From Phycisphaerae bacterium (GTDB lineage Bacteria; Planctomycetota; Phycisphaerae; UBA1845; UTPLA1), in NCBI GenBank assembly GCA_035275405.1, contig DATEMU010000015.1, forward strand, positions 558,001 to 622,000: DNA of 64,000 nt. The letters run 5' to 3'. A model generated the notes under the pieces. That model was not told where the DNA came from and searched no databases. It worked only from the letters and a program-made list of their open reading frames with translations. Below, piece by piece: positions 1 through 64,000 of this stretch. A program made the translations under genes and the position numbers. Position 1 is the first letter of the stretch. The number at the start of each line of letters is the position of its first letter.

Positions 1-1
1 C

Positions 2-2266
2 TGGCTGCGGGAGAATGGGCGTTACCTTTCGCCCAACGGAGCTGGAGACTCCTGGCTTGCGGCGGCAGTTTATCTACGCAATTGGGTAGCGATTCACGTT
101 GTCGGGTTGCTGGTCCTATGTTTCGTCTTGACGAGCACGACCTTGGTGCGAGTCTGGTTCGGATATTTGTGGAACACCGTCCCGCCCTATGAACGCTGGT
201 TGAGCCCCACTTCTTCAGATGGCTTCTGGTGGAGTCCCTGGATCTTCCTCCCGGTATTCACCTTTGCCGTTTGGATGGTGCCAGCGGGAGGTCTGTATTG
301 GCTGACACAATTCAACGTATTTTTGCCAGCAATCGCGACCCTGTTCGGTATTTCCCGCAACGAATCTCAAATTCCTTCGACCGCCGAAATCCCGACCACC
401 GAAATTCTGGCTAGAACCCGCAATCGACTGGCCAAAAGCCTGTCTATCGGCCTCATCGTGACTCTCGTCCTCTTCACCTTTGCGCTGGTGGATTCGATCG
501 GGCAAACTCTGTATAGAAAATGGGCGTTCGAGAACTTTGAATTCCCCTCGAAATGGACGGGCACATCCGTCACGATTGCGGTGATCTTCGGCCTGGCGCA
601 AAAGATAGCCAACCTGTTTGACAAATTACCGCGCCGGCAATCGCTCAGGGTTCCCGTTGATTTGGTCGCTCTTCTCATCGCCGTCGCATGGGTAAGTATC
701 ATCGTCTTGAGTCTGTCCGTTTTTGTCCATCGCCTCGCCTGGAATCGAGAGATACCCTGGGAGAACGCGACCGGACCAGTCAACGTCGTAAAGGGCGTCG
801 CTCCATTGGTATGGTCCGTGTTGATTAGCTTTGGTTTTTCGTGGTGGTTCAGCCGGAAATTTGGCTTCGTCAACCTTTCTTCTCATCAACAACTTTATTC
901 CGCTCGCTTGAAACGAGCGTACCTCGGAGCGTCGAACGTGACGCGACGAGAGGATGCTCAATATAGCATTACCGATCCCATCGCGGGGGATGAACTCCCC
1001 TTGAACAAATACCAACCCCATCAGGTCGGTGGTCCTCTTCACCTTCTAAACGTTACGCTCAACGAGACGTTCTCCGGCAAGTCGCAAATCGAGCAACGGG
1101 ACCGCAAGGGATTATCGATGGCCGTGGGCCCGTGCGGGATGAGCGTCGGGATTAACGATCACGCGCTCTGGACCAGTGCGGAAAAGGACGAGCTTGTCCC
1201 CCTGCTTTCTGAACCAGAAGACAAAGAAGAAAAGCACGGAGACAAGGCCAAGGTCGTTAGGTTCCATGCCCTCACTGCCGGAACTGATGGGAAGCCGCGG
1301 ACGGTGGAAAAGCTGGAGCTGGGAAATTGGGTGGCCATTTCCGGGGCGGCCGTGAGCACGGGCTTAGGCGCGAGTACGTCCGTAGGCTTAAGTCTCTTGC
1401 TGGGACTCCTCAACATCCGCCTCGGATATTGGTGGGACAGCCATGTCGTGCCCGGCCAGCGTAAGGGACGAACGAAGCCCGGTTTTGCTGCGTTAATGGG
1501 TGAGGTGTTTAGCACCGTGTTGCCGGTCCAGTCCTGCCTTTTGGATGAGTTTATGGGGCGCTTTCATGGACCAGCACGACGCCACTGGTACTTGTCTGAC
1601 GGAGGGCATTTCGAGAACACGGCGGCGTACGAACTGATTCGCCGGCGCGTCCCCTTCATCATCGTTAGCGATGCCGGCCGTGATACCGGATACGAGTTTG
1701 CGGACATCGCCAACTTGGTCCGCAAGGCTCGAATCGATTTTGGGGCGGAGATTGAGTTTTTGCGCCACCGGAACTTTGAAGGACCAGCGTCCTTCAAATC
1801 AGCCGACGACTTGAAATACCTCGAAGACGTCGTCCATCCAGACTTACTAAACATCATCGGTGCTCCAGAAGATTTTTTCCCCATCGAGGGCCTAGTGAAA
1901 GGTAGAGTCAACGACGCGGATGCAGGCGTTACGTACTTTCCGAAGCACGCCCTTTTGGCGCGAGTCACCTACTCTGATCCCGAGCAATTGGGCTGGATTC
2001 TCATTATCAAACCGGGACTTTCAGGGGACGAGCCCGCCGATCTCCTTCAATACCAAAAAACACAACCTAACTTTCCTCAGGAGTCGACGATGGATCAGTA
2101 CTTCGACGAAGCCCAGTGGGAAAGCTATCGCAAGCTAGGCGAGCACATCGGGTTATTGCTTTTCGCCGCTCCTCAGGGGGGCAAGCCGCCCACGGAGGAC
2201 CTTTGGTCGCCGAGCAGAATGCAACCACCTCTGACCCGAATAGTGGTAGCTGGTCCAAGTACGTAA
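2..2266 (+). CDS. Patatin-like phospholipase, membrane-anchored (5' end outside the window)
   Basis: The reading frame is open from the first bases, so the true start is upstream; an internal ATG at 107 is not the start. The N-terminal third has several hydrophobic segments (about nt 80-190, 230-320, 455-490, 660-720, 785-850), so the enzyme is probably anchored in the inner membrane. The second half looks like a patatin fold: an ISGAAVS nucleophile elbow near nt 1337-1355 and the DGG catalytic-Asp motif (YLSDGGHFEN) at nt 1589-1618, followed by RRRVPFIIVSDAG. The family hydrolyses acyl lipids with a Ser-Asp dyad. The next gene starts 20 bp downstream and is also hydrolase-like, suggesting a lipid-directed operon. 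Family is fairly sure, substrate unknown. Confidence 0.85.
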   Translation, partial: WLRENGRYLSPNGAGDSWLAAAVYLRNWVAIHVVGLLVLCFVLTSTTLVRVWFGYLWNTVPPYERWLSPTSSDGFWWSPWIFLPVFTFAVWMVPAGGLYWLTQFNVFLPAIATLFGISRNESQIPSTAEIPTTEILARTRNRLAKSLSIGLIVTLVLFTFALVDSIGQTLYRKWAFENFEFPSKWTGTSVTIAVIFGLAQKIANLFDKLPRRQSLRVPVDLVALLIAVAWVSIIVLSLSVFVHRLAWNREIPWENATGPVNVVKGVAPLVWSVLISFGFSWWFSRKFGFVNLSSHQQLYSARLKRAYLGASNVTRREDAQYSITDPIAGDELPLNKYQPHQVGGPLHLLNVTLNETFSGKSQIEQRDRKGLSMAVGPCGMSVGINDHALWTSAEKDELVPLLSEPEDKEEKHGDKAKVVRFHALTAGTDGKPRTVEKLELGNWVAISGAAVSTGLGASTSVGLSLLLGLLNIRLGYWWDSHVVPGQRKGRTKPGFAALMGEVFSTVLPVQSCLLDEFMGRFHGPARRHWYLSDGGHFENTAAYELIRRRVPFIIVSDAGRDTGYEFADIANLVRKARIDFGAEIEFLRHRNFEGPASFKSADDLKYLEDVVHPDLLNIIGAPEDFFPIEGLVKGRVNDADAGVTYFPKHALLARVTYSDPEQLGWILIIKPGLSGDEPADLLQYQKTQPNFPQESTMDQYFDEAQWESYRKLGEHIGLLLFAAPQGGKPPTEDLWSPSRMQPPLTRIVVAGPST

Positions 2267-2286
2267 CCACCCGAGAGGGCTTACTC

Positions 2287-3108
2287 ATGCAAATCTACCT
2301 CGCGCCTCGGACCTTGAAAGGCACACAAAAGCCTGATGGTGAAACGCAGGCCCTGTTTGCTGTGCAACCCAACCGCAAGGCCTTGCTCTTTATCCACGGT
2401 TTCAGCGGCGAGGCGATCACTACTTGGTCGGATTTTCACACCATTCTCCCCGAGTGTCCAAAATGCTCAGGATACGACTTGTTTTTCTACGGATATGACG
2501 GTCTGCGAGCCCAAATGAACGCCAGCGCGGCGATCTTTCGAAGCTTCGTCGATCGATTACTGGGCCAGACCCAAGAGTTCCTCGCCGCAAACCTTCCGCC
2601 GTCTGCCCAGCGGCCTACGTCATTTGAGTACGATGAATTAGTGATTGTCGCGCACTCGCTTGGTGCGGTCATCGCTCGTCGGGCGCTTCTCGATGGCACC
2701 AGAGGCAAGTTGAAATGGGTGTCAAGAACGAAACTCGTGCTATATGCGCCGGCACACATGGGGGCCAGGGTCGCCGACCTGGCCTTGGAGGCCGCAAGTT
2801 CCTTCAAGTTCTTGAGATTCTTTGGGATCGGTGCCCGCTTCGTGTCACCCTTGATTGACGAATTGAAACCGGATTCAAGAGCGCTGAAATCGTTGCTTGA
2901 GGATACCGCCACAGCGACGAAGGGCGGGGCCAACCCTCACCTGATAGCCAAAAAAGTAGTTATCGCCCAATACGAAAAGATTGTCGAGAACGGCACCTTC
3001 GGTGACGATCCACCGCCCGACGCGATCCCCGGTACTACGCATACAAGTGTGTGCAAGCCACGAAAGGACTTTCTCGATCCGCTAACCCTCCTGGAGGCCT
3101 GTCTATGA
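2287..3108 (+). CDS. Alpha/beta-hydrolase (esterase/lipase-like)
   Basis: This 273-residue protein has the alpha/beta-hydrolase layout: an early LLFIHGF strand/oxyanion loop, the nucleophile elbow VIVAHSLGAVIAR with Ser in A-H-S-L-G, and a late TTHTSVCKP stretch whose His could complete the triad. No signal peptide is visible, so it is probably cytoplasmic. The ATG at 2287 is preferred over an upstream GTG at 2116 because homologous-looking sequence begins there and the upstream stretch overlaps the patatin gene out of frame. Its stop overlaps the next ATG by 4 bp (ATGA), indicating translational coupling. Likely an esterase or lipase acting with the patatin-like protein; substrate unknown. 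Confidence 0.8.
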   Translation: MQIYLAPRTLKGTQKPDGETQALFAVQPNRKALLFIHGFSGEAITTWSDFHTILPECPKCSGYDLFFYGYDGLRAQMNASAAIFRSFVDRLLGQTQEFLAANLPPSAQRPTSFEYDELVIVAHSLGAVIARRALLDGTRGKLKWVSRTKLVLYAPAHMGARVADLALEAASSFKFLRFFGIGARFVSPLIDELKPDSRALKSLLEDTATATKGGANPHLIAKKVVIAQYEKIVENGTFGDDPPPDAIPGTTHTSVCKPRKDFLDPLTLLEACL

Positions 3109-4871
3109 ACCTCCAACAGGCAAATTTCGAAGACCTGCAGGCGAAGTATTACTTCGGCACAGAGGCGCACGTGGCGGCCAAATACCTTGTTGACCTGATC
3201 CGCCGCAAAAAAGGCTCACAGCTCGCGACCCTTCTCCGCGACTATCGCCAGCAACCGATCGTCGCGGCGAGAGAAATTGAACTTCGAGCCGCAACAGATC
3301 GGTTACTAAACTGCTACTCCGCCATGGAAGTTGCTTCCCTCATACGCTTCATACCGAAGCTTGATGAGGCCGATTTCGGAACGGAAGCCCGCCTGATCCT
3401 CGGAAATAAGCTCGTACGGCGTTATTACGAAGATTTCTATCCAACAAAGCTGCCCCAGCTTTTTCGATGTCGGATTGATGGCGCAGCCCGCGATCTGCAG
3501 GAACACGAAAGCAATGATGCGAATGGGTGCTTCCTGACGTTTCTGGATTTGGATCGACGCTTCATGGAAAAGCTCGAGGATGGGTATTTTCTTCGGATGT
3601 TGGACTCGTTCGTGATCGAGGGCTATTGGTTCGACGACGTGGTAACGCTTATCGAGGCGCCCGAGGAGTTCATCTGCCATCTGCTACTTCCTCCGTCCGA
3701 ACGCGACGCCCGCTCGTGCGCAATTCATGAATTCAGTTTGTTCATGCAATTCTGCTTCGACCTGAGGCTGCTACTGGCCCAAGTCGAATCACAACCGCTG
3801 CTGCAATCGGCCATGTGGCACCACTATAGCTATTGGTTCGACATCATCGGCGACCAATTGCGCGAGCGTCTAGGAGAGGCGTTATCCCGCTTTCTCAAGT
3901 GGGAGCCGACGGGCAACAAAGAGGAGGCCGTGGGTACCGTGCAGACCTATGTGCTTGAAGCCCGCAACGTACTCACGTTTCTGACTTCGCGCAAATGCGC
4001 CGCACCAGTGGAAACACTCTTGAAGAATGTATCAAGATCGGAAGGTGGTCGTAATAGCGGGAAGCGATCAAGGCCGGATGGAATCGTCACAGCAATGAAC
4101 GCCCTTCAAGCCAGATTCCAGGTGCAAACTTCTCTGTACGGGAACGTCTCTGGTGACGATGCGAAACGGATCTATTCTGATTCGATGGCCACCGTTCTCG
4201 CGCTCGCCAGCTCCTTGGAAACTCTATCCGTAGAAGTCCATAGCTTAGTGCAGCGTCGCAAAAGACGGATCGACGAGGCCATCGAGTCAACAGCGCGGCT
4301 TCTCGACCAAGCAGAACAGCAGGTGGTCAATGCAAATAAGACCTCCGATCCTACCGAGGCCGAGGCCTACGTCGTTGGTTCCGATCTCTCGAAAGCTGTC
4401 GCCAAGAGTACGTTTCGTGCCGGGCAGCTGACATACGCTTCAACCCGTTTTGTCTTACTTACCGCGGATATTACAGGATGGGCTGCGGTTGCCGCATTAG
4501 GAGCCTCGGACGAGCACTATCAGAAGAAAGCAGTCCAGCGTTTTTTGCAACTTGTCGGAGGATTCCTAAGCGATGCACTTGAGCCCTTTGAGGGAGCCAA
4601 CAAGGCGTGGGAATGTCTGGTTGCCATTCGAGATATTCTTAAGGCCAGGGTTGACGACATGCGGGCGGCCGATGACGTCATCACGCGTGAACGCAATTAC
4701 CAGACATTGGTAACTCTGGCCGGACTCCAGGCTGAACGGACGGCGCTCGCTATCAAAGAAATGCTTTTGGCGTCGGATGAGATGCACTCTCCACGAGAGG
4801 TCTCTTGGGACCTGGCCCGCCTTACATGGAGGGAGCGACTTGATGCGGCCAACAAAACGTTGGGACGTTAA
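3105..4871 (+). CDS. Hypothetical protein, alpha-helical, 588 aa
   Basis: I do not recognise a family. The start at 3105 is supported by a GGAGG Shine-Dalgarno about 8 bp upstream and an ATGA overlap with the hydrolase stop. The protein is predicted largely helical, with aromatic-rich stretches (YYFGTEAHVAAKY, WHHYSYWF) and a charged C-terminal third that could form coiled coils. There is no signal peptide or clear membrane segment. Strict coupling to the hydrolase suggests it works with it, perhaps as a partner or regulator; that is inference only. Confidence 0.75.
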   Translation: MNLQQANFEDLQAKYYFGTEAHVAAKYLVDLIRRKKGSQLATLLRDYRQQPIVAAREIELRAATDRLLNCYSAMEVASLIRFIPKLDEADFGTEARLILGNKLVRRYYEDFYPTKLPQLFRCRIDGAARDLQEHESNDANGCFLTFLDLDRRFMEKLEDGYFLRMLDSFVIEGYWFDDVVTLIEAPEEFICHLLLPPSERDARSCAIHEFSLFMQFCFDLRLLLAQVESQPLLQSAMWHHYSYWFDIIGDQLRERLGEALSRFLKWEPTGNKEEAVGTVQTYVLEARNVLTFLTSRKCAAPVETLLKNVSRSEGGRNSGKRSRPDGIVTAMNALQARFQVQTSLYGNVSGDDAKRIYSDSMATVLALASSLETLSVEVHSLVQRRKRRIDEAIESTARLLDQAEQQVVNANKTSDPTEAEAYVVGSDLSKAVAKSTFRAGQLTYASTRFVLLTADITGWAAVAALGASDEHYQKKAVQRFLQLVGGFLSDALEPFEGANKAWECLVAIRDILKARVDDMRAADDVITRERNYQTLVTLAGLQAERTALAIKEMLLASDEMHSPREVSWDLARLTWRERLDAANKTLGR

Positions 4872-4970
4872 TTCGTGGTGCGAGGTCGCTCAGAATGGGG
4901 ATGGTTCGGATCCTTGTATTCCGACCAACCGCTGAGAGTTCTTTTAAACTGAATCGATGAGGAGATGAAA

Positions 4971-5702
4971 ATGGCAGAAATAGTTGTCGACCCGAGGTCA
5001 GGATCGTTCAAGGACTGGACAGACCGCTACCGGGCTGAAAACGAGTACATCAAGGCGCTGGGTGAGTACAAGCTCAACGAGGCCAAGGCCTCGTTGGAGA
5101 AGGCCAACGCCGCCAAGAAGTGGAAGGAGGTCGAACTCTGGACCATCCTCATCAAGCAACTAGACCGTGACTTCAAGCGCTTCAATAACGCCCAGATGAC
5201 CCTCACGAAGAAGATCAGCCAGATGCAGGTGCGCTCCCGCAACGCCAGCCTGTTGTTGAAGGGGGCGCGGATGGACGGGACCGCACTTTCGAATGCGTGG
5301 AGGGCCTACACGATGTTCGAAAGAAACGTCTTGGACGGTGGGGACGATTCGCTCTTTGATATGATGGTGCCGGCCATGGCTCGCCGGGCGAACAATTTCG
5401 TCAACAATGTCGCCACCGTTTCGAAGCCCGACGAGACGCCCTCCGATGTTGAAAACGCCGTCCAATTCATGGCCTGGCTTAAAGAGAAAAAGTACGTTGC
5501 GGTCAAAGGCAGCCCGGCCCAGCGGTTCATCGTCAAGCTGTTCAAAGCGATTAATCAGGTGCCGGCGGAGGCGGTTCAGGAGATGCGCGACCGTATCGAG
5601 AGCATTCGCAAGGGGACGTACGATGCCTGGAACCCGAAAGGACTGCTGGGCGCATCCAGTGATGCGGCCAAGAAGATCGAGGAGGCCAAGCCCAAGGGAT
5701 AA
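4971..5702 (+). CDS. Hypothetical protein, coiled-coil, 243 aa
   Basis: Unrecognised, Lys/Glu/Ala-rich protein with long helices (residues about 20-95 likely coiled coil), no Cys pair, no signal peptide and no membrane span. Two ATGs lie two codons apart; the second (4971) is chosen because the GAGGAG Shine-Dalgarno at 4959-4964 abuts the first ATG and gives normal spacing only to the second. It sits 99 bp after the preceding gene and probably belongs to the same lipase-type cluster. Codon use is ordinary and the frame is clean. Confidence 0.7.
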   Translation: MAEIVVDPRSGSFKDWTDRYRAENEYIKALGEYKLNEAKASLEKANAAKKWKEVELWTILIKQLDRDFKRFNNAQMTLTKKISQMQVRSRNASLLLKGARMDGTALSNAWRAYTMFERNVLDGGDDSLFDMMVPAMARRANNFVNNVATVSKPDETPSDVENAVQFMAWLKEKKYVAVKGSPAQRFIVKLFKAINQVPAEAVQEMRDRIESIRKGTYDAWNPKGLLGASSDAAKKIEEAKPKG

Positions 5703-6649
5703 TCTTTCGACCCACGCAAGGGGGGATACCTCCCCATTTGAGATTCCGGTGCCATTCGGCACATCTGGGGGGAACCCCGGCGCCTGGGCGACTAGCTGAG
5801 CGTCTCCTGCGTCAGCGGAGATACGTGCCGAAGCGGAAAATCCCGCAGGCTGAGCTGCCAGGCTCAAAAACCGGTTTCCATGAGCCGTTCCGCCTGGGTT
5901 TGACGACTCCTACGACCCCTGAATTGCCCGCCTGAAAAAAATTTTCAAAAAGTCTGAGCGCCGCGGGCAGAAAAATCTATATGACCTTAGGGGCATCGCG
6001 CACACGTGGAGGATCGTCGAGAGGCAAACACACTCGAAGGTTAACAAACTGGCGTACTGCATCTGAGTTGATGCGGTTTTCGAGGTTTTCCGTAATAAGG
6101 GTTAACCCTTGATCGGCGGAAGGGCCTCAACAGCGGCTAAACTCTGGCCGTTATGCCTTTGCTGACGCAATACTTGCTGCGGGCGCTTGGGCCTATCATC
6201 CTCACCTTGTGTCCAAGTGCTAGCAGCACGCTAAGTTGTTCTAGCTGAAAAAGTTGCGCTCTCGAATTCACAGAGGCGCTAAAACTGTTGTGCCCGCCGG
6301 CCGCAAGGGAGACCCCCCCGTCTCGCAGTTGTGGTGCCATAATCGATCTCGCTGGGGCTTCCCACGCCTCGTGCGACTAGTCGGTCGTGTGCCGGTCTGC
6401 CTTGCGTAGCTTTTGACCACTCCACTCCGCCCTGATTTCACACACGCTTCGTGCGATTAGCTGGTCAAGCTGCGAAGTGATGGACATAGACGGATACGCA
6501 AGAATACGCCGTCGAGTAGCTGAAAACACTCGACGGTGCTCTAGGTTGGTGTTACGGCCTGATCGTTGATTGCAGATTTCGTGTCTAACCAGTGGGTAGC
6601 TATTGTACAACATACCCTCGACCGGCGACATCGACATGTCGACGGGCGT
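5703..6649. other. Intergenic region, about 950 bp, containing repeat copy 1
   Basis: No convincing gene on either strand. The first half carries short imperfect inverted repeats and an A/T-rich patch near 5935-5985. From about 6108 to 6345 it holds the first copy of a dispersed repeat, annotated separately. The remainder (6346-6649) shows no feature I can name. Confidence 0.5.
6108..6345 (-). repeat. Dispersed repeat, copy 1 of 3
   Basis: Similar sequence recurs at about 12118-12325 and 16200-16420 in the same orientation. The best-conserved core runs around CCAAGTGCTAGCAGCACGC and the GTTGTGCCCGCC block. Read on the minus strand, all three copies can be translated into a related peptide (AAGGHN then LLALGH then SASSK or SARSK), two with internal stops, so the element may descend from coding sequence. 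Its source is unknown. Confidence 0.6.
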
Positions 6650-9412
6650 TTACCTCATGCGAGGCCCGTTCAAATCACGATTCCTTCTTCGCCTTCGCTG
6701 AGTTTTTGCCCCCATCATGCAGCCAAACATGCCAATTACCGCTGGTGTAACGCATGTTCCGCAAGTCCCGCACATTTGAGATCCTTCCGCACAATCTTGT
6801 CTGCAACTGTCGCCTCCATCGCAGTTGTCGTCGATGCCGTTGCACAGAATCTCGGTTGCACCGTGTCGGATGGCAGCATTATTATCGTCGCAATCTACGT
6901 CATCGGAATCGCCGTCATTATCGTCGTCGTTGTCGCATTCGTCGCCGCTGCCATCGCCATCGCTATCAGCCTGCAGTGAATTGACAATGGTGGGGCAGTT
7001 ATCCATGGAATCACAAATCTCATCACGGTCACTGTCGCCGCCTTGCACAAAGCAAGGAGGACATGAGTCTGCTCCTGAGCAATCCTGGTCAATATTATCG
7101 CACAGCACGTCAAACGCGCCCGGATGAACATTAGGGTTGCAGGGTTGACAGTCATTCACATCAGGAGTGCCGTCGTTGTCATCATCGGTGTCGCAGACAT
7201 TCCCTTCGGCATCGTTGTCGAAATTGGCCTGGTCCGGGTTTGCGGTGTTGGGGCAGTTATCGTTATTGTTACAAATACCGTCATTGTCCACGTCCCCTCC
7301 GCTATTGAAACAGGGAGGACATGAGTCTGCTCCTGAGCAATCCTGGTCAATATTATCGCACAGCACGTCAAACGCGCCCGGATGAACATTAGGGTTGCAG
7401 GGTTGACAGTCATTCACATCAGGAGTGCTGTCGTTGTCATCATCGGTGTCGCAGACATCTCCCTGTGAGTCATGATCGCAATTAACCTGGTCTGAGTTCG
7501 TGGTATTTGGGCAGTTATCGTTGTTGTTACAAATATCGTCTCCATCGCTATCGCCTCCTTGACACACGCAACCAGTCCCGCTGCAATCAGCGTCGGCGCA
7601 ATCGGTCAGGTTGTCACAATCGTTGTCGATGGCGTCGGAGCAAATTTCAGGCGTGCCATGGCTCCGCGTTGGGTCACAGTCCGCACAATCTGTAATGTCA
7701 GGGTCACCATCGTTGTCATCATCGTTGTCACATGCGTCTCCCTGTGCATCGCTATCGCAGTTGGCTTGATTAGCGTTTGGCGTATTCGGGCAGTTGTCAA
7801 TGTTGGTGCAGACACCATCGTTGTCAGAGTCCCCCCCGTTACTAAAGCACGGTGGACAGAGATCGCCTCCCACACAATCTTGGTCAATACCGTCGCACTG
7901 AGATTCGCTTGCACCGGGGTGGATTGAGCTGTTCGAATCGTTGCAGTCCTGATTGTTGGGCACATATCCAGCCGGCGGTATGCACGTTGTCATAGGATGC
8001 GCGATTGCGCTACCAAACCCATCGCCATCCTGATCGGGATACCAATTCGCTGTCGTCGAGACGACCAACGTGGCGCTATTGCTTGTCGCCGGCGGTGTAC
8101 AGCTTCCGGACACTACGCAGCGATAGGAACCGGCCTGATTGGCCGTGTAACACGAGGACGTGGCGCCTTGGATGGCGACTCCATCCTTCTGCCACTGATA
8201 ACTCAAGCCGCTACCGGTGGCGGTCACACAGAACTGGTGCGTCACACCAGAACAAATTGTAGTTCCCTGTGGTTGACCAGTGATGGTTGGCGGCGAGTTC
8301 ACCGTCAACATGGTGCTGTTGCTTGTCGCCGGCGGTGTACAGCTTCCGGACACCACGCAGCGATAGGAACCGGCCTGGTTGGCCGTGTAGCAGGAGGACG
8401 TGGCGTTTGGGATGTTGATTCCATCCTTCTGCCACTCATAACTCAAGCCGCTACCGGTGGCGGTCACACAGAACTGGTGCGTCACACCAGAACAAATTGT
8501 GGTTCCTTGTGGTTGACCAGTGATCGATGGCGGCGAGTTCACCGTTAGGAGGGCGCTGTTGGTATAGACTGTGCCACAAGAGTTCCAGATCTTGCAGCGG
8601 TACGTGCCCGCGACGCTTGTTGAATAGCACGATTCGGTATTCCCGACATCTTGCCACGCGCTTCCCGTCCATTTTTGCCACTGATTATTAATGTGGCCAC
8701 CGGACGCGTCGGCGCAGAGCTGATGAGTTTGTCCATTACAGATCGCATTATCTGTTGGATTCTGGATAACCAGTGGTGGCGCGACAACCGAAAACGCATT
8801 GCTCCAATCCGAACACGCGCTGGTACAGTCATAACAGAGAATACGGAATCTGTAACTATCGCCAGGTTCTAGGCCTTGGGACAGCGTGCAGGAGTAGCCA
8901 CCGTTGTTGGCTAGGATGTTGAAGAGCTGCGCGATGGCTCCACCGTTGTAAAGCTCGATGATCACGTCTGGACATCCCGGCGTCGATGTTCCGCTCCACT
9001 CCAGGGCCACCGTGTTTCCCGCGCAGAAGTACTCCCCGCCGTCCGGACTCGTGATGTTCAGGCTGCAAGGGCTGCCGCATGTGGATGGCGTCTCATAGAC
9101 CGCGATACACGTCCAATTCTGGATCATCGCAATCTGGAGGTAACGGCTTGGAAAATCTTCGAGCCCAACCACAGTCCATTTGACGAAATCGGCTCCGTTA
9201 AAGGTGGCCGGCGCGGTAAGCGAGACGCTTCCGGAAACTCCGGTTCTGACATAGTTCGTGGTTCCGCCTGCGGATGATGGAAGTGCCTGGATCACCGCGC
9301 CCGTAGCCGGGGTACTCTGCACTGTGAGAGTCGCCGCCTCGGATGCGTGGCCGAGGACTACGAAAAGTAGACTGGGAAGTTCGATCAGGATACATGTTCT
9401 TGAAGTCTTCAT
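6650..9412 (-). CDS. Secreted Ig-like / thrombospondin type 3 repeat protein, 920 aa
   Basis: An N-terminal signal peptide (MKTSRTCILIELPSLLFVVL) is followed by a beta-rich region. Three Ig-like domains follow, with repeated QWQKDG, CYTANQAGSYRC and CTPPATSN motifs. A MopE-type metal-binding segment (DQDGDGFG ... DCND) comes next, then a long series of thrombospondin type 3 calcium repeats (DNDGVCTNIDNCPNT type). The C-terminus has a short hydrophobic stretch (PAVIGMFGCMMGA) followed by an Arg-rich tail, resembling a C-terminal surface-sorting signal although no PEP motif is seen. Such proteins are exported, calcium-stabilised surface or matrix adhesins in planctomycetes. Two blocks are nearly perfect internal duplications, listed separately. 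Confidence 0.85.
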   Translation of the reverse strand: MKTSRTCILIELPSLLFVVLGHASEAATLTVQSTPATGAVIQALPSSAGGTTNYVRTGVSGSVSLTAPATFNGADFVKWTVVGLEDFPSRYLQIAMIQNWTCIAVYETPSTCGSPCSLNITSPDGGEYFCAGNTVALEWSGTSTPGCPDVIIELYNGGAIAQLFNILANNGGYSCTLSQGLEPGDSYRFRILCYDCTSACSDWSNAFSVVAPPLVIQNPTDNAICNGQTHQLCADASGGHINNQWQKWTGSAWQDVGNTESCYSTSVAGTYRCKIWNSCGTVYTNSALLTVNSPPSITGQPQGTTICSGVTHQFCVTATGSGLSYEWQKDGINIPNATSSCYTANQAGSYRCVVSGSCTPPATSNSTMLTVNSPPTITGQPQGTTICSGVTHQFCVTATGSGLSYQWQKDGVAIQGATSSCYTANQAGSYRCVVSGSCTPPATSNSATLVVSTTANWYPDQDGDGFGSAIAHPMTTCIPPAGYVPNNQDCNDSNSSIHPGASESQCDGIDQDCVGGDLCPPCFSNGGDSDNDGVCTNIDNCPNTPNANQANCDSDAQGDACDNDDDNDGDPDITDCADCDPTRSHGTPEICSDAIDNDCDNLTDCADADCSGTGCVCQGGDSDGDDICNNNDNCPNTTNSDQVNCDHDSQGDVCDTDDDNDSTPDVNDCQPCNPNVHPGAFDVLCDNIDQDCSGADSCPPCFNSGGDVDNDGICNNNDNCPNTANPDQANFDNDAEGNVCDTDDDNDGTPDVNDCQPCNPNVHPGAFDVLCDNIDQDCSGADSCPPCFVQGGDSDRDEICDSMDNCPTIVNSLQADSDGDGSGDECDNDDDNDGDSDDVDCDDNNAAIRHGATEILCNGIDDNCDGGDSCRQDCAEGSQMCGTCGTCVTPAVIGMFGCMMGAKTQRRRRRNRDLNGPRMR
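7064..7428. repeat. Internal near-identical duplication, period 258 bp
   Basis: About 107 bp starting near 7064 recurs almost identically near 7322 within the calcium-repeat region of the secreted gene. The offset of 258 bp keeps the reading frame (86 residues), indicating a recent in-frame tandem duplication of a TSP3 module. Confidence 0.85.
8079..8542. repeat. Internal near-identical duplication of an Ig-like domain, period 240 bp
   Basis: The block starting at 8079 recurs at 8319 with few substitutions. The 240 bp period equals 80 codons, one Ig-like domain. High nucleotide identity implies recent duplication or gene conversion. Confidence 0.85.
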
Positions 9413-9714
9413 GGCGTGCTCCTACTATTCATACTGACGTTCTGGGCAGCCGTTAACCGGCTCGACTAAAAAATGCTCTAAAAATCTCAGCTTGGGCGTC
9501 CGACGAAGATGTGAGAATCAGGCCTGCGCGAACGCATGACAAATCGTGCGACCTATTCGCACCTGAGAGATCGCGCCAGCAATGCCGCATTGCACGGAGG
9601 CGCATCGCAATGGTCAGCTTCACCTGGGAGCGAATCCGAGAAACCTGTTTTGCTGGTCCGCGTAAACGACTGCCCCAACCGACCATTGCGTAGCAGCACT
9701 CGAAGCCCCGGATT
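9413..9714. other. Intergenic region, about 300 bp
   Basis: It lies between the 5' end of the Ig/TSP3 gene and the 3' end of the small minus-strand gene. It must contain the promoter of the secreted gene, but I see no clear -35/-10 pair and no RNA gene. Confidence 0.4.
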
Positions 9715-10194
9715 TCACTCGCCTAATCCCGGATGATGACCCTCTGTTTTGTCTCCAGGTTCGCCGCCCGATTCAGAACCCCGAGTGGGCTGGCCCGGCG
9801 GCTTACTCTTTTGGCGGCGGGTAGAATTTGGCAGCCGCCGACTAGGATTCTCCATCAAGTCCTTCCAGTATTCGTAGTAGCCCCGTCGGACCGCGTAGAT
9901 AGCCGTGAAAGTGGCAACGAGCATTTGACTGAAAAAAATCTCAATCAGGTCGGGCGACAGCTTCGCGAGAGCCATCTGCCCCGCCACTCGCTCGAGCATC
10001 GCGAGCGACTCCCCGGTGAGCACAGGCTCGGATCCCCATTGACTGCGGATGATCTCCCCGAGCCCATGATTCTCACCTAACATTTCGACCGCCCTGCGGC
10101 TGGTGTCGAAGCCTTCGCGTGTCACTAACGGTTCCCCATTTGGTCGCTCTTCCATGATGACAATCCTGTGGTGTTTTCCGCTGTCGGCGTCCAC
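9715..10194 (-). CDS. Hypothetical protein, sigma-factor operon partner, 159 aa
   Basis: The gene starts (GTG) 6 bp after the stop of the upstream sigma-factor gene on the same strand, so the two are almost certainly co-transcribed. The N-terminal 110 residues look folded and helical (MALAKLSPDLIEIFFSQMLV, IYAVRRGYYEYWKDLM); the last 45 residues are Pro/Gly/Lys-rich and disordered. There is no zinc-finger signature and no clear membrane span, so it is not an obvious classical anti-sigma factor. Its position still makes a role in controlling the sigma factor possible. An internal ATG at 10155 is an alternative start. Confidence 0.65.
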   Translation of the reverse strand: MDADSGKHHRIVIMEERPNGEPLVTREGFDTSRRAVEMLGENHGLGEIIRSQWGSEPVLTGESLAMLERVAGQMALAKLSPDLIEIFFSQMLVATFTAIYAVRRGYYEYWKDLMENPSRRLPNSTRRQKSKPPGQPTRGSESGGEPGDKTEGHHPGLGE

Positions 10195-10200
10195 TATCCC

Positions 10201-10893
10201 TCAGGCCGCCAGGTTCGACTCGTCGACTGCCCACAAGGACTCAGCCCACAACAGATCGATAAGGCGATCTCTGGTCAAGCCGATTGAAGGGAAAGCGTCC
10301 GCGAGTACTTCAAGCAGCCGGCCTATCTCGCGCTCGTGGAGAAACCACGCCCGGGGCTTCGCGACGTGAATTGCCAGCGCACACTCGGCGAACGTGTGCT
10401 GTGCCTGATAGCGGCACCGAAAGAGTTTGTGAACCCGCTCGTCGAGCTGGGCGAGCCAAGATTTGATTCTTCCGAGAAGCTGACATCGGCACTCTAACCC
10501 CTCTTTAATGAGCAAGATATCCGGCTGCCGTTTGGCCGGCGCTTGTTTGACAGATACCCGCGACTCGGGGCCGAGATCTGTGATCGTCTGCTGCGGCCCA
10601 CGCTCATCCCAATAGTAGTCAATTAGCTTGTTCCGCATGACTCGTTTCGCCCAGCGCGGAAAAACTTCTTCCGTACCGTGAAACCGACCTAGGCTCATCC
10701 AAAGACCGGCAATCGCAGCGCCTCCGTAGGCCTCAACGCGTTGAGCGTTTCGTCCTCGCTGCCGCGCAACAAGCAATACCTCACGGAAAAGCTCCGCGAG
10801 AGCGCTGTCGATAACCGACGGTCGTCCATCTCGATAAGGTCGGTAAAGGGATCTGAGCTGGTAGTCTGTGAATATGTATGCGATCCAGAGCAT
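10201..10893 (-). CDS. ECF-type RNA polymerase sigma factor, divergent
   Basis: This 230-residue protein shows a recognisable sigma region 2 (GLWMSLGRFHGTEEVFPRWA then KRVMRNKLIDYYWDERG) and a C-terminal helix-turn-helix-like region 4 (HTFAECALAIHVAKPRAWFL). It is more divergent than the other four sigma factors in the window and is not next to a kinase. The start has a GGAG Shine-Dalgarno about 9 bp upstream. It would direct RNA polymerase to a specific regulon; the signal is unknown. The downstream small gene is its probable partner. Confidence 0.75.
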   Translation of the reverse strand: MLWIAYIFTDYQLRSLYRPYRDGRPSVIDSALAELFREVLLVARQRGRNAQRVEAYGGAAIAGLWMSLGRFHGTEEVFPRWAKRVMRNKLIDYYWDERGPQQTITDLGPESRVSVKQAPAKRQPDILLIKEGLECRCQLLGRIKSWLAQLDERVHKLFRCRYQAQHTFAECALAIHVAKPRAWFLHEREIGRLLEVLADAFPSIGLTRDRLIDLLWAESLWAVDESNLAA

Positions 10894-11213
10894 AAGGATT
10901 TCTCCAGGTGTGCCGCGGGACGGGTTGCCCGGTTCGCCCGGGAGCGGCGTTAGCCGCGAGGGACCCTCCCGCCGGAGGGTTCCCCCGATGCACTACCACC
11001 GGCTCGCCTCCAAAAGGGCCAGCCGCTGGGGGCTGTTTCGAAAAACGAATTCAGGCGATAGCAGAAAGGGAGCTTGTTCGCCGCATAATCCACCTGCCAT
11101 AAACAGAAAGGCCAAAGCTCCGCGCGCCTCAGCACCGGCGCGTTTGCCTACTTAACCGGTACGACACGTGTGACCTTCGGGGCAAGAAGCCGCGACCGTT
11201 CATGTTTTGGGAA
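10894..11213. other. Intergenic region with short GC hairpin
   Basis: About 320 bp without a supported gene. It contains a perfect 7-bp inverted repeat ACCCTCC/GGAGGGT (10963-10969 and 10974-10980, 4-nt loop) without a T-tract, so it is not a convincing intrinsic terminator. Nothing else is recognised. Confidence 0.4.
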
Positions 11214-12123
11214 TCACAGAATCGTGTAAGTCCTGTTCCAATAATGGTTAGAGTCGACAAGTTGCCAGTCATTGATGTAGAAGGGGTCGTTCGGCGTCGC
11301 AGCCCGTGGGCGTATTTGGTCCAACTCCGCGAATTCCACCTGGACTGCTGACGGTCGGCGGCGTGGTACCGGGCGGCGGCGATCTGGTTTCCGCGGCCAA
11401 TGCGACGGCCCGGCCGGCGTTGATGCGGCCCCAGCCGTAGCTGGGGTCCCCGCCGGCGGGTCCAAGATCGTCGGCCGATTGCTTGACCGTCGCTGAGAAA
11501 GCGCCGAGCCGGTCCTGCACCTGGGAGGCCGTGAGGCTTGGATTGGCCGAAATCGCCAGTGCCGCAACCCCCGCGACGATCGGGACGGACATGGAGGATC
11601 CGCTCCTCGATCCGTAGCCGCCGCCGTTCCAAGTGCTAGGAATACTGACGCCGGGGGCCGCCAAATCGATGTCGCTGCCGGTGTCGTTCCAGGTAGTAAG
11701 TTTGTCACCAGAATCCGTCGCACTGACGACCAACAGGTAAGGGTTGTCGGGATTGATGTGGACCGTGCTGTAATTGCCGGCCGAGACGGTCACTACGCCG
11801 CCATGGCTCTGGAAGTATTGCGCGGCGCTGCTTACCGTCGGACTGGCACCGAAGGCGAAGCTGATGTTGGCCACTCTCGCCCGATGGTCGGCGGCCCAGG
11901 ACAGCGCAGTGGCGAGGTTCGACCAAGAAACGATGCCACCAGGACTGCTGACCCGCAGCGGCATGATCATGCAATTCCAGGCGACGCCGGAAATGCCGAC
12001 GCTGTTGTTGGTGGCGGCGCCGGCCGTCCCGGCGACTGGCGTCCCGAGTTGTGAACGGCGGTGCAAAAACGTAGCGCGGGGCGGGGGAAACGCCGCGCCG
12101 AGCCGAACTTGTCCTTCTGTCAT
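11214..12123 (-). pseudogene. Decayed subtilisin-family (S8) serine protease fragment
   Basis: The frame at 11269-12123 encodes the C-terminal two thirds of a subtilase, including the Ser motif GSSMSVPIVAGVAALA and the preceding NYSTVHINPDNPYLLVVSA strand. The N-terminal part with the catalytic Asp is absent, and the expected HGTPVAG motif reads LGTPVAG, so the catalytic His is lost (CAC to CTC would be enough). Near 11340 the apparent homology shifts to another frame ending at 11214, which contains PNDPFYINDWQL, a motif typical of the start of mature subtilases. The gene is therefore truncated, frameshifted and possibly rearranged. It should not be active. Confidence 0.75.
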
Positions 12124-12325
12124 CCCTTGATGCAGACGGCATTAGGAGCGGCTAAACTCAGGCCAGCCATGTCCTTAATGCCCCCCAATTTGCTGCTGGC
12201 GCTTGGCCCTATCATCCTCATGGTGTGGCCAAGTGCTAGCAGCATGCTAAGCTGTTCTCGTTGATAAGGTTGCACTCTTCAATTCACGGAAGCTCAAAAA
12301 TCGTTGTGCCCACCTGCGGCAAAGT
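12118..12325 (-). repeat. Dispersed repeat, copy 2 of 3
   Basis: Diverged copy of the element at 6108-6345, same orientation; similarity covers essentially its whole length, from the CATCAAGGG end to the GTTGTGCCCACC block. It abuts the truncated 5' end of the subtilase pseudogene. The rest of the intergenic stretch to 12675 shows no gene I can support. Confidence 0.6.
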
Positions 12326-12675
12326 AGTCAGCAGTCGCGCTAGGGTGGATCGATTGATGATGCCTATGCACGTATGGGCCACACTGCACCGAAACAACCC
12401 CAAAGCGTTCTTTCCGGGGCTAAAAGGGCAGGATTGGCATGTTTGAGTGGCCGGTCGGTGAGTACGCACCACAAGACCTCATTTTCCGTTGAAACCCAAA
12501 GGCTCAGCACGGTAGGATTATGGTTGAAAGCCTGGCAAATGGAGGATCCCGAGTGAGAACTACTTACTGTGGGCACCATGTCCGTTCGGCTCATGGTTGA
12601 TCCCCACGGCCGCGATCAATTCCTGGCGCGATTTCACATCAAGTCGGAAATGCGATAAAGCGGAGTAATTTGATC

Positions 12676-15600
12676 ATGTCAACATGCCCAACACACAAGT
12701 GTGCGCGGTTGTTATTCTACATGGCGACCGCCGTCGCTCCGGCCGTCACACTTAAAGCACAGCTAATCGACCCCCGCGGAACCCCGTGTCAGGGACCCAC
12801 AGCAGGGACTTGCGTTGGAGACCTGGCCCACCTGTGTGTTCACGCGATCGTTCCGAATGCTGGATTTGAGCTTCGGGACACAAACAGCGGCGACTGCGTG
12901 TTCGGCGACTTGTCGGACTGGTTCGCGGCGAGAGGCACCCCGTCGTTACGATCGAGTGCAAGCGCGGCGTGCAGCGATTCTGAAGGAATCGTGACGCAGG
13001 CATTCCAGGGAACACACTGGATTCTTTTGCGCAGCTTTGGGGAGGGCCAGGGCAACGATCTGGACGAAGCGATCGGGGTTCGGCTGGACCGACCCCTGAA
13101 GGTTGGGTGCAATTATCATGTCGGCTTCGTCGCTGGCACAGATCGCGACGCAACGCACCAGATTGGGCAGTGGATCGCCTACTTAGCCATGGAGGCTTTT
13201 CCTTCAGACAATGCGGTGCGGCCTCCGCCAGGCGCGGGGCTTGGCGATGGCTTCCCAGTTGCGGCAGAAATTTGCCTACAGATGTGGGCGCAGTGCGAGG
13301 GCGCTATTCTTGTTCCCGACCAACCCTATCAGTACCTGTTTGTACGGGCTGCTCAGGGCTACCACATCGTTGTCGATGAAGTAAACCTGACCCAATTCGA
13401 CCAAAGGGCAGAAGCGGCATTCAACATTGTCTCCACCCGCTGCGGCCCGAATGGCCTTTACGTCGACGGATCGGGTAGCACGGGGGATATTGAGTGGCAT
13501 TACTGGGAAATCTGTGAGGGCGTCCCAGGGGCGTTTTCAGGATGCTGGCCTCCAGCGGGCACACCACTGCGAGCTGGCCGGCCAACGGCATTTGAGTTTC
13601 CGGTCAATATCCGACCATGCCGTAGCTACCAGGTAAAGTTGGCCGTGATCGACCGGTGCTGCATCGAATGGAAACAGTCCACAATGCAGATCACCGCGCC
13701 TGGTGTTCCTCCGCCGGCGAACCTCGAGGGTTGGTGGACTGGCGACCGGAATACGTTGAATTTCGCAAAAACCGACCATAACGGTACTTGGGAACCAACT
13801 GGCGCGGCGCTATACGTGCCCGGTAAAGTAAACGATGCATTTTCGTTTTCGAACAGCACAGTACAAGTCCCAGATGCGGACGAACTTGATTTCGAACCCA
13901 TGAGCCAAGTCACTATTGATGCGTGGATCAAGACTTCACCCGCCGGCATGCAACCCATTGTCCACAAGTTGGCCCGCAACGAAAATGCGCCCTGTCTCTG
14001 TCCTTGCAACGGTGATCAGGACGGCGACGGCGATGTTGACCAGGACGATCTCAATCTGTTTAATTATTGCTTGTGCCTCGAAACAAACAAAATTCAACGG
14101 GACAACTTAACGGAAGTGAATTGTGATATCAATTGTGACGGCGTTGGCCCCTGCATGGATCAATTAGACTACCTGATCATGCAGTGCCAATTCGCGGCCG
14201 GCTGGCCGGATCCTGCTTGCTGCATAGGTGGCGAAAGGGGCTCCATAGCTCCCCTTGGGTACGAATTCTTTCTCGACGGAAATCGCCTAGCACTAACACT
14301 TGCAGACGACATCTGTAACGAACAGACCTATTACTCCGCGTCTCTTCAGGGACTCGATGCATCGTCGTGGCATCATGTCGCGGTAACAGTTAACCGTAAT
14401 CAGGCTAACGGCGGGCGGTTTTTTTTCGACGGCCAGCCTATCGCGACGGATTCCGGCGCGCAGTCCTTTAATCCCACGCTTGTACCTGGTGATCTTAGCA
14501 ATGGGTCGCCTCTGCGCATTGGCGCTGGCAATGACCCCAATACGGGGTTTCCGGCCAATTTTTTCGGAAACATCGACGAACTTGAATTGTTCCGCCGAGC
14601 ATTGTCGTCGCCGGAGATTGCCGGTCTCTATGCGGCGAATAATTGCGGAAAATGTAGATATGCTGCGCCCTGTGGCGTACCAAAGGAAACGGCGATCTGC
14701 GTGGACAAGAATTTTGTCGACGTGCGGATTACGATCTGCAACTATTCGGCCGACTTCGCTTACTTCGACGTGTCTGTTCAAGGTCTCGCCGCCGGTTCCT
14801 CTGATGGCTTATGTACAGCCAGCGCGCCGCAAGTCGACCTATTATTCGCGAGTCCTGTCTTTATCGAGCCAGGCCGCTGTCGCAGTCGCACGATTCGTGT
14901 CTTTCGGCCACTGGACCTGATCGATGTCGGAGATGTCGCGTGCTTTTCGGTAAAGATAAGGAATGAGAGCACAGGAGAAGTCATCGAGTGTCCAGGTAGA
15001 ATCAGGGGCGTACCGGCGGATTACTGCCCGCCACCGTGTTCGCCCTGCGCTAAAGTCGGCGAGGGGCCAGGCGAAAACTTCGGCCGGCTCCACGCGATGA
15101 CTGGGGGAACCATTGGGTGGGAATTGGCGAATACTGGTCAGACCACGCTTGTAATTCCGTATCGGGTTTCGGTTGAAACTCGGGGGGCCCAGCCGCCACA
15201 GAGCGTCGTGAGCTTGAATGGCCTGCCTCCCAGTGAGCCGGTATTAGGCACCATCACGATAAGCCCGGGGGATAGTCCGAGCATTACCGCGATGGTGAGG
15301 TTCACGCAGCACCTGCCCACCAGTCTGCACCATGTGACGCTCGAATTCGATCCTTCACAAAAGGGAAGCTTTGAGATCATGAGTTCGGTGATCGTCTATT
15401 CGTTTCTGCCAGCGGCGCCGTGTCCAGAATCTAGCGACCTGAATTCAGACGGTGAGGTCGACGAGATGGATTTAGCGATCATCCAGGGGGCGATCGGCCT
15501 CGACCCCGCTGATCCGAAGTTCAACCCAATGGCCGACCTCGACAGCGACGGCCTGGTTACGCTAATCGACTACCAGATTTGGTGGGCATGCTATCAGCGA

Positions 15601-16020
15601 TTCAGCGGGAACTCTGTCGGCAGCGATACCATTCCGGTGGGTCCGGTGGACGATCTGGGCGATCTTGATGCGGATGGCGTTCCGAACGAATTCGATAACT
15701 GCCCGAACGTGACAAATCCTGAGCAAGCGGATGAAGATGGCGACGGGCGCGGGGACTCTTGCGATGCGTGTCCGGCGACGCATTCGCTCGCGCAGGTCGA
15801 CACGGCGGGTTGCCCACTTCCAGTAGACGTGGATCCAAATTGCGATGGCGTTGTGGACCACGCGGATATCGCTCCGTTCATATTCGCAATAATGGATCCT
15901 ATCGGTTTCGTGACCGCTGGAACGGGATGCAGCCTGGCTCGAGTCGATGCGAATCGTGACAGTTTCATTGATTCTCGAGATATACAGCCATTTGTCATGG
16001 CTCTGTTGGCGGGAACTTGA
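12676..16020 (+). CDS. Secreted LamG / dockerin-like / TSP3 protein, 1114 aa
   Basis: The ATG at 12676 is preferred to a TTG two codons earlier because CGGAG at 12661 is then well spaced. The N-terminus looks like a weak signal peptide. Residues about 30-240 form an unassigned beta-rich domain. A LamG/concanavalin-like domain spans about 350-655 (WWTGDRN, TIDAWIKTSP, SWHHVAVTVN, DELELFRRAL). A dockerin-like EF-hand pair (DQDGDGDVDQDDLNLF ... DINCDGVGPCMDQLDYLI) is inserted within it at about 442-515. Later come a second dockerin-like pair (DLNSDGEVDEMDL ... DLDSDGLVTLIDYQ), a TSP3 repeat and a terminal third pair (DPNCDGVVDHADI ... DANRDSFIDSRDI). Likely an exported carbohydrate- or surface-binding protein. 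Confidence 0.85.
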   Translation: MSTCPTHKCARLLFYMATAVAPAVTLKAQLIDPRGTPCQGPTAGTCVGDLAHLCVHAIVPNAGFELRDTNSGDCVFGDLSDWFAARGTPSLRSSASAACSDSEGIVTQAFQGTHWILLRSFGEGQGNDLDEAIGVRLDRPLKVGCNYHVGFVAGTDRDATHQIGQWIAYLAMEAFPSDNAVRPPPGAGLGDGFPVAAEICLQMWAQCEGAILVPDQPYQYLFVRAAQGYHIVVDEVNLTQFDQRAEAAFNIVSTRCGPNGLYVDGSGSTGDIEWHYWEICEGVPGAFSGCWPPAGTPLRAGRPTAFEFPVNIRPCRSYQVKLAVIDRCCIEWKQSTMQITAPGVPPPANLEGWWTGDRNTLNFAKTDHNGTWEPTGAALYVPGKVNDAFSFSNSTVQVPDADELDFEPMSQVTIDAWIKTSPAGMQPIVHKLARNENAPCLCPCNGDQDGDGDVDQDDLNLFNYCLCLETNKIQRDNLTEVNCDINCDGVGPCMDQLDYLIMQCQFAAGWPDPACCIGGERGSIAPLGYEFFLDGNRLALTLADDICNEQTYYSASLQGLDASSWHHVAVTVNRNQANGGRFFFDGQPIATDSGAQSFNPTLVPGDLSNGSPLRIGAGNDPNTGFPANFFGNIDELELFRRALSSPEIAGLYAANNCGKCRYAAPCGVPKETAICVDKNFVDVRITICNYSADFAYFDVSVQGLAAGSSDGLCTASAPQVDLLFASPVFIEPGRCRSRTIRVFRPLDLIDVGDVACFSVKIRNESTGEVIECPGRIRGVPADYCPPPCSPCAKVGEGPGENFGRLHAMTGGTIGWELANTGQTTLVIPYRVSVETRGAQPPQSVVSLNGLPPSEPVLGTITISPGDSPSITAMVRFTQHLPTSLHHVTLEFDPSQKGSFEIMSSVIVYSFLPAAPCPESSDLNSDGEVDEMDLAIIQGAIGLDPADPKFNPMADLDSDGLVTLIDYQIWWACYQRFSGNSVGSDTIPVGPVDDLGDLDADGVPNEFDNCPNVTNPEQADEDGDGRGDSCDACPATHSLAQVDTAGCPLPVDVDPNCDGVVDHADIAPFIFAIMDPIGFVTAGTGCSLARVDANRDSFIDSRDIQPFVMALLAGT

Positions 16021-16199
16021 ACTCGGGGGGAGCGCGACCGATCGAACCTGGCAGCAAGTGAATTCCAAAACTCCTGACCCCTAATCAGCCCAAGGTTTGG
16101 AGTATTGGCCTCCCGTCAAATACTAGAGCCAATTCCTGCGCTCTCCGGTTCACCGCGAAGTCACAACCAGCACTTCCGAAAAACAACGATCGTTTAGCG

Positions 16200-16420
16200 A
16201 TTAGAATTTGCTGCTGGCACTTGCGATTATCGTTCTGATGTTGTGCCCAAGTGCTAACAGCACGATAACTCGTTTACCTGAAACGAGCTGCACGAATGAA
16301 TCCGCCCAGGGCCAAAATCAGTTGTGCCCGCCGGCCGCAGGATTGACGGCCCTCATCGAAAAAACGGTGCCATTTTTCAATCGCTTGGGGGCCTCCCCAC
16401 ACTTGTTCGACTAACCGAAC
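16200..16420 (-). repeat. Dispersed repeat, copy 3 of 3
   Basis: Third diverged copy of the element at 6108-6345 and 12118-12325, just downstream of the kinase gene. The minus-strand peptide AAGGHN ... VLLALGHNIRT ... SASSK is preserved with interspersed stops. The rest of 16021-16433 shows no gene. Confidence 0.55.
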
Positions 16421-16433
16421 TCACTGGCAAGCA

Positions 16434-19265
16434 TCATTTGCCGCCGGCCACAGGTTGTGATGACACCGGCTGGCTTGTCGATGCGTGGAGCTTGGCGCGC
16501 CACGTTGCAGCTTTGGCGTCGTAGCCCTTCCCCGGTTCAGCGGCGTCCCACTTCTCATACAGGATGCTCAGTGCGCGGACCACGGCTTGGCGCCTATCCT
16601 TCGTGGCTTCTGGGTGACCATCGAACTGTGCGGATTCGCTGAGCAGAAGATCCGAACACTCCTGGAACCGTCCGCGGGCGATCAGCAGTCCGCTGAGCGC
16701 GGTGCGGGCCGAGATGGTGTACGAATGGAATTCGCCGTACGCCCCGCGGAAGCCTTCGGCGGCGCGCCGATAGAGCGTCGTGGCCTCGTCGGCTTTCCCT
16801 TTCGATTCGAGCACCCTTGCAAGGTTGAAGCACGAACGGAGCGTCGCCGCGTGGTTCGCGCCAAGAACTCGCTGGCGCCCATTGAGTGCTGAACGTGCGA
16901 ACTCAGCTGCTCCATCAAAATGGTCCTGTGCGAATAAGATGCCTCCGATGTTGTCGACGATCATGAGCGTCAGCCAGTGGTCCTCGCCCAGCGCCTGGCG
17001 ACCGGCCTGCAGGGCCTCCTCGTACACCTCACGGGCTTTGCCATAGTCCTTCTTGGCGCGATAGAAGCCAGCGAGGTTGTTGAGCGCCTGGAGAGTCCGC
17101 ATGTTGTTCTTGCCGTAGGCGGTACGGAAACCCTGAACGGACTCGCGGAAGAGTGGCTCGGCTTCTTCGAACCGCCCCAAGTTGCTCAGCGCGGACGCGA
17201 GCGACGCCAAGCTCCCAAGTGTTTGTTGGTCCAATCGGCCGGCGTGCTCTTCGTACCAAGGCAGGGCGAGCCGGTAGAGATCGGCCGCGTCTTGGAACTG
17301 CGCTCGCGCGGCCAACACTGCGGCGAAGTTGGCCCGCAAGTCCATTGTGATTTCCGAGTTGTTGCCGTGCGTGCTGAGGGCGAGCGCAATGCACTCCTTC
17401 ATCTCCCTCTCCGATTCGTCAAGCCGGCCTTTGTCCTTGAGCAGTAGGGCGTGGTACATGCGCGCGTCGAGCGTTTTTGCGTCGTTCGGGCCGAGGTCAG
17501 CCGTTCGGATCTCCACTGCCTCGACGCCTGGCCCCTCAGCGATGTCCAGCGCGCCGAGACGACGTGCCGTGTCGCTGACACTCATCAGCAGGTCGGCGCG
17601 AATTTTTGGGTGATCTACGAACTGCTCGCGGATCGCATCGATCGAGGGCTTGAATATGCTGCCCTCCATGGCCGATCGCGCCACGCCCGTCAAATCGACT
17701 TTCGCGAGCGCGCCATCCGCCGCCGCAACACTGGCCTCGGTCGCCGTATCAGGCGCCCGCGTTCTTTCGCCAGCCAGTCGGATCCCGTTGAGCATATCCC
17801 GGCGAAGCTGGACGCCCATCTGCATGACGTCTACTCCCGAGAGTTGGGCCGATTGGAATGCTACGACCTTTTCGAGATCTTTGGAGCGTGCTTGGGCCTC
17901 GCCGCGGGCCACGAGCGCTTCGCCGGCCGCGTTGTCGGCGCGGTCCCGTTCACGTAGTGCCCATATCATTCCCCACGTCGTGCCTATGATGCCTGCGATC
18001 AGCACCACGGCGACAATCGCGCCGGCGGTCACGCTCGCCTTGTTGCGGAGGATGAACTTGCGAAACTTGTAGCCCGCGCTTGGCGGCGCAGCGAGCACAG
18101 GCTCCCCCGCGATGTAGCGCTGAATGTCAGCGGCCATTCCGCTGGCGGTTTCGTAGCGCCGGGCCCGATCCTTCTCGAGGCATTTCATGACGATCCAGTC
18201 CAGATCGCCGCGAACCAGTTTCATCAGGTGCGCCGGCTCGGTCCTGCGATTGGCCGCGACCGATGGCAGGTCGTCCTTCATCGTCGACAGCCGTGAGCTT
18301 GGCGTGGGCGGCTCCACCTCACGAATGACTCGCTGAATCTCCGCGTAACCCGCGCTCAGTAGGGTCTTGACGTCAAACGGCGTCGTCCCCGTTAGAAGTT
18401 CGTATAGAAGGACACCAAGGCTGTAGACATCTGTCCGCGTGTCGATATCAAGGTCTGACAGTCCCGCCTGCTCGGGGCTCATGTACGCCGGCGTTCCGAT
18501 CATCTGGCGAAACTCGGTGAACACTGTTTTTTCGGTAAGTCGCGCCGCCGTGGCCTTTGCTATTCCGAAGTCGATAACCTTCACCACAGGCTTGTCGTCG
18601 TGCCGCGAGACAAGCACGTTCGACGGCTTAATATCGCGGTGAATAATGCCCTTGGTGTGGGCGTGTTGCACAGCCTGGCAGACGGAGATGTACAGTTCCA
18701 GCCGATCGCGTGGCGCGAGGTTTTGCGCATCGCAATATTGCGTAATGGGAACACCTTTGACCAACTCCATTACGAAATAAGGACGGCCCGTTTCGGTCGC
18801 GCCGGCATCGAAGACCTTGGCGATGTTGGGATGATCCATGATCGCAAGGGCCTGCCGCTCCGCCTCGAAGCGGGCGATCACCTGTTTTGTGTCCATTCCA
18901 AGCTTGATGATCTTCAGTGCAACTCTGCGCGTCACCGGCTCGCGCTGCTCCGCCATCCATACCGTTCCAAAACCTCCCTCACCGATCTGTTCGAGGAGCT
19001 TGTAACGGTCGATGACCACTCCCTGGAGTTCGCATGTCCCCAGGGGGTCGCCGTCCACTACGGTGCGCTGCGTGGCGATCGTAATTCGATCGAAACCTGG
19101 GCGATTCATGAATTGGCCAGCTTCGTCGTGAGTTTTCAGTAGATCTTCGACCTCTGCTCTCAGAGAGGTGTCACCATCGCAGGCTCGATCGACAAATGCA
19201 GTTCGCTCTTCGGGCGGTTGCCCAAGGGCTTCGAGAAAAATGTCTTTGGCGCGTGCAGACGACAT
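16434..19265 (-). CDS. Membrane Ser/Thr protein kinase with TPR domain, 943 aa
   Basis: Residues about 85-370 form a Hanks-type kinase: glycine loop IGEGGFGTVW, catalytic Lys in VALKIIK, catalytic loop HRDIKPSN, DFG and the activation segment ending in SPEQ. A hydrophobic segment (VTAGAIVAVVLIAGIIGTTW) at about 410-430 would place the C-terminus outside the cytoplasm. A coiled coil and a run of tetratricopeptide repeats follow (HALLLKDKGRLDE, ALNNLAGFYRAKKDYGKA). The gene follows the ECF sigma gene by 28 bp on the same strand. In this family of pairs the kinase is known or proposed to activate the sigma factor by phosphorylation; here that is inference from context. Confidence 0.93.
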   Translation of the reverse strand: MSSARAKDIFLEALGQPPEERTAFVDRACDGDTSLRAEVEDLLKTHDEAGQFMNRPGFDRITIATQRTVVDGDPLGTCELQGVVIDRYKLLEQIGEGGFGTVWMAEQREPVTRRVALKIIKLGMDTKQVIARFEAERQALAIMDHPNIAKVFDAGATETGRPYFVMELVKGVPITQYCDAQNLAPRDRLELYISVCQAVQHAHTKGIIHRDIKPSNVLVSRHDDKPVVKVIDFGIAKATAARLTEKTVFTEFRQMIGTPAYMSPEQAGLSDLDIDTRTDVYSLGVLLYELLTGTTPFDVKTLLSAGYAEIQRVIREVEPPTPSSRLSTMKDDLPSVAANRRTEPAHLMKLVRGDLDWIVMKCLEKDRARRYETASGMAADIQRYIAGEPVLAAPPSAGYKFRKFILRNKASVTAGAIVAVVLIAGIIGTTWGMIWALRERDRADNAAGEALVARGEAQARSKDLEKVVAFQSAQLSGVDVMQMGVQLRRDMLNGIRLAGERTRAPDTATEASVAAADGALAKVDLTGVARSAMEGSIFKPSIDAIREQFVDHPKIRADLLMSVSDTARRLGALDIAEGPGVEAVEIRTADLGPNDAKTLDARMYHALLLKDKGRLDESEREMKECIALALSTHGNNSEITMDLRANFAAVLAARAQFQDAADLYRLALPWYEEHAGRLDQQTLGSLASLASALSNLGRFEEAEPLFRESVQGFRTAYGKNNMRTLQALNNLAGFYRAKKDYGKAREVYEEALQAGRQALGEDHWLTLMIVDNIGGILFAQDHFDGAAEFARSALNGRQRVLGANHAATLRSCFNLARVLESKGKADEATTLYRRAAEGFRGAYGEFHSYTISARTALSGLLIARGRFQECSDLLLSESAQFDGHPEATKDRRQAVVRALSILYEKWDAAEPGKGYDAKAATWRAKLHASTSQPVSSQPVAGGK

Positions 19266-19293
19266 TTGGATGTTGCTCCTTGCGAGATGCCCT

Positions 19294-19869
19294 TTACATC
19301 GACTTGCCCCGCAGCATTTGCAACAGCCGCGTTCGGGCGAAAGCCCATTCCCGGTTCACGCTGCGGGGGGAAATCCCCAACACATCGGCGGTCTCGTCGA
19401 TGCTGAGATCGGCGAAGAACCGGAGCCGAACGAGCTTGGCGGCGCCGGGGTCTTCCTTTTCTAAGCGCAGGAGAGCATCGTCTAACGCCAAAATCTCATC
19501 GCTTTTTTCTTCGGGCAGAAGATCTGCAACTGTTGCAACACTGGCCCATTCAAGCTGTACCTTACGCCCCTTGCCGCGTTTGAGCGCATTTCGGCTCCGG
19601 GCGTATTCAACAAGTATCCGCCGCATCCCCTCGGCGGCAGCGGCCAGAAAGTGCCCGCGGCCCTGAAAGGTGTGGATCGGAGATCCGACCAGGCGCAAGA
19701 ATGCTTCGTGAACGAGGGCGGTCGGTTGGAGGGTGTGGTCGGGCCGCTCCGTTGCGAGTTTTGACGCCGCCAGGCGGCGCAGCTCCTCATAGACCAGTGG
19801 AAGCAGTTCGCTCGCCGCGGCCGCATCCCCACGATCCATCGCCTGAAGAATCTGAGTGACGTCAGACAT
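19294..19869 (-). CDS. ECF sigma factor paired with Ser/Thr kinase
   Basis: The start at 19869 (MSDVTQILQAMDRGD) is chosen over an upstream in-frame Met because a strong AGGTGG Shine-Dalgarno precedes it. The 191-residue protein has the planctomycete ECF layout: region 2 (LLPLVYEELRRLAASKLATE ... TALVHEAFLRLVG ... GHFLAAAAEGMRRILVEYAR) and region 4 helix-turn-helix (LRFFADLSIDETADVLGISP then RSVNREWAFARTRLL). It lies 28 bp upstream of the TPR kinase and forms its regulatory pair. Targets are unknown; neighbouring secreted-protein genes are candidates. Confidence 0.92.
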   Translation of the reverse strand: MSDVTQILQAMDRGDAAAASELLPLVYEELRRLAASKLATERPDHTLQPTALVHEAFLRLVGSPIHTFQGRGHFLAAAAEGMRRILVEYARSRNALKRGKGRKVQLEWASVATVADLLPEEKSDEILALDDALLRLEKEDPGAAKLVRLRFFADLSIDETADVLGISPRSVNREWAFARTRLLQMLRGKSM

Positions 19870-20059
19870 TCCCACCACCTCTCCGAACCCCTTGTTTTCA
19901 CTCGAGTTGCGTCTGCCATTGTACCACTGTGTCCCGCCCCGCCAATCGCTTGCCATGAAAATCTGGCGTACGCTGAACTTGAAACTCGCTAATGAACATG
20001 GATGAGCGAGTGGCGCCCCGAGCGGAAGCCCTCGAATCGTGATTCAAGGAGACCGAAAA

Positions 20060-22708
20060 ATGAATTGGACAAGCAAGACTTGCTTGACAGGATTTGTGGA
20101 ACACTTCGATGCTCTTCCTCGCACTGTTGCATTGGCTGTCGTGGCCTTTGTGGCCGCGTCGTGGCTTGCAGCCCCACCGGCTTCCGGTGAACAAAAAACG
20201 CAAATCGCGCCGGTTTCTGCGACCGCCAACGACGGACCCGACGGACTATCAACTTCGGACTGGTCGAGCATCCTCGCGGCGTACGAAGCCAATCGCCATA
20301 CCGCGTTCGCGGTTGAAAATGGATATCAGGCTCGCAATCCAGGTCAGCATTGGCAAACGCTCTTTGACGGCCGTGGCTTCACCACCACGCCTGATGCGGG
20401 CGCATGGACTTGGGGGTTGGAGCTGGCGAGCTTTGGACGCGAGGGCGTGGAACGCGCCGTGAAAGTGCCAACGTGCGCCGAAGCCGCAGGAAATCGCGTC
20501 AACTATCAATGGGGCGAGGCGCTGACCGAATGGTATGTAAACGATCGACACGGGCTCGAACACGGTTACACCGTGCATGATCGGCCTGAGGGCAGCTCGG
20601 GCTACTTGCATTTGGAGTTGGCGGTCCGCGGCATGTTGTTGCCGCAGGTGAGCAGTCAAGGACGCGATGTGATGTTCAATGATTCCCGCGGCGTGGCCGT
20701 GGTGAGTTACAGCAATCTCAGTGTCTTCGATGCGGAAGGCGCGCCGGTTCCAGCTCGGTTCGAGACGATTGCTGACGGGCTTCGACTGATCGTCGATGAT
20801 AGATATGCTCGCTACCCGCTGACAATCGATCCCTTTGCCCAGCAGGTAGCCTACCTCAAGGCTTCGAACACCGAAGCGTTTGACACCTTTGGCTGGTCGG
20901 TGGCCATCTCCGGAGACACGGTGGTGATCGGAGCGAATAGCGAGGACAGCAACGCGATCGGAGTGGACGGCAATCAGGCCAACAACAACGCGGGCAGCGC
21001 CGGTGCGGCGTATGTCTTTGTCCGCAGCGGCGCCATCTGGAGTCAGCAGGCCTACCTCAAAGCGTCGAACACGGGCGCGAACGATCAGTTTGGCTACTCT
21101 GTGGCCATCTCGGGCGACACTGTGGTAGTCGGGGCATCCATGGAAGATAGCAACGCCACCGGCGTGAACGGCGCGAACAACAACAATTCCGCCGACTCTG
21201 GCGCGGCATACGTTTTCGTCCGCGGCGGAACCACGTGGAGCCAGCAGGCATACATGAAGGCTTCGAACACCGGGCCGGGAGACCAGTTTGGATACTCGGT
21301 GGCAATCTCGGGCGACACAGTGGTTGTCGGGGCCTACCGGGAGGACAGCGACGCTACGGGCATAAATGGTAATCAATTCAGCAGCCTCGCCGTTGATTCC
21401 GGCGCGGCATACGTTTTCGTCCGCAGCGGAACGACGTGGAGCCAGCAGGCTTATGTCAAGGCCTCGAACACCGGCGCGAACGACCTGTTCGGCCAATCGG
21501 TAACCGTGAGCGGCGACATGGTCGTGGTCGGAGCGTATGCCGAAGACAGCAGTGCAACCGGCGTGGATGGCAACCAAGCCGACAACAGTGCAGCTTCGTC
21601 AGGAGCGGCCTATGTCTTCGTACGCAGCGGCTCAACCTGGAGCCAGCAAGCCTACCTCAAGGCGTCGAACACCGATGGCAGCGACTTCTTTGGTTTTTCA
21701 GTGGCCGCGAGTGGCGACACAGTCGTGATCGGTGCATATCAGGAGGATAGCAACGCCACCGGTGTGAACGGTAACGATGCCGACAACAACGCCGGCGGCG
21801 CTGGCGCGGCGTACGTCTTCTTCCGCACTGGGGGCGTGTGGGGCCAGCAGGCTTACCTCAAGGCGTCGAACACCGAGTCCGCCGACCTGTTTGGCTACTC
21901 GGTCGCCGTATCGGGCGACGTAGCGGTGGTTGGGGCCTTTGCAGAGGGGAGCAACGCAATGGGCGTGAATGGTGACCAGACAGACAATAGTATTCCAAAT
22001 GCAGGCGCTGCTTACGTGTTCACCCGCAGCAGCACCTCCTGGCGCCAACAGGCCTACGTCAAAGCGTCGAACACAGAGGGAGACAATTTCGGCTTCTCAG
22101 TGGCCGCGAGTGGCGACACGGTGGTGATCGGAGCAATTGGTGAAGCCAGCAACGCCACAGGCATAAACGGCAATCAGTTTGACAATAGCGCGTCAAGTTC
22201 CGGCGCGGCGTACCTCTTCGTGTTCATCGATAGCGACGGTGATGGACTGCTCGACGTGTATGACAACTGTCCGTTTGATTTCAACCCGGAACAGGAGGAC
22301 GGCGACGGCGACGGCGTCGGCGATGTGTGTGACAATTGCCCGTTCGTTGCCGATCCCACGCAGGCGGATACGGACGGCGACGGCATCGGGGATGCCTGCG
22401 ACACCTGCACCGACACCGACGGTGATGGATTCGGCAACTCCGGCTTCCCCGCCAATACCTGCCCGGTCGACAACTGCCCGACCATCGCGAACCCGACTCA
22501 GCTCGACGGCGACAACGACGGCATAGGAGATGCCTGTGACGGCGATACGGACGGCGATGGGGTGCCCAACGTGAGCGATGCCTGCCCCAACAACGCCCCG
22601 GGGCTCCCGGCGGACTGCACCGGCCGACCGCTGCGAGACTGCAACGGCGATTGCAGCGTGGACGGTGCCGACCTGCAGTGCATCGTTGATGAAATGCTGA
22701 GTCAGTAG
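20060..22708 (+). CDS. Secreted FG-GAP (integrin-like) repeat protein with TSP3 tail, 882 aa
   Basis: The start at 20060 has an AAGGAG Shine-Dalgarno 8 bp upstream. A signal/membrane segment (VALAVVAFVAASWLAAPPAS) follows about 23 residues of N-terminal region. Residues about 60-260 form an unassigned N-terminal domain. Seven near-identical units of about 66 residues (AYLKASNT ... FGxSVA ... SGDTVVIGA ... GAAYVFVRSG) follow, matching FG-GAP beta-propeller blades, so together they probably close one seven-bladed propeller. Calcium-binding TSP3 repeats and a dockerin-like tail (DCNGDCSVDGADLQCIVDEM) end the protein. It is an exported surface protein of unknown ligand. The blades are also similar at the DNA level, indicating recent homogenisation. 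Confidence 0.88.
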   Translation: MNWTSKTCLTGFVEHFDALPRTVALAVVAFVAASWLAAPPASGEQKTQIAPVSATANDGPDGLSTSDWSSILAAYEANRHTAFAVENGYQARNPGQHWQTLFDGRGFTTTPDAGAWTWGLELASFGREGVERAVKVPTCAEAAGNRVNYQWGEALTEWYVNDRHGLEHGYTVHDRPEGSSGYLHLELAVRGMLLPQVSSQGRDVMFNDSRGVAVVSYSNLSVFDAEGAPVPARFETIADGLRLIVDDRYARYPLTIDPFAQQVAYLKASNTEAFDTFGWSVAISGDTVVIGANSEDSNAIGVDGNQANNNAGSAGAAYVFVRSGAIWSQQAYLKASNTGANDQFGYSVAISGDTVVVGASMEDSNATGVNGANNNNSADSGAAYVFVRGGTTWSQQAYMKASNTGPGDQFGYSVAISGDTVVVGAYREDSDATGINGNQFSSLAVDSGAAYVFVRSGTTWSQQAYVKASNTGANDLFGQSVTVSGDMVVVGAYAEDSSATGVDGNQADNSAASSGAAYVFVRSGSTWSQQAYLKASNTDGSDFFGFSVAASGDTVVIGAYQEDSNATGVNGNDADNNAGGAGAAYVFFRTGGVWGQQAYLKASNTESADLFGYSVAVSGDVAVVGAFAEGSNAMGVNGDQTDNSIPNAGAAYVFTRSSTSWRQQAYVKASNTEGDNFGFSVAASGDTVVIGAIGEASNATGINGNQFDNSASSSGAAYLFVFIDSDGDGLLDVYDNCPFDFNPEQEDGDGDGVGDVCDNCPFVADPTQADTDGDGIGDACDTCTDTDGDGFGNSGFPANTCPVDNCPTIANPTQLDGDNDGIGDACDGDTDGDGVPNVSDACPNNAPGLPADCTGRPLRDCNGDCSVDGADLQCIVDEMLSQ

Positions 22709-22710
22709 CT

Positions 22711-23283
22711 GTGCGATCTTATGCAGGTGGGCCGGTCACGCCCCTGGGAGTCCGGCTGGCCCACTGCCTGGTCTTCATCCATCTTGGTACACGGAAAGTT
22801 TTCCTATCGCCGGCCACGTATAACCCGCATGGACCGTGGGTCGAGCAGCAGGCCCGAAACGTGATGATGTGGCTGGATGATCACCAGATCGAGGCGAGGT
22901 TCCTACTTCGTGACCGGGATACGAAGTTCTCTGCTGCGTTTGATCAGCTGTTCAAGAACGCCGGGATTCGCCGCCTGCGGACGCCGCTATTGGCGCCGGA
23001 CGCCAACGCTTTTGCCGAAGCTTGGATCGGAGCGGTCAAGCGGGAGTGCCTGAATCACTTTCTGTGCTTCAGCCTTGGTCATCTCGACCACATCAGCCAG
23101 CACTACGCCCGTTATCACAATGTCCATCGCCCGCACCAAGGCCTGGGCAATCTCACGGTCGTGCAGGCAGCAACCGGACCACCTGAAGTGGGCGCCTTGG
23201 CTAGGGCGTTACCCCTCGACGAGCCGGTTCGCTGTCAGCGATTCCTGGGCGGGCTGCTGAGACACTATTACCGTGCGGCCTGA
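22711..23283 (+). pseudogene. Remnant of an IS integrase/transposase (rve, DDE catalytic core)
   Basis: The frame encodes the C-terminal part of an integrase-core transposase: VFIHLGTRKVFL, FLLRDRDTKFSAAFDQLF with the second catalytic Asp, PDANAFAEAWIGAVKRECLN with the catalytic Glu, and the hallmark HNVHRPHQGL. The N-terminal helix-turn-helix region and the segment with the first catalytic Asp are missing, and the GTG at 22711 lies only 2 bp after the FG-GAP stop codon. It is best read as a truncated, inactive insertion-sequence remnant; I found no terminal inverted repeats. Confidence 0.75.
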
Positions 23284-23558
23284 AGATTCTATTGGTCGAA
23301 ACCGCTATGAGAGATCGCTCGACGTGAATAAATTACGATGTCGGTCCGCGCCGACGGGAATCTCGCCATTCCGCATCAGCGCCATCACTCGCATCGCCCT
23401 AAATTGAATCTTCGAAAAGGATCCTCAACGATCAAGGAAGAGGGCCATCAACATTCTGGGCCCTCGCTGGTGGACCCGCGCGCTTTTACGCACCTGGGAG
23501 AGAGCGCCCGCAGCAGAAACGTGCGCATAGCGGATCCCACAGAACGGCGTCCAGCAGT
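23284..23558. other. Intergenic region between integrase remnant and RHS gene
   Basis: The only open frame here (23338-23577, plus) overlaps the RHS stop, has no Shine-Dalgarno and low-complexity composition, so I do not call it. No immunity-like gene is visible next to the RHS C-terminus. Confidence 0.45.
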
Positions 23559-26500
23559 TTACATGCATTCTCCATAGACCCTCACTCTGCACGTACATTC
23601 ACAGAATAGAAGTCCACCAATTTCCCGTTCGACACAACTACCCCGCTTCACGCGATCGTTGTCACGCAATGTGAAGCAAACACACCCCGGCGCACATTTT
23701 TCATCGGCCCGCTTTATCGCATTAGCCCTAGCGTTCGCACAAGTCGTATCCATTCCTTTGCCTGCCCAATTCGCGTGCCAGCAACGGCCCTCCAGCCTTG
23801 TCGTACTATACCCGTTGGCGGAACATTCTCCTTCGCACTCCCACCTGTCTCGGCGAGGCATAGTAGCCACGCTCGCCCTCGCTGTGACGGGGCCAACTGA
23901 AGAATCAAACTCACCTGGAAGCCACCTGACAGATAGGCCAGCACTGGGAGGGCTACTCGGGTTGTTCCCGTCGAACGAGTACGGATTGCCGAGGCTTGAG
24001 CCATTCACCCATGTTCCAGCCTGAGCGCGCTGGATGTACCTGCCCGAGCCGGTAGCCAAGTAGCGGCCGCCGCACCAGTAGAGGCCTGTTTCGCGGTCGA
24101 AGAAGTGGCCGTGGAACAGGAATGGGTTGTCGATGTCGGGCTGCGGCACGAGCAGGGCGAAGGCCAGGTCGGCGGGCTGCTGGTTCCAGGGGCCGAACTG
24201 ATCTGAGCTCCAGAACGACTGGTTGTTTCCGTTGCCGCCGCTTTCCCATTTCCAGGGCGTGATGCCCGGCTGGGCTAGGGTGTTCTCGATGGAGAGCCAG
24301 TAGGTAACACCGGCCTGAGCCGGGAAGGGCTGGCTCAGGGCATATTCATAGATGCGTTCATCCTCTCCGCCGACCACCTGCCCGGTGCCCGCGGCGGCGA
24401 CGTTGTTCCCGGCGGTTTCCTGAAAGATGGGATTGCCGGGAGCGCCAGAATTGTCGTCGAAGATCGTGATGTGGAAGTCGTTGGTATGGGCTTGAATGCC
24501 GGGATCGTACGCTCCCCACCAGCGCAGGCCGGTGATGGTCTCTGGCTGGGCCAGCGTGAAGTCGTCGGCGATGGCCTGCGGACCGGGCTCTTGGTTGCTC
24601 AGGTCCGAACGGTAGGCCTGCTGCTGGTCCGGCGGTTGGGTGTTCGCCGTGGAGAGCTGGGCGATCGGCTTGCCGTAATCTTCGTACTCCCAGCCCGATA
24701 AGACGTTACCGGTCTGGTCGGTCAACTTGGCAACGCTGTTCTGATTGTCGGCGTGGAAGAAGCTCTTCTGTCCACCTTGCTCCATCTGAAGTTCTTCTTC
24801 GAGGAACCCGCGCCACCAAAGACCATTCGTATCGGTGGTCCCAATTTGCGCTGGCGTATCAATTACCTCCGCCAGTGGCAGAGTGGAGAACAGCGCTAAT
24901 AAGTCAGGCAAGTCCGCATAGGGATCCGCCGGTTGGCTGTTCCCATCGTTGCTCGACACAACGGTCGTTACGGCGACGCGCGTCGCATCCCTCGCCTCGA
25001 TCAGCCTGCGGGCACTGTAGGCGTACGATGTCACCGCGGCGGCGGCGCTGGGAGGCACAATCACAGAAAAGCACTGATTTCCAGAGATGGAGTTGAAGTT
25101 GACGCTGCGCGGTTCGCCCAGGTTGTCGCCGCCACCGATGCCGCCCAGCATCTGATTGGAGACGAAGTCGTGTCCCACGGCGTTGACGAAGACGCATAGC
25201 TTGATTTCGCCCGTCGGAGCGCCGATTGCTGCCAGCGGAATGGCCCATTCCACGCCGGTGCTCACGCCCGCCCCGGAATCGGCACCGGTCCCGCCGGTGA
25301 CCCCTGAGGTGTTGCCGTTGTGGATGGTGACTCGGATGCCAAAGGGATTGGAGCCGCTGGCATCCAATGTCCCGTCGGACACCGCCGTGCCGGCGCCGAG
25401 ATAGTATCCCGGCCCGCCGCCGGCGGTGAGCAATTCGGCGTAGTTGGCGAACAGGGCGTAGATACCACCACCGCCATCGCCGCCGGTCATGCCTAGCCAG
25501 AAGTCGGCCGCGAAGCCGGCGTCAAAGGTCAGCCCGTTGCCGCCGCCGTCGTCGCCCATGCGGTTGAGGCCGCCGAAATCCACGCCGGAGTTGTCCCCGC
25601 GGAGCCGGTTCTGCCCGCCGGACCCCGAGTCGATGAAAACTTCCAGTTTGTTGAAGTTGGACTCGAGGTTGCAGCTCAGCATCAGATACAGCACGCCGCC
25701 CTGGACCACGGCTGACACGCCGTCGAGCTCCGAGCCGTTGGCAAAATCGACCTGGCCGGTGTTGCTGTCGCCGAACTGGGTCTGGGTGTTCTGAATTGCG
25801 ACGGGATTGCCATACGCGCTATCCAGCGTCCCATCGATGACCGGAGGCCCGCCGGGCCCGCGCAACGGAGGGGCGTCGAACGCGACCGCCTTCTCAATTC
25901 GGCGGCCCAGACAGTCATAGCGATACTCCGCGCTGACGCTCGCGGCAAGGAAATTCACGAGCTGGTTGCGATAGTCATAGGCGAAGGTCTCGGCGCCGCT
26001 GTTGATGTTGCTCAGGCTGCCGTTCTGGTCATACAGGCGCGACGCGTTGAACGGCGTGGTGGTGTACTGGTTCATCTCGAAGTCGCCCGCTTCGCAGAGG
26101 GTTGGGTCCATGGTGTACGGCCCGGGATTGGGCCCGCCGGAGACGCTGACGCGGTTGCCCACACCGTCCAGGACATAGTCCACCGGCCCCGGCGGCGTCG
26201 GGGTTACGTGATCCCACTGAATCAGGCGATTTGATGCGTCATAGGCGTAGTTGTGGATATCCGTCGGGATGGGCGCGGAGTTGACCTCCATCGAGAGCTT
26301 GTTGTCGTTGGGGTCCCAGGTATACGTCCGCTGGTCAATGACCACAGGGCTACCAGTGGGGTTCCGCGTGTGAGTCGTGGAGAGGATTCGGCGGTCGCCG
26401 TCGTAGGCGTAGGTCGCGCGAACTCTTTCGGCTGGCGACCCGTTGGGATAGTCGCGCCGCTCGACGCGATAGGGCCCGATGTAGGCATAGGTGGCGATGA

Positions 26501-29500
26501 TCGCACCGGGCCCGAGCGGGTCGTTACGGATCAAGAGCGGCCGATCCAGTAGGTCGTAGGTTCGCACAATGACCCGCCCGCCGGGATAGGTCTGGCGGGT
26601 GAGGTTGCCCTCCCCATCGTATACACCGGCCAAGGTCAGGGCCGGACCGTCGGGGTTTAACCGCTGCTGCGTTTCACTCAGGATGTTGCCGAGCGAGTCG
26701 TAGGCGCGGATCACCAGCGAGTCATCGTCTTCCGCACGGCTCATGCGTCCCAGCCCGTCATACGCGTAGATCTCCAAGGTTGTCTGACCGGACACACCGG
26801 TGCCCGGCGAGATGCTGCGAGTGGTCAGGCGGTTGTTCAAATCGTAGTTATTACTGACGACACTTCCATTCGCGTCCGTCGTGGATACGGCGTTGTCGTG
26901 CACGTCAAAGTACGTGAAGTCTGACGTGCAGTCGGCGTGATCGGCGCCCGTGCGCCGGTTCAGCGCGTCGTAAATGTACATCGTCGGATTGCCGTTGTCG
27001 TCGGTTTGGCCGGTCAGGCGCGAGGAGTCGTCCCACGTCTGCGTGCTGACGATGTCGACAGGGTCGGTAAAGAGGAGGTTGCCGTTCATGTCGCGCGCTG
27101 TCTGGCCGGGGCGGTTCAAGCCGTCGTACTCGTAGCGGGTGTGGTTCCCGCGGGCATCGATTGTGCGGACGCGATTGTTCCGCGAGTTATAGACGTATTG
27201 GTGTGTGTTTCCGACGTTGTCAGTCGTGCTGGTGAGCCGATCCAGCAGGTCGTATGCGTAGGTGGTGGTGAACGTCTCGTTCGGGTTGCCCAGATCGGAC
27301 TTGTCGGTCTCGACCATGGAAATCACGTTTGAATCAGCGTCGTACGAGTGGGTCGAAGTATTCAGCTTCGCGTCGGTCGTCGTCAGGAGCCGGTTGGCCG
27401 TGTCGTAGGTGTAGTTCGTGACATGCCCCGGCAAATCGGTGGTCACGCTCGTGGTCTGCGAATTATTCGCGTAAGACGACAGCGTCGTCGACAAACCGTC
27501 CCCGATCGCCGGTTGCGGCGGCAAGGTGTCGAAGTGGGCGATGTCTTGTCGCGTACGGCGGTCCATGGCATCGTATTGATACGACGTTTCGGAAAGCCGA
27601 ACGGATCCCGAATTGCCCGGTACATCGAGCAGTTCCCCGTCGGTTCGTTGTGATGTCATGTTGTCGTTGGCGTCGTAGTGGTAGGTCGTCACATTGCCCA
27701 TCGGATCGGTGGAGCTGACTCCGCGGTTGTAGCCGTCATAGGCGTACATCGTGACGCGTTCGTTTCCGATATCCTCGAGTCCCCGGCGCCGCGCCGCGAC
27801 GTTGCCGTTGCCGTCGTAGTCGGTCTGGTCTGTCGATTGGGCCGGGTCTGTGTTGGACCGAATGACCTTGAAGTGCAGGTCACGCTCGTCATACTCGGTA
27901 TCCACGGTGTTGGTCGGCTGCAAGCCGCTGAAGGACATCGGCCTGCGCTCCCGAATTTGGTTGCGATTGGCGTCGTATTCGTATTCGGTGGTAACCGCCT
28001 CGCCCGGTGGAAAGCTCGGGCAAGATAGGTCGAAGTTGCTCAGGGCCGCCGTGCCCCGCTCCTGGCAGGTCCGGACAATATGATTGAGGATTTCGTACTC
28101 CGTGATCGTGGAGAAGTGCGTGTTGGGCTGGAGGACACCGTTTTCATCGCGGTTTTCGACGTCCGTCCGGACCACGTTGTCGTTAGCGTTGTACCAGGTG
28201 AGCGTCTCGTAGCGGATCACCGGCAGGACCTCACGAGAGAGCGTCCGAACCACCTGGTCCAACGCGTTGTAGGTATAAAGCGAATCGGCGCTGTTTGGGT
28301 GGACTATGCGTATGACGTTGCCCACGGCGTCGTATTCGTACTGGTTCGTCAGATTGAATCCGCCGCTGTCGATCACTTCGGTTTGCAAATAGCCCATTTG
28401 CGGGCCGGCGGCGTAGTACGAGTAGGTGTCGACGCGCCGATGGGCGCTCCCGTTGGCCGGCAGCGTATGGCTGATGACCTGACCGAAGGGCACGTTGTAG
28501 GTCCAATCCTCGACGCCGCCGCCGGGGCGGTGGTCGGTGTGCAGGCGATTGCCGGCCGCGTCGTAGGTGTGCATCGTGACGTTGCCGCGACCGTCGGTGT
28601 GGGTCTTGACGAAGTTGGTCCCGCAGCCGCATCCGCCGAAGCCGGTCTCGTACGTGTAGCTCTCGGTGATACTCGCCTGGTCTCCGCCCAAGGGGCCCGG
28701 GTTGCGCGTGACCGACCGGAGGTTGCCTCGTTCGCGCCGTGCAGCAAGGGGATTGAGATCGAGTTCGTAGGTCTTCGCGGTCGTGTTGAGGTTGGGATAG
28801 GCGATTAGCGTCGTTTGCGAATCGGCGTTGTAGGTCCAGCGAGTTTCGAAGTAGTCGGGGTCCGTCGGCCGGAGCTTGCTGGTCGGTCGGTTGGTGGATT
28901 CCGTCGTCGGCTGGTCGGGATCGGCCCGCCCCGTGTACTCGCGGGCCATGACCAGGCGATTGAGGGCGTCGTAGGAATACTCCCGGACGTTTCCGACGCG
29001 GTCATTCACGACGGTCTTGAGCGCCGCGAAGTTGTTGCCGCCGCACGCGCTCTGGGCGACGTACGTCATGTCAATGACATCCCCCGGCTGGCCCCAGGTC
29101 TGGCGGACCAGGCGATCGAAGTTCAGGTCGGCCGGATCCAGGGTGGAAGCGTACACATTCTGTAAATAAGTCTGACCCTTGGGGTCGGTGATGGTGAGCA
29201 GATTGTGGTTCAGGCGGCTGTCGGCGAAGCCGGAAGAATAGGTGTACGACGTCGATTTGCCGGCCGGGTAGTCGTTACCGTGGGGCGTCCCGGTGACGAC
29301 CGGGCTGCGGACGGTCCGCAGGTCGCCGTTGGCATCGTAGGTATAGATCACCTGTCGGCCGGTGAAGTCGGTGACCGTGCTGATGCGGCTGTTGGCGTCG
29401 TAGGCGACGGTGACGACACGACCAAGGGTATCGGCGATGGAGATCAAGCGTCCGAGCCCATCGTAAATGAAGGCCATCGTGTTGTTATTGCGATCTACGA

Positions 29501-30263
29501 TGGTTGAGATTCGGCCGGGGGCGATGGGATTGGCGAGCGAGCGGAAGTTCCACTTGCCGGTATCGGCGAAGATCAGCGTATAGGTCGTGTCGCCGTTGAG
29601 TTGCAGCTCGCGGAAAAACTCATCGCGCCCCCATTTGCCGTTGGGCTGAAGTAGATACAGGTCTGCGCGAGTGTTGCCATCATGCAGGATGCGATCGGCG
29701 CCGGCCGCTTCAAGGTAGCTGTTGTAGGAATAGTCCCAGCCATGGCCCATCGCGGAAACCGGTCCGTTTCGGGAGCGGTATTTGCGGGCCCAGATAAAGT
29801 CCAGCCCGCGCCCGCGGATGCGCAGATCAGTAGCTGATTGGTACACTTCACCGGAAAAAAAGTAGGCCTGAGCGGCAACCCGCGTATCGGGCATGCCGCT
29901 GCAGGATTCGCCCTCGCTGCAGGGGCTGGCCGGGGGCATGTCCAGCGGACCTGGCTCGTAGGACCCCTGCGCGACGCTGCAGGGGCCGGGCGCGAGCAGC
30001 GTGTTGGCGAAGAGCGGCGTGTCCGCCAGGTCGACCAACGAGTTCAGGTCCATGTCGGCACAGCTGCATCCGGGGCCGATCGTCGGCCCGCTCAGCAAAC
30101 AGCGAACGAAGTCGTCAACGTCAATGCCGTCACGCAGGATGTTGCCTGTCGTGTCAGCGGGGCATGGACAGGGACATTGGCTCCGGGCAGAAGGTTGGAC
30201 ACTCAGCAGGGTGAAACTGGCGAGCGAAAGGGCGATGACCGAGGGGGGTCGGAGAGAGCGCAT
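23559..30263 (-). CDS. Giant secreted RHS/YD-repeat protein with inserted domains and Cys-rich tail, 2234 aa
   Basis: A signal peptide (MRSLRPPSVIALSLASFTLL) is followed by a dockerin-like pair, a pre-RHS domain (about 110-260) and some 1200 residues of YD repeats (YDALNRL, YDANGDL type) that should build a beta-cocoon. At about 1473-1738 a domain beginning VIDGTLDSAYGNPVAI interrupts the repeats and resembles CBM9-like sandwiches. At about 1875-2044 a second beta domain (IADDFTLAQPETITGLRWWG) splits the RHS core just before NPFLFHGHFFDRETGLYWCG. After the core (GRYIQR ... NPYSFDGNNPSS) comes a C-terminal region with 12 Cys in about 95 residues. Good Shine-Dalgarno (AAAGGAG). Export is likely; toxin activity of the tail is only conjecture. 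Confidence 0.9.
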   Translation of the reverse strand: MRSLRPPSVIALSLASFTLLSVQPSARSQCPCPCPADTTGNILRDGIDVDDFVRCLLSGPTIGPGCSCADMDLNSLVDLADTPLFANTLLAPGPCSVAQGSYEPGPLDMPPASPCSEGESCSGMPDTRVAAQAYFFSGEVYQSATDLRIRGRGLDFIWARKYRSRNGPVSAMGHGWDYSYNSYLEAAGADRILHDGNTRADLYLLQPNGKWGRDEFFRELQLNGDTTYTLIFADTGKWNFRSLANPIAPGRISTIVDRNNNTMAFIYDGLGRLISIADTLGRVVTVAYDANSRISTVTDFTGRQVIYTYDANGDLRTVRSPVVTGTPHGNDYPAGKSTSYTYSSGFADSRLNHNLLTITDPKGQTYLQNVYASTLDPADLNFDRLVRQTWGQPGDVIDMTYVAQSACGGNNFAALKTVVNDRVGNVREYSYDALNRLVMAREYTGRADPDQPTTESTNRPTSKLRPTDPDYFETRWTYNADSQTTLIAYPNLNTTAKTYELDLNPLAARRERGNLRSVTRNPGPLGGDQASITESYTYETGFGGCGCGTNFVKTHTDGRGNVTMHTYDAAGNRLHTDHRPGGGVEDWTYNVPFGQVISHTLPANGSAHRRVDTYSYYAAGPQMGYLQTEVIDSGGFNLTNQYEYDAVGNVIRIVHPNSADSLYTYNALDQVVRTLSREVLPVIRYETLTWYNANDNVVRTDVENRDENGVLQPNTHFSTITEYEILNHIVRTCQERGTAALSNFDLSCPSFPPGEAVTTEYEYDANRNQIRERRPMSFSGLQPTNTVDTEYDERDLHFKVIRSNTDPAQSTDQTDYDGNGNVAARRRGLEDIGNERVTMYAYDGYNRGVSSTDPMGNVTTYHYDANDNMTSQRTDGELLDVPGNSGSVRLSETSYQYDAMDRRTRQDIAHFDTLPPQPAIGDGLSTTLSSYANNSQTTSVTTDLPGHVTNYTYDTANRLLTTTDAKLNTSTHSYDADSNVISMVETDKSDLGNPNETFTTTYAYDLLDRLTSTTDNVGNTHQYVYNSRNNRVRTIDARGNHTRYEYDGLNRPGQTARDMNGNLLFTDPVDIVSTQTWDDSSRLTGQTDDNGNPTMYIYDALNRRTGADHADCTSDFTYFDVHDNAVSTTDANGSVVSNNYDLNNRLTTRSISPGTGVSGQTTLEIYAYDGLGRMSRAEDDDSLVIRAYDSLGNILSETQQRLNPDGPALTLAGVYDGEGNLTRQTYPGGRVIVRTYDLLDRPLLIRNDPLGPGAIIATYAYIGPYRVERRDYPNGSPAERVRATYAYDGDRRILSTTHTRNPTGSPVVIDQRTYTWDPNDNKLSMEVNSAPIPTDIHNYAYDASNRLIQWDHVTPTPPGPVDYVLDGVGNRVSVSGGPNPGPYTMDPTLCEAGDFEMNQYTTTPFNASRLYDQNGSLSNINSGAETFAYDYRNQLVNFLAASVSAEYRYDCLGRRIEKAVAFDAPPLRGPGGPPVIDGTLDSAYGNPVAIQNTQTQFGDSNTGQVDFANGSELDGVSAVVQGGVLYLMLSCNLESNFNKLEVFIDSGSGGQNRLRGDNSGVDFGGLNRMGDDGGGNGLTFDAGFAADFWLGMTGGDGGGGIYALFANYAELLTAGGGPGYYLGAGTAVSDGTLDASGSNPFGIRVTIHNGNTSGVTGGTGADSGAGVSTGVEWAIPLAAIGAPTGEIKLCVFVNAVGHDFVSNQMLGGIGGGDNLGEPRSVNFNSISGNQCFSVIVPPSAAAAVTSYAYSARRLIEARDATRVAVTTVVSSNDGNSQPADPYADLPDLLALFSTLPLAEVIDTPAQIGTTDTNGLWWRGFLEEELQMEQGGQKSFFHADNQNSVAKLTDQTGNVLSGWEYEDYGKPIAQLSTANTQPPDQQQAYRSDLSNQEPGPQAIADDFTLAQPETITGLRWWGAYDPGIQAHTNDFHITIFDDNSGAPGNPIFQETAGNNVAAAGTGQVVGGEDERIYEYALSQPFPAQAGVTYWLSIENTLAQPGITPWKWESGGNGNNQSFWSSDQFGPWNQQPADLAFALLVPQPDIDNPFLFHGHFFDRETGLYWCGGRYLATGSGRYIQRAQAGTWVNGSSLGNPYSFDGNNPSSPPSAGLSVRWLPGEFDSSVGPVTARASVATMPRRDRWECEGECSANGYSTTRLEGRCWHANWAGKGMDTTCANARANAIKRADEKCAPGCVCFTLRDNDRVKRGSCVEREIGGLLFCECTCRVRVYGECM

Positions 30264-30622
30264 GATCGGCTCCTTTCGAGAAAGGACGGAGAAGGGAGTA
30301 TCGATCTATCTCATGGCCGCGTGCGCAAAACGCTCGGAAATGCTGCGATCGCGTCCGAACCGGGCCCGGGAAGAACTAATCAGGGTGTAAGCGTACCGAA
30401 TGGTGCAGGAGATGTCAAGGATGGGGGCATGTCGGTGCCGATCCCTCGAATTCGGAGGCGCTAACCCGCGGCATTAATCCTCCGCCGAATGCCAAATCTC
30501 TCTGATCCCCGTGAGTTTTCGGCAATCATTAAGCAGCCGAGACAATTCCACCTCCAATAGCGCTCGCGCCGTTTTTGCAAACGATCGGGTTGGTTGAACT
30601 TCATCTCCGCTAGCTCGACGCC
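30264..30622. other. Intergenic region upstream of the RHS gene
   Basis: About 360 bp. It carries the presumed RHS promoter near its left end. The right part, read on the minus strand, continues the frame of the terminase-like remnant beyond its TAG (peptide VELAEMKFNQPDRLQKRRER), without an intact gene. Confidence 0.4.
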
Positions 30623-30802
30623 CTAGATGGAGGCGGCGACGGCGCAGCCCACGACGCCGTCCAGCCAGTGGTTGTCGCTACCATCCACGCGGAGTTTCCA
30701 CTCCTCGACCGTGCGGCCCCGGCCCTCGGGGGGGACGCGATATTCGCTGGTCTGGCACTCGGCCAACAATCGTGCGTGGGGCGTCCTACCGCACTTAATT
30801 AC
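30623..30802 (-). pseudogene. C-terminal remnant resembling a phage terminase large subunit
   Basis: The minus strand encodes AECQTSEYRVPPEGRGRT, then VEEWKLRVDGSDNHWLDG, then VVGCAVAASI before an in-frame TAG (30623-30625). The combination EYR, GRGR, EEWK and DNHWLD resembles, from memory, the C-terminus of GpA-like terminase large subunits, the ATPase-nuclease that packages phage DNA. Only this tail is present; upstream the frame runs into the regulatory region of the next locus. Without a database search the assignment is tentative. If correct it marks a decayed prophage or phage-derived element at the left edge of the ubiquitin-like locus. Confidence 0.5.
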
Positions 30803-30828
30803 ACGTCGGTCCCGCGTTATTTACTTAT

Positions 30829-30850
30829 GAAGGGATCTTGATATCCCTTC
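30829..30850. repeat. Perfect 8-bp inverted repeat upstream of lipoprotein gene
   Basis: GAAGGGAT and ATCCCTTC separated by 6 nt. No T-tract follows. It may be an operator or RNA hairpin in the leader of the gene at 30920. Confidence 0.4.
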
Positions 30851-30861
30851 ACTGCTAGGGT

Positions 30862-30878
30862 GCGGGCGCGTCGCCCGC
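30862..30878. repeat. GC-rich 7-bp inverted repeat in the same leader
   Basis: GCGGGCG and CGCCCGC separated by 3 nt, 40 bp upstream of the Shine-Dalgarno of the lipoprotein gene. One of several hairpins preceding genes of this locus. Confidence 0.35.
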
Positions 30879-30919
30879 GCCCGATTCCTAACCCAGCACT
30901 CGCGTCGAAGGAGGTCCAC

Positions 30920-31333
30920 ATGCGCCTTGGGGTGTTCTGCGCGCCTTTGGTCTTATCTTGTTTGTTTGGGAGCGGCTGCGATGAGGATACCGATCCCCCC
31001 TCCCAGCAGGCCGTCGAAGCGGCCTGGAAGCGGGCGGATCAGGCCGTGCAGCAATCCATCGCCTCCCAGGCCGACGTGAAGCACATCGCCCGGCTCCGCG
31101 ACATCGATCGGCTGCGGTATCAGGCTGACGTCGCAAGTTTGTCGGTCCAGGTATCGACACTTCGCGGCCTGACGATCGGAGTCTCCCTCGCGTTACTCGC
31201 CGCGCTGATCTGGCTGGCGGTCGAAATCCGCCGCCGGCGCGTCCTGGCGGCGATCATCCGCATGGCACGGCCCACAGACAGCGATCATCCCGCCGAATCG
31301 TCCGACGCTGCAACCCAATCGCTCATCTCCTGA
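30920..31333 (+). CDS. Putative lipoprotein with one transmembrane segment, 137 aa
   Basis: The start is fixed by a strong AAGGAGGT Shine-Dalgarno at 30908-30915. The N-terminus MRLGVFCAPLVLSCLFGSGC resembles a lipoprotein signal with a relaxed lipobox. A helical, Gln/Arg-rich segment follows (residues 30-75), then a clear membrane span (LTIGVSLALLAALIWLAVEI) and an Arg-rich cytoplasmic-type tail. The function is unknown. The layout (signal, coiled segment, membrane span) resembles that of the next gene, suggesting a related pair at the start of the locus. Confidence 0.65.
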   Translation: MRLGVFCAPLVLSCLFGSGCDEDTDPPSQQAVEAAWKRADQAVQQSIASQADVKHIARLRDIDRLRYQADVASLSVQVSTLRGLTIGVSLALLAALIWLAVEIRRRRVLAAIIRMARPTDSDHPAESSDAATQSLIS

Positions 31334-31439
31334 GCGTGGCGGCCGGGGCGTGCTCTCACTCTTTCCCCCATAACGTCACCGCGTTTCTACCTAACCGCGG
31401 CATTTCAACCGTTAGTTCACTTTTCTAAGGAGGTGCCAC

Positions 31440-32135
31440 ACGTATCGATCGAGTTCCCGCCCGATTGCCGCCCTGGCGGTCTTGCTCCTCTTTTCCCTCT
31501 GCATGCTCGGCCCCTGCTTTTCGACCGGCCCTCCGCGCTCCGACGTTACGACCGAACAGCTCGCGCTGCTCAATCAGTCCCTCGACGCCCTACACGAGGA
31601 GGTTGCGGCGGCACGGGCGCCCAGCGGCTGGCCCTTCGTGCTGTTCCTGCTGTCGATCCTGCTGCCGCTCGCCGGCGGGATCTGGCTGCTCGTCCGCGCC
31701 GAGCGTTCGCTCATCGGCCACGATGAGCAGATCCGCTGGCTGGTCCGTGCCGGGATGACGCCCACCGTCATACACGCCTACCTGGAAGAAGCCCAGCGGC
31801 CGCGCCTGCCGCCGCCGGACGACCACACCCCATTGCCTGTTCGCCGGCGACCAATGCCACCACCGCGACACCGCTGGCGACGGTGTCGTCGTCGCGGACG
31901 ACGGCATCGTCACCGTAAGGTTCCGAAAAAGGGCCGCCCCGTTTCCATCACGTCCCTCGTTATCGGATTAACCCTCAACACTTCATGTATACCAAGGAGA
32001 ATTCCTTATGCTCAAACTCAATGCCGGTCTGTCCCGCAAGGTCGGCGAGCCGGACTACGGCTCCCGCGGGGCTTCGGTCAACCTGGAACTGGAGGTGGAA
32101 GGCCACCTCATCCAGGATCCCGACGCCCTCCATGA
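31440..32135 (+). CDS. Putative membrane/lipoprotein with possible non-canonical ACG start; 3' end uncertain
   Basis: An AAGGAGGT Shine-Dalgarno (31427-31434) is followed at the right distance by ACG, and in that frame by YRSSSRPIAALAVLLLFSLC, an excellent signal peptide. No ATG, GTG or TTG fits the Shine-Dalgarno in that frame; the first TTG (31482) lies inside the signal peptide. The body (TTEQLALLNQSLDALHEEVA, then the span WPFVLFLLSILLPLAGGIWL, then AGMTPTVIHAYLEEAQ) looks genuine to about residue 125. Beyond that the frame turns into Arg-rich sequence and overlaps the next gene by 128 bp, so a frameshift near 31830 is likely. Either mutation may have crippled the gene. Confidence 0.5.
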   Translation, partial: TYRSSSRPIAALAVLLLFSLCMLGPCFSTGPPRSDVTTEQLALLNQSLDALHEEVAAARAPSGWPFVLFLLSILLPLAGGIWLLVRAERSLIGHDEQIRWLVRAGMTPTVIHAYLEEAQRPRLPPPDDHTPLPVRRRPMPPPRHRWRRCRRRGRRHRHRKVPKKGRPVSITSLVIGLTLNTSCIPRRIPYAQTQCRSVPQGRRAGLRLPRGFGQPGTGGGRPPHPGSRRPP

Positions 32136-32451
32136 CCGCATCCGCCGGCTCTTCGTCCTGGCCCGCCAGGCCGTGGATGAAGAGCTGCAGGTCGGTCGTA
32201 ACTCTTCACGGAGTCCCCCCAACGGCAACGGCGCGACGCGTGCCACCAACAAGTCACCCACCCGTCCCGCCACGGCCGCGCAGCTCAAGGCCATTCGCTC
32301 GATCGGCGAGCGGCTGCAGCTCGATGTCGAGGGCGAGTGTCAGTCGCGCTTCGGCATGGCCCTCGATCAGCTCGCGCTGCCGGACGCCAGCGCCCTCATC
32401 GATGCCCTCAAGGCGCGATCCACCGGCGCGCCGGCCGGGAGGGGGCCATGA
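32008..32451 (+). CDS. Conserved-looking phage/plasmid-type hypothetical protein, 147 aa
   Basis: An AAGGAG Shine-Dalgarno lies 10 bp upstream of the ATG. The N-terminal domain (MLKLNAGLSRKVGEPDYGSR ... SVNLELEVEG) looks like a small beta-rich fold followed by a helix. After a low-complexity linker, the C-terminal 50 residues (ATAAQLKAIRSIGERL ... DLPDAS-like ALIDALKA ending) resemble the small helical domain at the end of many phage recombination-associated proteins. That resemblance is from memory and untested. The stop overlaps the nuclease start by 4 bp (ATGA), so the two proteins are probably made together. Confidence 0.65.
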   Translation: MLKLNAGLSRKVGEPDYGSRGASVNLELEVEGHLIQDPDALHDRIRRLFVLARQAVDEELQVGRNSSRSPPNGNGATRATNKSPTRPATAAQLKAIRSIGERLQLDVEGECQSRFGMALDQLALPDASALIDALKARSTGAPAGRGP

Positions 32452-33284
32452 GGCTGGCCGTCCTGGACAACCCCGCCAACCTGATCGCCCATGGGATGAC
32501 CGGCCGGAACTACCTGAGCCTGTCGCAGGTGACCACCTACCAGACCTGCCCGCTCCGCTGGTACTTCCAGTACGTGGCTCAGCTTCCCCACGAGCAGGTC
32601 GGCGCCAGCCTGGTCCTCGGCGGGGCGATCCATTCGGCCATCGAGGCCTACTACCAGGCGGAGTTGGCCGGTGAACCGGTGCCGGATCGTGATCGGCTGA
32701 TGACGGTCTTCGAGGAGGCCTGGCGCAAGAACGCCAATGCGCCAATCCACTTCGGGAAGGACGACTCCGCCGGATCGCTGAACGACCTGGCGGGCCGGAT
32801 GGTCAGCGCCTTCCTGGAAAGCAGCAGCTGCGATCCCGGCGGGACCGTCCTGGGCATCGAGGAGGAGATCCGCACGGAGTACCTTCCGGGCGTGCCCGAC
32901 CTGCTGGCACGGGTCGATCTGATCATCCTTACCGACGACGCCCTGGTCATCCGCGACTTCAAGACCGCCCGCAGCCGCTGGACGGCCGCCAAGCTGGCCG
33001 AGGCGGCCGTGCAGCTCGTGCTGTACGGCGATCTGGCGCTGCCCATGGCTCAGGCGTTTGGCGATCGTCCCGTGCGGCTGGAGTTCGTGGTCCTGACCAA
33101 GACGAAGTCGCCGCAGGTGGAGGTCCTGCCGGTCGAGGCCGATGCGGCGTCGCTGGTGCGGCTCAGGCGGATCATCGAGCGGGTGTGGGCGGCCATGCAG
33201 GCCGGCCATGTCTATCCCAATCCCTCGGCGCTGAACTGCTCATCCTGCCCGTTCCAGCGGGCCTGTCGCGAGTGGTGCGACTGA
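32448..33284 (+). CDS. PD-(D/E)XK nuclease, RecB/Cas4-like, with Fe-S type Cys cluster
   Basis: The 278-residue protein begins its fold with LSLSQVTTYQTCPLRWYFQY, typical of the AddB/RecB-C/Cas4 nuclease group, then GGAIHSAIEAYYQ. The catalytic region contains DLIILTDDALVIRDFKT, with the Asp and the x-K of DFKT, and a later Gln-containing helix (AAVQLVLYGDLAL). The C-terminus NCSSCPFQRACREWC supplies three or more Cys that, with the Cys of TCPLRW, match the 4Fe-4S cluster of this group. Likely a DNA end-processing or single-strand nuclease. The ATGA overlap with the preceding gene and a GGGAGG Shine-Dalgarno fix the start. Confidence 0.87.
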   Translation: MRLAVLDNPANLIAHGMTGRNYLSLSQVTTYQTCPLRWYFQYVAQLPHEQVGASLVLGGAIHSAIEAYYQAELAGEPVPDRDRLMTVFEEAWRKNANAPIHFGKDDSAGSLNDLAGRMVSAFLESSSCDPGGTVLGIEEEIRTEYLPGVPDLLARVDLIILTDDALVIRDFKTARSRWTAAKLAEAAVQLVLYGDLALPMAQAFGDRPVRLEFVVLTKTKSPQVEVLPVEADAASLVRLRRIIERVWAAMQAGHVYPNPSALNCSSCPFQRACREWCD

Positions 33285-33335
33285 TCCAAGTCTGTTCGTT
33301 CGTGTTCTGACAGCTAGAGAAAAGTCCCCTTCATC

Positions 33336-33358
33336 GCGCCGGCGAATCGTGCCGGCGC
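33336..33358. repeat. Perfect 8-bp GC inverted repeat between nuclease and small gene
   Basis: GCGCCGGC and GCCGGCGC with a 7-nt loop, not followed by a T-tract. It may be an RNA processing or attenuation hairpin; similar hairpins precede other genes of the locus. Confidence 0.4.
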
Positions 33359-33402
33359 AGCGGGGATTCCCTGTCCACACTTTTTCAAAGGAGTACCCGA
33401 TC

Positions 33403-33600
33403 ATGATGTTCATCCCCCTGAAGTCCATTCCGAGCTACGAGCGCCATCTGCTTTTCTGCAGTCGGCTCACGCCAAGGCAGCGACGCTACCGACCGCGGCG
33501 CGGTGTGCCGAACCTTGCGGCGATCAACCGTTCGCTGCGCGTGCACGGCGATCCCGTGCCTTCCACGTGGTCCGCGCCGGCCGTTTTGCTCCCTGCATGA
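33403..33600 (+). CDS. Small basic hypothetical protein, 65 aa
   Basis: An AAAGGAG Shine-Dalgarno lies 9-10 bp upstream of the ATG (MMFIPLKSIPSYERHLLFCS). The protein is basic (RQRRYRPRRG), lacks a recognisable domain and ends 80 bp before the ubiquitin-like gene. Position and ribosome site favour a real gene, but its coding character is weaker than its neighbours. Confidence 0.45.
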   Translation: MMFIPLKSIPSYERHLLFCSRLTPRQRRYRPRRGVPNLAAINRSLRVHGDPVPSTWSAPAVLLPA

Positions 33601-33680
33601 TTTTGATCCCGTCTTGAACGACATTGCTTCGCGCACGTGCGCGAGGCGCAAACGAAATCTTCAAAACGAAAGGAAACGAC

Positions 33681-33908
33681 ATGAGAGTGCTCTACTTAAA
33701 CAACGCGGGCGGCGGGTTCGCCGATTACATCGACGTCGAACCCGGCACCACGGTGGAGAAGTTCTTCAGCCAGAAGATGCCCAGCAACTCCGAGGCCGAC
33801 TATCTGATCCGCGTCAACCGCCAGCCGGTGGCCCGCAACCAGATGCTCCAGGAGAACGACCGCGTGAGCATAACTCCGACGAAGATCGAGGGCGCGCGGA
33901 TCGCCTGA
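33681..33908 (+). CDS. ThiS/MoaD-type ubiquitin-like protein (beta-grasp), 75 aa
   Basis: The start is the ATG at 33681 with an AAAGGA Shine-Dalgarno, not the Met 19 codons upstream. The 75-residue sequence follows the ThiS/MoaD pattern: strand RVLYLNN, strand [15 protein letters not shown], helix, [20 protein letters not shown], then [15 protein letters not shown]. The loop N-R-Q-P-V followed by a Leu and an Asn-Asp turn is characteristic. It lacks the usual free C-terminal Gly-Gly: Gly71 is followed by ARIA. The JAB peptidase of the locus could remove that tail to expose Gly71, as ubiquitin precursors are trimmed; this is inference. The E1-like enzyme at 49766 is the probable activator. A sulfur-carrier role is the alternative. 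Confidence 0.85.
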
Positions 33909-33933
33909 GAGTGTGGTTACCGAGATCATTCAT

Positions 33934-33980
33934 GGGGCATCCGTGGCGATTCGCGTTGCGGATGCCCCTTTTTCTTTTTT
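33934..33980 (+). terminator. Intrinsic terminator after the ubiquitin-like gene
   Basis: A perfect 10-bp stem GGGGCATCCG/CGGATGCCCC with a 15-nt loop, followed by TTTTTCTTTTTT. The stem and T-tract are closely similar to the hairpin before the E2-RING gene at 39144. Confidence 0.85.
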
Positions 33981-34032
33981 GAGACCCGCCTCAAATGAAA
34001 CCCGGCGGCAGGTTCAATGGAATCTCAGGCCA

Positions 34033-36444
34033 TTAATGATCTTGCAAAATTGCCGGCTGCGTCGTCGCTGTGACGCAGGGAAACTCCGGGGTCTTCCAGT
34101 CGACGAGGTCAAACGTTACGGGGTCGGGAAGCTCCGGTTTTTCGGCAATCGCACGACGGACACCATCTGACAGGGTAAGGCGCTCCACGATCTCGCCGTG
34201 TTGATTAAGGATCACAGAGAAGCTGAACAGTTTTCGGTTGCTCAATCCCAGCGAGTCGGAATTCATCCGTAGTTCCAAATATTGATCGGGGTCATAGGGA
34301 GAGGGAACATTGCTCCGCTCCGGGAATACACAAACGAACGGTTCTTGCTCAGCGAATATGACAGGACAGGGCATCTTGTACCACGCGGGCTGGTACCGCT
34401 CGCCCCTCCATTCGTCACCCGCGAAGCGCGGCCTCTCCCCGGGATTGTGGGGGTGAATCCACTTGTTGCTGATATCGCGGGGGGTGGGACGGATGGCAAA
34501 GATCACACGCGGGTGATTGGAGGCCAAACGCAGACCGTATTCTTTGTCGTCCATGTCGCCCTTGATCGCAGCGAACACGAGGAGGCCCGCCTTGGCCATC
34601 CAGTAGGCTTCCTCGATTCCGCCATCCTGCCAGGCCTGGAAAAGGAGGTCTCCGTTGAGGTTGTAGATGCGGAGAACCCCCTGCGAGCCGGGAGTGTGCA
34701 TGTAATAGGCGACGATCTCTTCGCCGGGATGGGCGTCGCCCGGAAATACGTCGAACATCCAAGCATAATGAACGGCGAATCCACCTGAAGAGTATTTCCG
34801 ACCCGAATCGAATCGCGGGCGCGGCCAGGCATCGTGCGGCATGGCGTCGATCGACTCCTGCTCGACGGTCCTGTGCCAGAGCGGTTCGTCGTAGGGGCCG
34901 TTGGCGTCGAACAGGCAGAGTTCACCTCGATGGGGCGAATCAGCGAACCTACCAAAGCCGAGCACCACGACCTTGCCGCCCCCCCATCTTGCGGGCCTGT
35001 TCGCCAGGTTCGCAAACGTGATGCTGCCGGGATCCGCAGTTTTCCACGGTTTCAAAACTCTTCCGCCAAGAGAATAGAGCGTGGCTTGATCCCCGGTGCG
35101 TACGAGTCGGCCTGAGGGCTCATCCCGTGTACGACCCAGTCTCGTGAACTCAAGGCGGGCCGGCTGGCCGTTCACGATCCAGAGCGAAAAGAAAGCCGAG
35201 CCCACGATGAGGGAAGCGATGGCGAGGCTTGCGAGCGCGATGCTCTTTTTCGGATGTCCGGCGGCCCAGCGGAGCATGAGCGAATAGGGCGTCGGCGGCC
35301 GGGCGGAAATTGGCTCGCCTCGGAGGTATTGGCGTATGTCGCCGGCCATGTCACTGGCGCTTGCGTAGCGCTTCGCCCGGTCCTTCTCTATGGCCTTCAG
35401 CACGATCGTCTCCACATCGCCGCGCAGCCGTCGATCGAAATTGCTTGGGCGAGTCGGCTCTTTTTCACAAATCACCCGCGCGGCCGAGTGGATGGTCATG
35501 TTCGATACGTCGTACGGCATTCGTCCCGTTAGCAATTCGTAGAGAATCACGCCTAGCGAATAGATGTCGGTCGTGGTGTCGATCTGGCTCGGGTCCGCCG
35601 CGCACTGCTCCGGGCTCATGTAGGCCAGCGTCCCGAGAAGCTGCCCGGCCTCGGTGTGCATCGTCGTCACGGCGATATCGGAATCGGTGCAACGGGCGAT
35701 GCCAAAGTCGATGATTTTCAGAAAGGCTTGAGACTTGGGGCTTGAGGCTTGGGGGGGAGTCGACGCGGGAGTTTCTGATCCCACGAGGATATTTGCGGGC
35801 TTCAGGTCGCGGTGGATGATGCCCTTCTGATGGCCGTGGTGTACGGCGTCGCAAAGCTGCAGGAAAAGATCGAGCCGATCGCGGATGCCATGCTCATTTT
35901 CGTTTGCGTGCTGTGTGATCGTCCGTACGTTTGGAATATATTCCATGGCGAAATAGTGCACCGTGGCACCGGCTTCCAGCCGGTGTGCCCCGGACTCATA
36001 GACCTGTGCAATGTTGGGATGCCGCAAATAGGCGAGTACGCGTGATTCGACATCGAATCGCCTCTCAGCCGACGCGGACCAGGCGCTCGATTGCATGACC
36101 TTTAGGGCGACGGGGCGGCGTGGGCTGGCTTGCTCGGCGAGATAGACCCTGCCCATGCCGCCGCGGGCGATCGTCTCCCTGATCGTATAGGAACCGATGG
36201 TCTGCCCGACGAGCGGATCGGAGCCTTTGGCAGTCGCCAGACCACGCAGCCCCTCGACCGTCGGCGGACGCTCCAGAAATTGCGGGCCGGCGCGGTCGTG
36301 GTCGCGCAGCAAACGCCGGGTACGCAACAGCAAGTCGGTGTCGCCGCCACAGCGGTTTTTCAGGAAGGCGTCACGGGCGTCGGGGGCGAGTTCTCGCGCG
36401 TCGCCGAATAGCTCATCGATCCGTTTCCACCGCTCGGAGCACAT
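34033..36444 (-). CDS. Membrane Ser/Thr protein kinase with C-terminal sensor domain, 803 aa
   Basis: After a planctomycete-type N-terminal helical domain (MCSERWKRIDELFGDAREL), residues about 88-370 form a Hanks-type kinase: IARGGMGRVYLAE, VALKVMQ, HRDLKPAN, DFG and SPEQ. A Pro/Ser-rich insertion (ETPASTPPQASSPKSQ) lies between the catalytic loop and DFG. One membrane span (IALASLAIASLIVGSAFFSL) follows. The C-terminal 370 residues are not TPRs; they contain beta-rich repeats (VVVLGFGRFADSPHRGELCL, VLRIYNLNGDLLFQAW) that look like a propeller-type sensor. The partner ECF sigma gene lies 18 bp upstream. The pair sits inside the interrupted ubiquitin-like locus. Confidence 0.9.
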   Translation of the reverse strand: MCSERWKRIDELFGDARELAPDARDAFLKNRCGGDTDLLLRTRRLLRDHDRAGPQFLERPPTVEGLRGLATAKGSDPLVGQTIGSYTIRETIARGGMGRVYLAEQASPRRPVALKVMQSSAWSASAERRFDVESRVLAYLRHPNIAQVYESGAHRLEAGATVHYFAMEYIPNVRTITQHANENEHGIRDRLDLFLQLCDAVHHGHQKGIIHRDLKPANILVGSETPASTPPQASSPKSQAFLKIIDFGIARCTDSDIAVTTMHTEAGQLLGTLAYMSPEQCAADPSQIDTTTDIYSLGVILYELLTGRMPYDVSNMTIHSAARVICEKEPTRPSNFDRRLRGDVETIVLKAIEKDRAKRYASASDMAGDIRQYLRGEPISARPPTPYSLMLRWAAGHPKKSIALASLAIASLIVGSAFFSLWIVNGQPARLEFTRLGRTRDEPSGRLVRTGDQATLYSLGGRVLKPWKTADPGSITFANLANRPARWGGGKVVVLGFGRFADSPHRGELCLFDANGPYDEPLWHRTVEQESIDAMPHDAWPRPRFDSGRKYSSGGFAVHYAWMFDVFPGDAHPGEEIVAYYMHTPGSQGVLRIYNLNGDLLFQAWQDGGIEEAYWMAKAGLLVFAAIKGDMDDKEYGLRLASNHPRVIFAIRPTPRDISNKWIHPHNPGERPRFAGDEWRGERYQPAWYKMPCPVIFAEQEPFVCVFPERSNVPSPYDPDQYLELRMNSDSLGLSNRKLFSFSVILNQHGEIVERLTLSDGVRRAIAEKPELPDPVTFDLVDWKTPEFPCVTATTQPAILQDH

Positions 36445-36462
36445 GATTCAATCCGCTCATCG

Positions 36463-37095
36463 TTATTGCCTTTCGACTTTGTCGGCCAGCATTCCGTAGA
36501 GTATCGCCCTCGCCAGATGCCACTGGTTGACCACAGTCCGCCTGGCCACGCCGAGCACCTCGGCGGTTTCATCAAGGCTTAGCCCCGCGAAGTACCGTAG
36601 CTGCACCATCTCCGCAAGGTCGGGCCGCTGCGCGCTGAGCTTTTCCAATGCCTCATCTACCGCCAGCACAAAGGCCGGATCGTCTTCGAGGGCGATCATG
36701 TCCTCGTGCAGGTCGAGCGGCCGGTTGGCGCCGCCGCGCTTGAGGCTCCCACGTCTACGTGCGTCATCGACGAGGATTTGGTGCATCGCCCGCGCGGCGG
36801 CGGCGAAAAAATGCCGCCGGTTCTCAAATGTGGCACATCCGCCCTCGGATGTGGCTGTGGCGTGTCCGCCCTCGGCCGTGTTGGAGATTGCACCCCCGAA
36901 GAGCTTCAGATACGCCTCGTGAACTAGGGCAGTCGGTTGGAGGGTCCGCCCGGCGGCCTCCCGGGCCATCTGGGCTTGGGCCATTTCACGGAGTTCGTGG
37001 TAGACGCAGGCCCAAAGCCGCTCGCGGGCCGTGCCGTCCCCCCGTCCGACGGCGGACAGAAGCTGGGTAATCGCATTGGTCGAGTCCTGCCGCAT
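36463..37095 (-). CDS. ECF sigma factor paired with the 803-aa kinase
   Basis: The 210-residue protein shows region 2 (WACVYHELREMAQAQMARE ... TALVHEAYLKLFG ... RRHFFAAAARAMHQILVDDA) and region 4 (RYFAGLSLDETAEVLGVARR ... TVVNQWHLARAILY). Compared with the homologue at 19294 it carries an extra Gly/Ala/Thr-rich insert (residues about 72-90, EGGHATATSEGGC) encoded by short tandem DNA repeats, an apparent slippage expansion within the sigma 2 region. It is co-oriented with and 18 bp upstream of its kinase gene. Confidence 0.9.
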   Translation of the reverse strand: MRQDSTNAITQLLSAVGRGDGTARERLWACVYHELREMAQAQMAREAAGRTLQPTALVHEAYLKLFGGAISNTAEGGHATATSEGGCATFENRRHFFAAAARAMHQILVDDARRRGSLKRGGANRPLDLHEDMIALEDDPAFVLAVDEALEKLSAQRPDLAEMVQLRYFAGLSLDETAEVLGVARRTVVNQWHLARAILYGMLADKVERQ

Positions 37096-37293
37096 GGACC
37101 ACCTGAATTAGAGAGCCAGACACAATTGTACCAGATTCGCCGCACCGATTTTGCCCTATTTGGCGAAGGATTTCGCATGTGAGGGTGGAACGAATGCTGG
37201 TTGTCAGCATCTTGTCATCCGCGACGCCACGGCATGGACGGCTCGTTTTTTCGGGCCGGTGTCTTTGGCGCAGCCACGAAAGGAATAATGAAG

Positions 37294-38871
37294 ATGTTTC
37301 GCAATACTCTTATGCACCGCCGGTGTTCTACAGTCGGGACGTGTATTCTTGCGACATTTGTGATGGGGCCAGCTGGCACCGTGCGAGCGGGCTTGGTCAT
37401 CACCGATACGCCGACGGCCGTTCCCGGAATGGCACCTGGTTGGTCTTCCACTTTTGTCAGTACAAACGCTACCCAGATGTTAACCGCGCACGGAGCCCCA
37501 ACTCGCCTGTACACCGCGAGTTGGAACGCGAGTTCCGGGCAATGGGATCCCTTTGTGGATATGGGGTTTCCGGATTGGGCGACGACTCCCTCGCTTTCGC
37601 CAGACGAGAACACGATGTATTACTCGCAGCACACGTTCTCGCCATACGAGACGAAGATTTATCGCTCGAGTTACTCGGGCGGTCTCTGGCAACCAGGAAC
37701 GCCGGTTCCTGGCCTTGGGGGTCCACAATGGCAGCACGGCCCGCTTTTCAACGGGCGCGATCTTTATTTCACGGAAGCGTACCATGACATTTGGAGCGCC
37801 CGCTACGATTCTAATACGGGACTGTTCGCGACGGCGCAGCCCGTTGCGTCCATCAACACGGTCTATGCCGAACAGCATGCATGGGTTTCGCGCGACGGTT
37901 CGACCATGGTGTTTGGCTCAGACCGTCCAGGAGGCTACGGCGGCGCTGACTTGTGGACTGCCGAATGGAATCACATCACGAACCAGTGGATCAACGTCAC
38001 GAATTTAGGGCCAATAGTCAACACTGCGAGCGACGAGTGGGCCCCTCTTTTCGCCGAGGGGGCAGAGGTCCTCTACTTCTCACGATCCGGTTACGAGATG
38101 CAGGTGAATGCTTCGATTCCCCAGCCGGGTTCGCTGGCGGTGCTCGACATCCGCCCCGGCGCCTGCCCCAATCCGCTCAATCGCCGAAGCCGGGGCGTGT
38201 TGCCCGTGGCCCTGGTGGGTGGCGCCGCGTTCGATGTCTCCGCCGTGGACCGGACCACGCTGCGGCTCCGCCGCCCCGACGGCGTCGGCGGGGAAGTCGC
38301 CCCCCACGAAGGTCCACCCGGGCCGCACACGACGATTGAGGATGCCGCCACGCCCTTTGACGGCGAAACCTGCGCCTGCCATGACCTGGCCGGCGACGAC
38401 GTCGACGACCTGATGATGCACTTCCGCGTCGATGACCTTGTCAGCGCATTGGAATTGGATGCCCTGCCCGACGGATCGGAGGTCGCGCTGGTGTTGACCG
38501 GCATGATGACCGACAGGACGAGCTTCTCGGCCACCGACTGCATGTGGCTGGTTCCACCCGGACCGGCGGCCCTGCGCATATCGTCTGATGCCCCCGGCGC
38601 GTTCATTGATGTCGGCGAGCCGGATGAAACCCTCGACGCCGGCGGCTTCGAGTCCTTCGAGCGATCCTACCTCTCGGGCACGGTCGTGACGCTTACCGCT
38701 CCGCCCTCGGTTGGTTCGCGGCGGCTGATCGGCTGGACGATCGACGGCGTCTTCCAGGCGGCCGGCCAAAGCAGCATCAGCCTCACCATCGGGCAGCAGG
38801 TCAGCGTGACGGCCATGTACGAAAGCCGCCCACGATCCAAAGGCGTGCAGTCGGTGATTCAGGAACAGTGA
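37294..38871 (+). CDS. Secreted WD40-like/PD40 propeller protein
   Basis: The AAAGGA at 37279-37284 fits the ATG at 37294 (MFRNTLMHRRCSTVGTCILA) best; an ATG two codons earlier is possible. A signal peptide ends near VRAG. Residues about 25-280 contain PD40-type blades (PSLSPDENTMYYSQHT, HAWVSRDGSTMVFGSDRPGG, DEWAPLFAEGAEVLYFSRSG). A domain with a conserved DIRPGACPNPLN start follows, and the C-terminal 110 residues form an Ig-like fold (LTAPPSVGSRRLIGWTIDG). Exported; function unknown. It faces away from the kinase-sigma pair and may share its regulation. The end lies 329 bp before the E2-RING gene. Confidence 0.8.
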   Translation: MFRNTLMHRRCSTVGTCILATFVMGPAGTVRAGLVITDTPTAVPGMAPGWSSTFVSTNATQMLTAHGAPTRLYTASWNASSGQWDPFVDMGFPDWATTPSLSPDENTMYYSQHTFSPYETKIYRSSYSGGLWQPGTPVPGLGGPQWQHGPLFNGRDLYFTEAYHDIWSARYDSNTGLFATAQPVASINTVYAEQHAWVSRDGSTMVFGSDRPGGYGGADLWTAEWNHITNQWINVTNLGPIVNTASDEWAPLFAEGAEVLYFSRSGYEMQVNASIPQPGSLAVLDIRPGACPNPLNRRSRGVLPVALVGGAAFDVSAVDRTTLRLRRPDGVGGEVAPHEGPPGPHTTIEDAATPFDGETCACHDLAGDDVDDLMMHFRVDDLVSALELDALPDGSEVALVLTGMMTDRTSFSATDCMWLVPPGPAALRISSDAPGAFIDVGEPDETLDAGGFESFERSYLSGTVVTLTAPPSVGSRRLIGWTIDGVFQAAGQSSISLTIGQQVSVTAMYESRPRSKGVQSVIQEQ

Positions 38872-39143
38872 GAATGCCAGCGGCGCGGTCTCGGCGGCCC
38901 ATAAGGAGCGGGCAAGGTTTTAGCCCACATCACGGACGAGTTGCTCGGAGATCGAAGTCGCAACCCCTCCTCCCGGGCCGGGGAGAATATGCACGAGGTT
39001 AAGGCGCAAGGGCGGGTCCACAACGGATTCGCCCTTGTTCTGTTACCCATCGCACGAAGGGTTGGCATCAGACCTATTCGCCCTGTCCTGACTTTCTAGC
39101 ACGCACCGGGCGTGACCATCCGCGCTACCGATCGAATTCAGCA
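38872..39143. other. Intergenic region before the E2-RING gene
   Basis: No gene supported. A minus-strand frame here has poor coding character. This stretch should contain the right-hand junction of the block separating the ubiquitin-like gene from the E2-RING gene, but I see no target duplication or terminal repeats. Confidence 0.4.
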
Positions 39144-39186
39144 GGGCATCCGCGACGCTGTCGCCGCGGGTGCCCCTTTTCTTTTT
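39144..39186 (+). terminator. Terminator-like hairpin directly before the E2-RING ribosome site
   Basis: Stem GGGCATCCGCG/CGCGGGTGCCC (one G-T pair), 10-nt loop, then TTTTCTTTTT. The Shine-Dalgarno GGAGG starts at 39187 and the ATG at 39200, so termination here would block expression of the downstream gene. This suggests attenuation, or the relic of an upstream gene end. It resembles the hairpin at 33934. Confidence 0.7.
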
Positions 39187-39199
39187 GGAGGACCTGAAC

Positions 39200-40336
39200 A
39201 TGAACCACGATACCCGCCGGCAGGCCCGCTGGGCCGGCCACCTGCATGCCGGCCTGCAGCGCCTCGGCCGGGGAAAGTTGACCGTGCTCTCAGACGAAAT
39301 TGGAAGGTTAGGCGCGCAGCTGGAACGCGTGCGTCAACTTCGGCTGCGGCTCATGACCTGCCTGGAGCGCGGCTGGCAGGCCGCCGCCCGCGATGTCCGT
39401 CGCGAACTTGACTACACCTTGGGCGATATCGACCGGGCGACGACGCAATGCGATCAGCTACTCCGGCGGAACGAATCGACCGCGCCCACGCCGCGCTTCG
39501 TCTTCGACGAACTCCGCCAGCTCCACGATGAGTTCGACGAGATCAAGTTCGACGCGGAGCACGCGATGCTCAGTGTCACGACCGAGCCGATCACCCTGGA
39601 GGGCATCCGCCTGGGCCGGTTCGAGATTCGTTTGGAGCTGGGCGGCCATTCCGATGCCGATCCCGCCTCCTTCCTGCGGATCGTCGCCCTGGAGCCCAAC
39701 CCGGCCTCCTGCGACTCGACCGTGACCCACCCGCATGTCCGCGATGAACGGATCTGCCTGGGCGAGGCGGCCGCGCCCATCCAGCAGGCCTTGGCCGACG
39801 GACGGGTCTGCGACCTGTTCATCCTGGTCCGCTCGGTCCTGCAGACCTACAACGCCGACTCGCCGTTCATCTCCCTGGCCAAGTGGGATGGCCGGCCCTG
39901 CCACGACTGTGGCTACTCGATGGATGACGAGGAGAGCTACTGGTGCGAGGGCTGCGAGCATGACTTTTGCGACCAGTGCGTGAGCTGCTGCCGCTCCTGC
40001 GACCAGTCCTATTGCAAGAACTGCCTGCGAGACTGCGCGATCTGTGGAAACGCCCACTGCGAGGCCTGCCTCCGCCGCTGCCGCGCCTGCGAGGAGTCGG
40101 TCTGCGCGGAGTGCCTGAAAGAGGATGTGTGTACGACCTGCCAAGAAGACAAGGAGCACGAGGATGCAAGTAATGACCAAGGATCCGATAGCAAGGCCGC
40201 CCAAGGCGGTGGAAACGAAGACGACCCTTCCGACGGAAACGGAAACGACCAAAGCGCCGGCCGAGTCGACAACGGCGAAGCTCGAAGGGTTGAAGGAGAC
40301 GATCAAGTCGCCGTCGCCGAGGCGGCCACGGCGTGA
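39200..40336 (+). CDS. E2-like (UBC-fold) domain fused to RING-like zinc domain, 378 aa
   Basis: Residues 1-125 are helical. Residues about 125-230 match the ubiquitin-conjugating E2 core: FEIRLEL strand, LRIVALEPNPAS, then THPHVRDERICLGE with H177-P178-H179 and Cys186 nine residues on, like the HPN ... C active site, followed by LFILVRSVLQTYNADSPF, equivalent to the E2 segment ending in SP-L. Residues 234-314 hold 21 Cys including ten CxxC pairs (C234/237 through C311/314), a treble-clef/RING-like array. The last 60 residues are acidic and disordered and overlap the JAB gene in another frame. Predicted role: E2 and E3 functions in one chain, receiving the 75-aa ubiquitin-like protein on Cys186. 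The family call is from motif reading, not a search. Confidence 0.8.
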   Translation: MNHDTRRQARWAGHLHAGLQRLGRGKLTVLSDEIGRLGAQLERVRQLRLRLMTCLERGWQAAARDVRRELDYTLGDIDRATTQCDQLLRRNESTAPTPRFVFDELRQLHDEFDEIKFDAEHAMLSVTTEPITLEGIRLGRFEIRLELGGHSDADPASFLRIVALEPNPASCDSTVTHPHVRDERICLGEAAAPIQQALADGRVCDLFILVRSVLQTYNADSPFISLAKWDGRPCHDCGYSMDDEESYWCEGCEHDFCDQCVSCCRSCDQSYCKNCLRDCAICGNAHCEACLRRCRACEESVCAECLKEDVCTTCQEDKEHEDASNDQGSDSKAAQGGGNEDDPSDGNGNDQSAGRVDNGEARRVEGDDQVAVAEAATA

Positions 40337-41021
40337 GATTCAGCTGCCCCCGCCGCCCGTCCTGCGCTTCAGCCCCACCGCCTGGGCGAAGCTCCAGTTC
40401 TTCTGCCATGCCGGCGAGACCGAGATCGGCGGCTTCGGGATCACGCCATCCTGCGACCTGCTCTACGTCGACGAGTTCGTGACCGTCCGGCAGCAGACCA
40501 GCGTCGTCAGCGTGGCCTTCGACGATGACGCCGTCGCCGACTTCTTCGAGGACCAGGTGATGGCGGGCCGTAAGCCCGAGCAGTTCATGAGATGCTGGTG
40601 CCATACCCATCCCGGCGATTCCCCGACGCCGAGCTGTACCGACGAGGAGACCTTTGCCCGCGTGTTCGGCCCGTCCGACTGGGCGATCATGTTCATCTTG
40701 GCCAAGGGCGGGCAGACCTACGCCCGGCTGCGATTCAACACGGGGCCCGGTGGGCACCTGCTGATCCCCGTGACCGTCGACTACTCGCAACCCTTCGCGG
40801 GCAGTGACCACGCGGCCTGGGAGGATGAGTACCACGCCCACATCTGGCCGCTCCTTTCGGCGAAGGGTTCGCCTCGCGCCGACATGGGCCTGGATTTCGG
40901 CGACCCGTGGCTGGAGGAGATGGAGAGGCACGAGAAGGTGCGGGCCGCGGCGATGGCGGAGGACGTGGAGCACTTTGGAACCTGGCCCACCAACGAGGAG
41001 TTTTGGCATGAAGGACGATAA
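40164..41021 (+). CDS. JAB/JAMM (Mov34/MPN) metalloisopeptidase, 285 aa
   Basis: The start at 40164 is fixed by AAGGAG at 40151-40156 and lies 173 bp inside the E2-RING gene in another frame. Residues 1-65 are a Thr/Pro/Lys-rich linker. The JAMM zinc motif is complete: Glu87 in GETEIGGFG and HTHPGDSPTPSCTD with His147, His149, Ser157 and Asp160 (H-x-H-x7-S-x2-D). Such enzymes cut isopeptide bonds or trim ubiquitin-like precursors. Here the substrate is probably the 75-aa protein at 33681. The C-terminal 80 residues are charged and helical. Its stop overlaps the next ATG. Confidence 0.92.
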   Translation: MQVMTKDPIARPPKAVETKTTLPTETETTKAPAESTTAKLEGLKETIKSPSPRRPRREIQLPPPPVLRFSPTAWAKLQFFCHAGETEIGGFGITPSCDLLYVDEFVTVRQQTSVVSVAFDDDAVADFFEDQVMAGRKPEQFMRCWCHTHPGDSPTPSCTDEETFARVFGPSDWAIMFILAKGGQTYARLRFNTGPGGHLLIPVTVDYSQPFAGSDHAAWEDEYHAHIWPLLSAKGSPRADMGLDFGDPWLEEMERHEKVRAAAMAEDVEHFGTWPTNEEFWHEGR

Positions 41022-41136
41022 CCCGTTCGCCGATGCGCCGGTGATCTTCAGCTGTTCGCGGGCCCAACGTCCTTGGCCACTCCTACTCGGCAAGGCCGGG
41101 CTCCAACTCCCGCAGAAGCTGGCGGACGCGTTTTAG
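41008..41136 (+). pseudogene. Truncated DUF6573-like gene, cut at about 41069
   Basis: The ATG lies inside the end of the JAB gene. The first 20 residues (MKDDNPFADAPVIFSCSRAQ) look like the start of the small DUF6573-type proteins found next to mobile-element genes. After the Gln codon ending at about 41067-41069 the resemblance stops, and the frame runs into antisense sequence of the sigma-factor gene, ending at 41136. The rest of the gene was not found elsewhere in the window. The family name is from memory and the truncation is inferred. Confidence 0.55.
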
Positions 41137-41661
41137 CACGCGCGACTTGGCTTGATAGACCTGTTCGGGCGTCATGTCGAGCCGGGCGCAAACCTCCTCG
41201 ACGGAACACTCCTCGTACGACAGGAGTCGGAAAGCCTCGTGGTTCTTCTCCGAAACGCGAGATCGGACCTGCTCGACGCAGTACATCAGGTGCTGGTTTC
41301 GCCAGTTCGACTCCCAGGCCTCATCCGGCGTCGGCTCGGGGTCAGGCAGCGCGGCCATCTGTCCCGAGTCAGCGTGCTTCTCGCGGCGCTGCCGCAGCAG
41401 GTCGATCACCTTCCCGCTGGCGATGCGGTACAGCCAATTCTTGAATCCCCCCTTGGCCTTGTCATACTCGAACGCCGCGATCTTCCGGGCGACGACGGCG
41501 ATGCACTCGTCGCGAACATCCTCGGCGTCTTCCCGCGACAGCCCCCGTGCGCGGGCATAGCGATAGAGCAGCGGCGCATACAGGTCTTGAAAGTCTTTCC
41601 ACGCCTCCGCATCGCTGCGATCTCTAATCCGAACGAGCAGGCTGGCGCGGGTGGTGGTCAT
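41083..41661 (-). CDS. ECF sigma factor coupled to zinc-finger kinase
   Basis: The 192-residue protein has region 2 (LYAPLLYRYARARGLSREDA ... FKNWLYRIASGKVIDLLRQR) and region 4 (LLSYEECSVEEVCARLDMTP ... EQVYQAKSRVLKRVRQLL). Unlike the other pairs, the sigma gene is downstream of the kinase and overlaps its stop by 4 bp (ATGA), so sigma synthesis is coupled to kinase synthesis. The gene end lies about 14 bp from the point where the small gene after JAB is cut. Confidence 0.9.
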   Translation of the reverse strand: MTTTRASLLVRIRDRSDAEAWKDFQDLYAPLLYRYARARGLSREDAEDVRDECIAVVARKIAAFEYDKAKGGFKNWLYRIASGKVIDLLRQRREKHADSGQMAALPDPEPTPDEAWESNWRNQHLMYCVEQVRSRVSEKNHEAFRLLSYEECSVEEVCARLDMTPEQVYQAKSRVLKRVRQLLRELEPGLAE

Positions 41662-44600
41662 GAAGGTTGTGTCGTCACCGGTGCGGAAGATTGTGGGGCG
41701 GACACGCCCGTTGGCCGGGTCAACGGCGGGTTGGCGGTCGGCCGTGTTGTGGGCTGCGACGCGGCAGCTTGGCGGAACTTGGCGAGGTTGACTTCCAGCT
41801 CCTGGCGGACCCGCGAATCGCCGGGCGGCAGCAGTGCGATCGCCTTCTCCTCAGTCTTGAGCGCCTCGCCGAATCTCCCAGCGCGGTACTGCGCCACGCC
41901 CAGCGTATTCATGATCCAGCCATTCTTGCCGCCGTTGGCTTCCACCGCTCGCCGGGCATAGCCGAGCCCCGCCACCGAGTCGCGAAGGTCGGTCGGCTCG
42001 ACGGTCAACAACGTCCATGCGTAGATGTTGAGGTCCCACGCGGAGGCCCCCGGTTGGTCCGCTGCCGCGCGCTGGTATTGGATCTGCTCGACGACCAGCG
42101 GCCTGGCGTCTTCGAACCGCTTTTGCTTGACGTACAGGTTGATCAGATCGCCGCGGACGCACATTGTATCCGCATGCGACGCGCCGGAAATCTTTAATCG
42201 CGCTGCAAGCGCCGCACGGAATAGCGGTTCCGCGTCGGCGTATATGCCCTCGGCATAGTAGGCGTAGGCGAGGTTGCGCATCGACCTCAGAGTATCGGCG
42301 TGCTCCGGCCCTAGCACGCGGCGCCTTATTTCCAACGTCTGCTCGTAGAGCTTCTGGGCGTCTTGGTATTTGCCTTGGGCGTAGTGGCAATTGGCGAGCA
42401 ATTCCATCGACACTAGCGTGTCGGTGTGCTCGTCACCCAGCAGCTTACGTTGTATCGCCAGGGCCTCACGAACGAGCGGCTCGGCCGCGGCGAGGTCGCC
42501 TTTCGCCTGCAGCAGTCGCGCCAATTGGACTAGGCCAGCCGCCACTTCCGGGTGTTCGTCGCCTCGTAGCCTGCGATTAACGGCCAGTGCCTCGCGATAC
42601 AGTCGCTCTGCCGCCGCGAGATCGCCCTTGGCTTGCAGTGGATGCGCCAGTGCGATCAGTGTGATCGCCACCTCCGGGTTCTTTTCGCCGAGTATTATGG
42701 TACACATGCGGGGAATCATGTCTACCAAGGGCTGCGGCAACGGATCGCGCTGCTGCGGAAACGCAATGGAGACGAAGTTCGCTTTGTAAGTCTTAAGCAC
42801 TTCCGCATCGTCCTTACTCAGTGCTCCGAAAAGCCCGGATAACCCCCTGGGAAGCTCCAGGGCCAAAGCAACGTCCTTATTCTGGGATCGCAGGGCCAAC
42901 ACAAGGCTAGTCCACGCCCTTAATGTATCTCGATGACTTTCACCGTGGGCTTTTCGATAAATGGCCAATGCCTCGCGATAAAGCGGCTCGGATGCGGTGG
43001 CGTTTCCTCGGTTCATTTGTAAGTCGGCAAAATTATAGAGGGTGCCGGCTACATCCTCGTGGTCGTTGCCCTGGAGTCTGCGGCGCAGCGCGACCGCCTC
43101 CTCGTACAACCGCTGGGCCTCAACATAGTCACGTTTGTTGCCCGCCAACCAGGCTATATGTTCCAGGCTCGTCGCCACGTCCAGATGCTCCCCACCCAAC
43201 TCGCGCCTGCGCAATTCCAACGCCGCGCGCAGGTATGGTGCCGCGGTGTCGAAGAGTCCCAGGCGGTCATACATTGTCCCGAGGGCGTCATCAATCTGCG
43301 CCAGTATGAGCGGCTGGCCGGCAAACTCCTGTTCGAGTGTGGCAGCGGCCCGCTTCAAGATGTAATCATCTATTACCCGCCGGGCCAGGTCGACCGGATG
43401 TCCGGGCGCGACGGCCTCGTCGAGTGCCTTCAGCGTCGCCTCGATCTCCGGCTGGGTACGCTTCCGGCGGTTGGGCCACTCGTCCACGGTCTGACGCTCC
43501 AAGCCGGCCTTCACCTGGTCCCGCAGACTTTGCACGATCCCGCGTCCCATGGCCGGCACGTCAATGTCGGCGAGCATCCGGGATTGGAATTCCGCGACAG
43601 TTTGCGTTTCTTTCTGACGCTGCTGAGCGTCCACGCGGGCCGCATCCGCTTCCTCGCGACGCTGCTCTGCGAGTTTACGCTGCTCTGCTTCAGCCGTCAG
43701 GGCCTTTTCAGCCCGCCGGCGCTCCGCCTCGGCACTCTCACGCTCGCGGCTCTGCTGCTTCTCCGCCACCACGGCGCGATCGCGCGCCTTGCTGGCCGCG
43801 CGCCAGAGGGCGACAGAAACGATCAAGCTGACTGTGATGATCGCCACGAAACTTGCTGCCAGCGCCACCGGTAGGCGATACCGCCGCAGACTCTTGCGAA
43901 GCACATAAAAGGCGCTGTCCCGCTTGGCCTCGATCGCCTCGCCGCCGAGATATCGCTCCACGTCCCGGCCCAGGGCCTCGGCCGACGCATAGCGACGGTC
44001 CTTTTCCTTGGCCAGGGCCTTGAGGACGATCGTCTCCACCTCGTCGTTGACCTGGCGGCGGACCGTCGAGGGCCTCGTCGGCTCAGTCTCGGCGATATGC
44101 CGCAATACCTCACCCATCTGCCCGACCACCGGGTACGGGTACTTGCCGGTCAGCATCTCATAGAGAATCACGCCCAAGCTGTACACATCGGTGCGGATGT
44201 CGATCAGGTTGGGGTCGCCCCTGGTCTGCTCCGGCGAGGCGTAGGCCAGCGTGCCCATGAACTCGCCGGTGACCGTCATGGGTGCTCCATCGTGGAGATC
44301 CAGTCCCGCGGCCTTGGCCAGGCCGAAGTCCACGACGTGCGGCTGGCCGTCGGCGTCGACCAGAATGTTGCCGGGCTTGAGGTCTCGGTGGATCACTCCG
44401 CGCTGGTGGGCGTAGTTCACGGCGGCGCAGATTTTGTTGAGAAGCTGCAAGGTGTCGTCAATGCCCAGGTGCTTGTCGGACAGGTACGCGTCCAGCGGCT
44501 GGCCGTGGATGTACTCCATGGCGAAGAAATGCCGGCCGCCGGCCACGCCGCTGTCGTAGATGGTGACGATGTTGGGATGCTGGAGGCTGGCGACCAGGTC

Positions 44601-45002
44601 GATCTCGCGCTCGAAGCGATGGCGCTGTTTCGGCGAGGCGTAGGGGCCTTGCAACAGAACTTTCAGCGCGACTGTTCGCTTCGTCGTCTTCTGCACCGCC
44701 TTGTAGACGACGCCTTGTCCGCCGCGATGGATTTCGCGGAGGATTTCGTATCCTTCGATAGATTCGTTGACTGGGAGGCCGGCCTGTGCGGAAACCCTTG
44801 GGCTCGCGGGCCGGAGCAGCGTCTCGTCAGGTCGGGCCTCTTTTATCTGGCCGAAGAGCTTCTCGTCCGTCCGGCGGGCCTCGATCCGCCCGCGGCAGGC
44901 TTCGCAGACCGCGGCATGCTCCTCTGCGCGGCGCTGCTCCTGAGCTGAAAGCGTACCCGCCAACAGGCTTTCGATTTGAGCAGGTGTGAGGCAGCCGGCC
45001 AT
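41658..45002 (-). CDS. Membrane Ser/Thr kinase with N-terminal anti-sigma-type zinc finger and TPRs, 1114 aa
   Basis: The N-terminus contains His29-x3-Cys33-x2-Cys36 (HAAVCEAC), the ZAS/zf-HC2 signature of zinc-binding anti-sigma factors. A Hanks kinase follows at about 80-350: IHRGGQGVVYKA, VALKVLLQ, HRDLKPGN, DFG, SPEQ. A membrane span lies at about 385-405 (LPVALAASFVAIITVSLIVS), then a long charged coiled coil and about ten TPR units (ALAVNRRLRGDEHPEVAAGL type). It is translationally coupled to the sigma gene below. The architecture suggests one protein that both holds and phosphorylates its sigma factor in response to a periplasmic TPR signal; that is inference. Confidence 0.92.
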   Translation of the reverse strand: MAGCLTPAQIESLLAGTLSAQEQRRAEEHAAVCEACRGRIEARRTDEKLFGQIKEARPDETLLRPASPRVSAQAGLPVNESIEGYEILREIHRGGQGVVYKAVQKTTKRTVALKVLLQGPYASPKQRHRFEREIDLVASLQHPNIVTIYDSGVAGGRHFFAMEYIHGQPLDAYLSDKHLGIDDTLQLLNKICAAVNYAHQRGVIHRDLKPGNILVDADGQPHVVDFGLAKAAGLDLHDGAPMTVTGEFMGTLAYASPEQTRGDPNLIDIRTDVYSLGVILYEMLTGKYPYPVVGQMGEVLRHIAETEPTRPSTVRRQVNDEVETIVLKALAKEKDRRYASAEALGRDVERYLGGEAIEAKRDSAFYVLRKSLRRYRLPVALAASFVAIITVSLIVSVALWRAASKARDRAVVAEKQQSRERESAEAERRRAEKALTAEAEQRKLAEQRREEADAARVDAQQRQKETQTVAEFQSRMLADIDVPAMGRGIVQSLRDQVKAGLERQTVDEWPNRRKRTQPEIEATLKALDEAVAPGHPVDLARRVIDDYILKRAAATLEQEFAGQPLILAQIDDALGTMYDRLGLFDTAAPYLRAALELRRRELGGEHLDVATSLEHIAWLAGNKRDYVEAQRLYEEAVALRRRLQGNDHEDVAGTLYNFADLQMNRGNATASEPLYREALAIYRKAHGESHRDTLRAWTSLVLALRSQNKDVALALELPRGLSGLFGALSKDDAEVLKTYKANFVSIAFPQQRDPLPQPLVDMIPRMCTIILGEKNPEVAITLIALAHPLQAKGDLAAAERLYREALAVNRRLRGDEHPEVAAGLVQLARLLQAKGDLAAAEPLVREALAIQRKLLGDEHTDTLVSMELLANCHYAQGKYQDAQKLYEQTLEIRRRVLGPEHADTLRSMRNLAYAYYAEGIYADAEPLFRAALAARLKISGASHADTMCVRGDLINLYVKQKRFEDARPLVVEQIQYQRAAADQPGASAWDLNIYAWTLLTVEPTDLRDSVAGLGYARRAVEANGGKNGWIMNTLGVAQYRAGRFGEALKTEEKAIALLPPGDSRVRQELEVNLAKFRQAAASQPTTRPTANPPLTRPTGVSAPQSSAPVTTQPS

Positions 45003-45089
45003 CGACGTGACTCCGCGAGACGGAAACCACTCCCTCGATCAGAACTCCATTCTACCATCCTGCCTCTCCAAGAGGCCTGACGCGGATCA

Positions 45090-45533
45090 CTACATTCTGA
45101 CCCACGTAATAGAGTCATGGGTGGACGTCTCTCCATCAGAAACCACAGAAAAACTGCCCTTTAGCGAGCCATCAGGCTGAGTCGTCATACTAAAGGTCCC
45201 AACGCCTGTTGCCCCGTTACTTGACGACTCGAGAATCCAGGTAACTTGATCTCCAGATATCGTAGCAACTTGCGAGTTTGTAATCGGATAGTCCTTCCCA
45301 GCGCAGTCGTCCGCCGCGGTCAATGCGCCGCCTTGAATGGTTATGCAGGCTTCATTGTTCATGCCCGGCGAACCTGATTGTCGCCATTTGCCATCAAACG
45401 AGGCGGGGGTAAGCGACGCTACATCGGTCCCCGGTTCAAAAGGCACCGTTCCCATGGGCGACGTTCCAACAGGCAATGTTCCGCAACCGCCTACTGCCAT
45501 GACGACAACAAGGGCGAAACTCTTTCTGAACAT
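45090..45533 (-). CDS. Lipoprotein, 147 aa
   Basis: The start at 45533 (MFRKSFALVVVMAVGGC) is chosen over an upstream Met because an AGGAAGG Shine-Dalgarno precedes it. A good lipobox (AVGGC) follows a hydrophobic stretch. The rest (SFDGKWRQSGSPGMNNEACI ... TISGDQVTWILESS ... GSLKGSFSVVSDGE) looks like a small beta-barrel/lipocalin-like fold. It is on the same strand as, and upstream of, the zinc-finger kinase gene. Function unknown. Confidence 0.75.
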   Translation of the reverse strand: MFRKSFALVVVMAVGGCGTLPVGTSPMGTVPFEPGTDVASLTPASFDGKWRQSGSPGMNNEACITIQGGALTAADDCAGKDYPITNSQVATISGDQVTWILESSSNGATGVGTFSMTTQPDGSLKGSFSVVSDGETSTHDSITWVRM

Positions 45534-45886
45534 GACGCACCTTCCTTTCAATTTCCACAAGAATTCAGACTAACCAAGTTTCCCATTCAACGCGTTTCGT
45601 GAGCATTCTGCCGCCATCGATGCGTCCTCAAGCCCCGAGCCGTCCCCGGCCTGTTCAATGCCTCACTCATCAATCCGGCCCAGCCGCGAAAACCTGACGC
45701 AGAAAAAAGGGGCGACTTCGCCGCCGCGGCGAATGTGAGCACGAGAACCGCTGCAATCCGGTCCCCGCGCGTCAGAACCACGCCCCTCGCCCGGATATCA
45801 GGTAGGCGGGTGAATGGGGCCCGCCAATAGCTGGTTCGCGGTCGATGCCCAACGCGGCTCGACGGCACAGAGAAAGTGAGACGATC
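45534..45886. other. Divergent intergenic region between two lipoprotein genes
   Basis: About 350 bp carrying presumably both promoters. A minus-strand frame (45587-46219) crossing it is antisense to the next gene and not credible. No RNA or repeat recognised. Confidence 0.4.
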
Positions 45887-46144
45887 ATGAAGAGAATACG
45901 ACGCTTGGGAATCTGTAGCGCGGTCCTGATGGGCCTGCTGACGACGATCGGCAGCACGGGCTGCGATGAGAGTCAGCCCAATGGCTGCCCGATCGATTAC
46001 AGCCAAGACGGCCACATTGGCTGGGATGAAGGACTTCGTTTCCTCAGCGACCAAACCGGGCAAAGCACTTTGGCCGGTAGCCGCACGGCCCAGCAAGCAT
46101 GTCAGCAGCTGAGCACCGATGTCGATCAATACATCAAGCGGTGA
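45887..46144 (+). CDS. Small lipoprotein, 85 aa
   Basis: MKRIRRLGICSAVLMGLLTT leads to a lipobox-like IGSTGC. The mature part is short (CPIDYSQDGHIGWDEGLRFL) with one possible helical repeat, and ends with DQYIKR. The upstream in-frame Met at 45845 gives an unlikely hydrophilic extension. The Shine-Dalgarno is weak. Unrecognised; plausible as an exported small protein. Confidence 0.6.
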   Translation: MKRIRRLGICSAVLMGLLTTIGSTGCDESQPNGCPIDYSQDGHIGWDEGLRFLSDQTGQSTLAGSRTAQQACQQLSTDVDQYIKR

Positions 46145-46273
46145 ACCTGGGGAGGCTCTGTGCTGGCGGGAGTGGTGCTGCATCTCAGGTCGGATGCAGC
46201 AACGCTCCTTCTTAATCATCCTATCCTAAAGGTTGCCCTTCCGGGGGCAGGTCAATAAGCGAGGAGGAGACCC

Positions 46274-46693
46274 GTGTGGCGGCTACGAAAGATAGAAGAG
46301 AACCCTGCGGCATGTTTCGAGGCGCTAACAGAGGTTTGCCGCCTGGCGATCTCAGCCGACGGAACCCTGAATATTGTCCTCAACGGCCCCACGCTTACTT
46401 ACGAAGACCTTCGCTTGGTGATGGACCGAGTCGAGGCTCCCGGCGTTGAGCCCATGTTGCAACAGGTCGTCTTTGACTTTGGACAGGTCGGGGAAATTCA
46501 GACGTCATGGACAGTCGTACTGGCTTTTCTCATCCGGTTCGCGACGCGGGCATCGTTTGCTTGTCACGTCCGCAACCTAAGCGGCCAGCCGGCGAACATC
46601 TTCACGCTCTATCGGCGAAGCCACGATGTAATGCGACTCTTGGCCACCGGTACGCCGAAGTTTCGCCTGCCTGCCCATCGCCGGGCCGGATGA
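46274..46693 (+). CDS. STAS-like domain protein, 139 aa
   Basis: GTG start with a GAGGAGGA Shine-Dalgarno. The sequence has the STAS/anti-sigma-antagonist rhythm: beta strand GTLNIVLNGPTLTYEDLRLV, then QQVVFDFGQVGEIQTSWTVV (strand followed by the helix carrying the conserved Ser/Thr), then a helix and RASFACHVRNLSGQPANIF. The usual D-S-x-G turn is replaced by I-Q-T-S-W. It could act in a partner-switch regulating a sigma factor or kinase nearby, but no anti-sigma kinase is adjacent. The assignment rests on fold-like pattern only. Confidence 0.55.
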   Translation: MWRLRKIEENPAACFEALTEVCRLAISADGTLNIVLNGPTLTYEDLRLVMDRVEAPGVEPMLQQVVFDFGQVGEIQTSWTVVLAFLIRFATRASFACHVRNLSGQPANIFTLYRRSHDVMRLLATGTPKFRLPAHRRAG

Positions 46694-46885
46694 ATGCGTG
46701 GCCGAGTTCATGGCGCGAGGTGTCCATCGAGGAGGAAGAGCCGGAAGGCCTTGGCGTCTACGGGAGATTGAACATGTGCATCGAAACCGTTTGCTTTTTT
46801 TCTGCGCACGAAAACTTCGCGAGCCTTGTCCATGATCCGGTTGCCGGGCGAAGATTGAAAAAACCTTGGAATGGTGGCGATCGGC

Positions 46886-48640
46886 TCACTCCGGACGGAT
46901 GTAGTAAGAGTTACTTGCTGTAGGCCGCGGGCGCATGTACGTCGGTGGATACGGTTCGTCGGGCTGGGTCGCCGGCGTCGTGGGGGCAATCTTGCGAAAA
47001 ATGTGGATCTCCTGGCGCTGCGGATCCAAAGGAGCCGCCTTAAAGGTTTTCAACCAGTGGTAGTGTTTTGTGTCCTCCGCAATGGCCTCCAACGGCAGGC
47101 GGTGGAAGTAACTCGGGCTGTAGAGCGAATCCACGAGGATGATCGTGCCGGCCGGCAGGGAGGCGAACAGCGCCGGGCCTTTGTGGGCCCGGGGATCTTC
47201 GATCAGGTTGAGTTCATACGAAAACCACGGGTTGGCGGCGAAGAGAGGAGCGGTGTCGAGGCCTTCCGTGCGTAGCCATTGCGTGGCTCGAGCAACCTGT
47301 GCCTGTGCCGGCTTGATGCGGAGTGGACGAACAATGACACCAAACTGCTGGAGAATAGTGAACACCAAAATGCCGAGTGCGATGATTCGCGGCCAGGCGC
47401 ACCAACGCGAACGGACGGCATAAGGGAAAAGCGTGACGATCACCGCGAGGATTGCGACGGCGGTGAGCAGGGTTATCCACTCCGGGCTCGCGTGCGTGGA
47501 AATGCGCCCGGCGCGGCGCTCGCTCTCATAGGAGAGCAGACCGACGATCCAGACCGACGCGAGAACGAAGGCCTGCCCGAGGGCGGCGCGACGGGAACGA
47601 CCGAAGTCGATGAGTCTCTCCCATCCGGCGACGATGAGGATCGCGGTCAGCGGGGCGACCGCGACCATGAAGCGGCCGTATCCGCCGGAGGCGAAGATAC
47701 CGAGTGCCGTGATAGCGCAGTGGGTGAGGAAGAACACGCCGACCAGCGCGGGGATCAGCCCCTGCCGCCGGCGGATCAACATCCCACCACCGACCAGGGC
47801 GAGACCGAACAGCACCGGCGGAACGGCCTCCAGGGCGTGGGGTAGATAGCCCAATGGATGGGTCGCGGAATACTCGGTCAACCCTCGAGGCGCGAAGAAC
47901 ACCCGCGCCGGCCAGTCCCCAAGAAATCCGCGATAAGCAATGTTGTACGCAATCGGCGCCCACAGGGTCAGCAGGGCGGCCTGGAGTTTGCGCGAAGCTC
48001 GCAGATCGACCAGGGCTAGCCCGGCCCACCAGACGGGTACCAGGATGAGCGCCTCATGCCGGGTGAGCAGGGCGAGGGAGAAAACCAGGGCGGCCCAACG
48101 CGCCCGACCGGATTGAAGCAGGGTGATGGCGGCGATGAGATAAAACGCGGTGAAGTTCTCAGTGAGCGTGGTGGTGGCCAGGAGGGCGTTGAGCGGCTGA
48201 AGGTAGCAGGCGAGGACGACGGTCCATGCCCGGCGAGTCCCGAGGCGCATCGCCACCCGCGCCGCCAGGTACGCGCCGGCCGCCGTGACCACGGCCGACA
48301 GTCCCCGGCAGAGGTGCCACGCCACATCGCGGTCGCCGATCCACGCGACGGCCGCGAGGGGGATCGTCGCCCCCGGACGTCCCCAGATGTGTAGCAGATA
48401 CTCGGGATACCAGTGCGCCCAGCGGGCCATGAGGAAGTGCACCAGGTCGTCGTCGTGGTGGACTCCATCGGAGAAGAGGCCGAGCACCAGCGTCCCGATC
48501 AGGCAGGGAACCAGGGCCGCGAGCACGGCGCGATGGGCGGCGGGGTCGAGTGGGTTTGCTGTTTCCCCATCGAGTCTGGAAGCGGGTACCTGCCCTGGGG
48601 CGAGATCCATCGTTACAGCCCGGAGAGCCGAATCGGCCAT
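46886..48640 (-). CDS. Multi-spanning glycosyltransferase (GT-C / ArnT-PMT type), 584 aa
   Basis: A polytopic membrane protein with roughly ten to twelve hydrophobic segments. Its first periplasmic loop begins with DGVHHDDDLVHFLMARW, the acidic motif typical of GT-C glycosyltransferases that use polyprenyl-phosphate sugars. The C-terminal 110 residues form a soluble domain (WLRTEGLDTAPLFAANPWFS ... GTIILVDSLYSPSYF). Such enzymes modify lipids, polysaccharides or secreted proteins in the cell envelope. The first Met is used; a Met ten codons later is possible, and neither has a clear Shine-Dalgarno. Confidence 0.8.
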   Translation of the reverse strand: MADSALRAVTMDLAPGQVPASRLDGETANPLDPAAHRAVLAALVPCLIGTLVLGLFSDGVHHDDDLVHFLMARWAHWYPEYLLHIWGRPGATIPLAAVAWIGDRDVAWHLCRGLSAVVTAAGAYLAARVAMRLGTRRAWTVVLACYLQPLNALLATTTLTENFTAFYLIAAITLLQSGRARWAALVFSLALLTRHEALILVPVWWAGLALVDLRASRKLQAALLTLWAPIAYNIAYRGFLGDWPARVFFAPRGLTEYSATHPLGYLPHALEAVPPVLFGLALVGGGMLIRRRQGLIPALVGVFFLTHCAITALGIFASGGYGRFMVAVAPLTAILIVAGWERLIDFGRSRRAALGQAFVLASVWIVGLLSYESERRAGRISTHASPEWITLLTAVAILAVIVTLFPYAVRSRWCAWPRIIALGILVFTILQQFGVIVRPLRIKPAQAQVARATQWLRTEGLDTAPLFAANPWFSYELNLIEDPRAHKGPALFASLPAGTIILVDSLYSPSYFHRLPLEAIAEDTKHYHWLKTFKAAPLDPQRQEIHIFRKIAPTTPATQPDEPYPPTYMRPRPTASNSYYIRPE

Positions 48641-48730
48641 TGAATTCGGCGCAACGTGTCATCGCCGAGCGCTATGCCGTTCTTTGGCCAACGGCGACCC
48701 AGTATAAGCGACTTTTGGTTGGTCTCTCGA

Positions 48731-49492
48731 TCAGCGCATTGATCGCTTTGCGCGCGAGGCGAGTGCGACGACGGCGAGGCTGAGCAGCGAGAGCGAGGCC
48801 GGTTCGGGAATGTACTGCGTGAACAGCAGGCCGCTGGCCGTCAGGTTGTAATAGTTGACGCCTCCCAGCGTCTCAAAGCCGGACGTGGTGATCACGTCGC
48901 CGGGGTTCGCCCCCGTGATGCGGAAAAAATAGATATCCACTCCCTTGTTGGCATCTTGAACCGTGGTGATGAGGGTGCTGTCGCCCGCCCCGCCCGTCGC
49001 CTGCTTGAAGCGCAGGCCATCGGGATAGTCCCAGGGGCCGTCTCCCGTATCGGTGAGGTAACCAATGTAGAATTCGGACGGGGCGCCGGCGCCGATGGTG
49101 ATGTTCAGTAGCTCCTTTTCGAGATTGGAGGGACTGAAATGGTAGGTCAGCCCGCTGTGCACCAGGGTGCCGGTCTGGGGATTGACGATGTTGGCATAGC
49201 TGTTGGAGCGGTAATACGAGTTGGCGCCTGCGGTGGTCACGCTGGTGATGTAGGGAGGCAGGCTCGAGAGGCGAACTGGACCGAAGGGGATGGGTCCACT
49301 GGAGGTGGGCTCGCCGTCCAGGGAGGTCGCGTACAAGTCGTACCCATCGGAGCCGTAGGTCAAGGTACCGCTGGGACCGGCGTCGTTGATCAATGCGGCA
49401 TACGAAATGAGGGTGGCGGGGGCATTCTGGACCCACGGGCCGACGGAAAGTACGAAGAGGACAAGGTAATTCCGGCCTTTGCGGCGAGGCAT
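48731..49492 (-). CDS. PEP-CTERM surface protein, 253 aa
   Basis: The signal peptide MPRRKGRNYLVLFVLSVGPW is followed by a beta-rich domain (GTLTYGSDGYDLYATSLDG, GDSTLITTVQDANKGVDIYF). The C-terminus is a classic exosortase signal: PEPASLSLLSLAVVALASRA followed by KRSMR. The protein should be exported, then cleaved and anchored or released by an exosortase encoded elsewhere. Start supported by AAAGGG upstream. It closes the block between the JAB gene and the E1-like gene. Confidence 0.85.
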   Translation of the reverse strand: MPRRKGRNYLVLFVLSVGPWVQNAPATLISYAALINDAGPSGTLTYGSDGYDLYATSLDGEPTSSGPIPFGPVRLSSLPPYITSVTTAGANSYYRSNSYANIVNPQTGTLVHSGLTYHFSPSNLEKELLNITIGAGAPSEFYIGYLTDTGDGPWDYPDGLRFKQATGGAGDSTLITTVQDANKGVDIYFFRITGANPGDVITTSGFETLGGVNYYNLTASGLLFTQYIPEPASLSLLSLAVVALASRAKRSMR

Positions 49493-49709
49493 GTTAGGCC
49501 CTTTTTGTAAATGCGCGGGTAAACTTCGCTTTTCGAACGATCAACTGCACCAACGCCGGGCCCACCCGCGTGTAGTCCGCCCCAGGGATCGAAACGGCAC
49601 ACAACTCCTCCGATTAGACACATTTCACAGCAGGGAGTCAACGAACCTCGACTCAGCAGTCCGATAAGGGTCGCTCGGCGCTTACGGGTGACTTCGGATG
49701 CATCTTTCC

Positions 49710-49726
49710 TGCGCGCAAAGCGCGCA
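49710..49726. repeat. Perfect 7-bp hairpin upstream of the E1-like gene
   Basis: TGCGCGC and GCGCGCA with an AAA loop, 40 bp before the start codon. No T-tract. It may be an RNA hairpin or operator. Confidence 0.45.
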
Positions 49727-49765
49727 TATTACTTGCCTGAGGAAAACTGAAAGGAAGGAACAAAC

Positions 49766-50482
49766 ATGAATCAATCTACAAACTCTGAGCTTGCCGACCG
49801 CGACCTCCGCCAGCGGGACATCATCCCGCCCGAGCGGCTGGCGGCCTGCCGGGCTACCGTCGTGGGCGTCGGGGCGATCGGCCGGCAGGTCGCCCTGCAA
49901 CTGGCGGCGATGGGCATCTCGGCGCTGCAGCTTATCGACCCTGATACCGTCGAGACTGTGAACCTGGCGCCGCAGGGCTACCTGGAGGATGACCTGGGCC
50001 GGTCGAAGGTTTCGGCGACGGCCGACCTGTGCCAGCAGATCCATCACCGCCTGGAAACACTGGAGCACCAGGAACGCTTCCGCCGCAGCATGGAGATCGG
50101 CAACGTGTTGTTCTGTGCCGTGGATTCGATCGAGACGCGGCGGCTGATCTGGCAGGCGGTCAAGGACCGGGTCGAGTTCTTCGGTGACGGCCGAATGTCC
50201 GCCGAGGTGCTTCGCGTCCTGACCGTCGCCGACGCCGCTGGGTATCGCCACTACGCGACGACGCTGTTTGCCGCAGCCGAGGCCTACGGCGGGACCTGTA
50301 CGGCCAAAAGTACGATCTACTGCGCCAACATCGCGGCCGGCCTCATGGTCGCCCAGTTCGCCAAGTTCCTGCGAAAGCTGCCGGTCGAGGCGGACCTTCA
50401 ACTCAATCTGCTGGCGGCGGAGTGGAGCGTGGGCGCCATGTCCGATCGGGACGGTCCCAGCAAGGTGGCCTGCCGTTCGTGA
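49766..50482 (+). CDS. ThiF/E1-like ubiquitin-activating enzyme, 238 aa
   Basis: The ATG has AAGGAAGGA upstream. The Rossmann-like adenylation domain has VVGVGAIGRQVA (G34-x-G36-x2-G39), LIDPDTVETVN with Asp58 and Asn66, then DLGRSK (Asp76, Lys81), and a second Asp (FCAVDSIETR, Asp120): the ATP-binding set of ThiF/MoeB/E1 enzymes. Cys178 in GGTCTAKS is positioned like the ThiF active-site Cys. The CxxC zinc pairs of MoeB/ThiF are absent, as in other streamlined bacterial E1 versions. It would adenylate the C-terminus of the 75-aa protein and hand it to Cys186 of the E2-RING protein. It lies 8.7 kb from the JAB gene on the same strand. Confidence 0.9.
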   Translation: MNQSTNSELADRDLRQRDIIPPERLAACRATVVGVGAIGRQVALQLAAMGISALQLIDPDTVETVNLAPQGYLEDDLGRSKVSATADLCQQIHHRLETLEHQERFRRSMEIGNVLFCAVDSIETRRLIWQAVKDRVEFFGDGRMSAEVLRVLTVADAAGYRHYATTLFAAAEAYGGTCTAKSTIYCANIAAGLMVAQFAKFLRKLPVEADLQLNLLAAEWSVGAMSDRDGPSKVACRS

Positions 50483-50516
50483 TCCGCGACCAGCCTCACC
50501 CAAGGAGTAATTACCG

Positions 50517-50708
50517 ATGATCGATCGATTGAATCTTTTCTGGCGATGCGCGAAGTGCGGGATGGACCAGCTCGGTCCGGTGGGCGACCTACCCGAGGTG
50601 GGGATCGCGGTCGGCCGCAATTTGTTAGCGCCGATCGGTTGTTCATTAACGCAGCGCACCCATCGCCTACGAATTGTCGCGAGATTGCCACGCATGATTC
50701 TCGCCTAG
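50517..50708 (+). CDS. Small CxxC protein, possibly truncated, 63 aa
   Basis: An AAGGAG Shine-Dalgarno precedes the ATG and the gene follows the E1-like gene by 34 bp. The first 30 residues (MIDRLNLFWRCAKCGMDQLG) contain one CxxC knuckle of a zinc ribbon. The second knuckle expected for such a fold is missing and the sequence becomes basic and low in coding character after about residue 35. The frame runs into the 3' end of the convergent PEP-CTERM gene. Probably a 3'-truncated operon gene. Confidence 0.5.
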   Translation: MIDRLNLFWRCAKCGMDQLGPVGDLPEVGIAVGRNLLAPIGCSLTQRTHRLRIVARLPRMILA

Positions 50709-51448
50709 CGGGGAGAGTCCCTCTCGCGCCGGCGACGTCGGAGAAAAACGAAAGCAAGGCTTATGAGGCCTAGGGAGGTTGGCTCCGGCACGATAGCGAG
50801 GCTGACCGGAGCGATGTTTACCGATTCCGGTATGCGTCCCAGAACGCCCACGCCGAGAGACCCTACGACGCCGCTGAACTCGATCATGCCGTCGGCCACC
50901 GCATCAAAGCCAATGTGTCCCAGGCGAACATAGGCCGGCTGTATCGCCAGCCCGGAGAACGTGAAGTCGCTTCCACCGAAGTCGGTGGCGCGTCCGAGGG
51001 CATTGTCTTCGGTGCCACTGAGAAAACCACCATACAGGCTGCTGTGATTGAGGGTCGGCAGGCTATTGTCGATGGGCTGAGCGACAATGGGGATGACAGT
51101 ATTCCACTGGACATTGAAGTAGGCCGCGACGATGCCGGTGTTGGTCGCACCCACATCGCTCATCCAGATTTCCAGGACGAACACGGCCATCAACGTGCGG
51201 TCGAGAGAAGACATAGCGGTGGGGAGGTCCGCGGGATTGGGTACGAAGTCCGGACCGTCTGACACCGATCGAGGAATCAGCAGGACTTCCACATCCGTGA
51301 TTGGGCCGCCAAGAAGCACTTCGGCGCGCACGCCGATTGCGAGAAACACTAGGAGGGGCGCCGTGGACATCGTGTGCATTCGGGAAGTGGCCATAATCTT
51401 AAGAGCTCTCACGGGCATCCTGGAAGTCGGCCTTTGCGATGTGTTCAT
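50705..51448 (-). CDS. PEP-CTERM protein with cohesin-like domain, 247 aa
   Basis: After an N-terminal signal segment (MHTMSTAPLLVFLAIGVRAE, roughly 25 residues from the start) the domain carries VLEIWMSDVGATNTGIVAAY and GLAIQPAYVRLGHIGFDAVA. The same rhythm (VELWATDSGAINTGVVCVFA) occurs in the giant subtilase at 51621, and both resemble cohesin-type sandwiches. The C-terminus VPEPTSLGLISLAFVFLRRR is a PEP-CTERM sorting signal. Start supported by GAGGAG. Exported, surface-sorted protein; partner unknown. Confidence 0.8.
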   Translation of the reverse strand: MNTSQRPTSRMPVRALKIMATSRMHTMSTAPLLVFLAIGVRAEVLLGGPITDVEVLLIPRSVSDGPDFVPNPADLPTAMSSLDRTLMAVFVLEIWMSDVGATNTGIVAAYFNVQWNTVIPIVAQPIDNSLPTLNHSSLYGGFLSGTEDNALGRATDFGGSDFTFSGLAIQPAYVRLGHIGFDAVADGMIEFSGVVGSLGVGVLGRIPESVNIAPVSLAIVPEPTSLGLISLAFVFLRRRRRERDSPR

Positions 51449-51620
51449 GGGATGTTACTCCTCATCTTGCTCGGACGCGTCTGATCCGATTGACGAACTA
51501 CCTAGCAGTCACACCGTGGGCGAACATGTCGGTCTGTGTTCGTCATGACCTCTGTTAATCGATGTCGACACGATAGTCTCCACGGTTGTTTGTTGAGTGC
51601 GGCCCGAGGCCGAACCATCC

Positions 51621-54600
51621 TCATTGGGGCGTTGGTTCAACATCCACTAGAGTCACGAGCTTCACCCGATCGGTGGGAATCAGGCCAAGGCCGTAGCCGG
51701 AGACGGCCTCACCTTGGATCGGACGCGCGGTGACCTTTGGACGCACCACGCGCCGTTTAACTTCCAACTCGACGAGGGCTAGCCGACTCCATTTATTGTC
51801 GGCGTGGTGGGGTTCCATCGTTGCGCCTCCCACGCTATGAACCAGGCCATGTTCCGCATCGATCACGGGATTTGACAACATCGTGAAGATGCGACCCGGT
51901 TCGACACCGACCAGCGCAAAATTGCTCGTCGAGGCCGTCACGTCCACGAAGGCGGCAGTGATTCCCTGGCTGGCGTCGAAGCGATGGCGGATCCAAACCT
52001 CGGCAAACACTCGCTGACCCGCCTCCAATGGCCCACTGAGCCCCGGGGGCAAGGGCCCAGCCGTTTCGTCTTCTGCGCCGGGCTGTAGCGAGAGGCGCAC
52101 CGCCAGGTCCACAGTGCCGAGTCCAACGGCCGAAGCGTTGTCCACTCCAGGGGCGGCCTCCGAGGCCCCACCCTGTACGTCAACCGACGAGGCTCCCCCT
52201 GAGCATCTCGGCCGGCAAGCGGAATACGAGATCGACGAATCGCTACAGCACTTGGCCCAAGCGGTGGCGAACCAGCCCAGATCGCCGGCGGCGACGAGGC
52301 CGCTGCAATCGAAATCCTTCTCCTGACACTGGGAGTTGGTCCAACAGGGACTGGTGTTGACACACGACCAGCACGCTGCGAAGAGACCCAGATCGACGGC
52401 GTTGATGCAACCATCACCACTTAGGTCGTACACGCAAGATTCGTCGATGCAGAGGGGCTGGCAATCGTGTTGGATCGCGCTGATGGGGACCGTGCCTCGC
52501 CCGTACGCGGACGATTCCAGGACGGCAGGCTCTAAACAAACGTCACTGGGGTCCAGGCATTCATTGGCCCGGAACTCCACGATGGCGACACGAGCCCATT
52601 CGCCCACTCCCACGCCGTTATTCGGCAGACCGCAACCCCCGAGTTCATCGATCCGACCGGTCAGGTCGGTTCCACTGGAGAACTGTGCAAAAAGCGGCGC
52701 GGCGGAGATGCCGACTACAGAAAGTTGGCTTGCGGGATACAGCAAATCGGCGAAAACACAAACGACCCCCGTGTTGATGGCGCCGGAGTCAGTCGCCCAC
52801 AGTTCAACAAGGAAAGTCTCGCCTTTGTTGATGCAGACGCCCAGCGAGGCTGGCAGAGGCCCGCGGTCTGACAGACTTGGAGCGGTGAGGACTACGAGCG
52901 CAAACTCGAAGTCGATGTGCTGCTCGGTCGTGAAGGACCATACCGGCCCCGCCGCGCTGCCGACCGAGTTCGTCGCGACCACCTGCCAGTAGTACGTCGT
53001 TCCCGCCGCCAGCGGTCCGGGATCGCACGTCGGCGTCGTCGCGTCGTCGCACACCAATGTCATTGGCGGATTGGACGTGCCAAACAGCACGTCGTATGTC
53101 GTCGAACAGTGTCCCGACTCCGGCCATTGAACCGCGTTGGCGACGATGCGGGCCATGTCGGTGTTGTAGCTAAAGTAATCCCAAGCCATTATCACGATGC
53201 CGCCGGCGCCGAATTCTCGCGCAATCACCGATGGGCTGCCCGTCGAGTTCAGCGTCGCGAGCACCGTCCCATTCGTCACTCCCGCGAACGAAGACAGGCC
53301 GTTCATCACATTGAACGGGTTTGGCACGCCCGCCATCACCGCATGCCCCGGCTGCACCACTGTGCAGGGCTGAGTCATCCAGGATAGCGAGGTATTCGCC
53401 CCCACCGTCATCAGGCCCGTCGCGTTAACGAACTCATCCCCAAAGTTGTAGTCCGTAACGATCACCCGACCTCCATTGGCCGCGAAGTTTTGCATGACCG
53501 TCGCAATGCTTGTTCCCCACGCGGCCATGGCACCGGCCGTCCAAAATTCCTGCTCCGGCACCAAGAAGACGTTCTTGCCCGCCAGTTCCATTGCCAGCCC
53601 GCTTGCACTCTCCGTGACTGTTGGCGTCACGGCGAATGCGGCGAAGAATTGGGCGATCGCGTTGAGCGTATTCTCGTATTCTCCGCTAGCACTGTTATCC
53701 GAATGCCCTCGGAACGCCAGGATTTGAACCGTCACTCCTTCATGGCCCTCAAACGCCTCGGCGGGGAATCGACCGACCGACGGCGAGGCCCCAAACTGCA
53801 GCGACTCCGGTCGACTCACTGCCGCCAAGGCCAGGTGATCGGCATCATTTCGCTCACCGAACAACCTAGTCGCCATGTTCCAACCTAATTCGGAATTCGT
53901 CGGCACGTCTGTGGCCCCGTCGGAGGGGTTTGGATCGGCCGGAACCGGCGGCGAAGTGCAAGGCTGCGCCGTGGTGAACGACCACACCGGGCCAGTTGTG
54001 CTGCCGATCGCGTTCGTCGCGACCACCTGCCAGTAGTACCTGGTCCCTGCCACAAGCGCGCCCGGATCGCACGTCGTCCCCGCCACGTCGTTGCACAACA
54101 CCGTCGTCGGCGGGTTGGACGTGCCAAACAGCACGTCGTACGTCGCCGGGCAAGACGAGCCGGCCTCGAGTACAAGTTGATGCACTCTTGGCTCATCAGA
54201 TTGGCTGAAGCGGACACCTTCATCGCCGCTCGGCAGCGTGATTTGGTCGCAGTGGAGCCCGACCGAAAAATAGCCGCCGGCCGCGTTGATGTCGTTGATC
54301 GCCGCCGCACTCAACGGGATGTCTAGTATGGTTCCGACATCCGACGCTCGGGCCGTGAATGTCGCGTAAACGCTGCCCGTCTGGAGGTCGTTGAAGATCG
54401 CGACATTGGTACCACTCGCCTCTAGCGTCGCGGCGGGAGTAGAGACGTCATGGACCGTTACGGATTCCGATGGGTCCGGGCCATAGTAGTTCTCTAGCTC
54501 TAACCGCAACGTGGCGCTGGCCACGGTGCCGACCCCACTTAGGTCGAAGCTAAAATAGGAATTGAAGATGTCAGCCCCCCCCCCGTCCTGGCCGGTGAAT

Positions 54601-57600
54601 GTGTTGTTGTTGGTGGAATCATGAAAACCGTCGTTCATCCACCAGCCGCGCTGAACCGCATCGAGGACCGTCGTGCCGCCCCTCGCCGGCGCAGCGGGAC
54701 GCGGCGCGGGTGGGTGCATCGACGGAGCACTCGCAGGCTCGCTCGGGGGCACTCGAATAGCGCGGCTTCCCTCCGACTCGCTGGAGCCCAAATCGCGTTT
54801 GAATTCTGAACGCACTGCGAGGATTTCAGCCGAGGTTCGTCGCATGCCGTCCAAGACCGGCGCAGAGTCGACGACAAACGGCTTGCCGCGCATGCTCGCG
54901 GCCGTGTTCCCGTTGCGCGCCCCACGATCCGGCCAGGCTACTCCGGTGGCTGGATCGAACTCGAACGCAACGGGCTCCGCCTCCAGTTCTGTCCGCGGGT
55001 GTGCGATTAGCGGGCCCATGCTTAAGGGCGCGCCGCCATTGAAGCAGAACATGGTTACCAGCCCGTACGGGTACATGTCCGTGCCTCCCGTCAAATCACT
55101 CGCGGTGGAAATGGAGAAGATGCGCGTCGTAGCTGTTTGACCGGAAAATTCGCCGTCGGCGTCAAAAAAAGTTGTAACTGGTGAGTTGAGAACGCGAATG
55201 TCGAGAAGCAGGGGCCCAAGCGCCGGGTCATAAAAGAACTGGTCCTCCACGTCAACGACGATGTCAACACTCCGTGGCGGCCCTCCGCTATCGGCGCTGG
55301 AAAGCGTCAATGTGCCGTTGAAGACCTGGACGGTCCCGGGGCCGATGTTGTCCGAGAATGTGGTTGAGGGGTTCGCCACCGGCCGGGCCGAGTAGCCCAG
55401 GCTAATCTGCGCCTGAACCGCGGCGTTTGTAAACGCATTGCCATGAGTATCGTCCGGCCGGAAGCGAATCGCGGTGATGAGGCCGGCCTCCGGAAATTGA
55501 GAGGCGTCGTATATCTGTTGATACCTCTGGGACGGAAAAACTCCGCTACTAAACGGGTAGGCATTATTCGAGTCGCCCTCCGAATTCGTATTTGCATTCG
55601 GCACCACGACGCAGAAGCCGGAGCCGCCCCCCGCGTTCCATGTAAGGTTTCCGTCAAGAGCAACGGCGACGGCCTCGTCCACAGGGGTCGGATTCGCCGG
55701 CACCGGAGGCGGAACGGTGCAACCGCTCGCCGCCAGTGCAAAATTCGCGTCGCTCTGGTCGGTGATTGTCCCATCGGTGATGCGAACCCGGTAATCCGAC
55801 GCGGTCGTCAGTCCGGCCGGAATGTTCCACGAGAAAGAACCGGTATTCGGAGCGTCGTTGGTCAGGTTGGAATGGAAAATGCCGTCCTTGAGCAAATCAA
55901 CGTCCACCGTCGGCCCGCCGCCGAATGAACTCCATGTGATTGGGTGCGTCGTGCCGACGGTCCAATTCTCTCCGCCATTGGGCGACGTGACGGTGAGGCC
56001 CGCGGTTTGAAGGGCGTTGTAAGCATTCAGCCTCCGACCGGAGATCGTCTTTCCCGCCAACGCGGGGATGGCGTCGCCGGTTGCGACAATCCGGTCCTTG
56101 AGCGACGCTAACGAAAGGCCTGGATTGTTGCCCCAGGCGAGCGCCGCAACTCCGGCCACATGGGGACAGGCCATGGAAGTGCCGCTAAAAAGTGAATACG
56201 AGTTGGCGTAGTTGGAGCCCATGCAAACGACGCGAACATCGTCAATCTCGGCGCCGTAGTAATTGTTGTCGCTCAAATCAGTCATCCAGCGGAATCGAAC
56301 TTTCATGGCCGCGTTCCGATAGGACTCCGGGATGTCAATGCGCGTGAAATAGTAGAAAGACTGGAGGTTGCTGCTGTTTCTTGTAAAGACCGTCCGCCAG
56401 GTCGTCCCGTCCCAGACATCAGCGCTAAGGGCGTCGGTCGAACCAATCTGATAGCGATAAGAGAACTGCAAGGCCAATCCGCGCAGCCCCCGTGTATCCA
56501 TTGTCGTCGTCACGATGGACCCTTCGCTTCCGCCCAGGTAGGGTGACGCGTTAGCCCAATCGCCCCGAGCCGCTTTGTTGCCGGCGAATCCGATGTTGTT
56601 CTGCACAGTCCCCCAGCGATTCGCCGGGCCGTCCATGACGAAACTCGATCCGATCGTCGGTGGCGACACGCCCTGGAAATCCTCCGAAAAGAGCGTGGCG
56701 TAATTGGGAATGGAACTCAGCACGCTTACGCCCGGCGCCCCAAGGTGCACGGACAGGTCGCCGAAGTTTGAGAACGAGGCCAGCGAATCCGTATTCGTGG
56801 TCGCGGCGACCGCAATGATATTCGAAACGTTGTAGGACGCAGGATAGGTTGGGACCGTATCGATGTCCGAGGCGGCATTGCCCGCCGCCGCCACAAACAG
56901 CACGCCCTGATCGCGGGCGTTCGCAATCGCCGCCTCCAGGGAGGCCGAATATCCGCCTCCGCCCCAGCTGTTGTTCAGTACCTTGGCCCCGTTGGCCACC
57001 GCGTAGTTGATCGCCTCAATCGCATCGGCCGTCGAACCAGAACCCCCCGCATTCAGAAACCGACAGGCCATCAGCCGGCATTGCCAGTTCACGCCGGTCA
57101 CCCCGAGTCCGTTGTTCCCATGGGCTCCAATCGTTCCGGCCACGTGGGTGCCGTGGCTGTGCGCGTCGCTCGGGTCACTGTCATTCTGGAAAAAATCGTA
57201 GCCATGAACATCATCGACGTAACCATTTCCGTCGTCATCGATGCCGTTGGTCTCCTTTCCGCCGCCGGTCTCGCCCGGGTTCTTCCACATGTTGTCCACG
57301 AGATCGGGATGCAGGTAATCGATGCCCGTGTCCACAACGGCCACGATGGCCGGCGTCGATCCCGTCGTAATGTCCCAGGCCTCGGGCGCGTCAATGTCCG
57401 CGTCGGACACGCCACCCGTTTGCCCGGTATTGCTCAGGCTCCACATTTCTGAAAAACGAGGATCATTCGGTGTGGTGAGAATCCGCACCACGTAGTTCGG
57501 TTCGACGGCCACAATCCTCGCGTCGCCTCGGCCCCAATTTTCGGCGATAGCGTCCGCCACCGCTTTTCCAGGATGCAACTGGACCCGCAGAGCGCGTTGT

Positions 57601-57890
57601 CCCGGCCTGAGCGGAATCCGGCGCATGATTGTCCCTTTCACTGCCGCCTCGACTCCATCGAGTTTTTCAGCGGCATCCAGACGCCCGTCGTGATTCACGT
57701 CAGCTGACAGCAACACAAGTACCTCGCCCGGGACATGGTCGGCAGAGGTATCCGGTGCCGGCGATATCACTCCATCCGCCTCGCCGCTCCGGGCGGTAAT
57801 AGGGGACATGCCCAGCACCAACAAACAGTAAGCAGCTAAGGAAACGGGAGTCCTGCGCGTGCCCCGACAGACGGACATTGACTTCAACAT
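51621..57890 (-). CDS. Giant secreted subtilisin-family (S8) protease with nested domains, 2089 aa
   Basis: The start at 57890 (MLKSMSVCRGTRRTPVSLAA) fits AAAGGA better than a Met ten codons earlier. A signal peptide, an inhibitor-like propeptide (VLVLLSADVNHDGRLD ...) and the protease follow: Asp in VAVVDTGIDYLHPDL (about 185), His in HSHGTHVAGT (about 245), Ser in FSGTSMACPHVAGVAA (about 572). The long His-Ser gap contains an inserted beta-sandwich (LFSEDFQG ... YYGAEIDDVRVV). Then come a PNGGENW sandwich and two fibronectin-like repeats (TYDVLFGTSNPP ... YYWQVVATN), each split by hundreds of residues, including a DNRLRE-like and a GATase-like segment. Cohesin-like and dockerin-like units end the protein. 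All three catalytic residues are present, so it is probably active outside the cell. Confidence 0.92.
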   Translation of the reverse strand: MLKSMSVCRGTRRTPVSLAAYCLLVLGMSPITARSGEADGVISPAPDTSADHVPGEVLVLLSADVNHDGRLDAAEKLDGVEAAVKGTIMRRIPLRPGQRALRVQLHPGKAVADAIAENWGRGDARIVAVEPNYVVRILTTPNDPRFSEMWSLSNTGQTGGVSDADIDAPEAWDITTGSTPAIVAVVDTGIDYLHPDLVDNMWKNPGETGGGKETNGIDDDGNGYVDDVHGYDFFQNDSDPSDAHSHGTHVAGTIGAHGNNGLGVTGVNWQCRLMACRFLNAGGSGSTADAIEAINYAVANGAKVLNNSWGGGGYSASLEAAIANARDQGVLFVAAAGNAASDIDTVPTYPASYNVSNIIAVAATTNTDSLASFSNFGDLSVHLGAPGVSVLSSIPNYATLFSEDFQGVSPPTIGSSFVMDGPANRWGTVQNNIGFAGNKAARGDWANASPYLGGSEGSIVTTTMDTRGLRGLALQFSYRYQIGSTDALSADVWDGTTWRTVFTRNSSNLQSFYYFTRIDIPESYRNAAMKVRFRWMTDLSDNNYYGAEIDDVRVVCMGSNYANSYSLFSGTSMACPHVAGVAALAWGNNPGLSLASLKDRIVATGDAIPALAGKTISGRRLNAYNALQTAGLTVTSPNGGENWTVGTTHPITWSSFGGGPTVDVDLLKDGIFHSNLTNDAPNTGSFSWNIPAGLTTASDYRVRITDGTITDQSDANFALAASGCTVPPPVPANPTPVDEAVAVALDGNLTWNAGGGSGFCVVVPNANTNSEGDSNNAYPFSSGVFPSQRYQQIYDASQFPEAGLITAIRFRPDDTHGNAFTNAAVQAQISLGYSARPVANPSTTFSDNIGPGTVQVFNGTLTLSSADSGGPPRSVDIVVDVEDQFFYDPALGPLLLDIRVLNSPVTTFFDADGEFSGQTATTRIFSISTASDLTGGTDMYPYGLVTMFCFNGGAPLSMGPLIAHPRTELEAEPVAFEFDPATGVAWPDRGARNGNTAASMRGKPFVVDSAPVLDGMRRTSAEILAVRSEFKRDLGSSESEGSRAIRVPPSEPASAPSMHPPAPRPAAPARGGTTVLDAVQRGWWMNDGFHDSTNNNTFTGQDGGGADIFNSYFSFDLSGVGTVASATLRLELENYYGPDPSESVTVHDVSTPAATLEASGTNVAIFNDLQTGSVYATFTARASDVGTILDIPLSAAAINDINAAGGYFSVGLHCDQITLPSGDEGVRFSQSDEPRVHQLVLEAGSSCPATYDVLFGTSNPPTTVLCNDVAGTTCDPGALVAGTRYYWQVVATNAIGSTTGPVWSFTTAQPCTSPPVPADPNPSDGATDVPTNSELGWNMATRLFGERNDADHLALAAVSRPESLQFGASPSVGRFPAEAFEGHEGVTVQILAFRGHSDNSASGEYENTLNAIAQFFAAFAVTPTVTESASGLAMELAGKNVFLVPEQEFWTAGAMAAWGTSIATVMQNFAANGGRVIVTDYNFGDEFVNATGLMTVGANTSLSWMTQPCTVVQPGHAVMAGVPNPFNVMNGLSSFAGVTNGTVLATLNSTGSPSVIAREFGAGGIVIMAWDYFSYNTDMARIVANAVQWPESGHCSTTYDVLFGTSNPPMTLVCDDATTPTCDPGPLAAGTTYYWQVVATNSVGSAAGPVWSFTTEQHIDFEFALVVLTAPSLSDRGPLPASLGVCINKGETFLVELWATDSGAINTGVVCVFADLLYPASQLSVVGISAAPLFAQFSSGTDLTGRIDELGGCGLPNNGVGVGEWARVAIVEFRANECLDPSDVCLEPAVLESSAYGRGTVPISAIQHDCQPLCIDESCVYDLSGDGCINAVDLGLFAACWSCVNTSPCWTNSQCQEKDFDCSGLVAAGDLGWFATAWAKCCSDSSISYSACRPRCSGGASSVDVQGGASEAAPGVDNASAVGLGTVDLAVRLSLQPGAEDETAGPLPPGLSGPLEAGQRVFAEVWIRHRFDASQGITAAFVDVTASTSNFALVGVEPGRIFTMLSNPVIDAEHGLVHSVGGATMEPHHADNKWSRLALVELEVKRRVVRPKVTARPIQGEAVSGYGLGLIPTDRVKLVTLVDVEPTPQ

Positions 57891-58087
57891 TGCGATGTGT
57901 CCTTTCAAGTCTTGAACCATTCAAACGTCGAACTCGTTGGGTTTCCGCCTCGACAACCCCGCGAACGGCCTGGCCCATCGTTCACTAAGCGAGAAGGAGA
58001 AGAGTTTTCACGCTGGGTCAGGTCCGCCGCGGTGGCCCGAGATGGCCTCGCATCATCGGAGGTTTCTCTTCCTGAATAATCGCGACC

Positions 58088-58375
58088 TCAGCGCATCAAC
58101 CGCGCGAGCTTTTTCATCACGAATATCAGTAGTTGCCTCAGTCCACTCATTTCGCGTCGTCCGCGAAAAGGCGTCGCCCCCGCAACCGCTTGGGCGCACA
58201 GTGCTCTGAACCGCTCTCCCTGGTCATGCCGGATCTTGTCGCGACCGGGGGATGGGCTGCGTTCCTGTCGCCGCAGTTCATCATCGGAGCGGCGCAGGTG
58301 GCTGCCCAGAAAGGCGGCCAACTCCCGCTTCATCCGCTCACACCGAAGCCGTTCGTCTGTCAGGCAAGGGTTCAT
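58088..58375 (-). CDS. Small basic hypothetical protein, 95 aa
   Basis: From the ATG at 58375 (MNPCLTDERLRCERMKRELA) with GGAG 8 bp upstream; an upstream GTG at 58384 is an alternative. The first 45 residues are helical and charged; a hydrophobic C-terminal helix (LRQLLIFVMKKLARLMR) ends it. It is divergent from the ECF sigma gene at 58544. Coding character is modest, so it may not be real. Confidence 0.4.
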   Translation of the reverse strand: MNPCLTDERLRCERMKRELAAFLGSHLRRSDDELRRQERSPSPGRDKIRHDQGERFRALCAQAVAGATPFRGRREMSGLRQLLIFVMKKLARLMR

Positions 58376-58467
58376 CGCTTTCACTCCATTCTCCGCAAGG
58401 GCTCGGTGCGGCGGCCTTTGCAGGGGACTGTTCTCTCAGCGACGCCGATCGCCCCGTACTCACGAGA

Positions 58468-58496
58468 TTGAAAAAAGAGGACTTTTTTGGTAGGCT
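58468..58496 (+). promoter_or_regulatory. Possible sigma-70 type promoter before the ECF sigma gene
   Basis: TTGAAA (58468) and TAGGCT (58491) with 17-bp spacing, 48 bp upstream of the start codon. An A/T inverted repeat AAAAAAG/CTTTTTT (58471-58477 and 58482-58488) overlaps the spacer and could be an operator. Low certainty. Confidence 0.3.
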
Positions 58497-58543
58497 ATAT
58501 CTGGCTTGGACTTCTACATCCAAAAGGACTCTGAGGCGCATCG

Positions 58544-59167
58544 ATGTCTGGGCGCGATGATGAGCTTCTCGTAAAGGCGGTCGCTGGCGAGCGGGAGGCG
58601 CTCGGCATGCTGCTGACCCGCCATGGCGGCGACGTTCGTCAGGCGCTGTCCGGGGCTATCAGCCCCGAATGGCGATCGATGGTCGACGAGGATGATGTAC
58701 TTCAGGTGACCTACCTCGAAGCCTTTCTTCAAATCAAGAAACTCCAGCCCAGCGGCATGCCGGCATTCGTCGCCTGGCTCCGACGGATCGCGGAGAACAA
58801 CCTTCAAGATGCCATTCGAGGGCTGACCCGCGCCAAGCGGCCCGATCCGCGCAGGCAGGTTCGACAGGCGCGAACCGACGATTCCGTCGCCGCGCTGTAC
58901 GACCTCGTCGGCGAGGACAGCATGACCCCCAGCCGTGACGCCGCCGGCCATGAACGGCGACACATCCTCGAAAAGGCCATGGAGCAACTCCCTACCGACT
59001 ACCGGTCGGTGCTACAGATGTACGACCTAGACGGCCGGTCCGTTAACGAGGTGGCGAAGGCGATGAGCCGCTCTCCAGGAGCCGTTTACATGCTTCGGGC
59101 GAGGGCGGTCGAGGGGCTTCGCCGGCTCCTGCCCTCCGTGTCGGCGATGTACAGCCGGTCTGCGTGA
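58544..59167 (+). CDS. ECF sigma factor, first gene of surface-protein operon
   Basis: The 207-residue protein has region 2 (DEDDVLQVTYLEAFLQIKKL ... FVAWLRRIAENNLQDAIRGL) and region 4 (LQMYDLDGRSVNEVAKAMSR ... SPGAVYMLRARAVEGLRRLL). A GAGG Shine-Dalgarno precedes the ATG. The kinase gene follows 105 bp downstream on the same strand. It is probably controlled by that kinase and may transcribe the coupled genes that follow. Confidence 0.9.
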   Translation: MSGRDDELLVKAVAGEREALGMLLTRHGGDVRQALSGAISPEWRSMVDEDDVLQVTYLEAFLQIKKLQPSGMPAFVAWLRRIAENNLQDAIRGLTRAKRPDPRRQVRQARTDDSVAALYDLVGEDSMTPSRDAAGHERRHILEKAMEQLPTDYRSVLQMYDLDGRSVNEVAKAMSRSPGAVYMLRARAVEGLRRLLPSVSAMYSRSA

Positions 59168-59272
59168 GTTCCAGAGCAATTGTGACGCTCTTCATGTAAG
59201 GATGGCCAACAATTAGGACTCGGCGTTGCGAAGGCTGCGCCTTATGCGCGAAGGGTACGACGCGAGGATCAA

Positions 59273-60997
59273 ATGACTACGCGCACCGAACACCCCTCCG
59301 ACTCTCCCTCCTTGGCCAAGGGCGAAACGTCACTAGTCGATGCCGCATTGCAACAGATGGGGGCAATCCCGGCGGGAGGGACAACGGAAACCGTGCCCGC
59401 CACAGGCGAGTCGCCTTCCCGCGTCCCCGCCGGCGATTCCCTCGCCGCGGATATATTCAAAGGATACCAGTTAGTTCGCAAGATTCATGGCGGTGGCCAA
59501 GGCGTCGTCTATCAGGCCCTTCAAGAGAGCACCGGCAAGAAGGTCGCCCTGAAAGTCTTCCGCGAAGGCCCCTTTTCGGATCCGCGCAATCGATCGCGGA
59601 TCGAACTGGGCGTCCGCATCCTCAGCGAACTGAACCACCCAAACATCGTGCGCATCATCGATAGTGGTGAGGCCGGCGGGGCGATGTTCTATGTCATGGA
59701 TTACATCGCAGGCCACGCGCTGGATGACTGGCTCGAGCGTCGGCGTGGTTCATCCCTGGTAACTCCGCCCACCGCGCCGCAACCCGGAAGACGTACATCT
59801 TGGCGAAGCGCCCGATTATCATCGCGTCGACAGCACCAAGACATCGAGGAACTCGTTCGCCTCTTCATCAAGGTCTGCGATGCCGTCAACGCCGCCCACC
59901 TTCGCGGCGTCATCCACCGCGATCTGAAGCCGGGCAACATCTGTATTGACGAGCGTGGTGAGCCGCTCATCCTCGACTTCGACCTGGCCAAGATCGTGTT
60001 CGGCGACCTGGACCCCCGGGGGCGATTCGTGGATATGACCCAGACTGGGGAGTTTCTGGGATCGCTGCGCTGGGCGAGCCCCGAACAGGTCGAGCGAATT
60101 CCCGGCAAGATTGATACCCGCACCGACGTCTATGCCCTCGGTGTCATTCTCTTCGAGATGCTGACCGGTCAGTCGCCGTATCCGGTCCTGGGCACCCGTC
60201 GCGACGTCGAAGACCGAATCTTGAATTCCGACCCCTTGCGCCCCAGCCACCTTCGACGGCAGATTGACAGTGATCTGGATACGATCGTGCTCAAAAGCCT
60301 CTCCAAGCAGCGCGAACGGCGTTATCCCTCGGCCGGTGTGTTGGCGGACGACCTTCGATCTTTCCTGGCCGGCGCGCCGATCAGCGCCCGTCGGGATAGT
60401 ACCTGGTATTTGGTTCGGAAGCTCGCTCGGCGCCACGCCCTGTTAACAGTCATGTTTTCATCCGTTATCGTCACGCTGATCAGCGCGACCGCCATCAGCA
60501 TTCATTTCTATCGCAACGAGCGCCAGGCGTCGGACGTATTACAGAAGACCGCGGAAGAGGCCGCCGAGGATGCCCGAGGCTCACAAGCACGGGCTCGATT
60601 AGCCCAGCTTCAAGTCCAGCGCATGGCCCTGGGGTGGTTCCTCCTCGAATGGCATGCCGATCGTATTCAATACGCGAAAAAGATTCGGGATCAGGTGCCC
60701 CCTGGCACAGCCGAATTCAGCGCCATGCAATTCTTGCTCGACCCGACCTGGCCCGAAGAGCGATTTCTGGCCCAACTCGCCGCGGAAGAAACTCCGATGG
60801 GCTATTTCGTCGTGGGCGAACGGCTCTTGAAGGCCGGCCGCACGAAAGATGCCCAGGATGCTTACGCCAAATGCTCGCAATCATCCGGGCCGAATTGGTA
60901 TTCCACGGCGGCGGAGGCGCGCCTTCACCAACTTGAACTGCAAGTGGGGGCCGATCATGAGGAGGATTTATCGCGGAAGGAGGAACTGCGACCATGA
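59273..60997 (+). CDS. Membrane Ser/Thr protein kinase, 574 aa
   Basis: Residues about 62-370 form a Hanks-type kinase: IHGGGQGVVYQA, VALKVFREG, HRDLKPGN, DFDLAK (the DFG Gly is replaced by Asp), then SLRWASPEQ. An Arg/Ser/Pro-rich insert lies before the catalytic loop (about 160-190). A membrane span follows (LLTVMFSSVIVTLISATAIS), then a coiled coil and a short TPR-like end (RLLKAGRTKDAQDAYAKC), so the sensor part is much shorter than in the other kinases here. The stop overlaps the prepilin ATG (ATGA). The atypical DFD may lower magnesium binding. Confidence 0.9.
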   Translation: MTTRTEHPSDSPSLAKGETSLVDAALQQMGAIPAGGTTETVPATGESPSRVPAGDSLAADIFKGYQLVRKIHGGGQGVVYQALQESTGKKVALKVFREGPFSDPRNRSRIELGVRILSELNHPNIVRIIDSGEAGGAMFYVMDYIAGHALDDWLERRRGSSLVTPPTAPQPGRRTSWRSARLSSRRQHQDIEELVRLFIKVCDAVNAAHLRGVIHRDLKPGNICIDERGEPLILDFDLAKIVFGDLDPRGRFVDMTQTGEFLGSLRWASPEQVERIPGKIDTRTDVYALGVILFEMLTGQSPYPVLGTRRDVEDRILNSDPLRPSHLRRQIDSDLDTIVLKSLSKQRERRYPSAGVLADDLRSFLAGAPISARRDSTWYLVRKLARRHALLTVMFSSVIVTLISATAISIHFYRNERQASDVLQKTAEEAAEDARGSQARARLAQLQVQRMALGWFLLEWHADRIQYAKKIRDQVPPGTAEFSAMQFLLDPTWPEERFLAQLAAEETPMGYFVVGERLLKAGRTKDAQDAYAKCSQSSGPNWYSTAAEARLHQLELQVGADHEEDLSRKEELRP

Positions 60998-61788
60998 AAT
61001 CCACGGTTTCGAGGAACGGTCAAACTCACTCGCCTCGCTCGGCCTTCACGTTGGTAGAAGTGCTCGTCGTCATCGCCATCGTCTCGTTGCTGATCGCCAT
61101 CCTCTTCCCAGCGATGTCCGCGGCGCGGCGAAGCGGACGGCGAACGCAGTGCCAATCCAACCTTCGTCAACTCGCCACGGCCTGGAATGTCTATCTCGAC
61201 GACAGCGGGGGACTCTTCTATCAGGGCATGAACGCCTACTTCAACTACGGCGGCATCCAAGGCAAGGGTGCAGCGCAGTTTGCGGTTCCCAAGCCGCTCA
61301 ACCGGCATTTAGGATTCGAGGCCGTCCAGCCAAGCGGCGCCGAAGTCTTTCGATGCCCGGCCGATACAGGCAGCCGCACGGCCAAGCCAACGGCCTTCAC
61401 GTATTACGGTACCAGCTACATGGCCAACCCCTTTGTCATCGGACAAGATCAGTATCCCGAGTTGCCTCTCGCCGATCCTTGCTACAGCCTGGTGATGAAG
61501 GTCAACAAGCGCCTCAAGAACCTGACCCGCCCCAAGGCATCGACGGATAGCGCCCGCTTGATTCTTTTCGGCGACCTTGGGTGGTATGCGGCCTGGTGGC
61601 GTTATACAAGCGAGCGGATCGAGTGGCATGGAAGTCCATATAGCCACAACCTGGCCTTCCTGGACGGTCATGCGGATTTTGTCCGCATCCGGAAGAATCT
61701 GTTTGTGTCCGACGAATTCGCGCTCCTTCCGTTCGCAGATCTGGCGGACGACGCCGTTGCTTGTCAGCAGGAGATTCCGACGCCGTGA
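60994..61788 (+). CDS. Type IV prepilin/pseudopilin-like protein with H-x9-DG motif
   Basis: A class III signal is present: SAFTLVEVLVVIAIVSLLIA, with prepilin-peptidase cleavage expected before the Phe and Glu five residues later. The mature head (CQSNLRQLATAWNVYLDDSG ... EVFRCPADTGS) matches the large planctomycete prepilin-like family, and HNLAFLDGHADFVRI near the C-terminus carries the characteristic DG-H motif. 264 residues. The start overlaps the kinase stop (ATGA) and the stop overlaps the next start (GTGA), so expression is locked to the kinase and to the surface protein. Exported; probably a pseudopilin or surface protein. Confidence 0.9.
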   Translation: MKSTVSRNGQTHSPRSAFTLVEVLVVIAIVSLLIAILFPAMSAARRSGRRTQCQSNLRQLATAWNVYLDDSGGLFYQGMNAYFNYGGIQGKGAAQFAVPKPLNRHLGFEAVQPSGAEVFRCPADTGSRTAKPTAFTYYGTSYMANPFVIGQDQYPELPLADPCYSLVMKVNKRLKNLTRPKASTDSARLILFGDLGWYAAWWRYTSERIEWHGSPYSHNLAFLDGHADFVRIRKNLFVSDEFALLPFADLADDAVACQQEIPTP

Positions 61789-64000
61789 AATCTTTCGTAT
61801 TGAGCTTCAGCCGCACTCAACACACTCCTCGAATTGGCGTTGTCGCGGCCCTTCTCATCTACCTGACCAGTATACAAGTCAAGGGACAGTCATTTAACAT
61901 CGATGTGGGAACGGAGGTCGCCGGTGCGCCGGGCCGTGGTGCTCCGGCGACCTCATTCGCCGGGGCGGCGGGCCAGATCGGGAATTGGAACGAGATCACA
62001 GGTACAACTACGGGGCCATTTTTGCTCGTCGGGCTCGATGGCAGTGCAAGCGGCGCTAGCGTGACTCGCAGCACTGGCACTGGCGGCAACTTTGGATTCA
62101 AAAATCAGAGCGCGACGGGCAACTATGCAAAGCTCCTGAACGACGCCCAGGACATCGGCGGCGTCGGCCAGAGTATAACGTATACGTTTGACGGCCTAGC
62201 CGTCGGAGCTTATCAGGTGTTTACGTACGCGGTTGCCCCTGATAACGCTGATTATCGAGTCAATGTGGACGTGACAGGCCATACTAACACTCCCACTCAG
62301 ACAGTCGGCGGAGCGATTCCTCGGAATACTTTCTTGTCCGGTGAGACCCATTCTACGCATAACGTTGCCGTGGGTAACGGTGATGCATTGGTCATCGCCG
62401 TTGCAACGACGACCGGATTCGGCCGCGTTTCTGGAATCCAAGTCCGCAAGATTCAATTTACCAACCGTTGCTTTGTACACGCTGCGGCCTCGGGAGCTAA
62501 TGACGGCACAGATTGGGTCAATGCACTAACCGATCTGCAATCCGCCCTGAACGCGGCCTCTATTGGCGCATGCGGGGAGATCTGGGTGGCAGCCGGGAAT
62601 TACAACCCCTCGCAGCGGACATCACCTTTAGACCCACGCAGCGCGACGTTTAGGCTCTTCAATACAGTCGCCCTGTATGGCGGCTTCTCGGGAATCGAGA
62701 CGAGTCTTTCGCAGAGGGATCCCGTCGTGAACGTTACGACGCTGAACGGTAACATCGACAACGTATATCACGTTGTGACCGCCAGTAATACAGATGCCTC
62801 AGCGGTTCTGGACGGATTTATTATCAGCGGAGGCATTGCTGACTTGTCGCACCGACCTGGCTTGTCCAGTTGCGGAGCTGGCATGCTCATTGATAGCGGC
62901 AGTCCGACAATTGCGAACTGTACGTTTAGCGGTAATCGTGCATTTCGGGGTGCCGGGGTGTACAATTATGGAGGTAACCCAACTCTTACCAACTGTGCAT
63001 TTGGCGGCAATTCCGTAGAACCGATATTCCAGGTCGTTGAAGGCTCGGTGTTTGGGTACCTAGGATCCGGCGGCGGGTTTTGTAACGTGCAAGGAGGAGC
63101 GATTCTCGATGGCTGCACGTTCACGGGCAATGAGGCTCGATGGGGCGACTCAGGTTGGCCTTGGTTCCTAGCTGCCGAATGCGATGCAGGCGGAGTTTAT
63201 AATGAGTCCGGAGTGCTCACGCTCTCTAATTGTATTTTCTTGGAGAACTATTCAGCAGGTATTGGAGGAGGAATGGGCAACATGGGGGAGTGCGTGCTTG
63301 TAAGCTGCGATTTTCTAAACAACGAGGCAGGAGCTGGCGGAGGCCTCGCAGTGGGTGGTCTTGCCAACACGTCCGTCATGAATTGCAACTTTATCGGCAA
63401 TCACGCGCTTGCGGGAGGCGGTGCCTATGTCCATGGACTGAATTGGTCGCCGTTTTTTGATTGTGTATTCGTCGGAAACTCCGCAGACAACTTTGGGGAC
63501 GAATTCGCTTCGAACTTTGGAAACCCGACAATAAACGATCTAACACTGCGCGGTAGGGATGCGTCCCCGGCTTCGAGCGCCTACATTTCATATTCAACGT
63601 TGACCTTAACGGACCCGCTCGGCGGACTGGTTCTGGACGGAGGGACGAGCGCTCGCATGGACCTCCGCCGAAGCGTGATTGCAGGGCCGGGCACCTTGCG
63701 TGTGGAAACTGGGGCAACTCTGCGAGTCCTAGCTGGCGATGCTTCGACTTTCGAACCCGCCACTATTCGCACCAACGTCGTGGGAACAGGCGAAATTCTT
63801 GTCGGCGCTGGGCAGGAGTTACTCGTAGAAGGCGGAGCGGTCGTTGACATGGGCGGCGCCTCCGGCGGCGGCTGCGCAGACCCGGCACAGGCCTCCAACT
63901 GGGGCCGGATCGAGGTCAACGGCCAACTCGTGGTCCGAGATTCTACCATCCGTAACACAAACGTTGATGTGCTGTCAGGCGACCTGAGCGATTTGACGGA
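61785..64000 (+). CDS. Secreted right-handed beta-helix (Pmp-like) surface protein, 3' end outside the window
   Basis: An uninterrupted frame of 738 codons runs from GTG at 61785 to the window end. The GTG overlaps the prepilin stop (GTGA). The N-terminus (VKSFVLSFSRTQHTPRIGVV ... ALLIYLTSIQVKGQS) is a signal peptide. A beta domain (about 35-215) precedes a segment typical of planctomycete surface proteins (GTDWVNALTDLQSALNAAS ... IWVAAGNY). From about residue 330 there are parallel beta-helix turns with the polymorphic-membrane-protein signature: GGG or GAG followed by Y/N-rich turns, and C-x-F-x-x-N (NCTFSGN, GCTFTGN, NCNFIGN). Likely a surface adhesin. Confidence 0.88.
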   Translation, partial: MKSFVLSFSRTQHTPRIGVVAALLIYLTSIQVKGQSFNIDVGTEVAGAPGRGAPATSFAGAAGQIGNWNEITGTTTGPFLLVGLDGSASGASVTRSTGTGGNFGFKNQSATGNYAKLLNDAQDIGGVGQSITYTFDGLAVGAYQVFTYAVAPDNADYRVNVDVTGHTNTPTQTVGGAIPRNTFLSGETHSTHNVAVGNGDALVIAVATTTGFGRVSGIQVRKIQFTNRCFVHAAASGANDGTDWVNALTDLQSALNAASIGACGEIWVAAGNYNPSQRTSPLDPRSATFRLFNTVALYGGFSGIETSLSQRDPVVNVTTLNGNIDNVYHVVTASNTDASAVLDGFIISGGIADLSHRPGLSSCGAGMLIDSGSPTIANCTFSGNRAFRGAGVYNYGGNPTLTNCAFGGNSVEPIFQVVEGSVFGYLGSGGGFCNVQGGAILDGCTFTGNEARWGDSGWPWFLAAECDAGGVYNESGVLTLSNCIFLENYSAGIGGGMGNMGECVLVSCDFLNNEAGAGGGLAVGGLANTSVMNCNFIGNHALAGGGAYVHGLNWSPFFDCVFVGNSADNFGDEFASNFGNPTINDLTLRGRDASPASSAYISYSTLTLTDPLGGLVLDGGTSARMDLRRSVIAGPGTLRVETGATLRVLAGDASTFEPATIRTNVVGTGEILVGAGQELLVEGGAVVDMGGASGGGCADPAQASNWGRIEVNGQLVVRDSTIRNTNVDVLSGDLSDLT

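What the first reader, a model, noticed from the sequence alone, without database searches (positions are those of the whole stretch)
30560..30802. Phage-terminase-like tail at the left border of the locus
The minus strand encodes EYRVPPEGRGRT, EEWK and DNHWLDG, resembling a GpA-type terminase C-terminus, then a TAG, after which the frame stays open for about 30 codons. If confirmed, the ubiquitin-like locus may be derived from a prophage or other integrated element.
Basis: partly seen in the sequence, partly recalled or inferred. Interest (0 to 1): 0.5.

Follow-up and report, generated by a model that had tools for sequence, protein, structure and literature searches.

The report
Broken phage terminase gene end
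A short stretch of bacterial DNA is the leftover last part of a virus DNA-packaging gene; the same genome holds whole copies of that gene and many other such leftovers, which suggests that new DNA was repeatedly spliced in at the end of this gene.

Summary
Window 30582-30766 (minus) is a 185-bp pseudogene: the 3' end of a large-terminase gene, with an in-frame TAG at 30623-30625. It is 93-95% identical in protein over 43 codons to the tails of three terminases in the same genome; one of these, a 775-codon ORF (C14B), matches Pfam GpA_nuclease at 91 bits.

It is not part of a prophage here. No integrase, primase or methylase of that family lies in the window or on the flanks examined, and the genome has no detectable portal or capsid.

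It is not alone. A genome-wide search found 10 short terminase fragments; 9 come from the last ~215 bp of the 2,328-bp gene. Seven lie downstream of surviving terminases, in the same orientation, among host-like genes. On C13 they match another terminase allele, not their neighbour. One phage contig (L199) shows the same pattern, with the portal still in place. Best explanation: cargo was repeatedly inserted at the terminase 3' end, displacing the old end. The window copy lost its terminase.

The ubiquitin-like locus beside it is a separate conserved module: 0 of 25 such loci carry terminase and 0 of 180 terminase loci carry the module.

The parts
30582..30766 (-). Decayed 3' end of a large-terminase gene (about 62 codons)
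   Evidence: 84-89% DNA identity over about 178 bp to three terminase copies of the same genome; 93-95% protein identity over 43 residues; PHROG phrog_15 E=2.2e-5
30623..30625 (-). In-frame TAG that breaks the remnant; CAG or CAC in the copies aligned with it
   Evidence: homology continues past it
30794..30919 (+). Sequence upstream of p1 that resembles the upstream sequence of p1 in L280 and L282
   Evidence: By eye from the sequences printed; BLAST in that call supports only stretches within and after p1
30920..33284 (+). Neighbouring module, not part of the remnant: p1 (30920-31333), p2 (from 31482), p3 (32008-32451), PD-(D/E)XK nuclease (32451-33284)
   Evidence: Conserved in relatives; Pfam PDDEXK_1 E=8.3e-36
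33681..33908 (+). Ubiquitin-like ORF of the same module (75 aa)
39170..41021 (+). E2/RING-like ORF (39170-40336) and JAB-like ORF (40125-41021) of the same module
   Evidence: Prok-JAB 22.8 bits, below its cut-off of 25; E2/RING-like ORF without Pfam match, named by eye
23559..30263 (-). RHS-repeat ORF (2234 aa), next gene downstream of the remnant
   Evidence: Pfam RHS_repeat E=4.6e-49

Best explanation
Shown: the feature is the decayed 3' end of a large-terminase gene from a temperate-phage family found in Planctomycetota genomes and in viral contigs. The same genome keeps several phage-derived islands of that family, and 3'-end-only relics of the gene are scattered through it.

Inferred: the relics are displaced gene ends. 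Cargo DNA carrying its own version of the terminase 3' end recombined into the end of a resident terminase gene. The gene was restored with the incoming end, and the old end was pushed to the far side of the cargo. Repetition gives terminase - cargo - old end - cargo - older end. In the window one such displaced end survives between the Ubl/PD-(D/E)XK module and an RHS gene; the terminase once upstream of it has been lost. The remnant itself now does nothing.

The identity as a terminase 3' relic is near certain (about 0.97). The displacement mechanism is a moderate inference; the confidence given is for that mechanism.
For: Of 10 short terminase fragments in the genome, 9 come from the last ~215 bp of the 2,328-bp gene, 1 is internal, and none comes from the 520 bp upstream; p=4.5e-9 for uniform positions. 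Seven of the nine tails lie within about 9 kb downstream of a surviving terminase and in its orientation; the other two are the window and C5. The two C13 tails fit the C14B allele (51/57 and 39/44) better than the adjacent C13 allele (11/12 and 32/43), so they are not local duplications. The 3.8k tail on C14 ends, by eye, like the C12 gene end and not like the terminase beside it. An independent phage contig, L199, shows terminase - small opposite-strand ORF - second decayed tail - portal. Intact relatives carry a portal after the terminase in 111 of 114 loci; here it is absent after all four copies and from the genome.
Against: Only one further case among 160 terminase loci and none in the 20-kb neighbourhoods of relatives tested (16 loci): the pattern is mostly one genome's. 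Left edges of the tails vary by about 130 bp, so no fixed site is seen. In the window there is no terminase upstream of the relic, so for this copy alone simple deletion of a prophage explains as much. The fragments cluster, so the binomial p overstates the case. No empty site was seen.
Confidence: 0.42

Rival explanations
1. Ordinary prophage decay: prophages of this family inserted in the genome and deletions removed everything except short pieces, one of them here. For the window copy alone this is as simple as any account.
For: No other gene of the family near the window relic; C5 has a disrupted integrase by a tRNA-Ala and a terminase tail, as a shrunken prophage would; decayed prophages are common (general knowledge).
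Against: Random deletion does not leave 9 of 10 fragments from the last tenth of one gene. Seven tails lie downstream of intact terminases, where decay of that prophage cannot make them, and the C13 pair carries another allele.
Confidence: 0.3
2. Packaging scars: the terminase cuts DNA near its own 3' end to start headful packaging rightwards, as in lateral transduction; transferred molecules that begin at the cut were later joined into the chromosome, leaving a tail followed by cargo.
For: Tails keep the end of the gene and what follows it; left edges spread over about 130 bp, which recalls the imprecise cuts at pac sites (recalled, not looked up); the islands keep terminase without virion genes.
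Against: No pac site was located; in L199 the tail lies inside a phage genome before the portal, which displacement explains more simply.
Confidence: 0.1
3. Site-specific insertion: the terminase 3' end holds a recombination site used by a recombinase, so that cargo units enter as cassettes.
For: All nine tails share the stretch around query 2707-2721; three tails on C5, C13 and C14 share the motif CGCACGTCTGATANNNNTTCTTATGTTGC after the gene end and then diverge.
Against: Left edges are not fixed; between tails on C14 I saw 1-3 ORFs and no recombinase; the islands here use tRNA ends as att sites.
Confidence: 0.1
4. One reading: the ubiquitin-like locus is a prophage or prophage cargo and the tail is the edge of that prophage.
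For: The tail lies about 27 bp from sequence resembling the upstream region of the module's first gene in relatives (by eye); in L280 a tyrosine recombinase stands beside the module.
Against: 0 of 25 loci with the module's genes have terminase, portal, capsid or methylase of the family, and 0 of 180 terminase loci have the module's genes; the module is conserved without phage genes.
Confidence: 0.06

Closest known systems
Large terminase of the GpA_nuclease (PF20454) / PHROG phrog_15 family
   Same: Sequence of the C-terminus, about 93-95% identical to own-genome terminases, one of which passes the Pfam cut-off
   Different: Only the last ~62 codons, with an in-frame stop; no ATPase part
Phage morons (cargo genes inserted between phage genes; term recalled)
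   Same: Small opposite-strand ORF between terminase and portal in L199
   Different: Here a second copy of the terminase 3' end marks the insertion, and in this genome the virion genes are gone
Phage satellites (P4, PICI, tycheposons; recalled, tycheposons only as a search term)
   Same: Integrase, primase and tRNA att sites, no portal or capsid found, host-like cargo
   Different: They keep a large terminase; helper dependence and packaging are untested; the islands may simply be decayed prophages
HEG islands (PMC10448857; passages seen)
   Same: Surroundings of the terminase gene as a place of repeated DNA exchange
   Different: I identified no homing nuclease gene beside the tails; the paper's passages describe nuclease genes near or within essential phage genes, not displaced gene ends

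Membership tests
GpA-type large terminase | C-terminal nuclease-domain sequence of the family | tested here: met
   phrog_15 E=2.2e-5; 95% to own-genome full copies; below the Pfam cut-off alone
GpA-type large terminase | Complete open gene with ATPase and nuclease parts | tested here: not met
   185 bp only, with TAG. Even the full-length C14B protein lists only GpA_nuclease in Pfam, and PF05876 gave no match in the genome
Prophage (at the window locus) | Integrase, replication and virion genes beside the terminase | tested here: not met
   No relatives of integrase, primase or methylase in the window and two flanks; portal and capsid absent genome-wide
Prophage (at the window locus) | att sites or tRNA at the borders | tested here: inconclusive
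   No tRNA in the window; the 24-bp tRNA-Gly end is not in the window; other att sites were not searched for
Phage satellite (for the C7/C14 islands) | Integrase and replication genes without virion genes | tested here: met
   C14B: integrase, primase- and methylase-family ORFs, terminase; no portal, no capsid (a search without positive control); assembly 96% complete
Phage satellite (for the C7/C14 islands) | Packaging in the particles of a helper phage | not testable with these tools
   Needs particles and a host culture
Integron-like cassette array | Dedicated recombinase and a fixed recombination site between cassettes | tested here: inconclusive
   Tails share a stretch but their left edges vary by about 130 bp; no recombinase was seen between them

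The most novel reading that the evidence does not exclude
The terminase 3' end is a recurrent entry point for cargo in phage-derived islands that kept integrase, primase, methylase and terminase, shed the virion genes, and stand in tandem at a tRNA-Gly with near-phage length (41.4 kb for one; about 42 kb for another if two contigs join as proposed). The islands would be cargo-carrying satellites packaged in a helper's heads, and each displaced terminase end marks one past cargo acquisition, the junction beside the ubiquitin-like module among them.
Probability: 0.17. Interest if true: 0.7.

Novelty: new variant of a known kind. Interest (0 to 1): 0.4.

Why it matters
The remnant itself is ordinary phage debris. 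What is unusual is the genome-wide series of 3'-end-only relics of one packaging gene, plus one phage contig with the same pattern. If the displacement reading holds, these relics record how phage-derived islands collect host genes, and a terminase 3' end becomes a marker for finding cargo borders in other genomes. It also removes a false clue: the ubiquitin-like locus should not be called a prophage locus because of this tail.

Tried and rejected
Rejected: that the tail is part of a local prophage; that the ubiquitin-like module belongs to this phage family; that the RHS genes beside the window tail and beside the C14 51.5k tail are orthologous cargo (about 29% identity in repeats only), although the set of FG-GAP gene, tail and RHS gene at first looked shared; local tandem duplication as the source of the C13 tails; direct repeats between the terminase end and the integrase side of C14B (none).

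Weak and left out of the counts: a possible tenth tail at C14:42.9k (62 bp, 77%). One search did not test it, because the reference overlapped the query.

Led nowhere: Rfam on the window (0 matches); phage records (3 weak hits, best E=0.01); literature searches for terminase 3'-end duplications, Planctomycetota prophage terminases, satellites and the ubiquitin-like locus (nothing describing this pattern in the listings; only PMC10448857 was opened, as passages). I do not claim that it is absent from print beyond those searches. Scripts failed because files were not yet laid; the work was done.

Full report
1. What is there. The window is G000:C15:558001-622000 of a 5.29-Mb, 19-contig, 96% complete assembly. 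On the minus strand at 30582-30766 lies a stretch whose reading frame is ECQTSEYRVPPEGRGRTVEEWKLRVDGSDNHWLDGVVGCAVAASI*GVELAEMKF. Alone it scores 12.7 bits against Pfam GpA_nuclease, 15 with the part after the TAG, below the 22.5 cut-off, but E=2.2e-5 against the PHROG large-terminase family. The decisive match is inside the genome. Three terminase copies, C14:42594 (775-codon ORF, here C14B), C12:629583 and C14:1232 (C14A), are 93-95% identical over 43 residues and 84-89% in DNA over about 178 bp. A fourth copy on C13 is more distant. C14B scores 91 bits against GpA_nuclease. The window copy differs from C12 at 13 synonymous and 4 non-synonymous codons in 57, the TAG included. It therefore diverged as a working gene and broke later. 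The best match among the tails of 160 terminases from viral and genome contigs is 41 of 52 residues, so the relic belongs to this genome's own lineage of copies.

2. Surroundings. To the left (downstream of the relic) is a 2,234-aa RHS-repeat ORF, then a fragment with an rve transposase domain and an FG-GAP repeat protein. To the right, in the opposite orientation, are p1, p2, p3 and a PD-(D/E)XK nuclease, the ubiquitin-like ORF at 33681-33908, and, after a kinase, an ECF sigma factor and another ORF, the E2/RING-like and JAB-like ORFs. By eye, a block resembling the sequence upstream of p1 in L280 and L282 begins at 30794, about 27 bp from the relic. No integrase, primase or methylase of the phage family is in the window or in C15:540-558k and 622-642k, and there is no tRNA in the window.

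3. The phage family. One scan of viral contigs found 487 relatives of the terminase and one of genome contigs 237, the latter mostly from Planctomycetota records; the best 80 of each were kept. In related genomes the order is primase, ParB/methylase, terminase, portal, head protease/capsid, tail. Of the 160 loci, 114 have at least 3 kb downstream of the terminase; 111 of these have a portal there, 95 within 2 kb. This genome is different. None of its four terminase copies is followed by an ORF of the portal or capsid clusters. The portal family gave no match genome-wide, although the same search rang in three control genomes. A relative's capsid protein gave none either, but that search had no positive control. 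Among the genes that follow the terminases instead are an Na/H antiporter-type protein, a patatin, a metallo-beta-lactamase-type protein, a CsgG-like protein and a subtilase.

4. Islands. A tRNA-Gly(CCC) at C7:396.2k and three more copies of its 42-bp 3' end, at C7:446.4k, C14:29.26k and C14:70.70k, bound stretches of about 50 and 41.4 kb. A third of about 42 kb follows if C7 continues into C14. The C7 end overlaps both the C14 start and the C12 end by 134 identical bases inside the terminase gene, so that join is one of two possibilities. An integrase follows each of C7:396k, C7:446k and C14:29.3k. Of 10 proteins from the C14 islands scanned with PHROGs, one is the integrase, one a DNA methyltransferase and eight have no match; none is a virion protein. 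Pfam adds LCAT, CHAT, methylase and response-regulator families.

5. The series of 3' ends. With C14:40001-43100 as query the genome gives 17 matches. Seven are the query itself, full or half copies, or parts of these. Ten are short fragments: nine from the last ~215 bp of the 2,328-bp gene (window, C14 1.6k, 3.8k, 46.8k, 48.7k, 51.5k, C13 272.1k, 272.7k, C5 107.2k) and one internal (C14:7172-7258, codons 541-569). Under uniform sampling this has p=4.5e-9, with the caution that the fragments cluster and may not be independent. Seven of the nine lie within about 9 kb downstream of a surviving terminase, in its orientation. The C13 pair fits C14B's allele (51/57 and 39/44) better than the adjacent C13 allele (11/12 and 32/43), so they did not arise by local duplication. 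Three tails share the motif CGCACGTCTGATANNNNTTCTTATGTTGC after the gene end (three places in the genome at up to 3 mismatches, none in the reversed control). C5 also has an integrase split over two ORFs next to a tRNA-Ala, in the same orientation as its tail.

6. The same pattern elsewhere. Among the 160 contig loci a profile of the tail finds one further case: L199, a viral contig, where terminase, a small opposite-strand ORF, a decayed second tail and then the portal follow each other. None of the 16 relatives' neighbourhoods tested has a terminase 3'-end fragment. A 76-residue tail search over 61 genomes found a series of short tails only in this genome; a few single short or partial matches occur elsewhere, such as G011:C70 and G029:C12. 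So the pattern is real but rare.

7. Mechanism. The simplest account of 3'-end specificity, serial order, constant orientation, foreign allele and the L199 case is insertion of cargo at the end of the terminase gene with displacement of the old end. Steps shown: the relics, their position in the gene, order, orientation and allele. Steps inferred: that insertion rather than deletion made them; that homologous recombination at the gene end was the route; that the window relic once had a terminase upstream. Rivals are given separately; plain decay remains quite possible for the window copy taken alone.

8. The ubiquitin-like locus. In relatives the order int-p1-p2-p3-PD-x-DnaN-z-y-GHKL is seen in L280, and z-y-GHKL-Ubl-E2/RING-JAB in L308; L316 again has GHKL before Ubl. 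The Ubl and E2/RING-like genes lie together in 11 of 11 fetched loci, with JAB in 10; the eleventh contig (L309) ends just after the E2/RING-like gene. p3 lies directly next to PD in 11 of 14 loci. The PD gene and the E2/RING-like gene occur together in 6 of 150 genomes when 16 and 11 have them, this genome included (p=1.9e-4). So these genes form one conserved module, which in the window is shortened and interrupted. None of 25 such loci has the phage genes and none of 180 terminase loci has the module. In L280 a tyrosine recombinase stands beside it, so it may be mobile in its own right.

9. Verdict. Observation confirmed. Interpretation: terminase yes, prophage origin of the ubiquitin-like locus no. 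Taken alone the relic is ordinary; the series to which it belongs is a modest novelty worth testing.

Noticed in passing
L066, L069, L070, L074, L075, L077, L078, L081: tRNA-Met (CAT) genes found in 8 of the 22 loci scanned; by position they lie between terminase and portal, e.g. L070 11400-11472 and L078 10364-10434. In the 114 longer contig loci only L132 and L133 showed a tRNA-Met there.
   Followed up: partly
G000:C7:396.2-446.4k and C14:29.3-70.7k (L094-L096, L030, L031, L084): Phage-derived islands in tandem at a tRNA-Gly(CCC), bounded by a 42-bp repeat; integrase at each left end; host-like cargo.
   Followed up: partly
G000 contig ends C7:459146-459279, C14:1-134, end of C12: One left terminase half overlaps two different right halves by the same 134 bases: an assembly fork inside the terminase gene, perhaps two islands sharing a left part.
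   Followed up: partly
window 30920-33284, 33681-33908, 39170-41021; L280, L281, L308, L311, L316: Conserved module p1-p2-p3-PD-(D/E)XK-x-DnaN-z-y-GHKL and Ubl-E2/RING-JAB; a ThiF-like ORF follows in L311 by eye. In the window x to GHKL are missing and a kinase, an ECF sigma factor and another ORF separate Ubl from E2/RING.
   Followed up: partly
L246, L252, L268: The three of 114 terminase loci with no portal match downstream; possible further virion-less elements.
   Followed up: no
G000 C5:107177-107205, C13:272073-272101, C14:51552-51580: Three terminase tails share a further 29-bp motif after the gene end and then diverge.
   Followed up: partly
G000 C14:7172-7258: The only internal terminase fragment among the short ones (codons 541-569), 86% identical to C14B.
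   Followed up: no
window 22711-23283: Transposase fragment with an rve integrase core, related to a fuller copy on C13 (L034 7351-8439).
   Followed up: no

Follow-up and report, generated by a model that had tools for sequence, protein, structure and literature searches.

A probable self-contained cassette for ubiquitin-like conjugation on phages and integrated elements of planctomycetes

Operons uniting a ubiquitin-like protein (Ubl), E1, E2 and a JAB metallopeptidase are known from bacteria, and a RING-containing type has been reported in Planctomycetes, Actinobacteria and Acidobacteria, by Burroughs, Iyer and Aravind in 2011 (10.1039/c1mb05061c), as cited in PMC4197634. The preliminary description of the locus treated here had likewise pointed to such operons in planctomycetes. 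The RING-containing operons share parts list, operon form and phylum with the module that we describe from a 64,000-nt stretch of planctomycete DNA (the window). In a later variant the Ubl is fused with E2 and the RING is separate (PMC7159879), whereas in the window module the E2 and a zinc array form one chain and the Ubl stands apart. Since operons with Ubl, E1, E2, JAB and RING had already been reported in planctomycetes, the present module is a variant and not the first of its type; quite possibly, it belongs to the same family as the RING-containing operons of 2011.

We take operon type 6d of Iyer et al. (2006) to be the PRTRC system; against the NCBIfam PRTRC models, the window E1 scores 27.7 bits (PRTRC_ThiF cut-off 144.75) and the other window proteins have no PRTRC match. 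Type 6d, like the module here, unites a stand-alone single Ubl with a conserved C-terminal Gly, a JAB, an E1 and a stand-alone E2 in one operon; its E2s are without the classical upstream His, and a zinc array is not described (PMC1779556). In Caldiarchaeum subterraneum, Ub, E1, E2, RING and Rpn11/JAMM also lie together and the JAMM removes the precursor tail, as is likewise proposed for the window JAB; unlike here, E2 and RING are encoded by separate genes, the mature Ub has Gly-Gly at its end and the proteins closely resemble those of eukaryotes (PMC5654768). Bil and type II CBASS present further examples of bacterial ubiquitin-like conjugation with reversal by a JAB, as proposed here, and Ala can be the last residue of CBASS cyclases (PMC10097602), to be compared with Gly-Ala in the window Ubl family. 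Nevertheless, BilA is a two-Ubl protein whereas the window Ubl is a single domain, Cap2 is an E2-E1 fusion conjugating a cyclase whereas the window E1 and E2 are separate genes, and both systems are without the RING-like part that the window E2 carries as a zinc array. When window proteins were searched, BilD matched only the shared ThiF core of the E1 (31 bits), the Bil family cut-offs were not reached, and the Cap3 model of type II CBASS gave 18.6 bits against a cut-off of 200.

All four plus-strand genes named in the preliminary description (Ubl, E2 with zinc array, JAB and E1) are present at their claimed places and intact. They are not chance open reading frames, because relatives with the same residues occur in dozens of genomes. 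Co-occurrence of the four genes elsewhere had been proposed as a check: at some 60 further planctomycete loci, the four make up a single compact operon with the fixed order Ubl, E2, JAB, E1. Practically all loci of sufficient length have the genes side by side in this order, and genome contigs were scanned for relatives with the Ubl alignment. The order was recovered in all of the first 15 loci, in nearly all of 42 and in 62 of 80, the exceptions among the 80 being mostly operons interrupted by contig ends. The complete parts list of a RING-containing bacterial Ubl operon (Ubl, E1, E2-like, JAB and RING-like) is thus found in about 60 bacterial loci and additionally on 9 viral contigs. The pathway had been called compact, which holds for nearly all relatives but not for the window, where the genes are co-located but split by gaps of 5.3 kb (Ubl-E2) and 8.7 kb (JAB-E1) containing opposite-strand genes. 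The window copy was split through rearrangement with its four genes still intact, and this layout is an exception, peculiar to the window's genome among the loci compared.

The Ubl gene (33681..33908, plus strand) codes for a 75-aa beta-grasp protein, assigned from the family alignment and Foldseek. It was described as lacking Gly-Gly and indeed ends in KIEGARIA, with G71 and A72 at the conserved C-terminal place. Gly-Ala occupies this place in 84 of 86 distinct family members (GG in one), so that the family departs from the C-terminal Gly-Gly of ThiS/MoaD. The residues that follow form a hypervariable tail of 0-51 aa; in seven members GA itself is the terminus, and no member terminates at G. 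In Cap2 systems, a terminal Ala serves as a functional end for conjugation (PMC10097602). The AlphaFold model has a ubiquitin (beta-grasp) fold (pLDDT 90.6), and its top Foldseek matches are all ubiquitin-like (ubiquitin/MoaD/SUMO; TM 0.6-0.7, probability 1.0), the second PDB match being the ubiquitin of C. subterraneum. Pfam ThiS is matched by 60 of 64 members (best 8.4e-7).

Directly 3' of the Ubl gene lies a terminator-like hairpin of 15 bp with a T-run (33934..33968, plus strand). Such hairpins are present in 75% of 60 spacers, compared with 5% of shuffles, and covariation in relatives is evident from changes on both sides in 9 of 13 pairs. A second hairpin with T-run of the same type (39144..39175, plus strand) is located directly 5' of the E2 gene, ahead of a Shine-Dalgarno-like GGAGG, so that one copy stands at each side of the first gap. 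Apart from these copies, simple repeats sought at the borders of the window insertions gave nothing convincing.

The E2-like protein (39200..40336, plus strand; 378 aa) is composed of an N-terminal helical hairpin (residues 3-90), a UBC-like region (96-230; 39485..39889, plus strand), ten CxxC pairs (234-314) and an acidic tail. The HPH and Cys186 of the preliminary description are in place (HPH177-179; codon of C186 at 39755-39757), and the cysteine does not vary among 69 family members or in any of the divergent phage members. HPH stands seven residues upstream of it in nearly all members, with His in place of Asn, and phage L174 has canonical HPN; the family thus shows the invariant catalytic-type Cys with upstream HPN-type motif expected of an E2. 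A UBC fold had been suggested as a check: the AlphaFold model has the E2-like order of helix, four-strand sheet, HPH-Cys loop and helix (residues 98-215, mean pLDDT 95), without the C-terminal helices and followed by ten CxxC knuckles, but known E2s appear in Foldseek only at ranks 7 and 9 with weak scores (E 0.4-0.6). The N-terminal coiled coil swamped the structure search, so that known E2s score weakly in Foldseek and are missing from the VIA list, which for this model covers residues 8-96 alone. Profile-profile comparison with three eukaryotic E2s was weak overall (P 0.07), with HPH-Cys-helix in register with HPN-Cys-helix.

The zinc-binding array (39899..40141, plus strand) had been called RING-like. 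Its ten CxxC pairs (C234-C314) are present, of which pairs 1-4 are invariant in the 69 sequences, but as an all-Cys array of ten knuckles it is RING/B-box-like only. Set beside the C3HC4-type ligand pattern usual in a RING cross-brace, the first eight cysteines (C234-C267) follow CxxC-x11-CxxC-x4-CxxC-x3-CxxC with no His and precede six further CxxC; matches to B-box, RING and p44 are weak. No Pfam E2 or RING model convincingly matches any of the 69 members, and searches with single proteins in Pfam, NCBIfam, PADLOC and PHROGs returned no E2 or RING name. Both labels are putative and derive from motifs, conservation and the structure model.

The JAB gene (40164..41021, plus strand; 285 aa) may have its true start further downstream, because the annotated 5' end overlaps the E2 gene. 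Its JAMM motif, H147-T-H149-P-x6-S157-x2-D160 (40602..40643, plus strand), is complete as claimed: these histidines, S157, D160 and E87 are invariant in an alignment of 17 sequences and conform to the pattern E, HxHP, x(5-7), S, xx, D. The last gene (49766..50482, plus strand) codes for a 238-aa protein of ThiF fold, whose place in the ThiF family is confirmed by PF00899 (1.2e-20, 74 bits, above cut-off); ThiF/MoeB models are its best profile matches. GVGxxGRQ, D58, D60, N66, K81, D120 and C178-T179 are invariant in 22 sequences, which covers the nucleotide-binding GxGxxG and the ATP site and includes the candidate catalytic C178 (codon 50297-50299). In MoeB, R73 of NxxRQ is an ATP-contacting arginine. 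This position is Pro, Thr or Ser in the present family, and the protein is therefore termed E1-like and not a canonical E1.

The distribution is sporadic and multicopy: among 231 good genomes of the class, 23 carry the operon, with as many as 6 copies in one genome. AAA+ and HSP90-like neighbours were considered as core parts but discarded, since both proved lineage-specific and each excludes the other (13 and 9 of 46, never both). The same operon was found on IMG/VR contigs; nine of 11 phage contigs have all four genes recognisable, a tenth has a divergent E2, and eight of the 11 carry a terminase. The module therefore travels with phages and mobile elements. Two phage versions of the Ubl are tandem poly-Ubls with GA at the junctions. 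Sequenced plasmids and cultured phages gave no match to the module, and no terminase or integrase was identified adjoining the four genes in the window. Upstream of the Ubl gene lie P0005 (32008..32451, plus strand; 147 aa), which also turns up close to the operon at 9-10 further loci, and P0006 (32448..33284, plus strand), a PD-(D/E)XK exonuclease of phage recombination type (phrog_69 1.4e-23, phrog_1218 5e-16). Both recur in few loci and were rejected as fixed operon parts; each is a possible remnant of the carrier element. Phage and mobile association, near-invariant Gly-Ala, the hairpin after the Ubl gene and the split peculiar to the window's genome were absent from the preliminary description.

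A more specific proposal, somewhat short of an even chance in our estimate, is that planctomycete phages encode their own complete Ubl cascade, with natural single-chain E2-RING-like enzymes, a tandem poly-Ubl precursor in some and Gly-Ala instead of Gly-Gly as the conjugating end; it would modify host or virion proteins, and the bacterial copies would be prophage- or element-derived. The cassette might instead conjugate its Ubl as bacterial immunity, like Bil or type II CBASS, the phage copies then reflecting either capture or a defence with which prophages ward off other phages. Bacterial Ubl-type/E2/JAB systems of tested function are defensive (PMC10097602; for Bil, the summary in PMC11354881), and the patchy distribution, several copies per genome, and serine recombinases and integrases near several loci fit such a role. 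PADLOC, however, recognises generic E1-E2 and JAB similarity and no system, and large viral contigs place the operon among replication and nucleotide-metabolism genes, as for phage takeover genes. We regard defence as a serious but tentative alternative, which differs from our preferred reading of a phage- and element-borne cassette only in the beneficiary.

It is rather unlikely that the window copy is a decaying remnant of a family that is genuine elsewhere, broken by rearrangement and no longer working. The split itself, the opposite-strand genes between, the lack of an adjoining AAA+ or HSP90-like partner gene and the absence of the operon from the rest of the sampled taxonomic family would agree with decay. 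Against it, all four frames are intact with every invariant residue, dN/dS against L099, the closest relative, amounts to about 0.19 for E1, 0.34 for JAB and 0.42 for the Ubl, and the overlap of E2 with JAB, the ribosome sites and the two hairpins persist. Very improbable is a sulfur-carrier pathway, with a ThiS/MoaD/TtuB-type thiocarboxylate carrier activated by a ThiF-like protein, a JAB clipping by-products and a 39200 product that is not an E2: the ThiS and ThiF/MoeB matches and the conjugates formed by some sulfur carriers speak for it, but the Ubl ends in Gly-Ala plus a variable tail without free Gly-Gly, no recurrent thiamine, molybdopterin or tRNA-thiolation gene was seen beside the operon, an E2-like protein with invariant HPH-C always adjoins, and the distribution is mobile and sporadic.

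We therefore favour, as the likely reading of sequences and structure models, a self-contained cassette for reversible Ubl conjugation that phages and integrated elements of planctomycetes carry. The conjugation pathway read in the preliminary description is supported overall, and none of the outcomes that it had named as speaking against it was seen. In the proposed mechanism, JAB would cut the Ubl precursor back to Gly-Ala and so create the mature C-terminus, whereupon the single-domain E1 would adenylate the Ubl and bind it as a thioester on C178. The Ubl would then move to the E2, at C186, and the zinc array at the C-terminus of that same chain may serve as its RING-like E3 or as an adaptor for substrates. 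Once joined to its target, the Ubl could be taken off again by JAB. The terminator-like hairpin may allow Ubl to be produced in excess over the enzymes. Probably, the cassette takes part in conflicts of phages or elements with their hosts.

Should this reading hold, the module would be a natural minimal ubiquitin-type pathway of four small genes, with a single Ubl, a single peptidase and the E2 and zinc module in one chain, of a size for single-tube reconstitution. It would then allow a test of Gly-Ala replacing Gly-Gly and of an E2 with tethered zinc module, as well as of phage use of ubiquitin-like tagging as weapon or tool. The operons also make a clear family that can be counted, in which the origin of ubiquitin signalling and its passage between viruses and bacteria could be traced.

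The four plus-strand genes that the preliminary description assigned to one conjugation pathway, coding for a ubiquitin-like protein (Ubl, 33681), an E2-like protein with a zinc array (E2-zinc, 39200), a JAB/JAMM peptidase (40164) and an E1 (49766), are indeed found at these positions, each with an open and intact frame. Relatives of the 39200 protein occur in 11 of 294 Planctomycetota genomes searched and, within the window's own class, in 28 of 298 (the window's genome counted in both, a few of the latter matches being marginal), with at most six copies per genome. All 15 loci first read have the order Ubl, E2-zinc, JAB, E1 on a single strand, and so do nearly all of the 42 larger stretches. 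An independent scan covering 84,980 species gave 80 loci, 62 of which show this order; most of the others are interrupted by contig ends. Because relatives recur across genomes in fixed order, the four genes present a family and not a coincidence. Carriers are almost all Planctomycetota. Among them are the isolates Lacipirellula limnantheis, which has two copies, and Rhodopirellula sp. SM50. Single matches in MAGs labelled SAR324, Emcibacter, Actinomycetes and Hydrogenedentota may be binning errors. The E2-zinc gene of one locus (L010, G266) is interrupted by an in-frame TGA and is probably a broken copy or an assembly error.

The split operon of the window is an exception, departing from the compact form of the family. 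Its Ubl and E2 genes are separated by 5.3 kb and its JAB and E1 genes by 8.7 kb, both gaps being filled by opposite-strand chromosomal genes (kinase, sigma-factor and others). Ser/Thr protein kinase genes occupy both gaps (34033-37095 and 41658-45002), one of them adjoining an ECF-type sigma factor gene. The flanks code for a giant RHS/YD-repeat-like protein (2234 aa, 23559-30263, minus strand) and a secreted subtilisin-like protein (2099 aa, 51621-57920, minus strand). The nearest relative, a Phycisphaerales genome (L099, E1 75% identical), has the compact form. Every invariant residue is retained in the window copy and dN/dS against L099 is 0.19 for E1, 0.34 for JAB, 0.42 for Ubl and 0.67 for the faster-evolving E2 protein. 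Constraint has therefore acted, which is not proof of function after the split.

In most compact operons, the Ubl-E2 spacer contains a strong stem-loop, behind which come Ts and then the E2 ribosome site. The same stem threshold is passed by 75% of 60 such spacers, 16% of regions just upstream of Ubl and 5% of shuffles, and two-sided pair-preserving changes are present at 9 of 13 base pairs among 24 alignable hairpin copies. The simplest use of the hairpin would be that of an internal terminator, cutting enzyme output relative to Ubl. The window holds two plus-strand copies, one after Ubl (33934-33968) and one before E2 (39144-39175). This is what would be seen had the first break arisen by recombination between two operon copies or by spacer duplication. 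In loci L103 (5621-6437) and L125 (3119-3941) the hairpin is separated from the E2 gene by additional sequence, probably a gene.

No named family was matched by the 39200 protein in profile searches of the window proteins. The 69 E2-zinc sequences share, without exception, residues H177-P-H179, C186, G188, R202, D205, Y217 and W229 and the first eight cysteines of the array. The structural model (pLDDT 95.1) starts with a helical hairpin (3-90), continues with a helix, sheet, HPH-Cys loop and helices (98-215), and then reaches the CxxC array. Foldseek returned human UBE2H at rank 7 and a Leishmania E2 at rank 9, both weak; a second structural comparison was swamped by coiled coil. In the best local alignment with three eukaryotic E2s, HPH is paired with HPN, Cys with Cys, and YNxDSP with PNPDDP. 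One phage member (L174) has the canonical HPN, and another phage E2, devoid of the zinc array, retains Cys and Gly. Homology to UBC is likely, short of proof. In contrast to RING, the array lacks His and has more CxxC pairs; its profile matches are B-box, RING and TFIIH p44 domains, with marginal E-values.

The window Ubl matches ThiS weakly. Its AlphaFold model, built with 64 relatives, adopts a beta-grasp fold (pLDDT 90.6) neighboured in the PDB by ubiquitins, SUMO, MoaD, TtuB and Caldiarchaeum ubiquitin. Of 86 distinct sequences, 84 have Gly-Ala in place of Gly-Gly, followed by mutually unrelated tails of 0-51 residues. Seven sequences end exactly at Ala, none at Gly; 3 of 11 viral Ubls (L171, L172, L178) end at Ala, GG occurs in one viral member, and the tandem poly-Ubl genes of viral contigs L178 and L179 have GA at the internal junction as well. 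Since Ubls stop at Ala and poly-Ubl junctions are GA, a mature Gly-Ala end trimmed by JAB is favoured; alternatively, JAB may cut after Gly. A terminal Ala has precedent in Cap2-conjugated cyclases, which terminate in Gly or Ala (PMC10097602). The long tails of six loci (L023, L027, L032, L035, L123, L126) resemble each other in a W-E-P/A-D/H-N-type stretch, other tails being random.

The window JAB matches Prok-JAB below threshold, and JAMM residues E87, H147, H149, S157 and D160 are invariant in its family. The E1 has a ThiF fold (PF00899, 74 bits, above cut-off) and retains GVGxxGRQ, the DxD and N motif, K81 and D120. Also kept is C178-T179, which resembles the E1 catalytic Cys-Thr (MoeB C187, eukaryotic E1s). 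Where MoeB has R73, this family has Pro, Thr or Ser (MoeB residues after PMC12355090). A weak E1 match in locus L080 (11024-11458, 1e-9), a P-loop-like ORF, is probably spurious.

A scan of IMG/VR yielded 11 contigs with Ubl. The four genes are recognisable on nine of them; on the tenth (L181) E2 is very divergent, and L171 terminates just past Ubl. Eight of the 11 encode a terminase large subunit (PF03237 three, phrog_675 three, phrog_38 two). DNA polymerase, Sak4, exonuclease and SSB are also encoded by cassette-bearing viral contigs, and larger ones add nicotinamide phosphoribosyltransferase, RNA ligase and similar genes. Searches of cultured phages and plasmids gave no match. The 70 kb contig L173 has an upstream module (DUF1257-like, TOPRIM-like, AAA+ ATPase, further ORFs) common to more than 25 bacterial loci. 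Our conclusion is that phages and elements carry the four-gene cassette from place to place. Two additional genes precede the main operon in L178 (4020-7220) and L179 (4072-7014), one for a second E2-like protein (HGPH...C, without zinc array) and one for another, divergent E1, apparently giving two cascades per phage contig.

The AAA+ ATPase is Ycf46-like, usually accompanied by DUF1257 (Ycf35-like), and lies upstream of Ubl in many loci (L173:6664-8157, L180:15781-17322); it may act together with the Ubl system as an ATP-driven partner. In other loci this module is replaced by an HSP90-like GHKL ATPase (L090:3216-4880) and a DUF2958 protein. The two ATPases exclude each other: 46 loci with room gave 13 with AAA+, nine with HSP90-like and none with both. 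Neither is found beside the window cassette. Just upstream there are a phage-type exonuclease (P0006, 32448-33284, plus strand) and its partner (P0005, 32008-32451, plus strand), genes that are met again close to some of the other copies.

Planctomycetes were earlier reported to have operons of this composition, with RING among the components (Burroughs et al. 2011, as relayed in PMC4197634), so the novelty concerns architecture and carriage: it lies in the single E2 and zinc-array chain, the Gly-Ala rule, phage poly-Ubl, the hairpin and phage carriage. No report of phage cascades of this type was found within the searchable library, which does not prove their absence. Reversible Ubl conjugation is the best supported function, all catalysis being our inference. 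It may serve the phage, in takeover or assembly, or else the element or the defence of the host.
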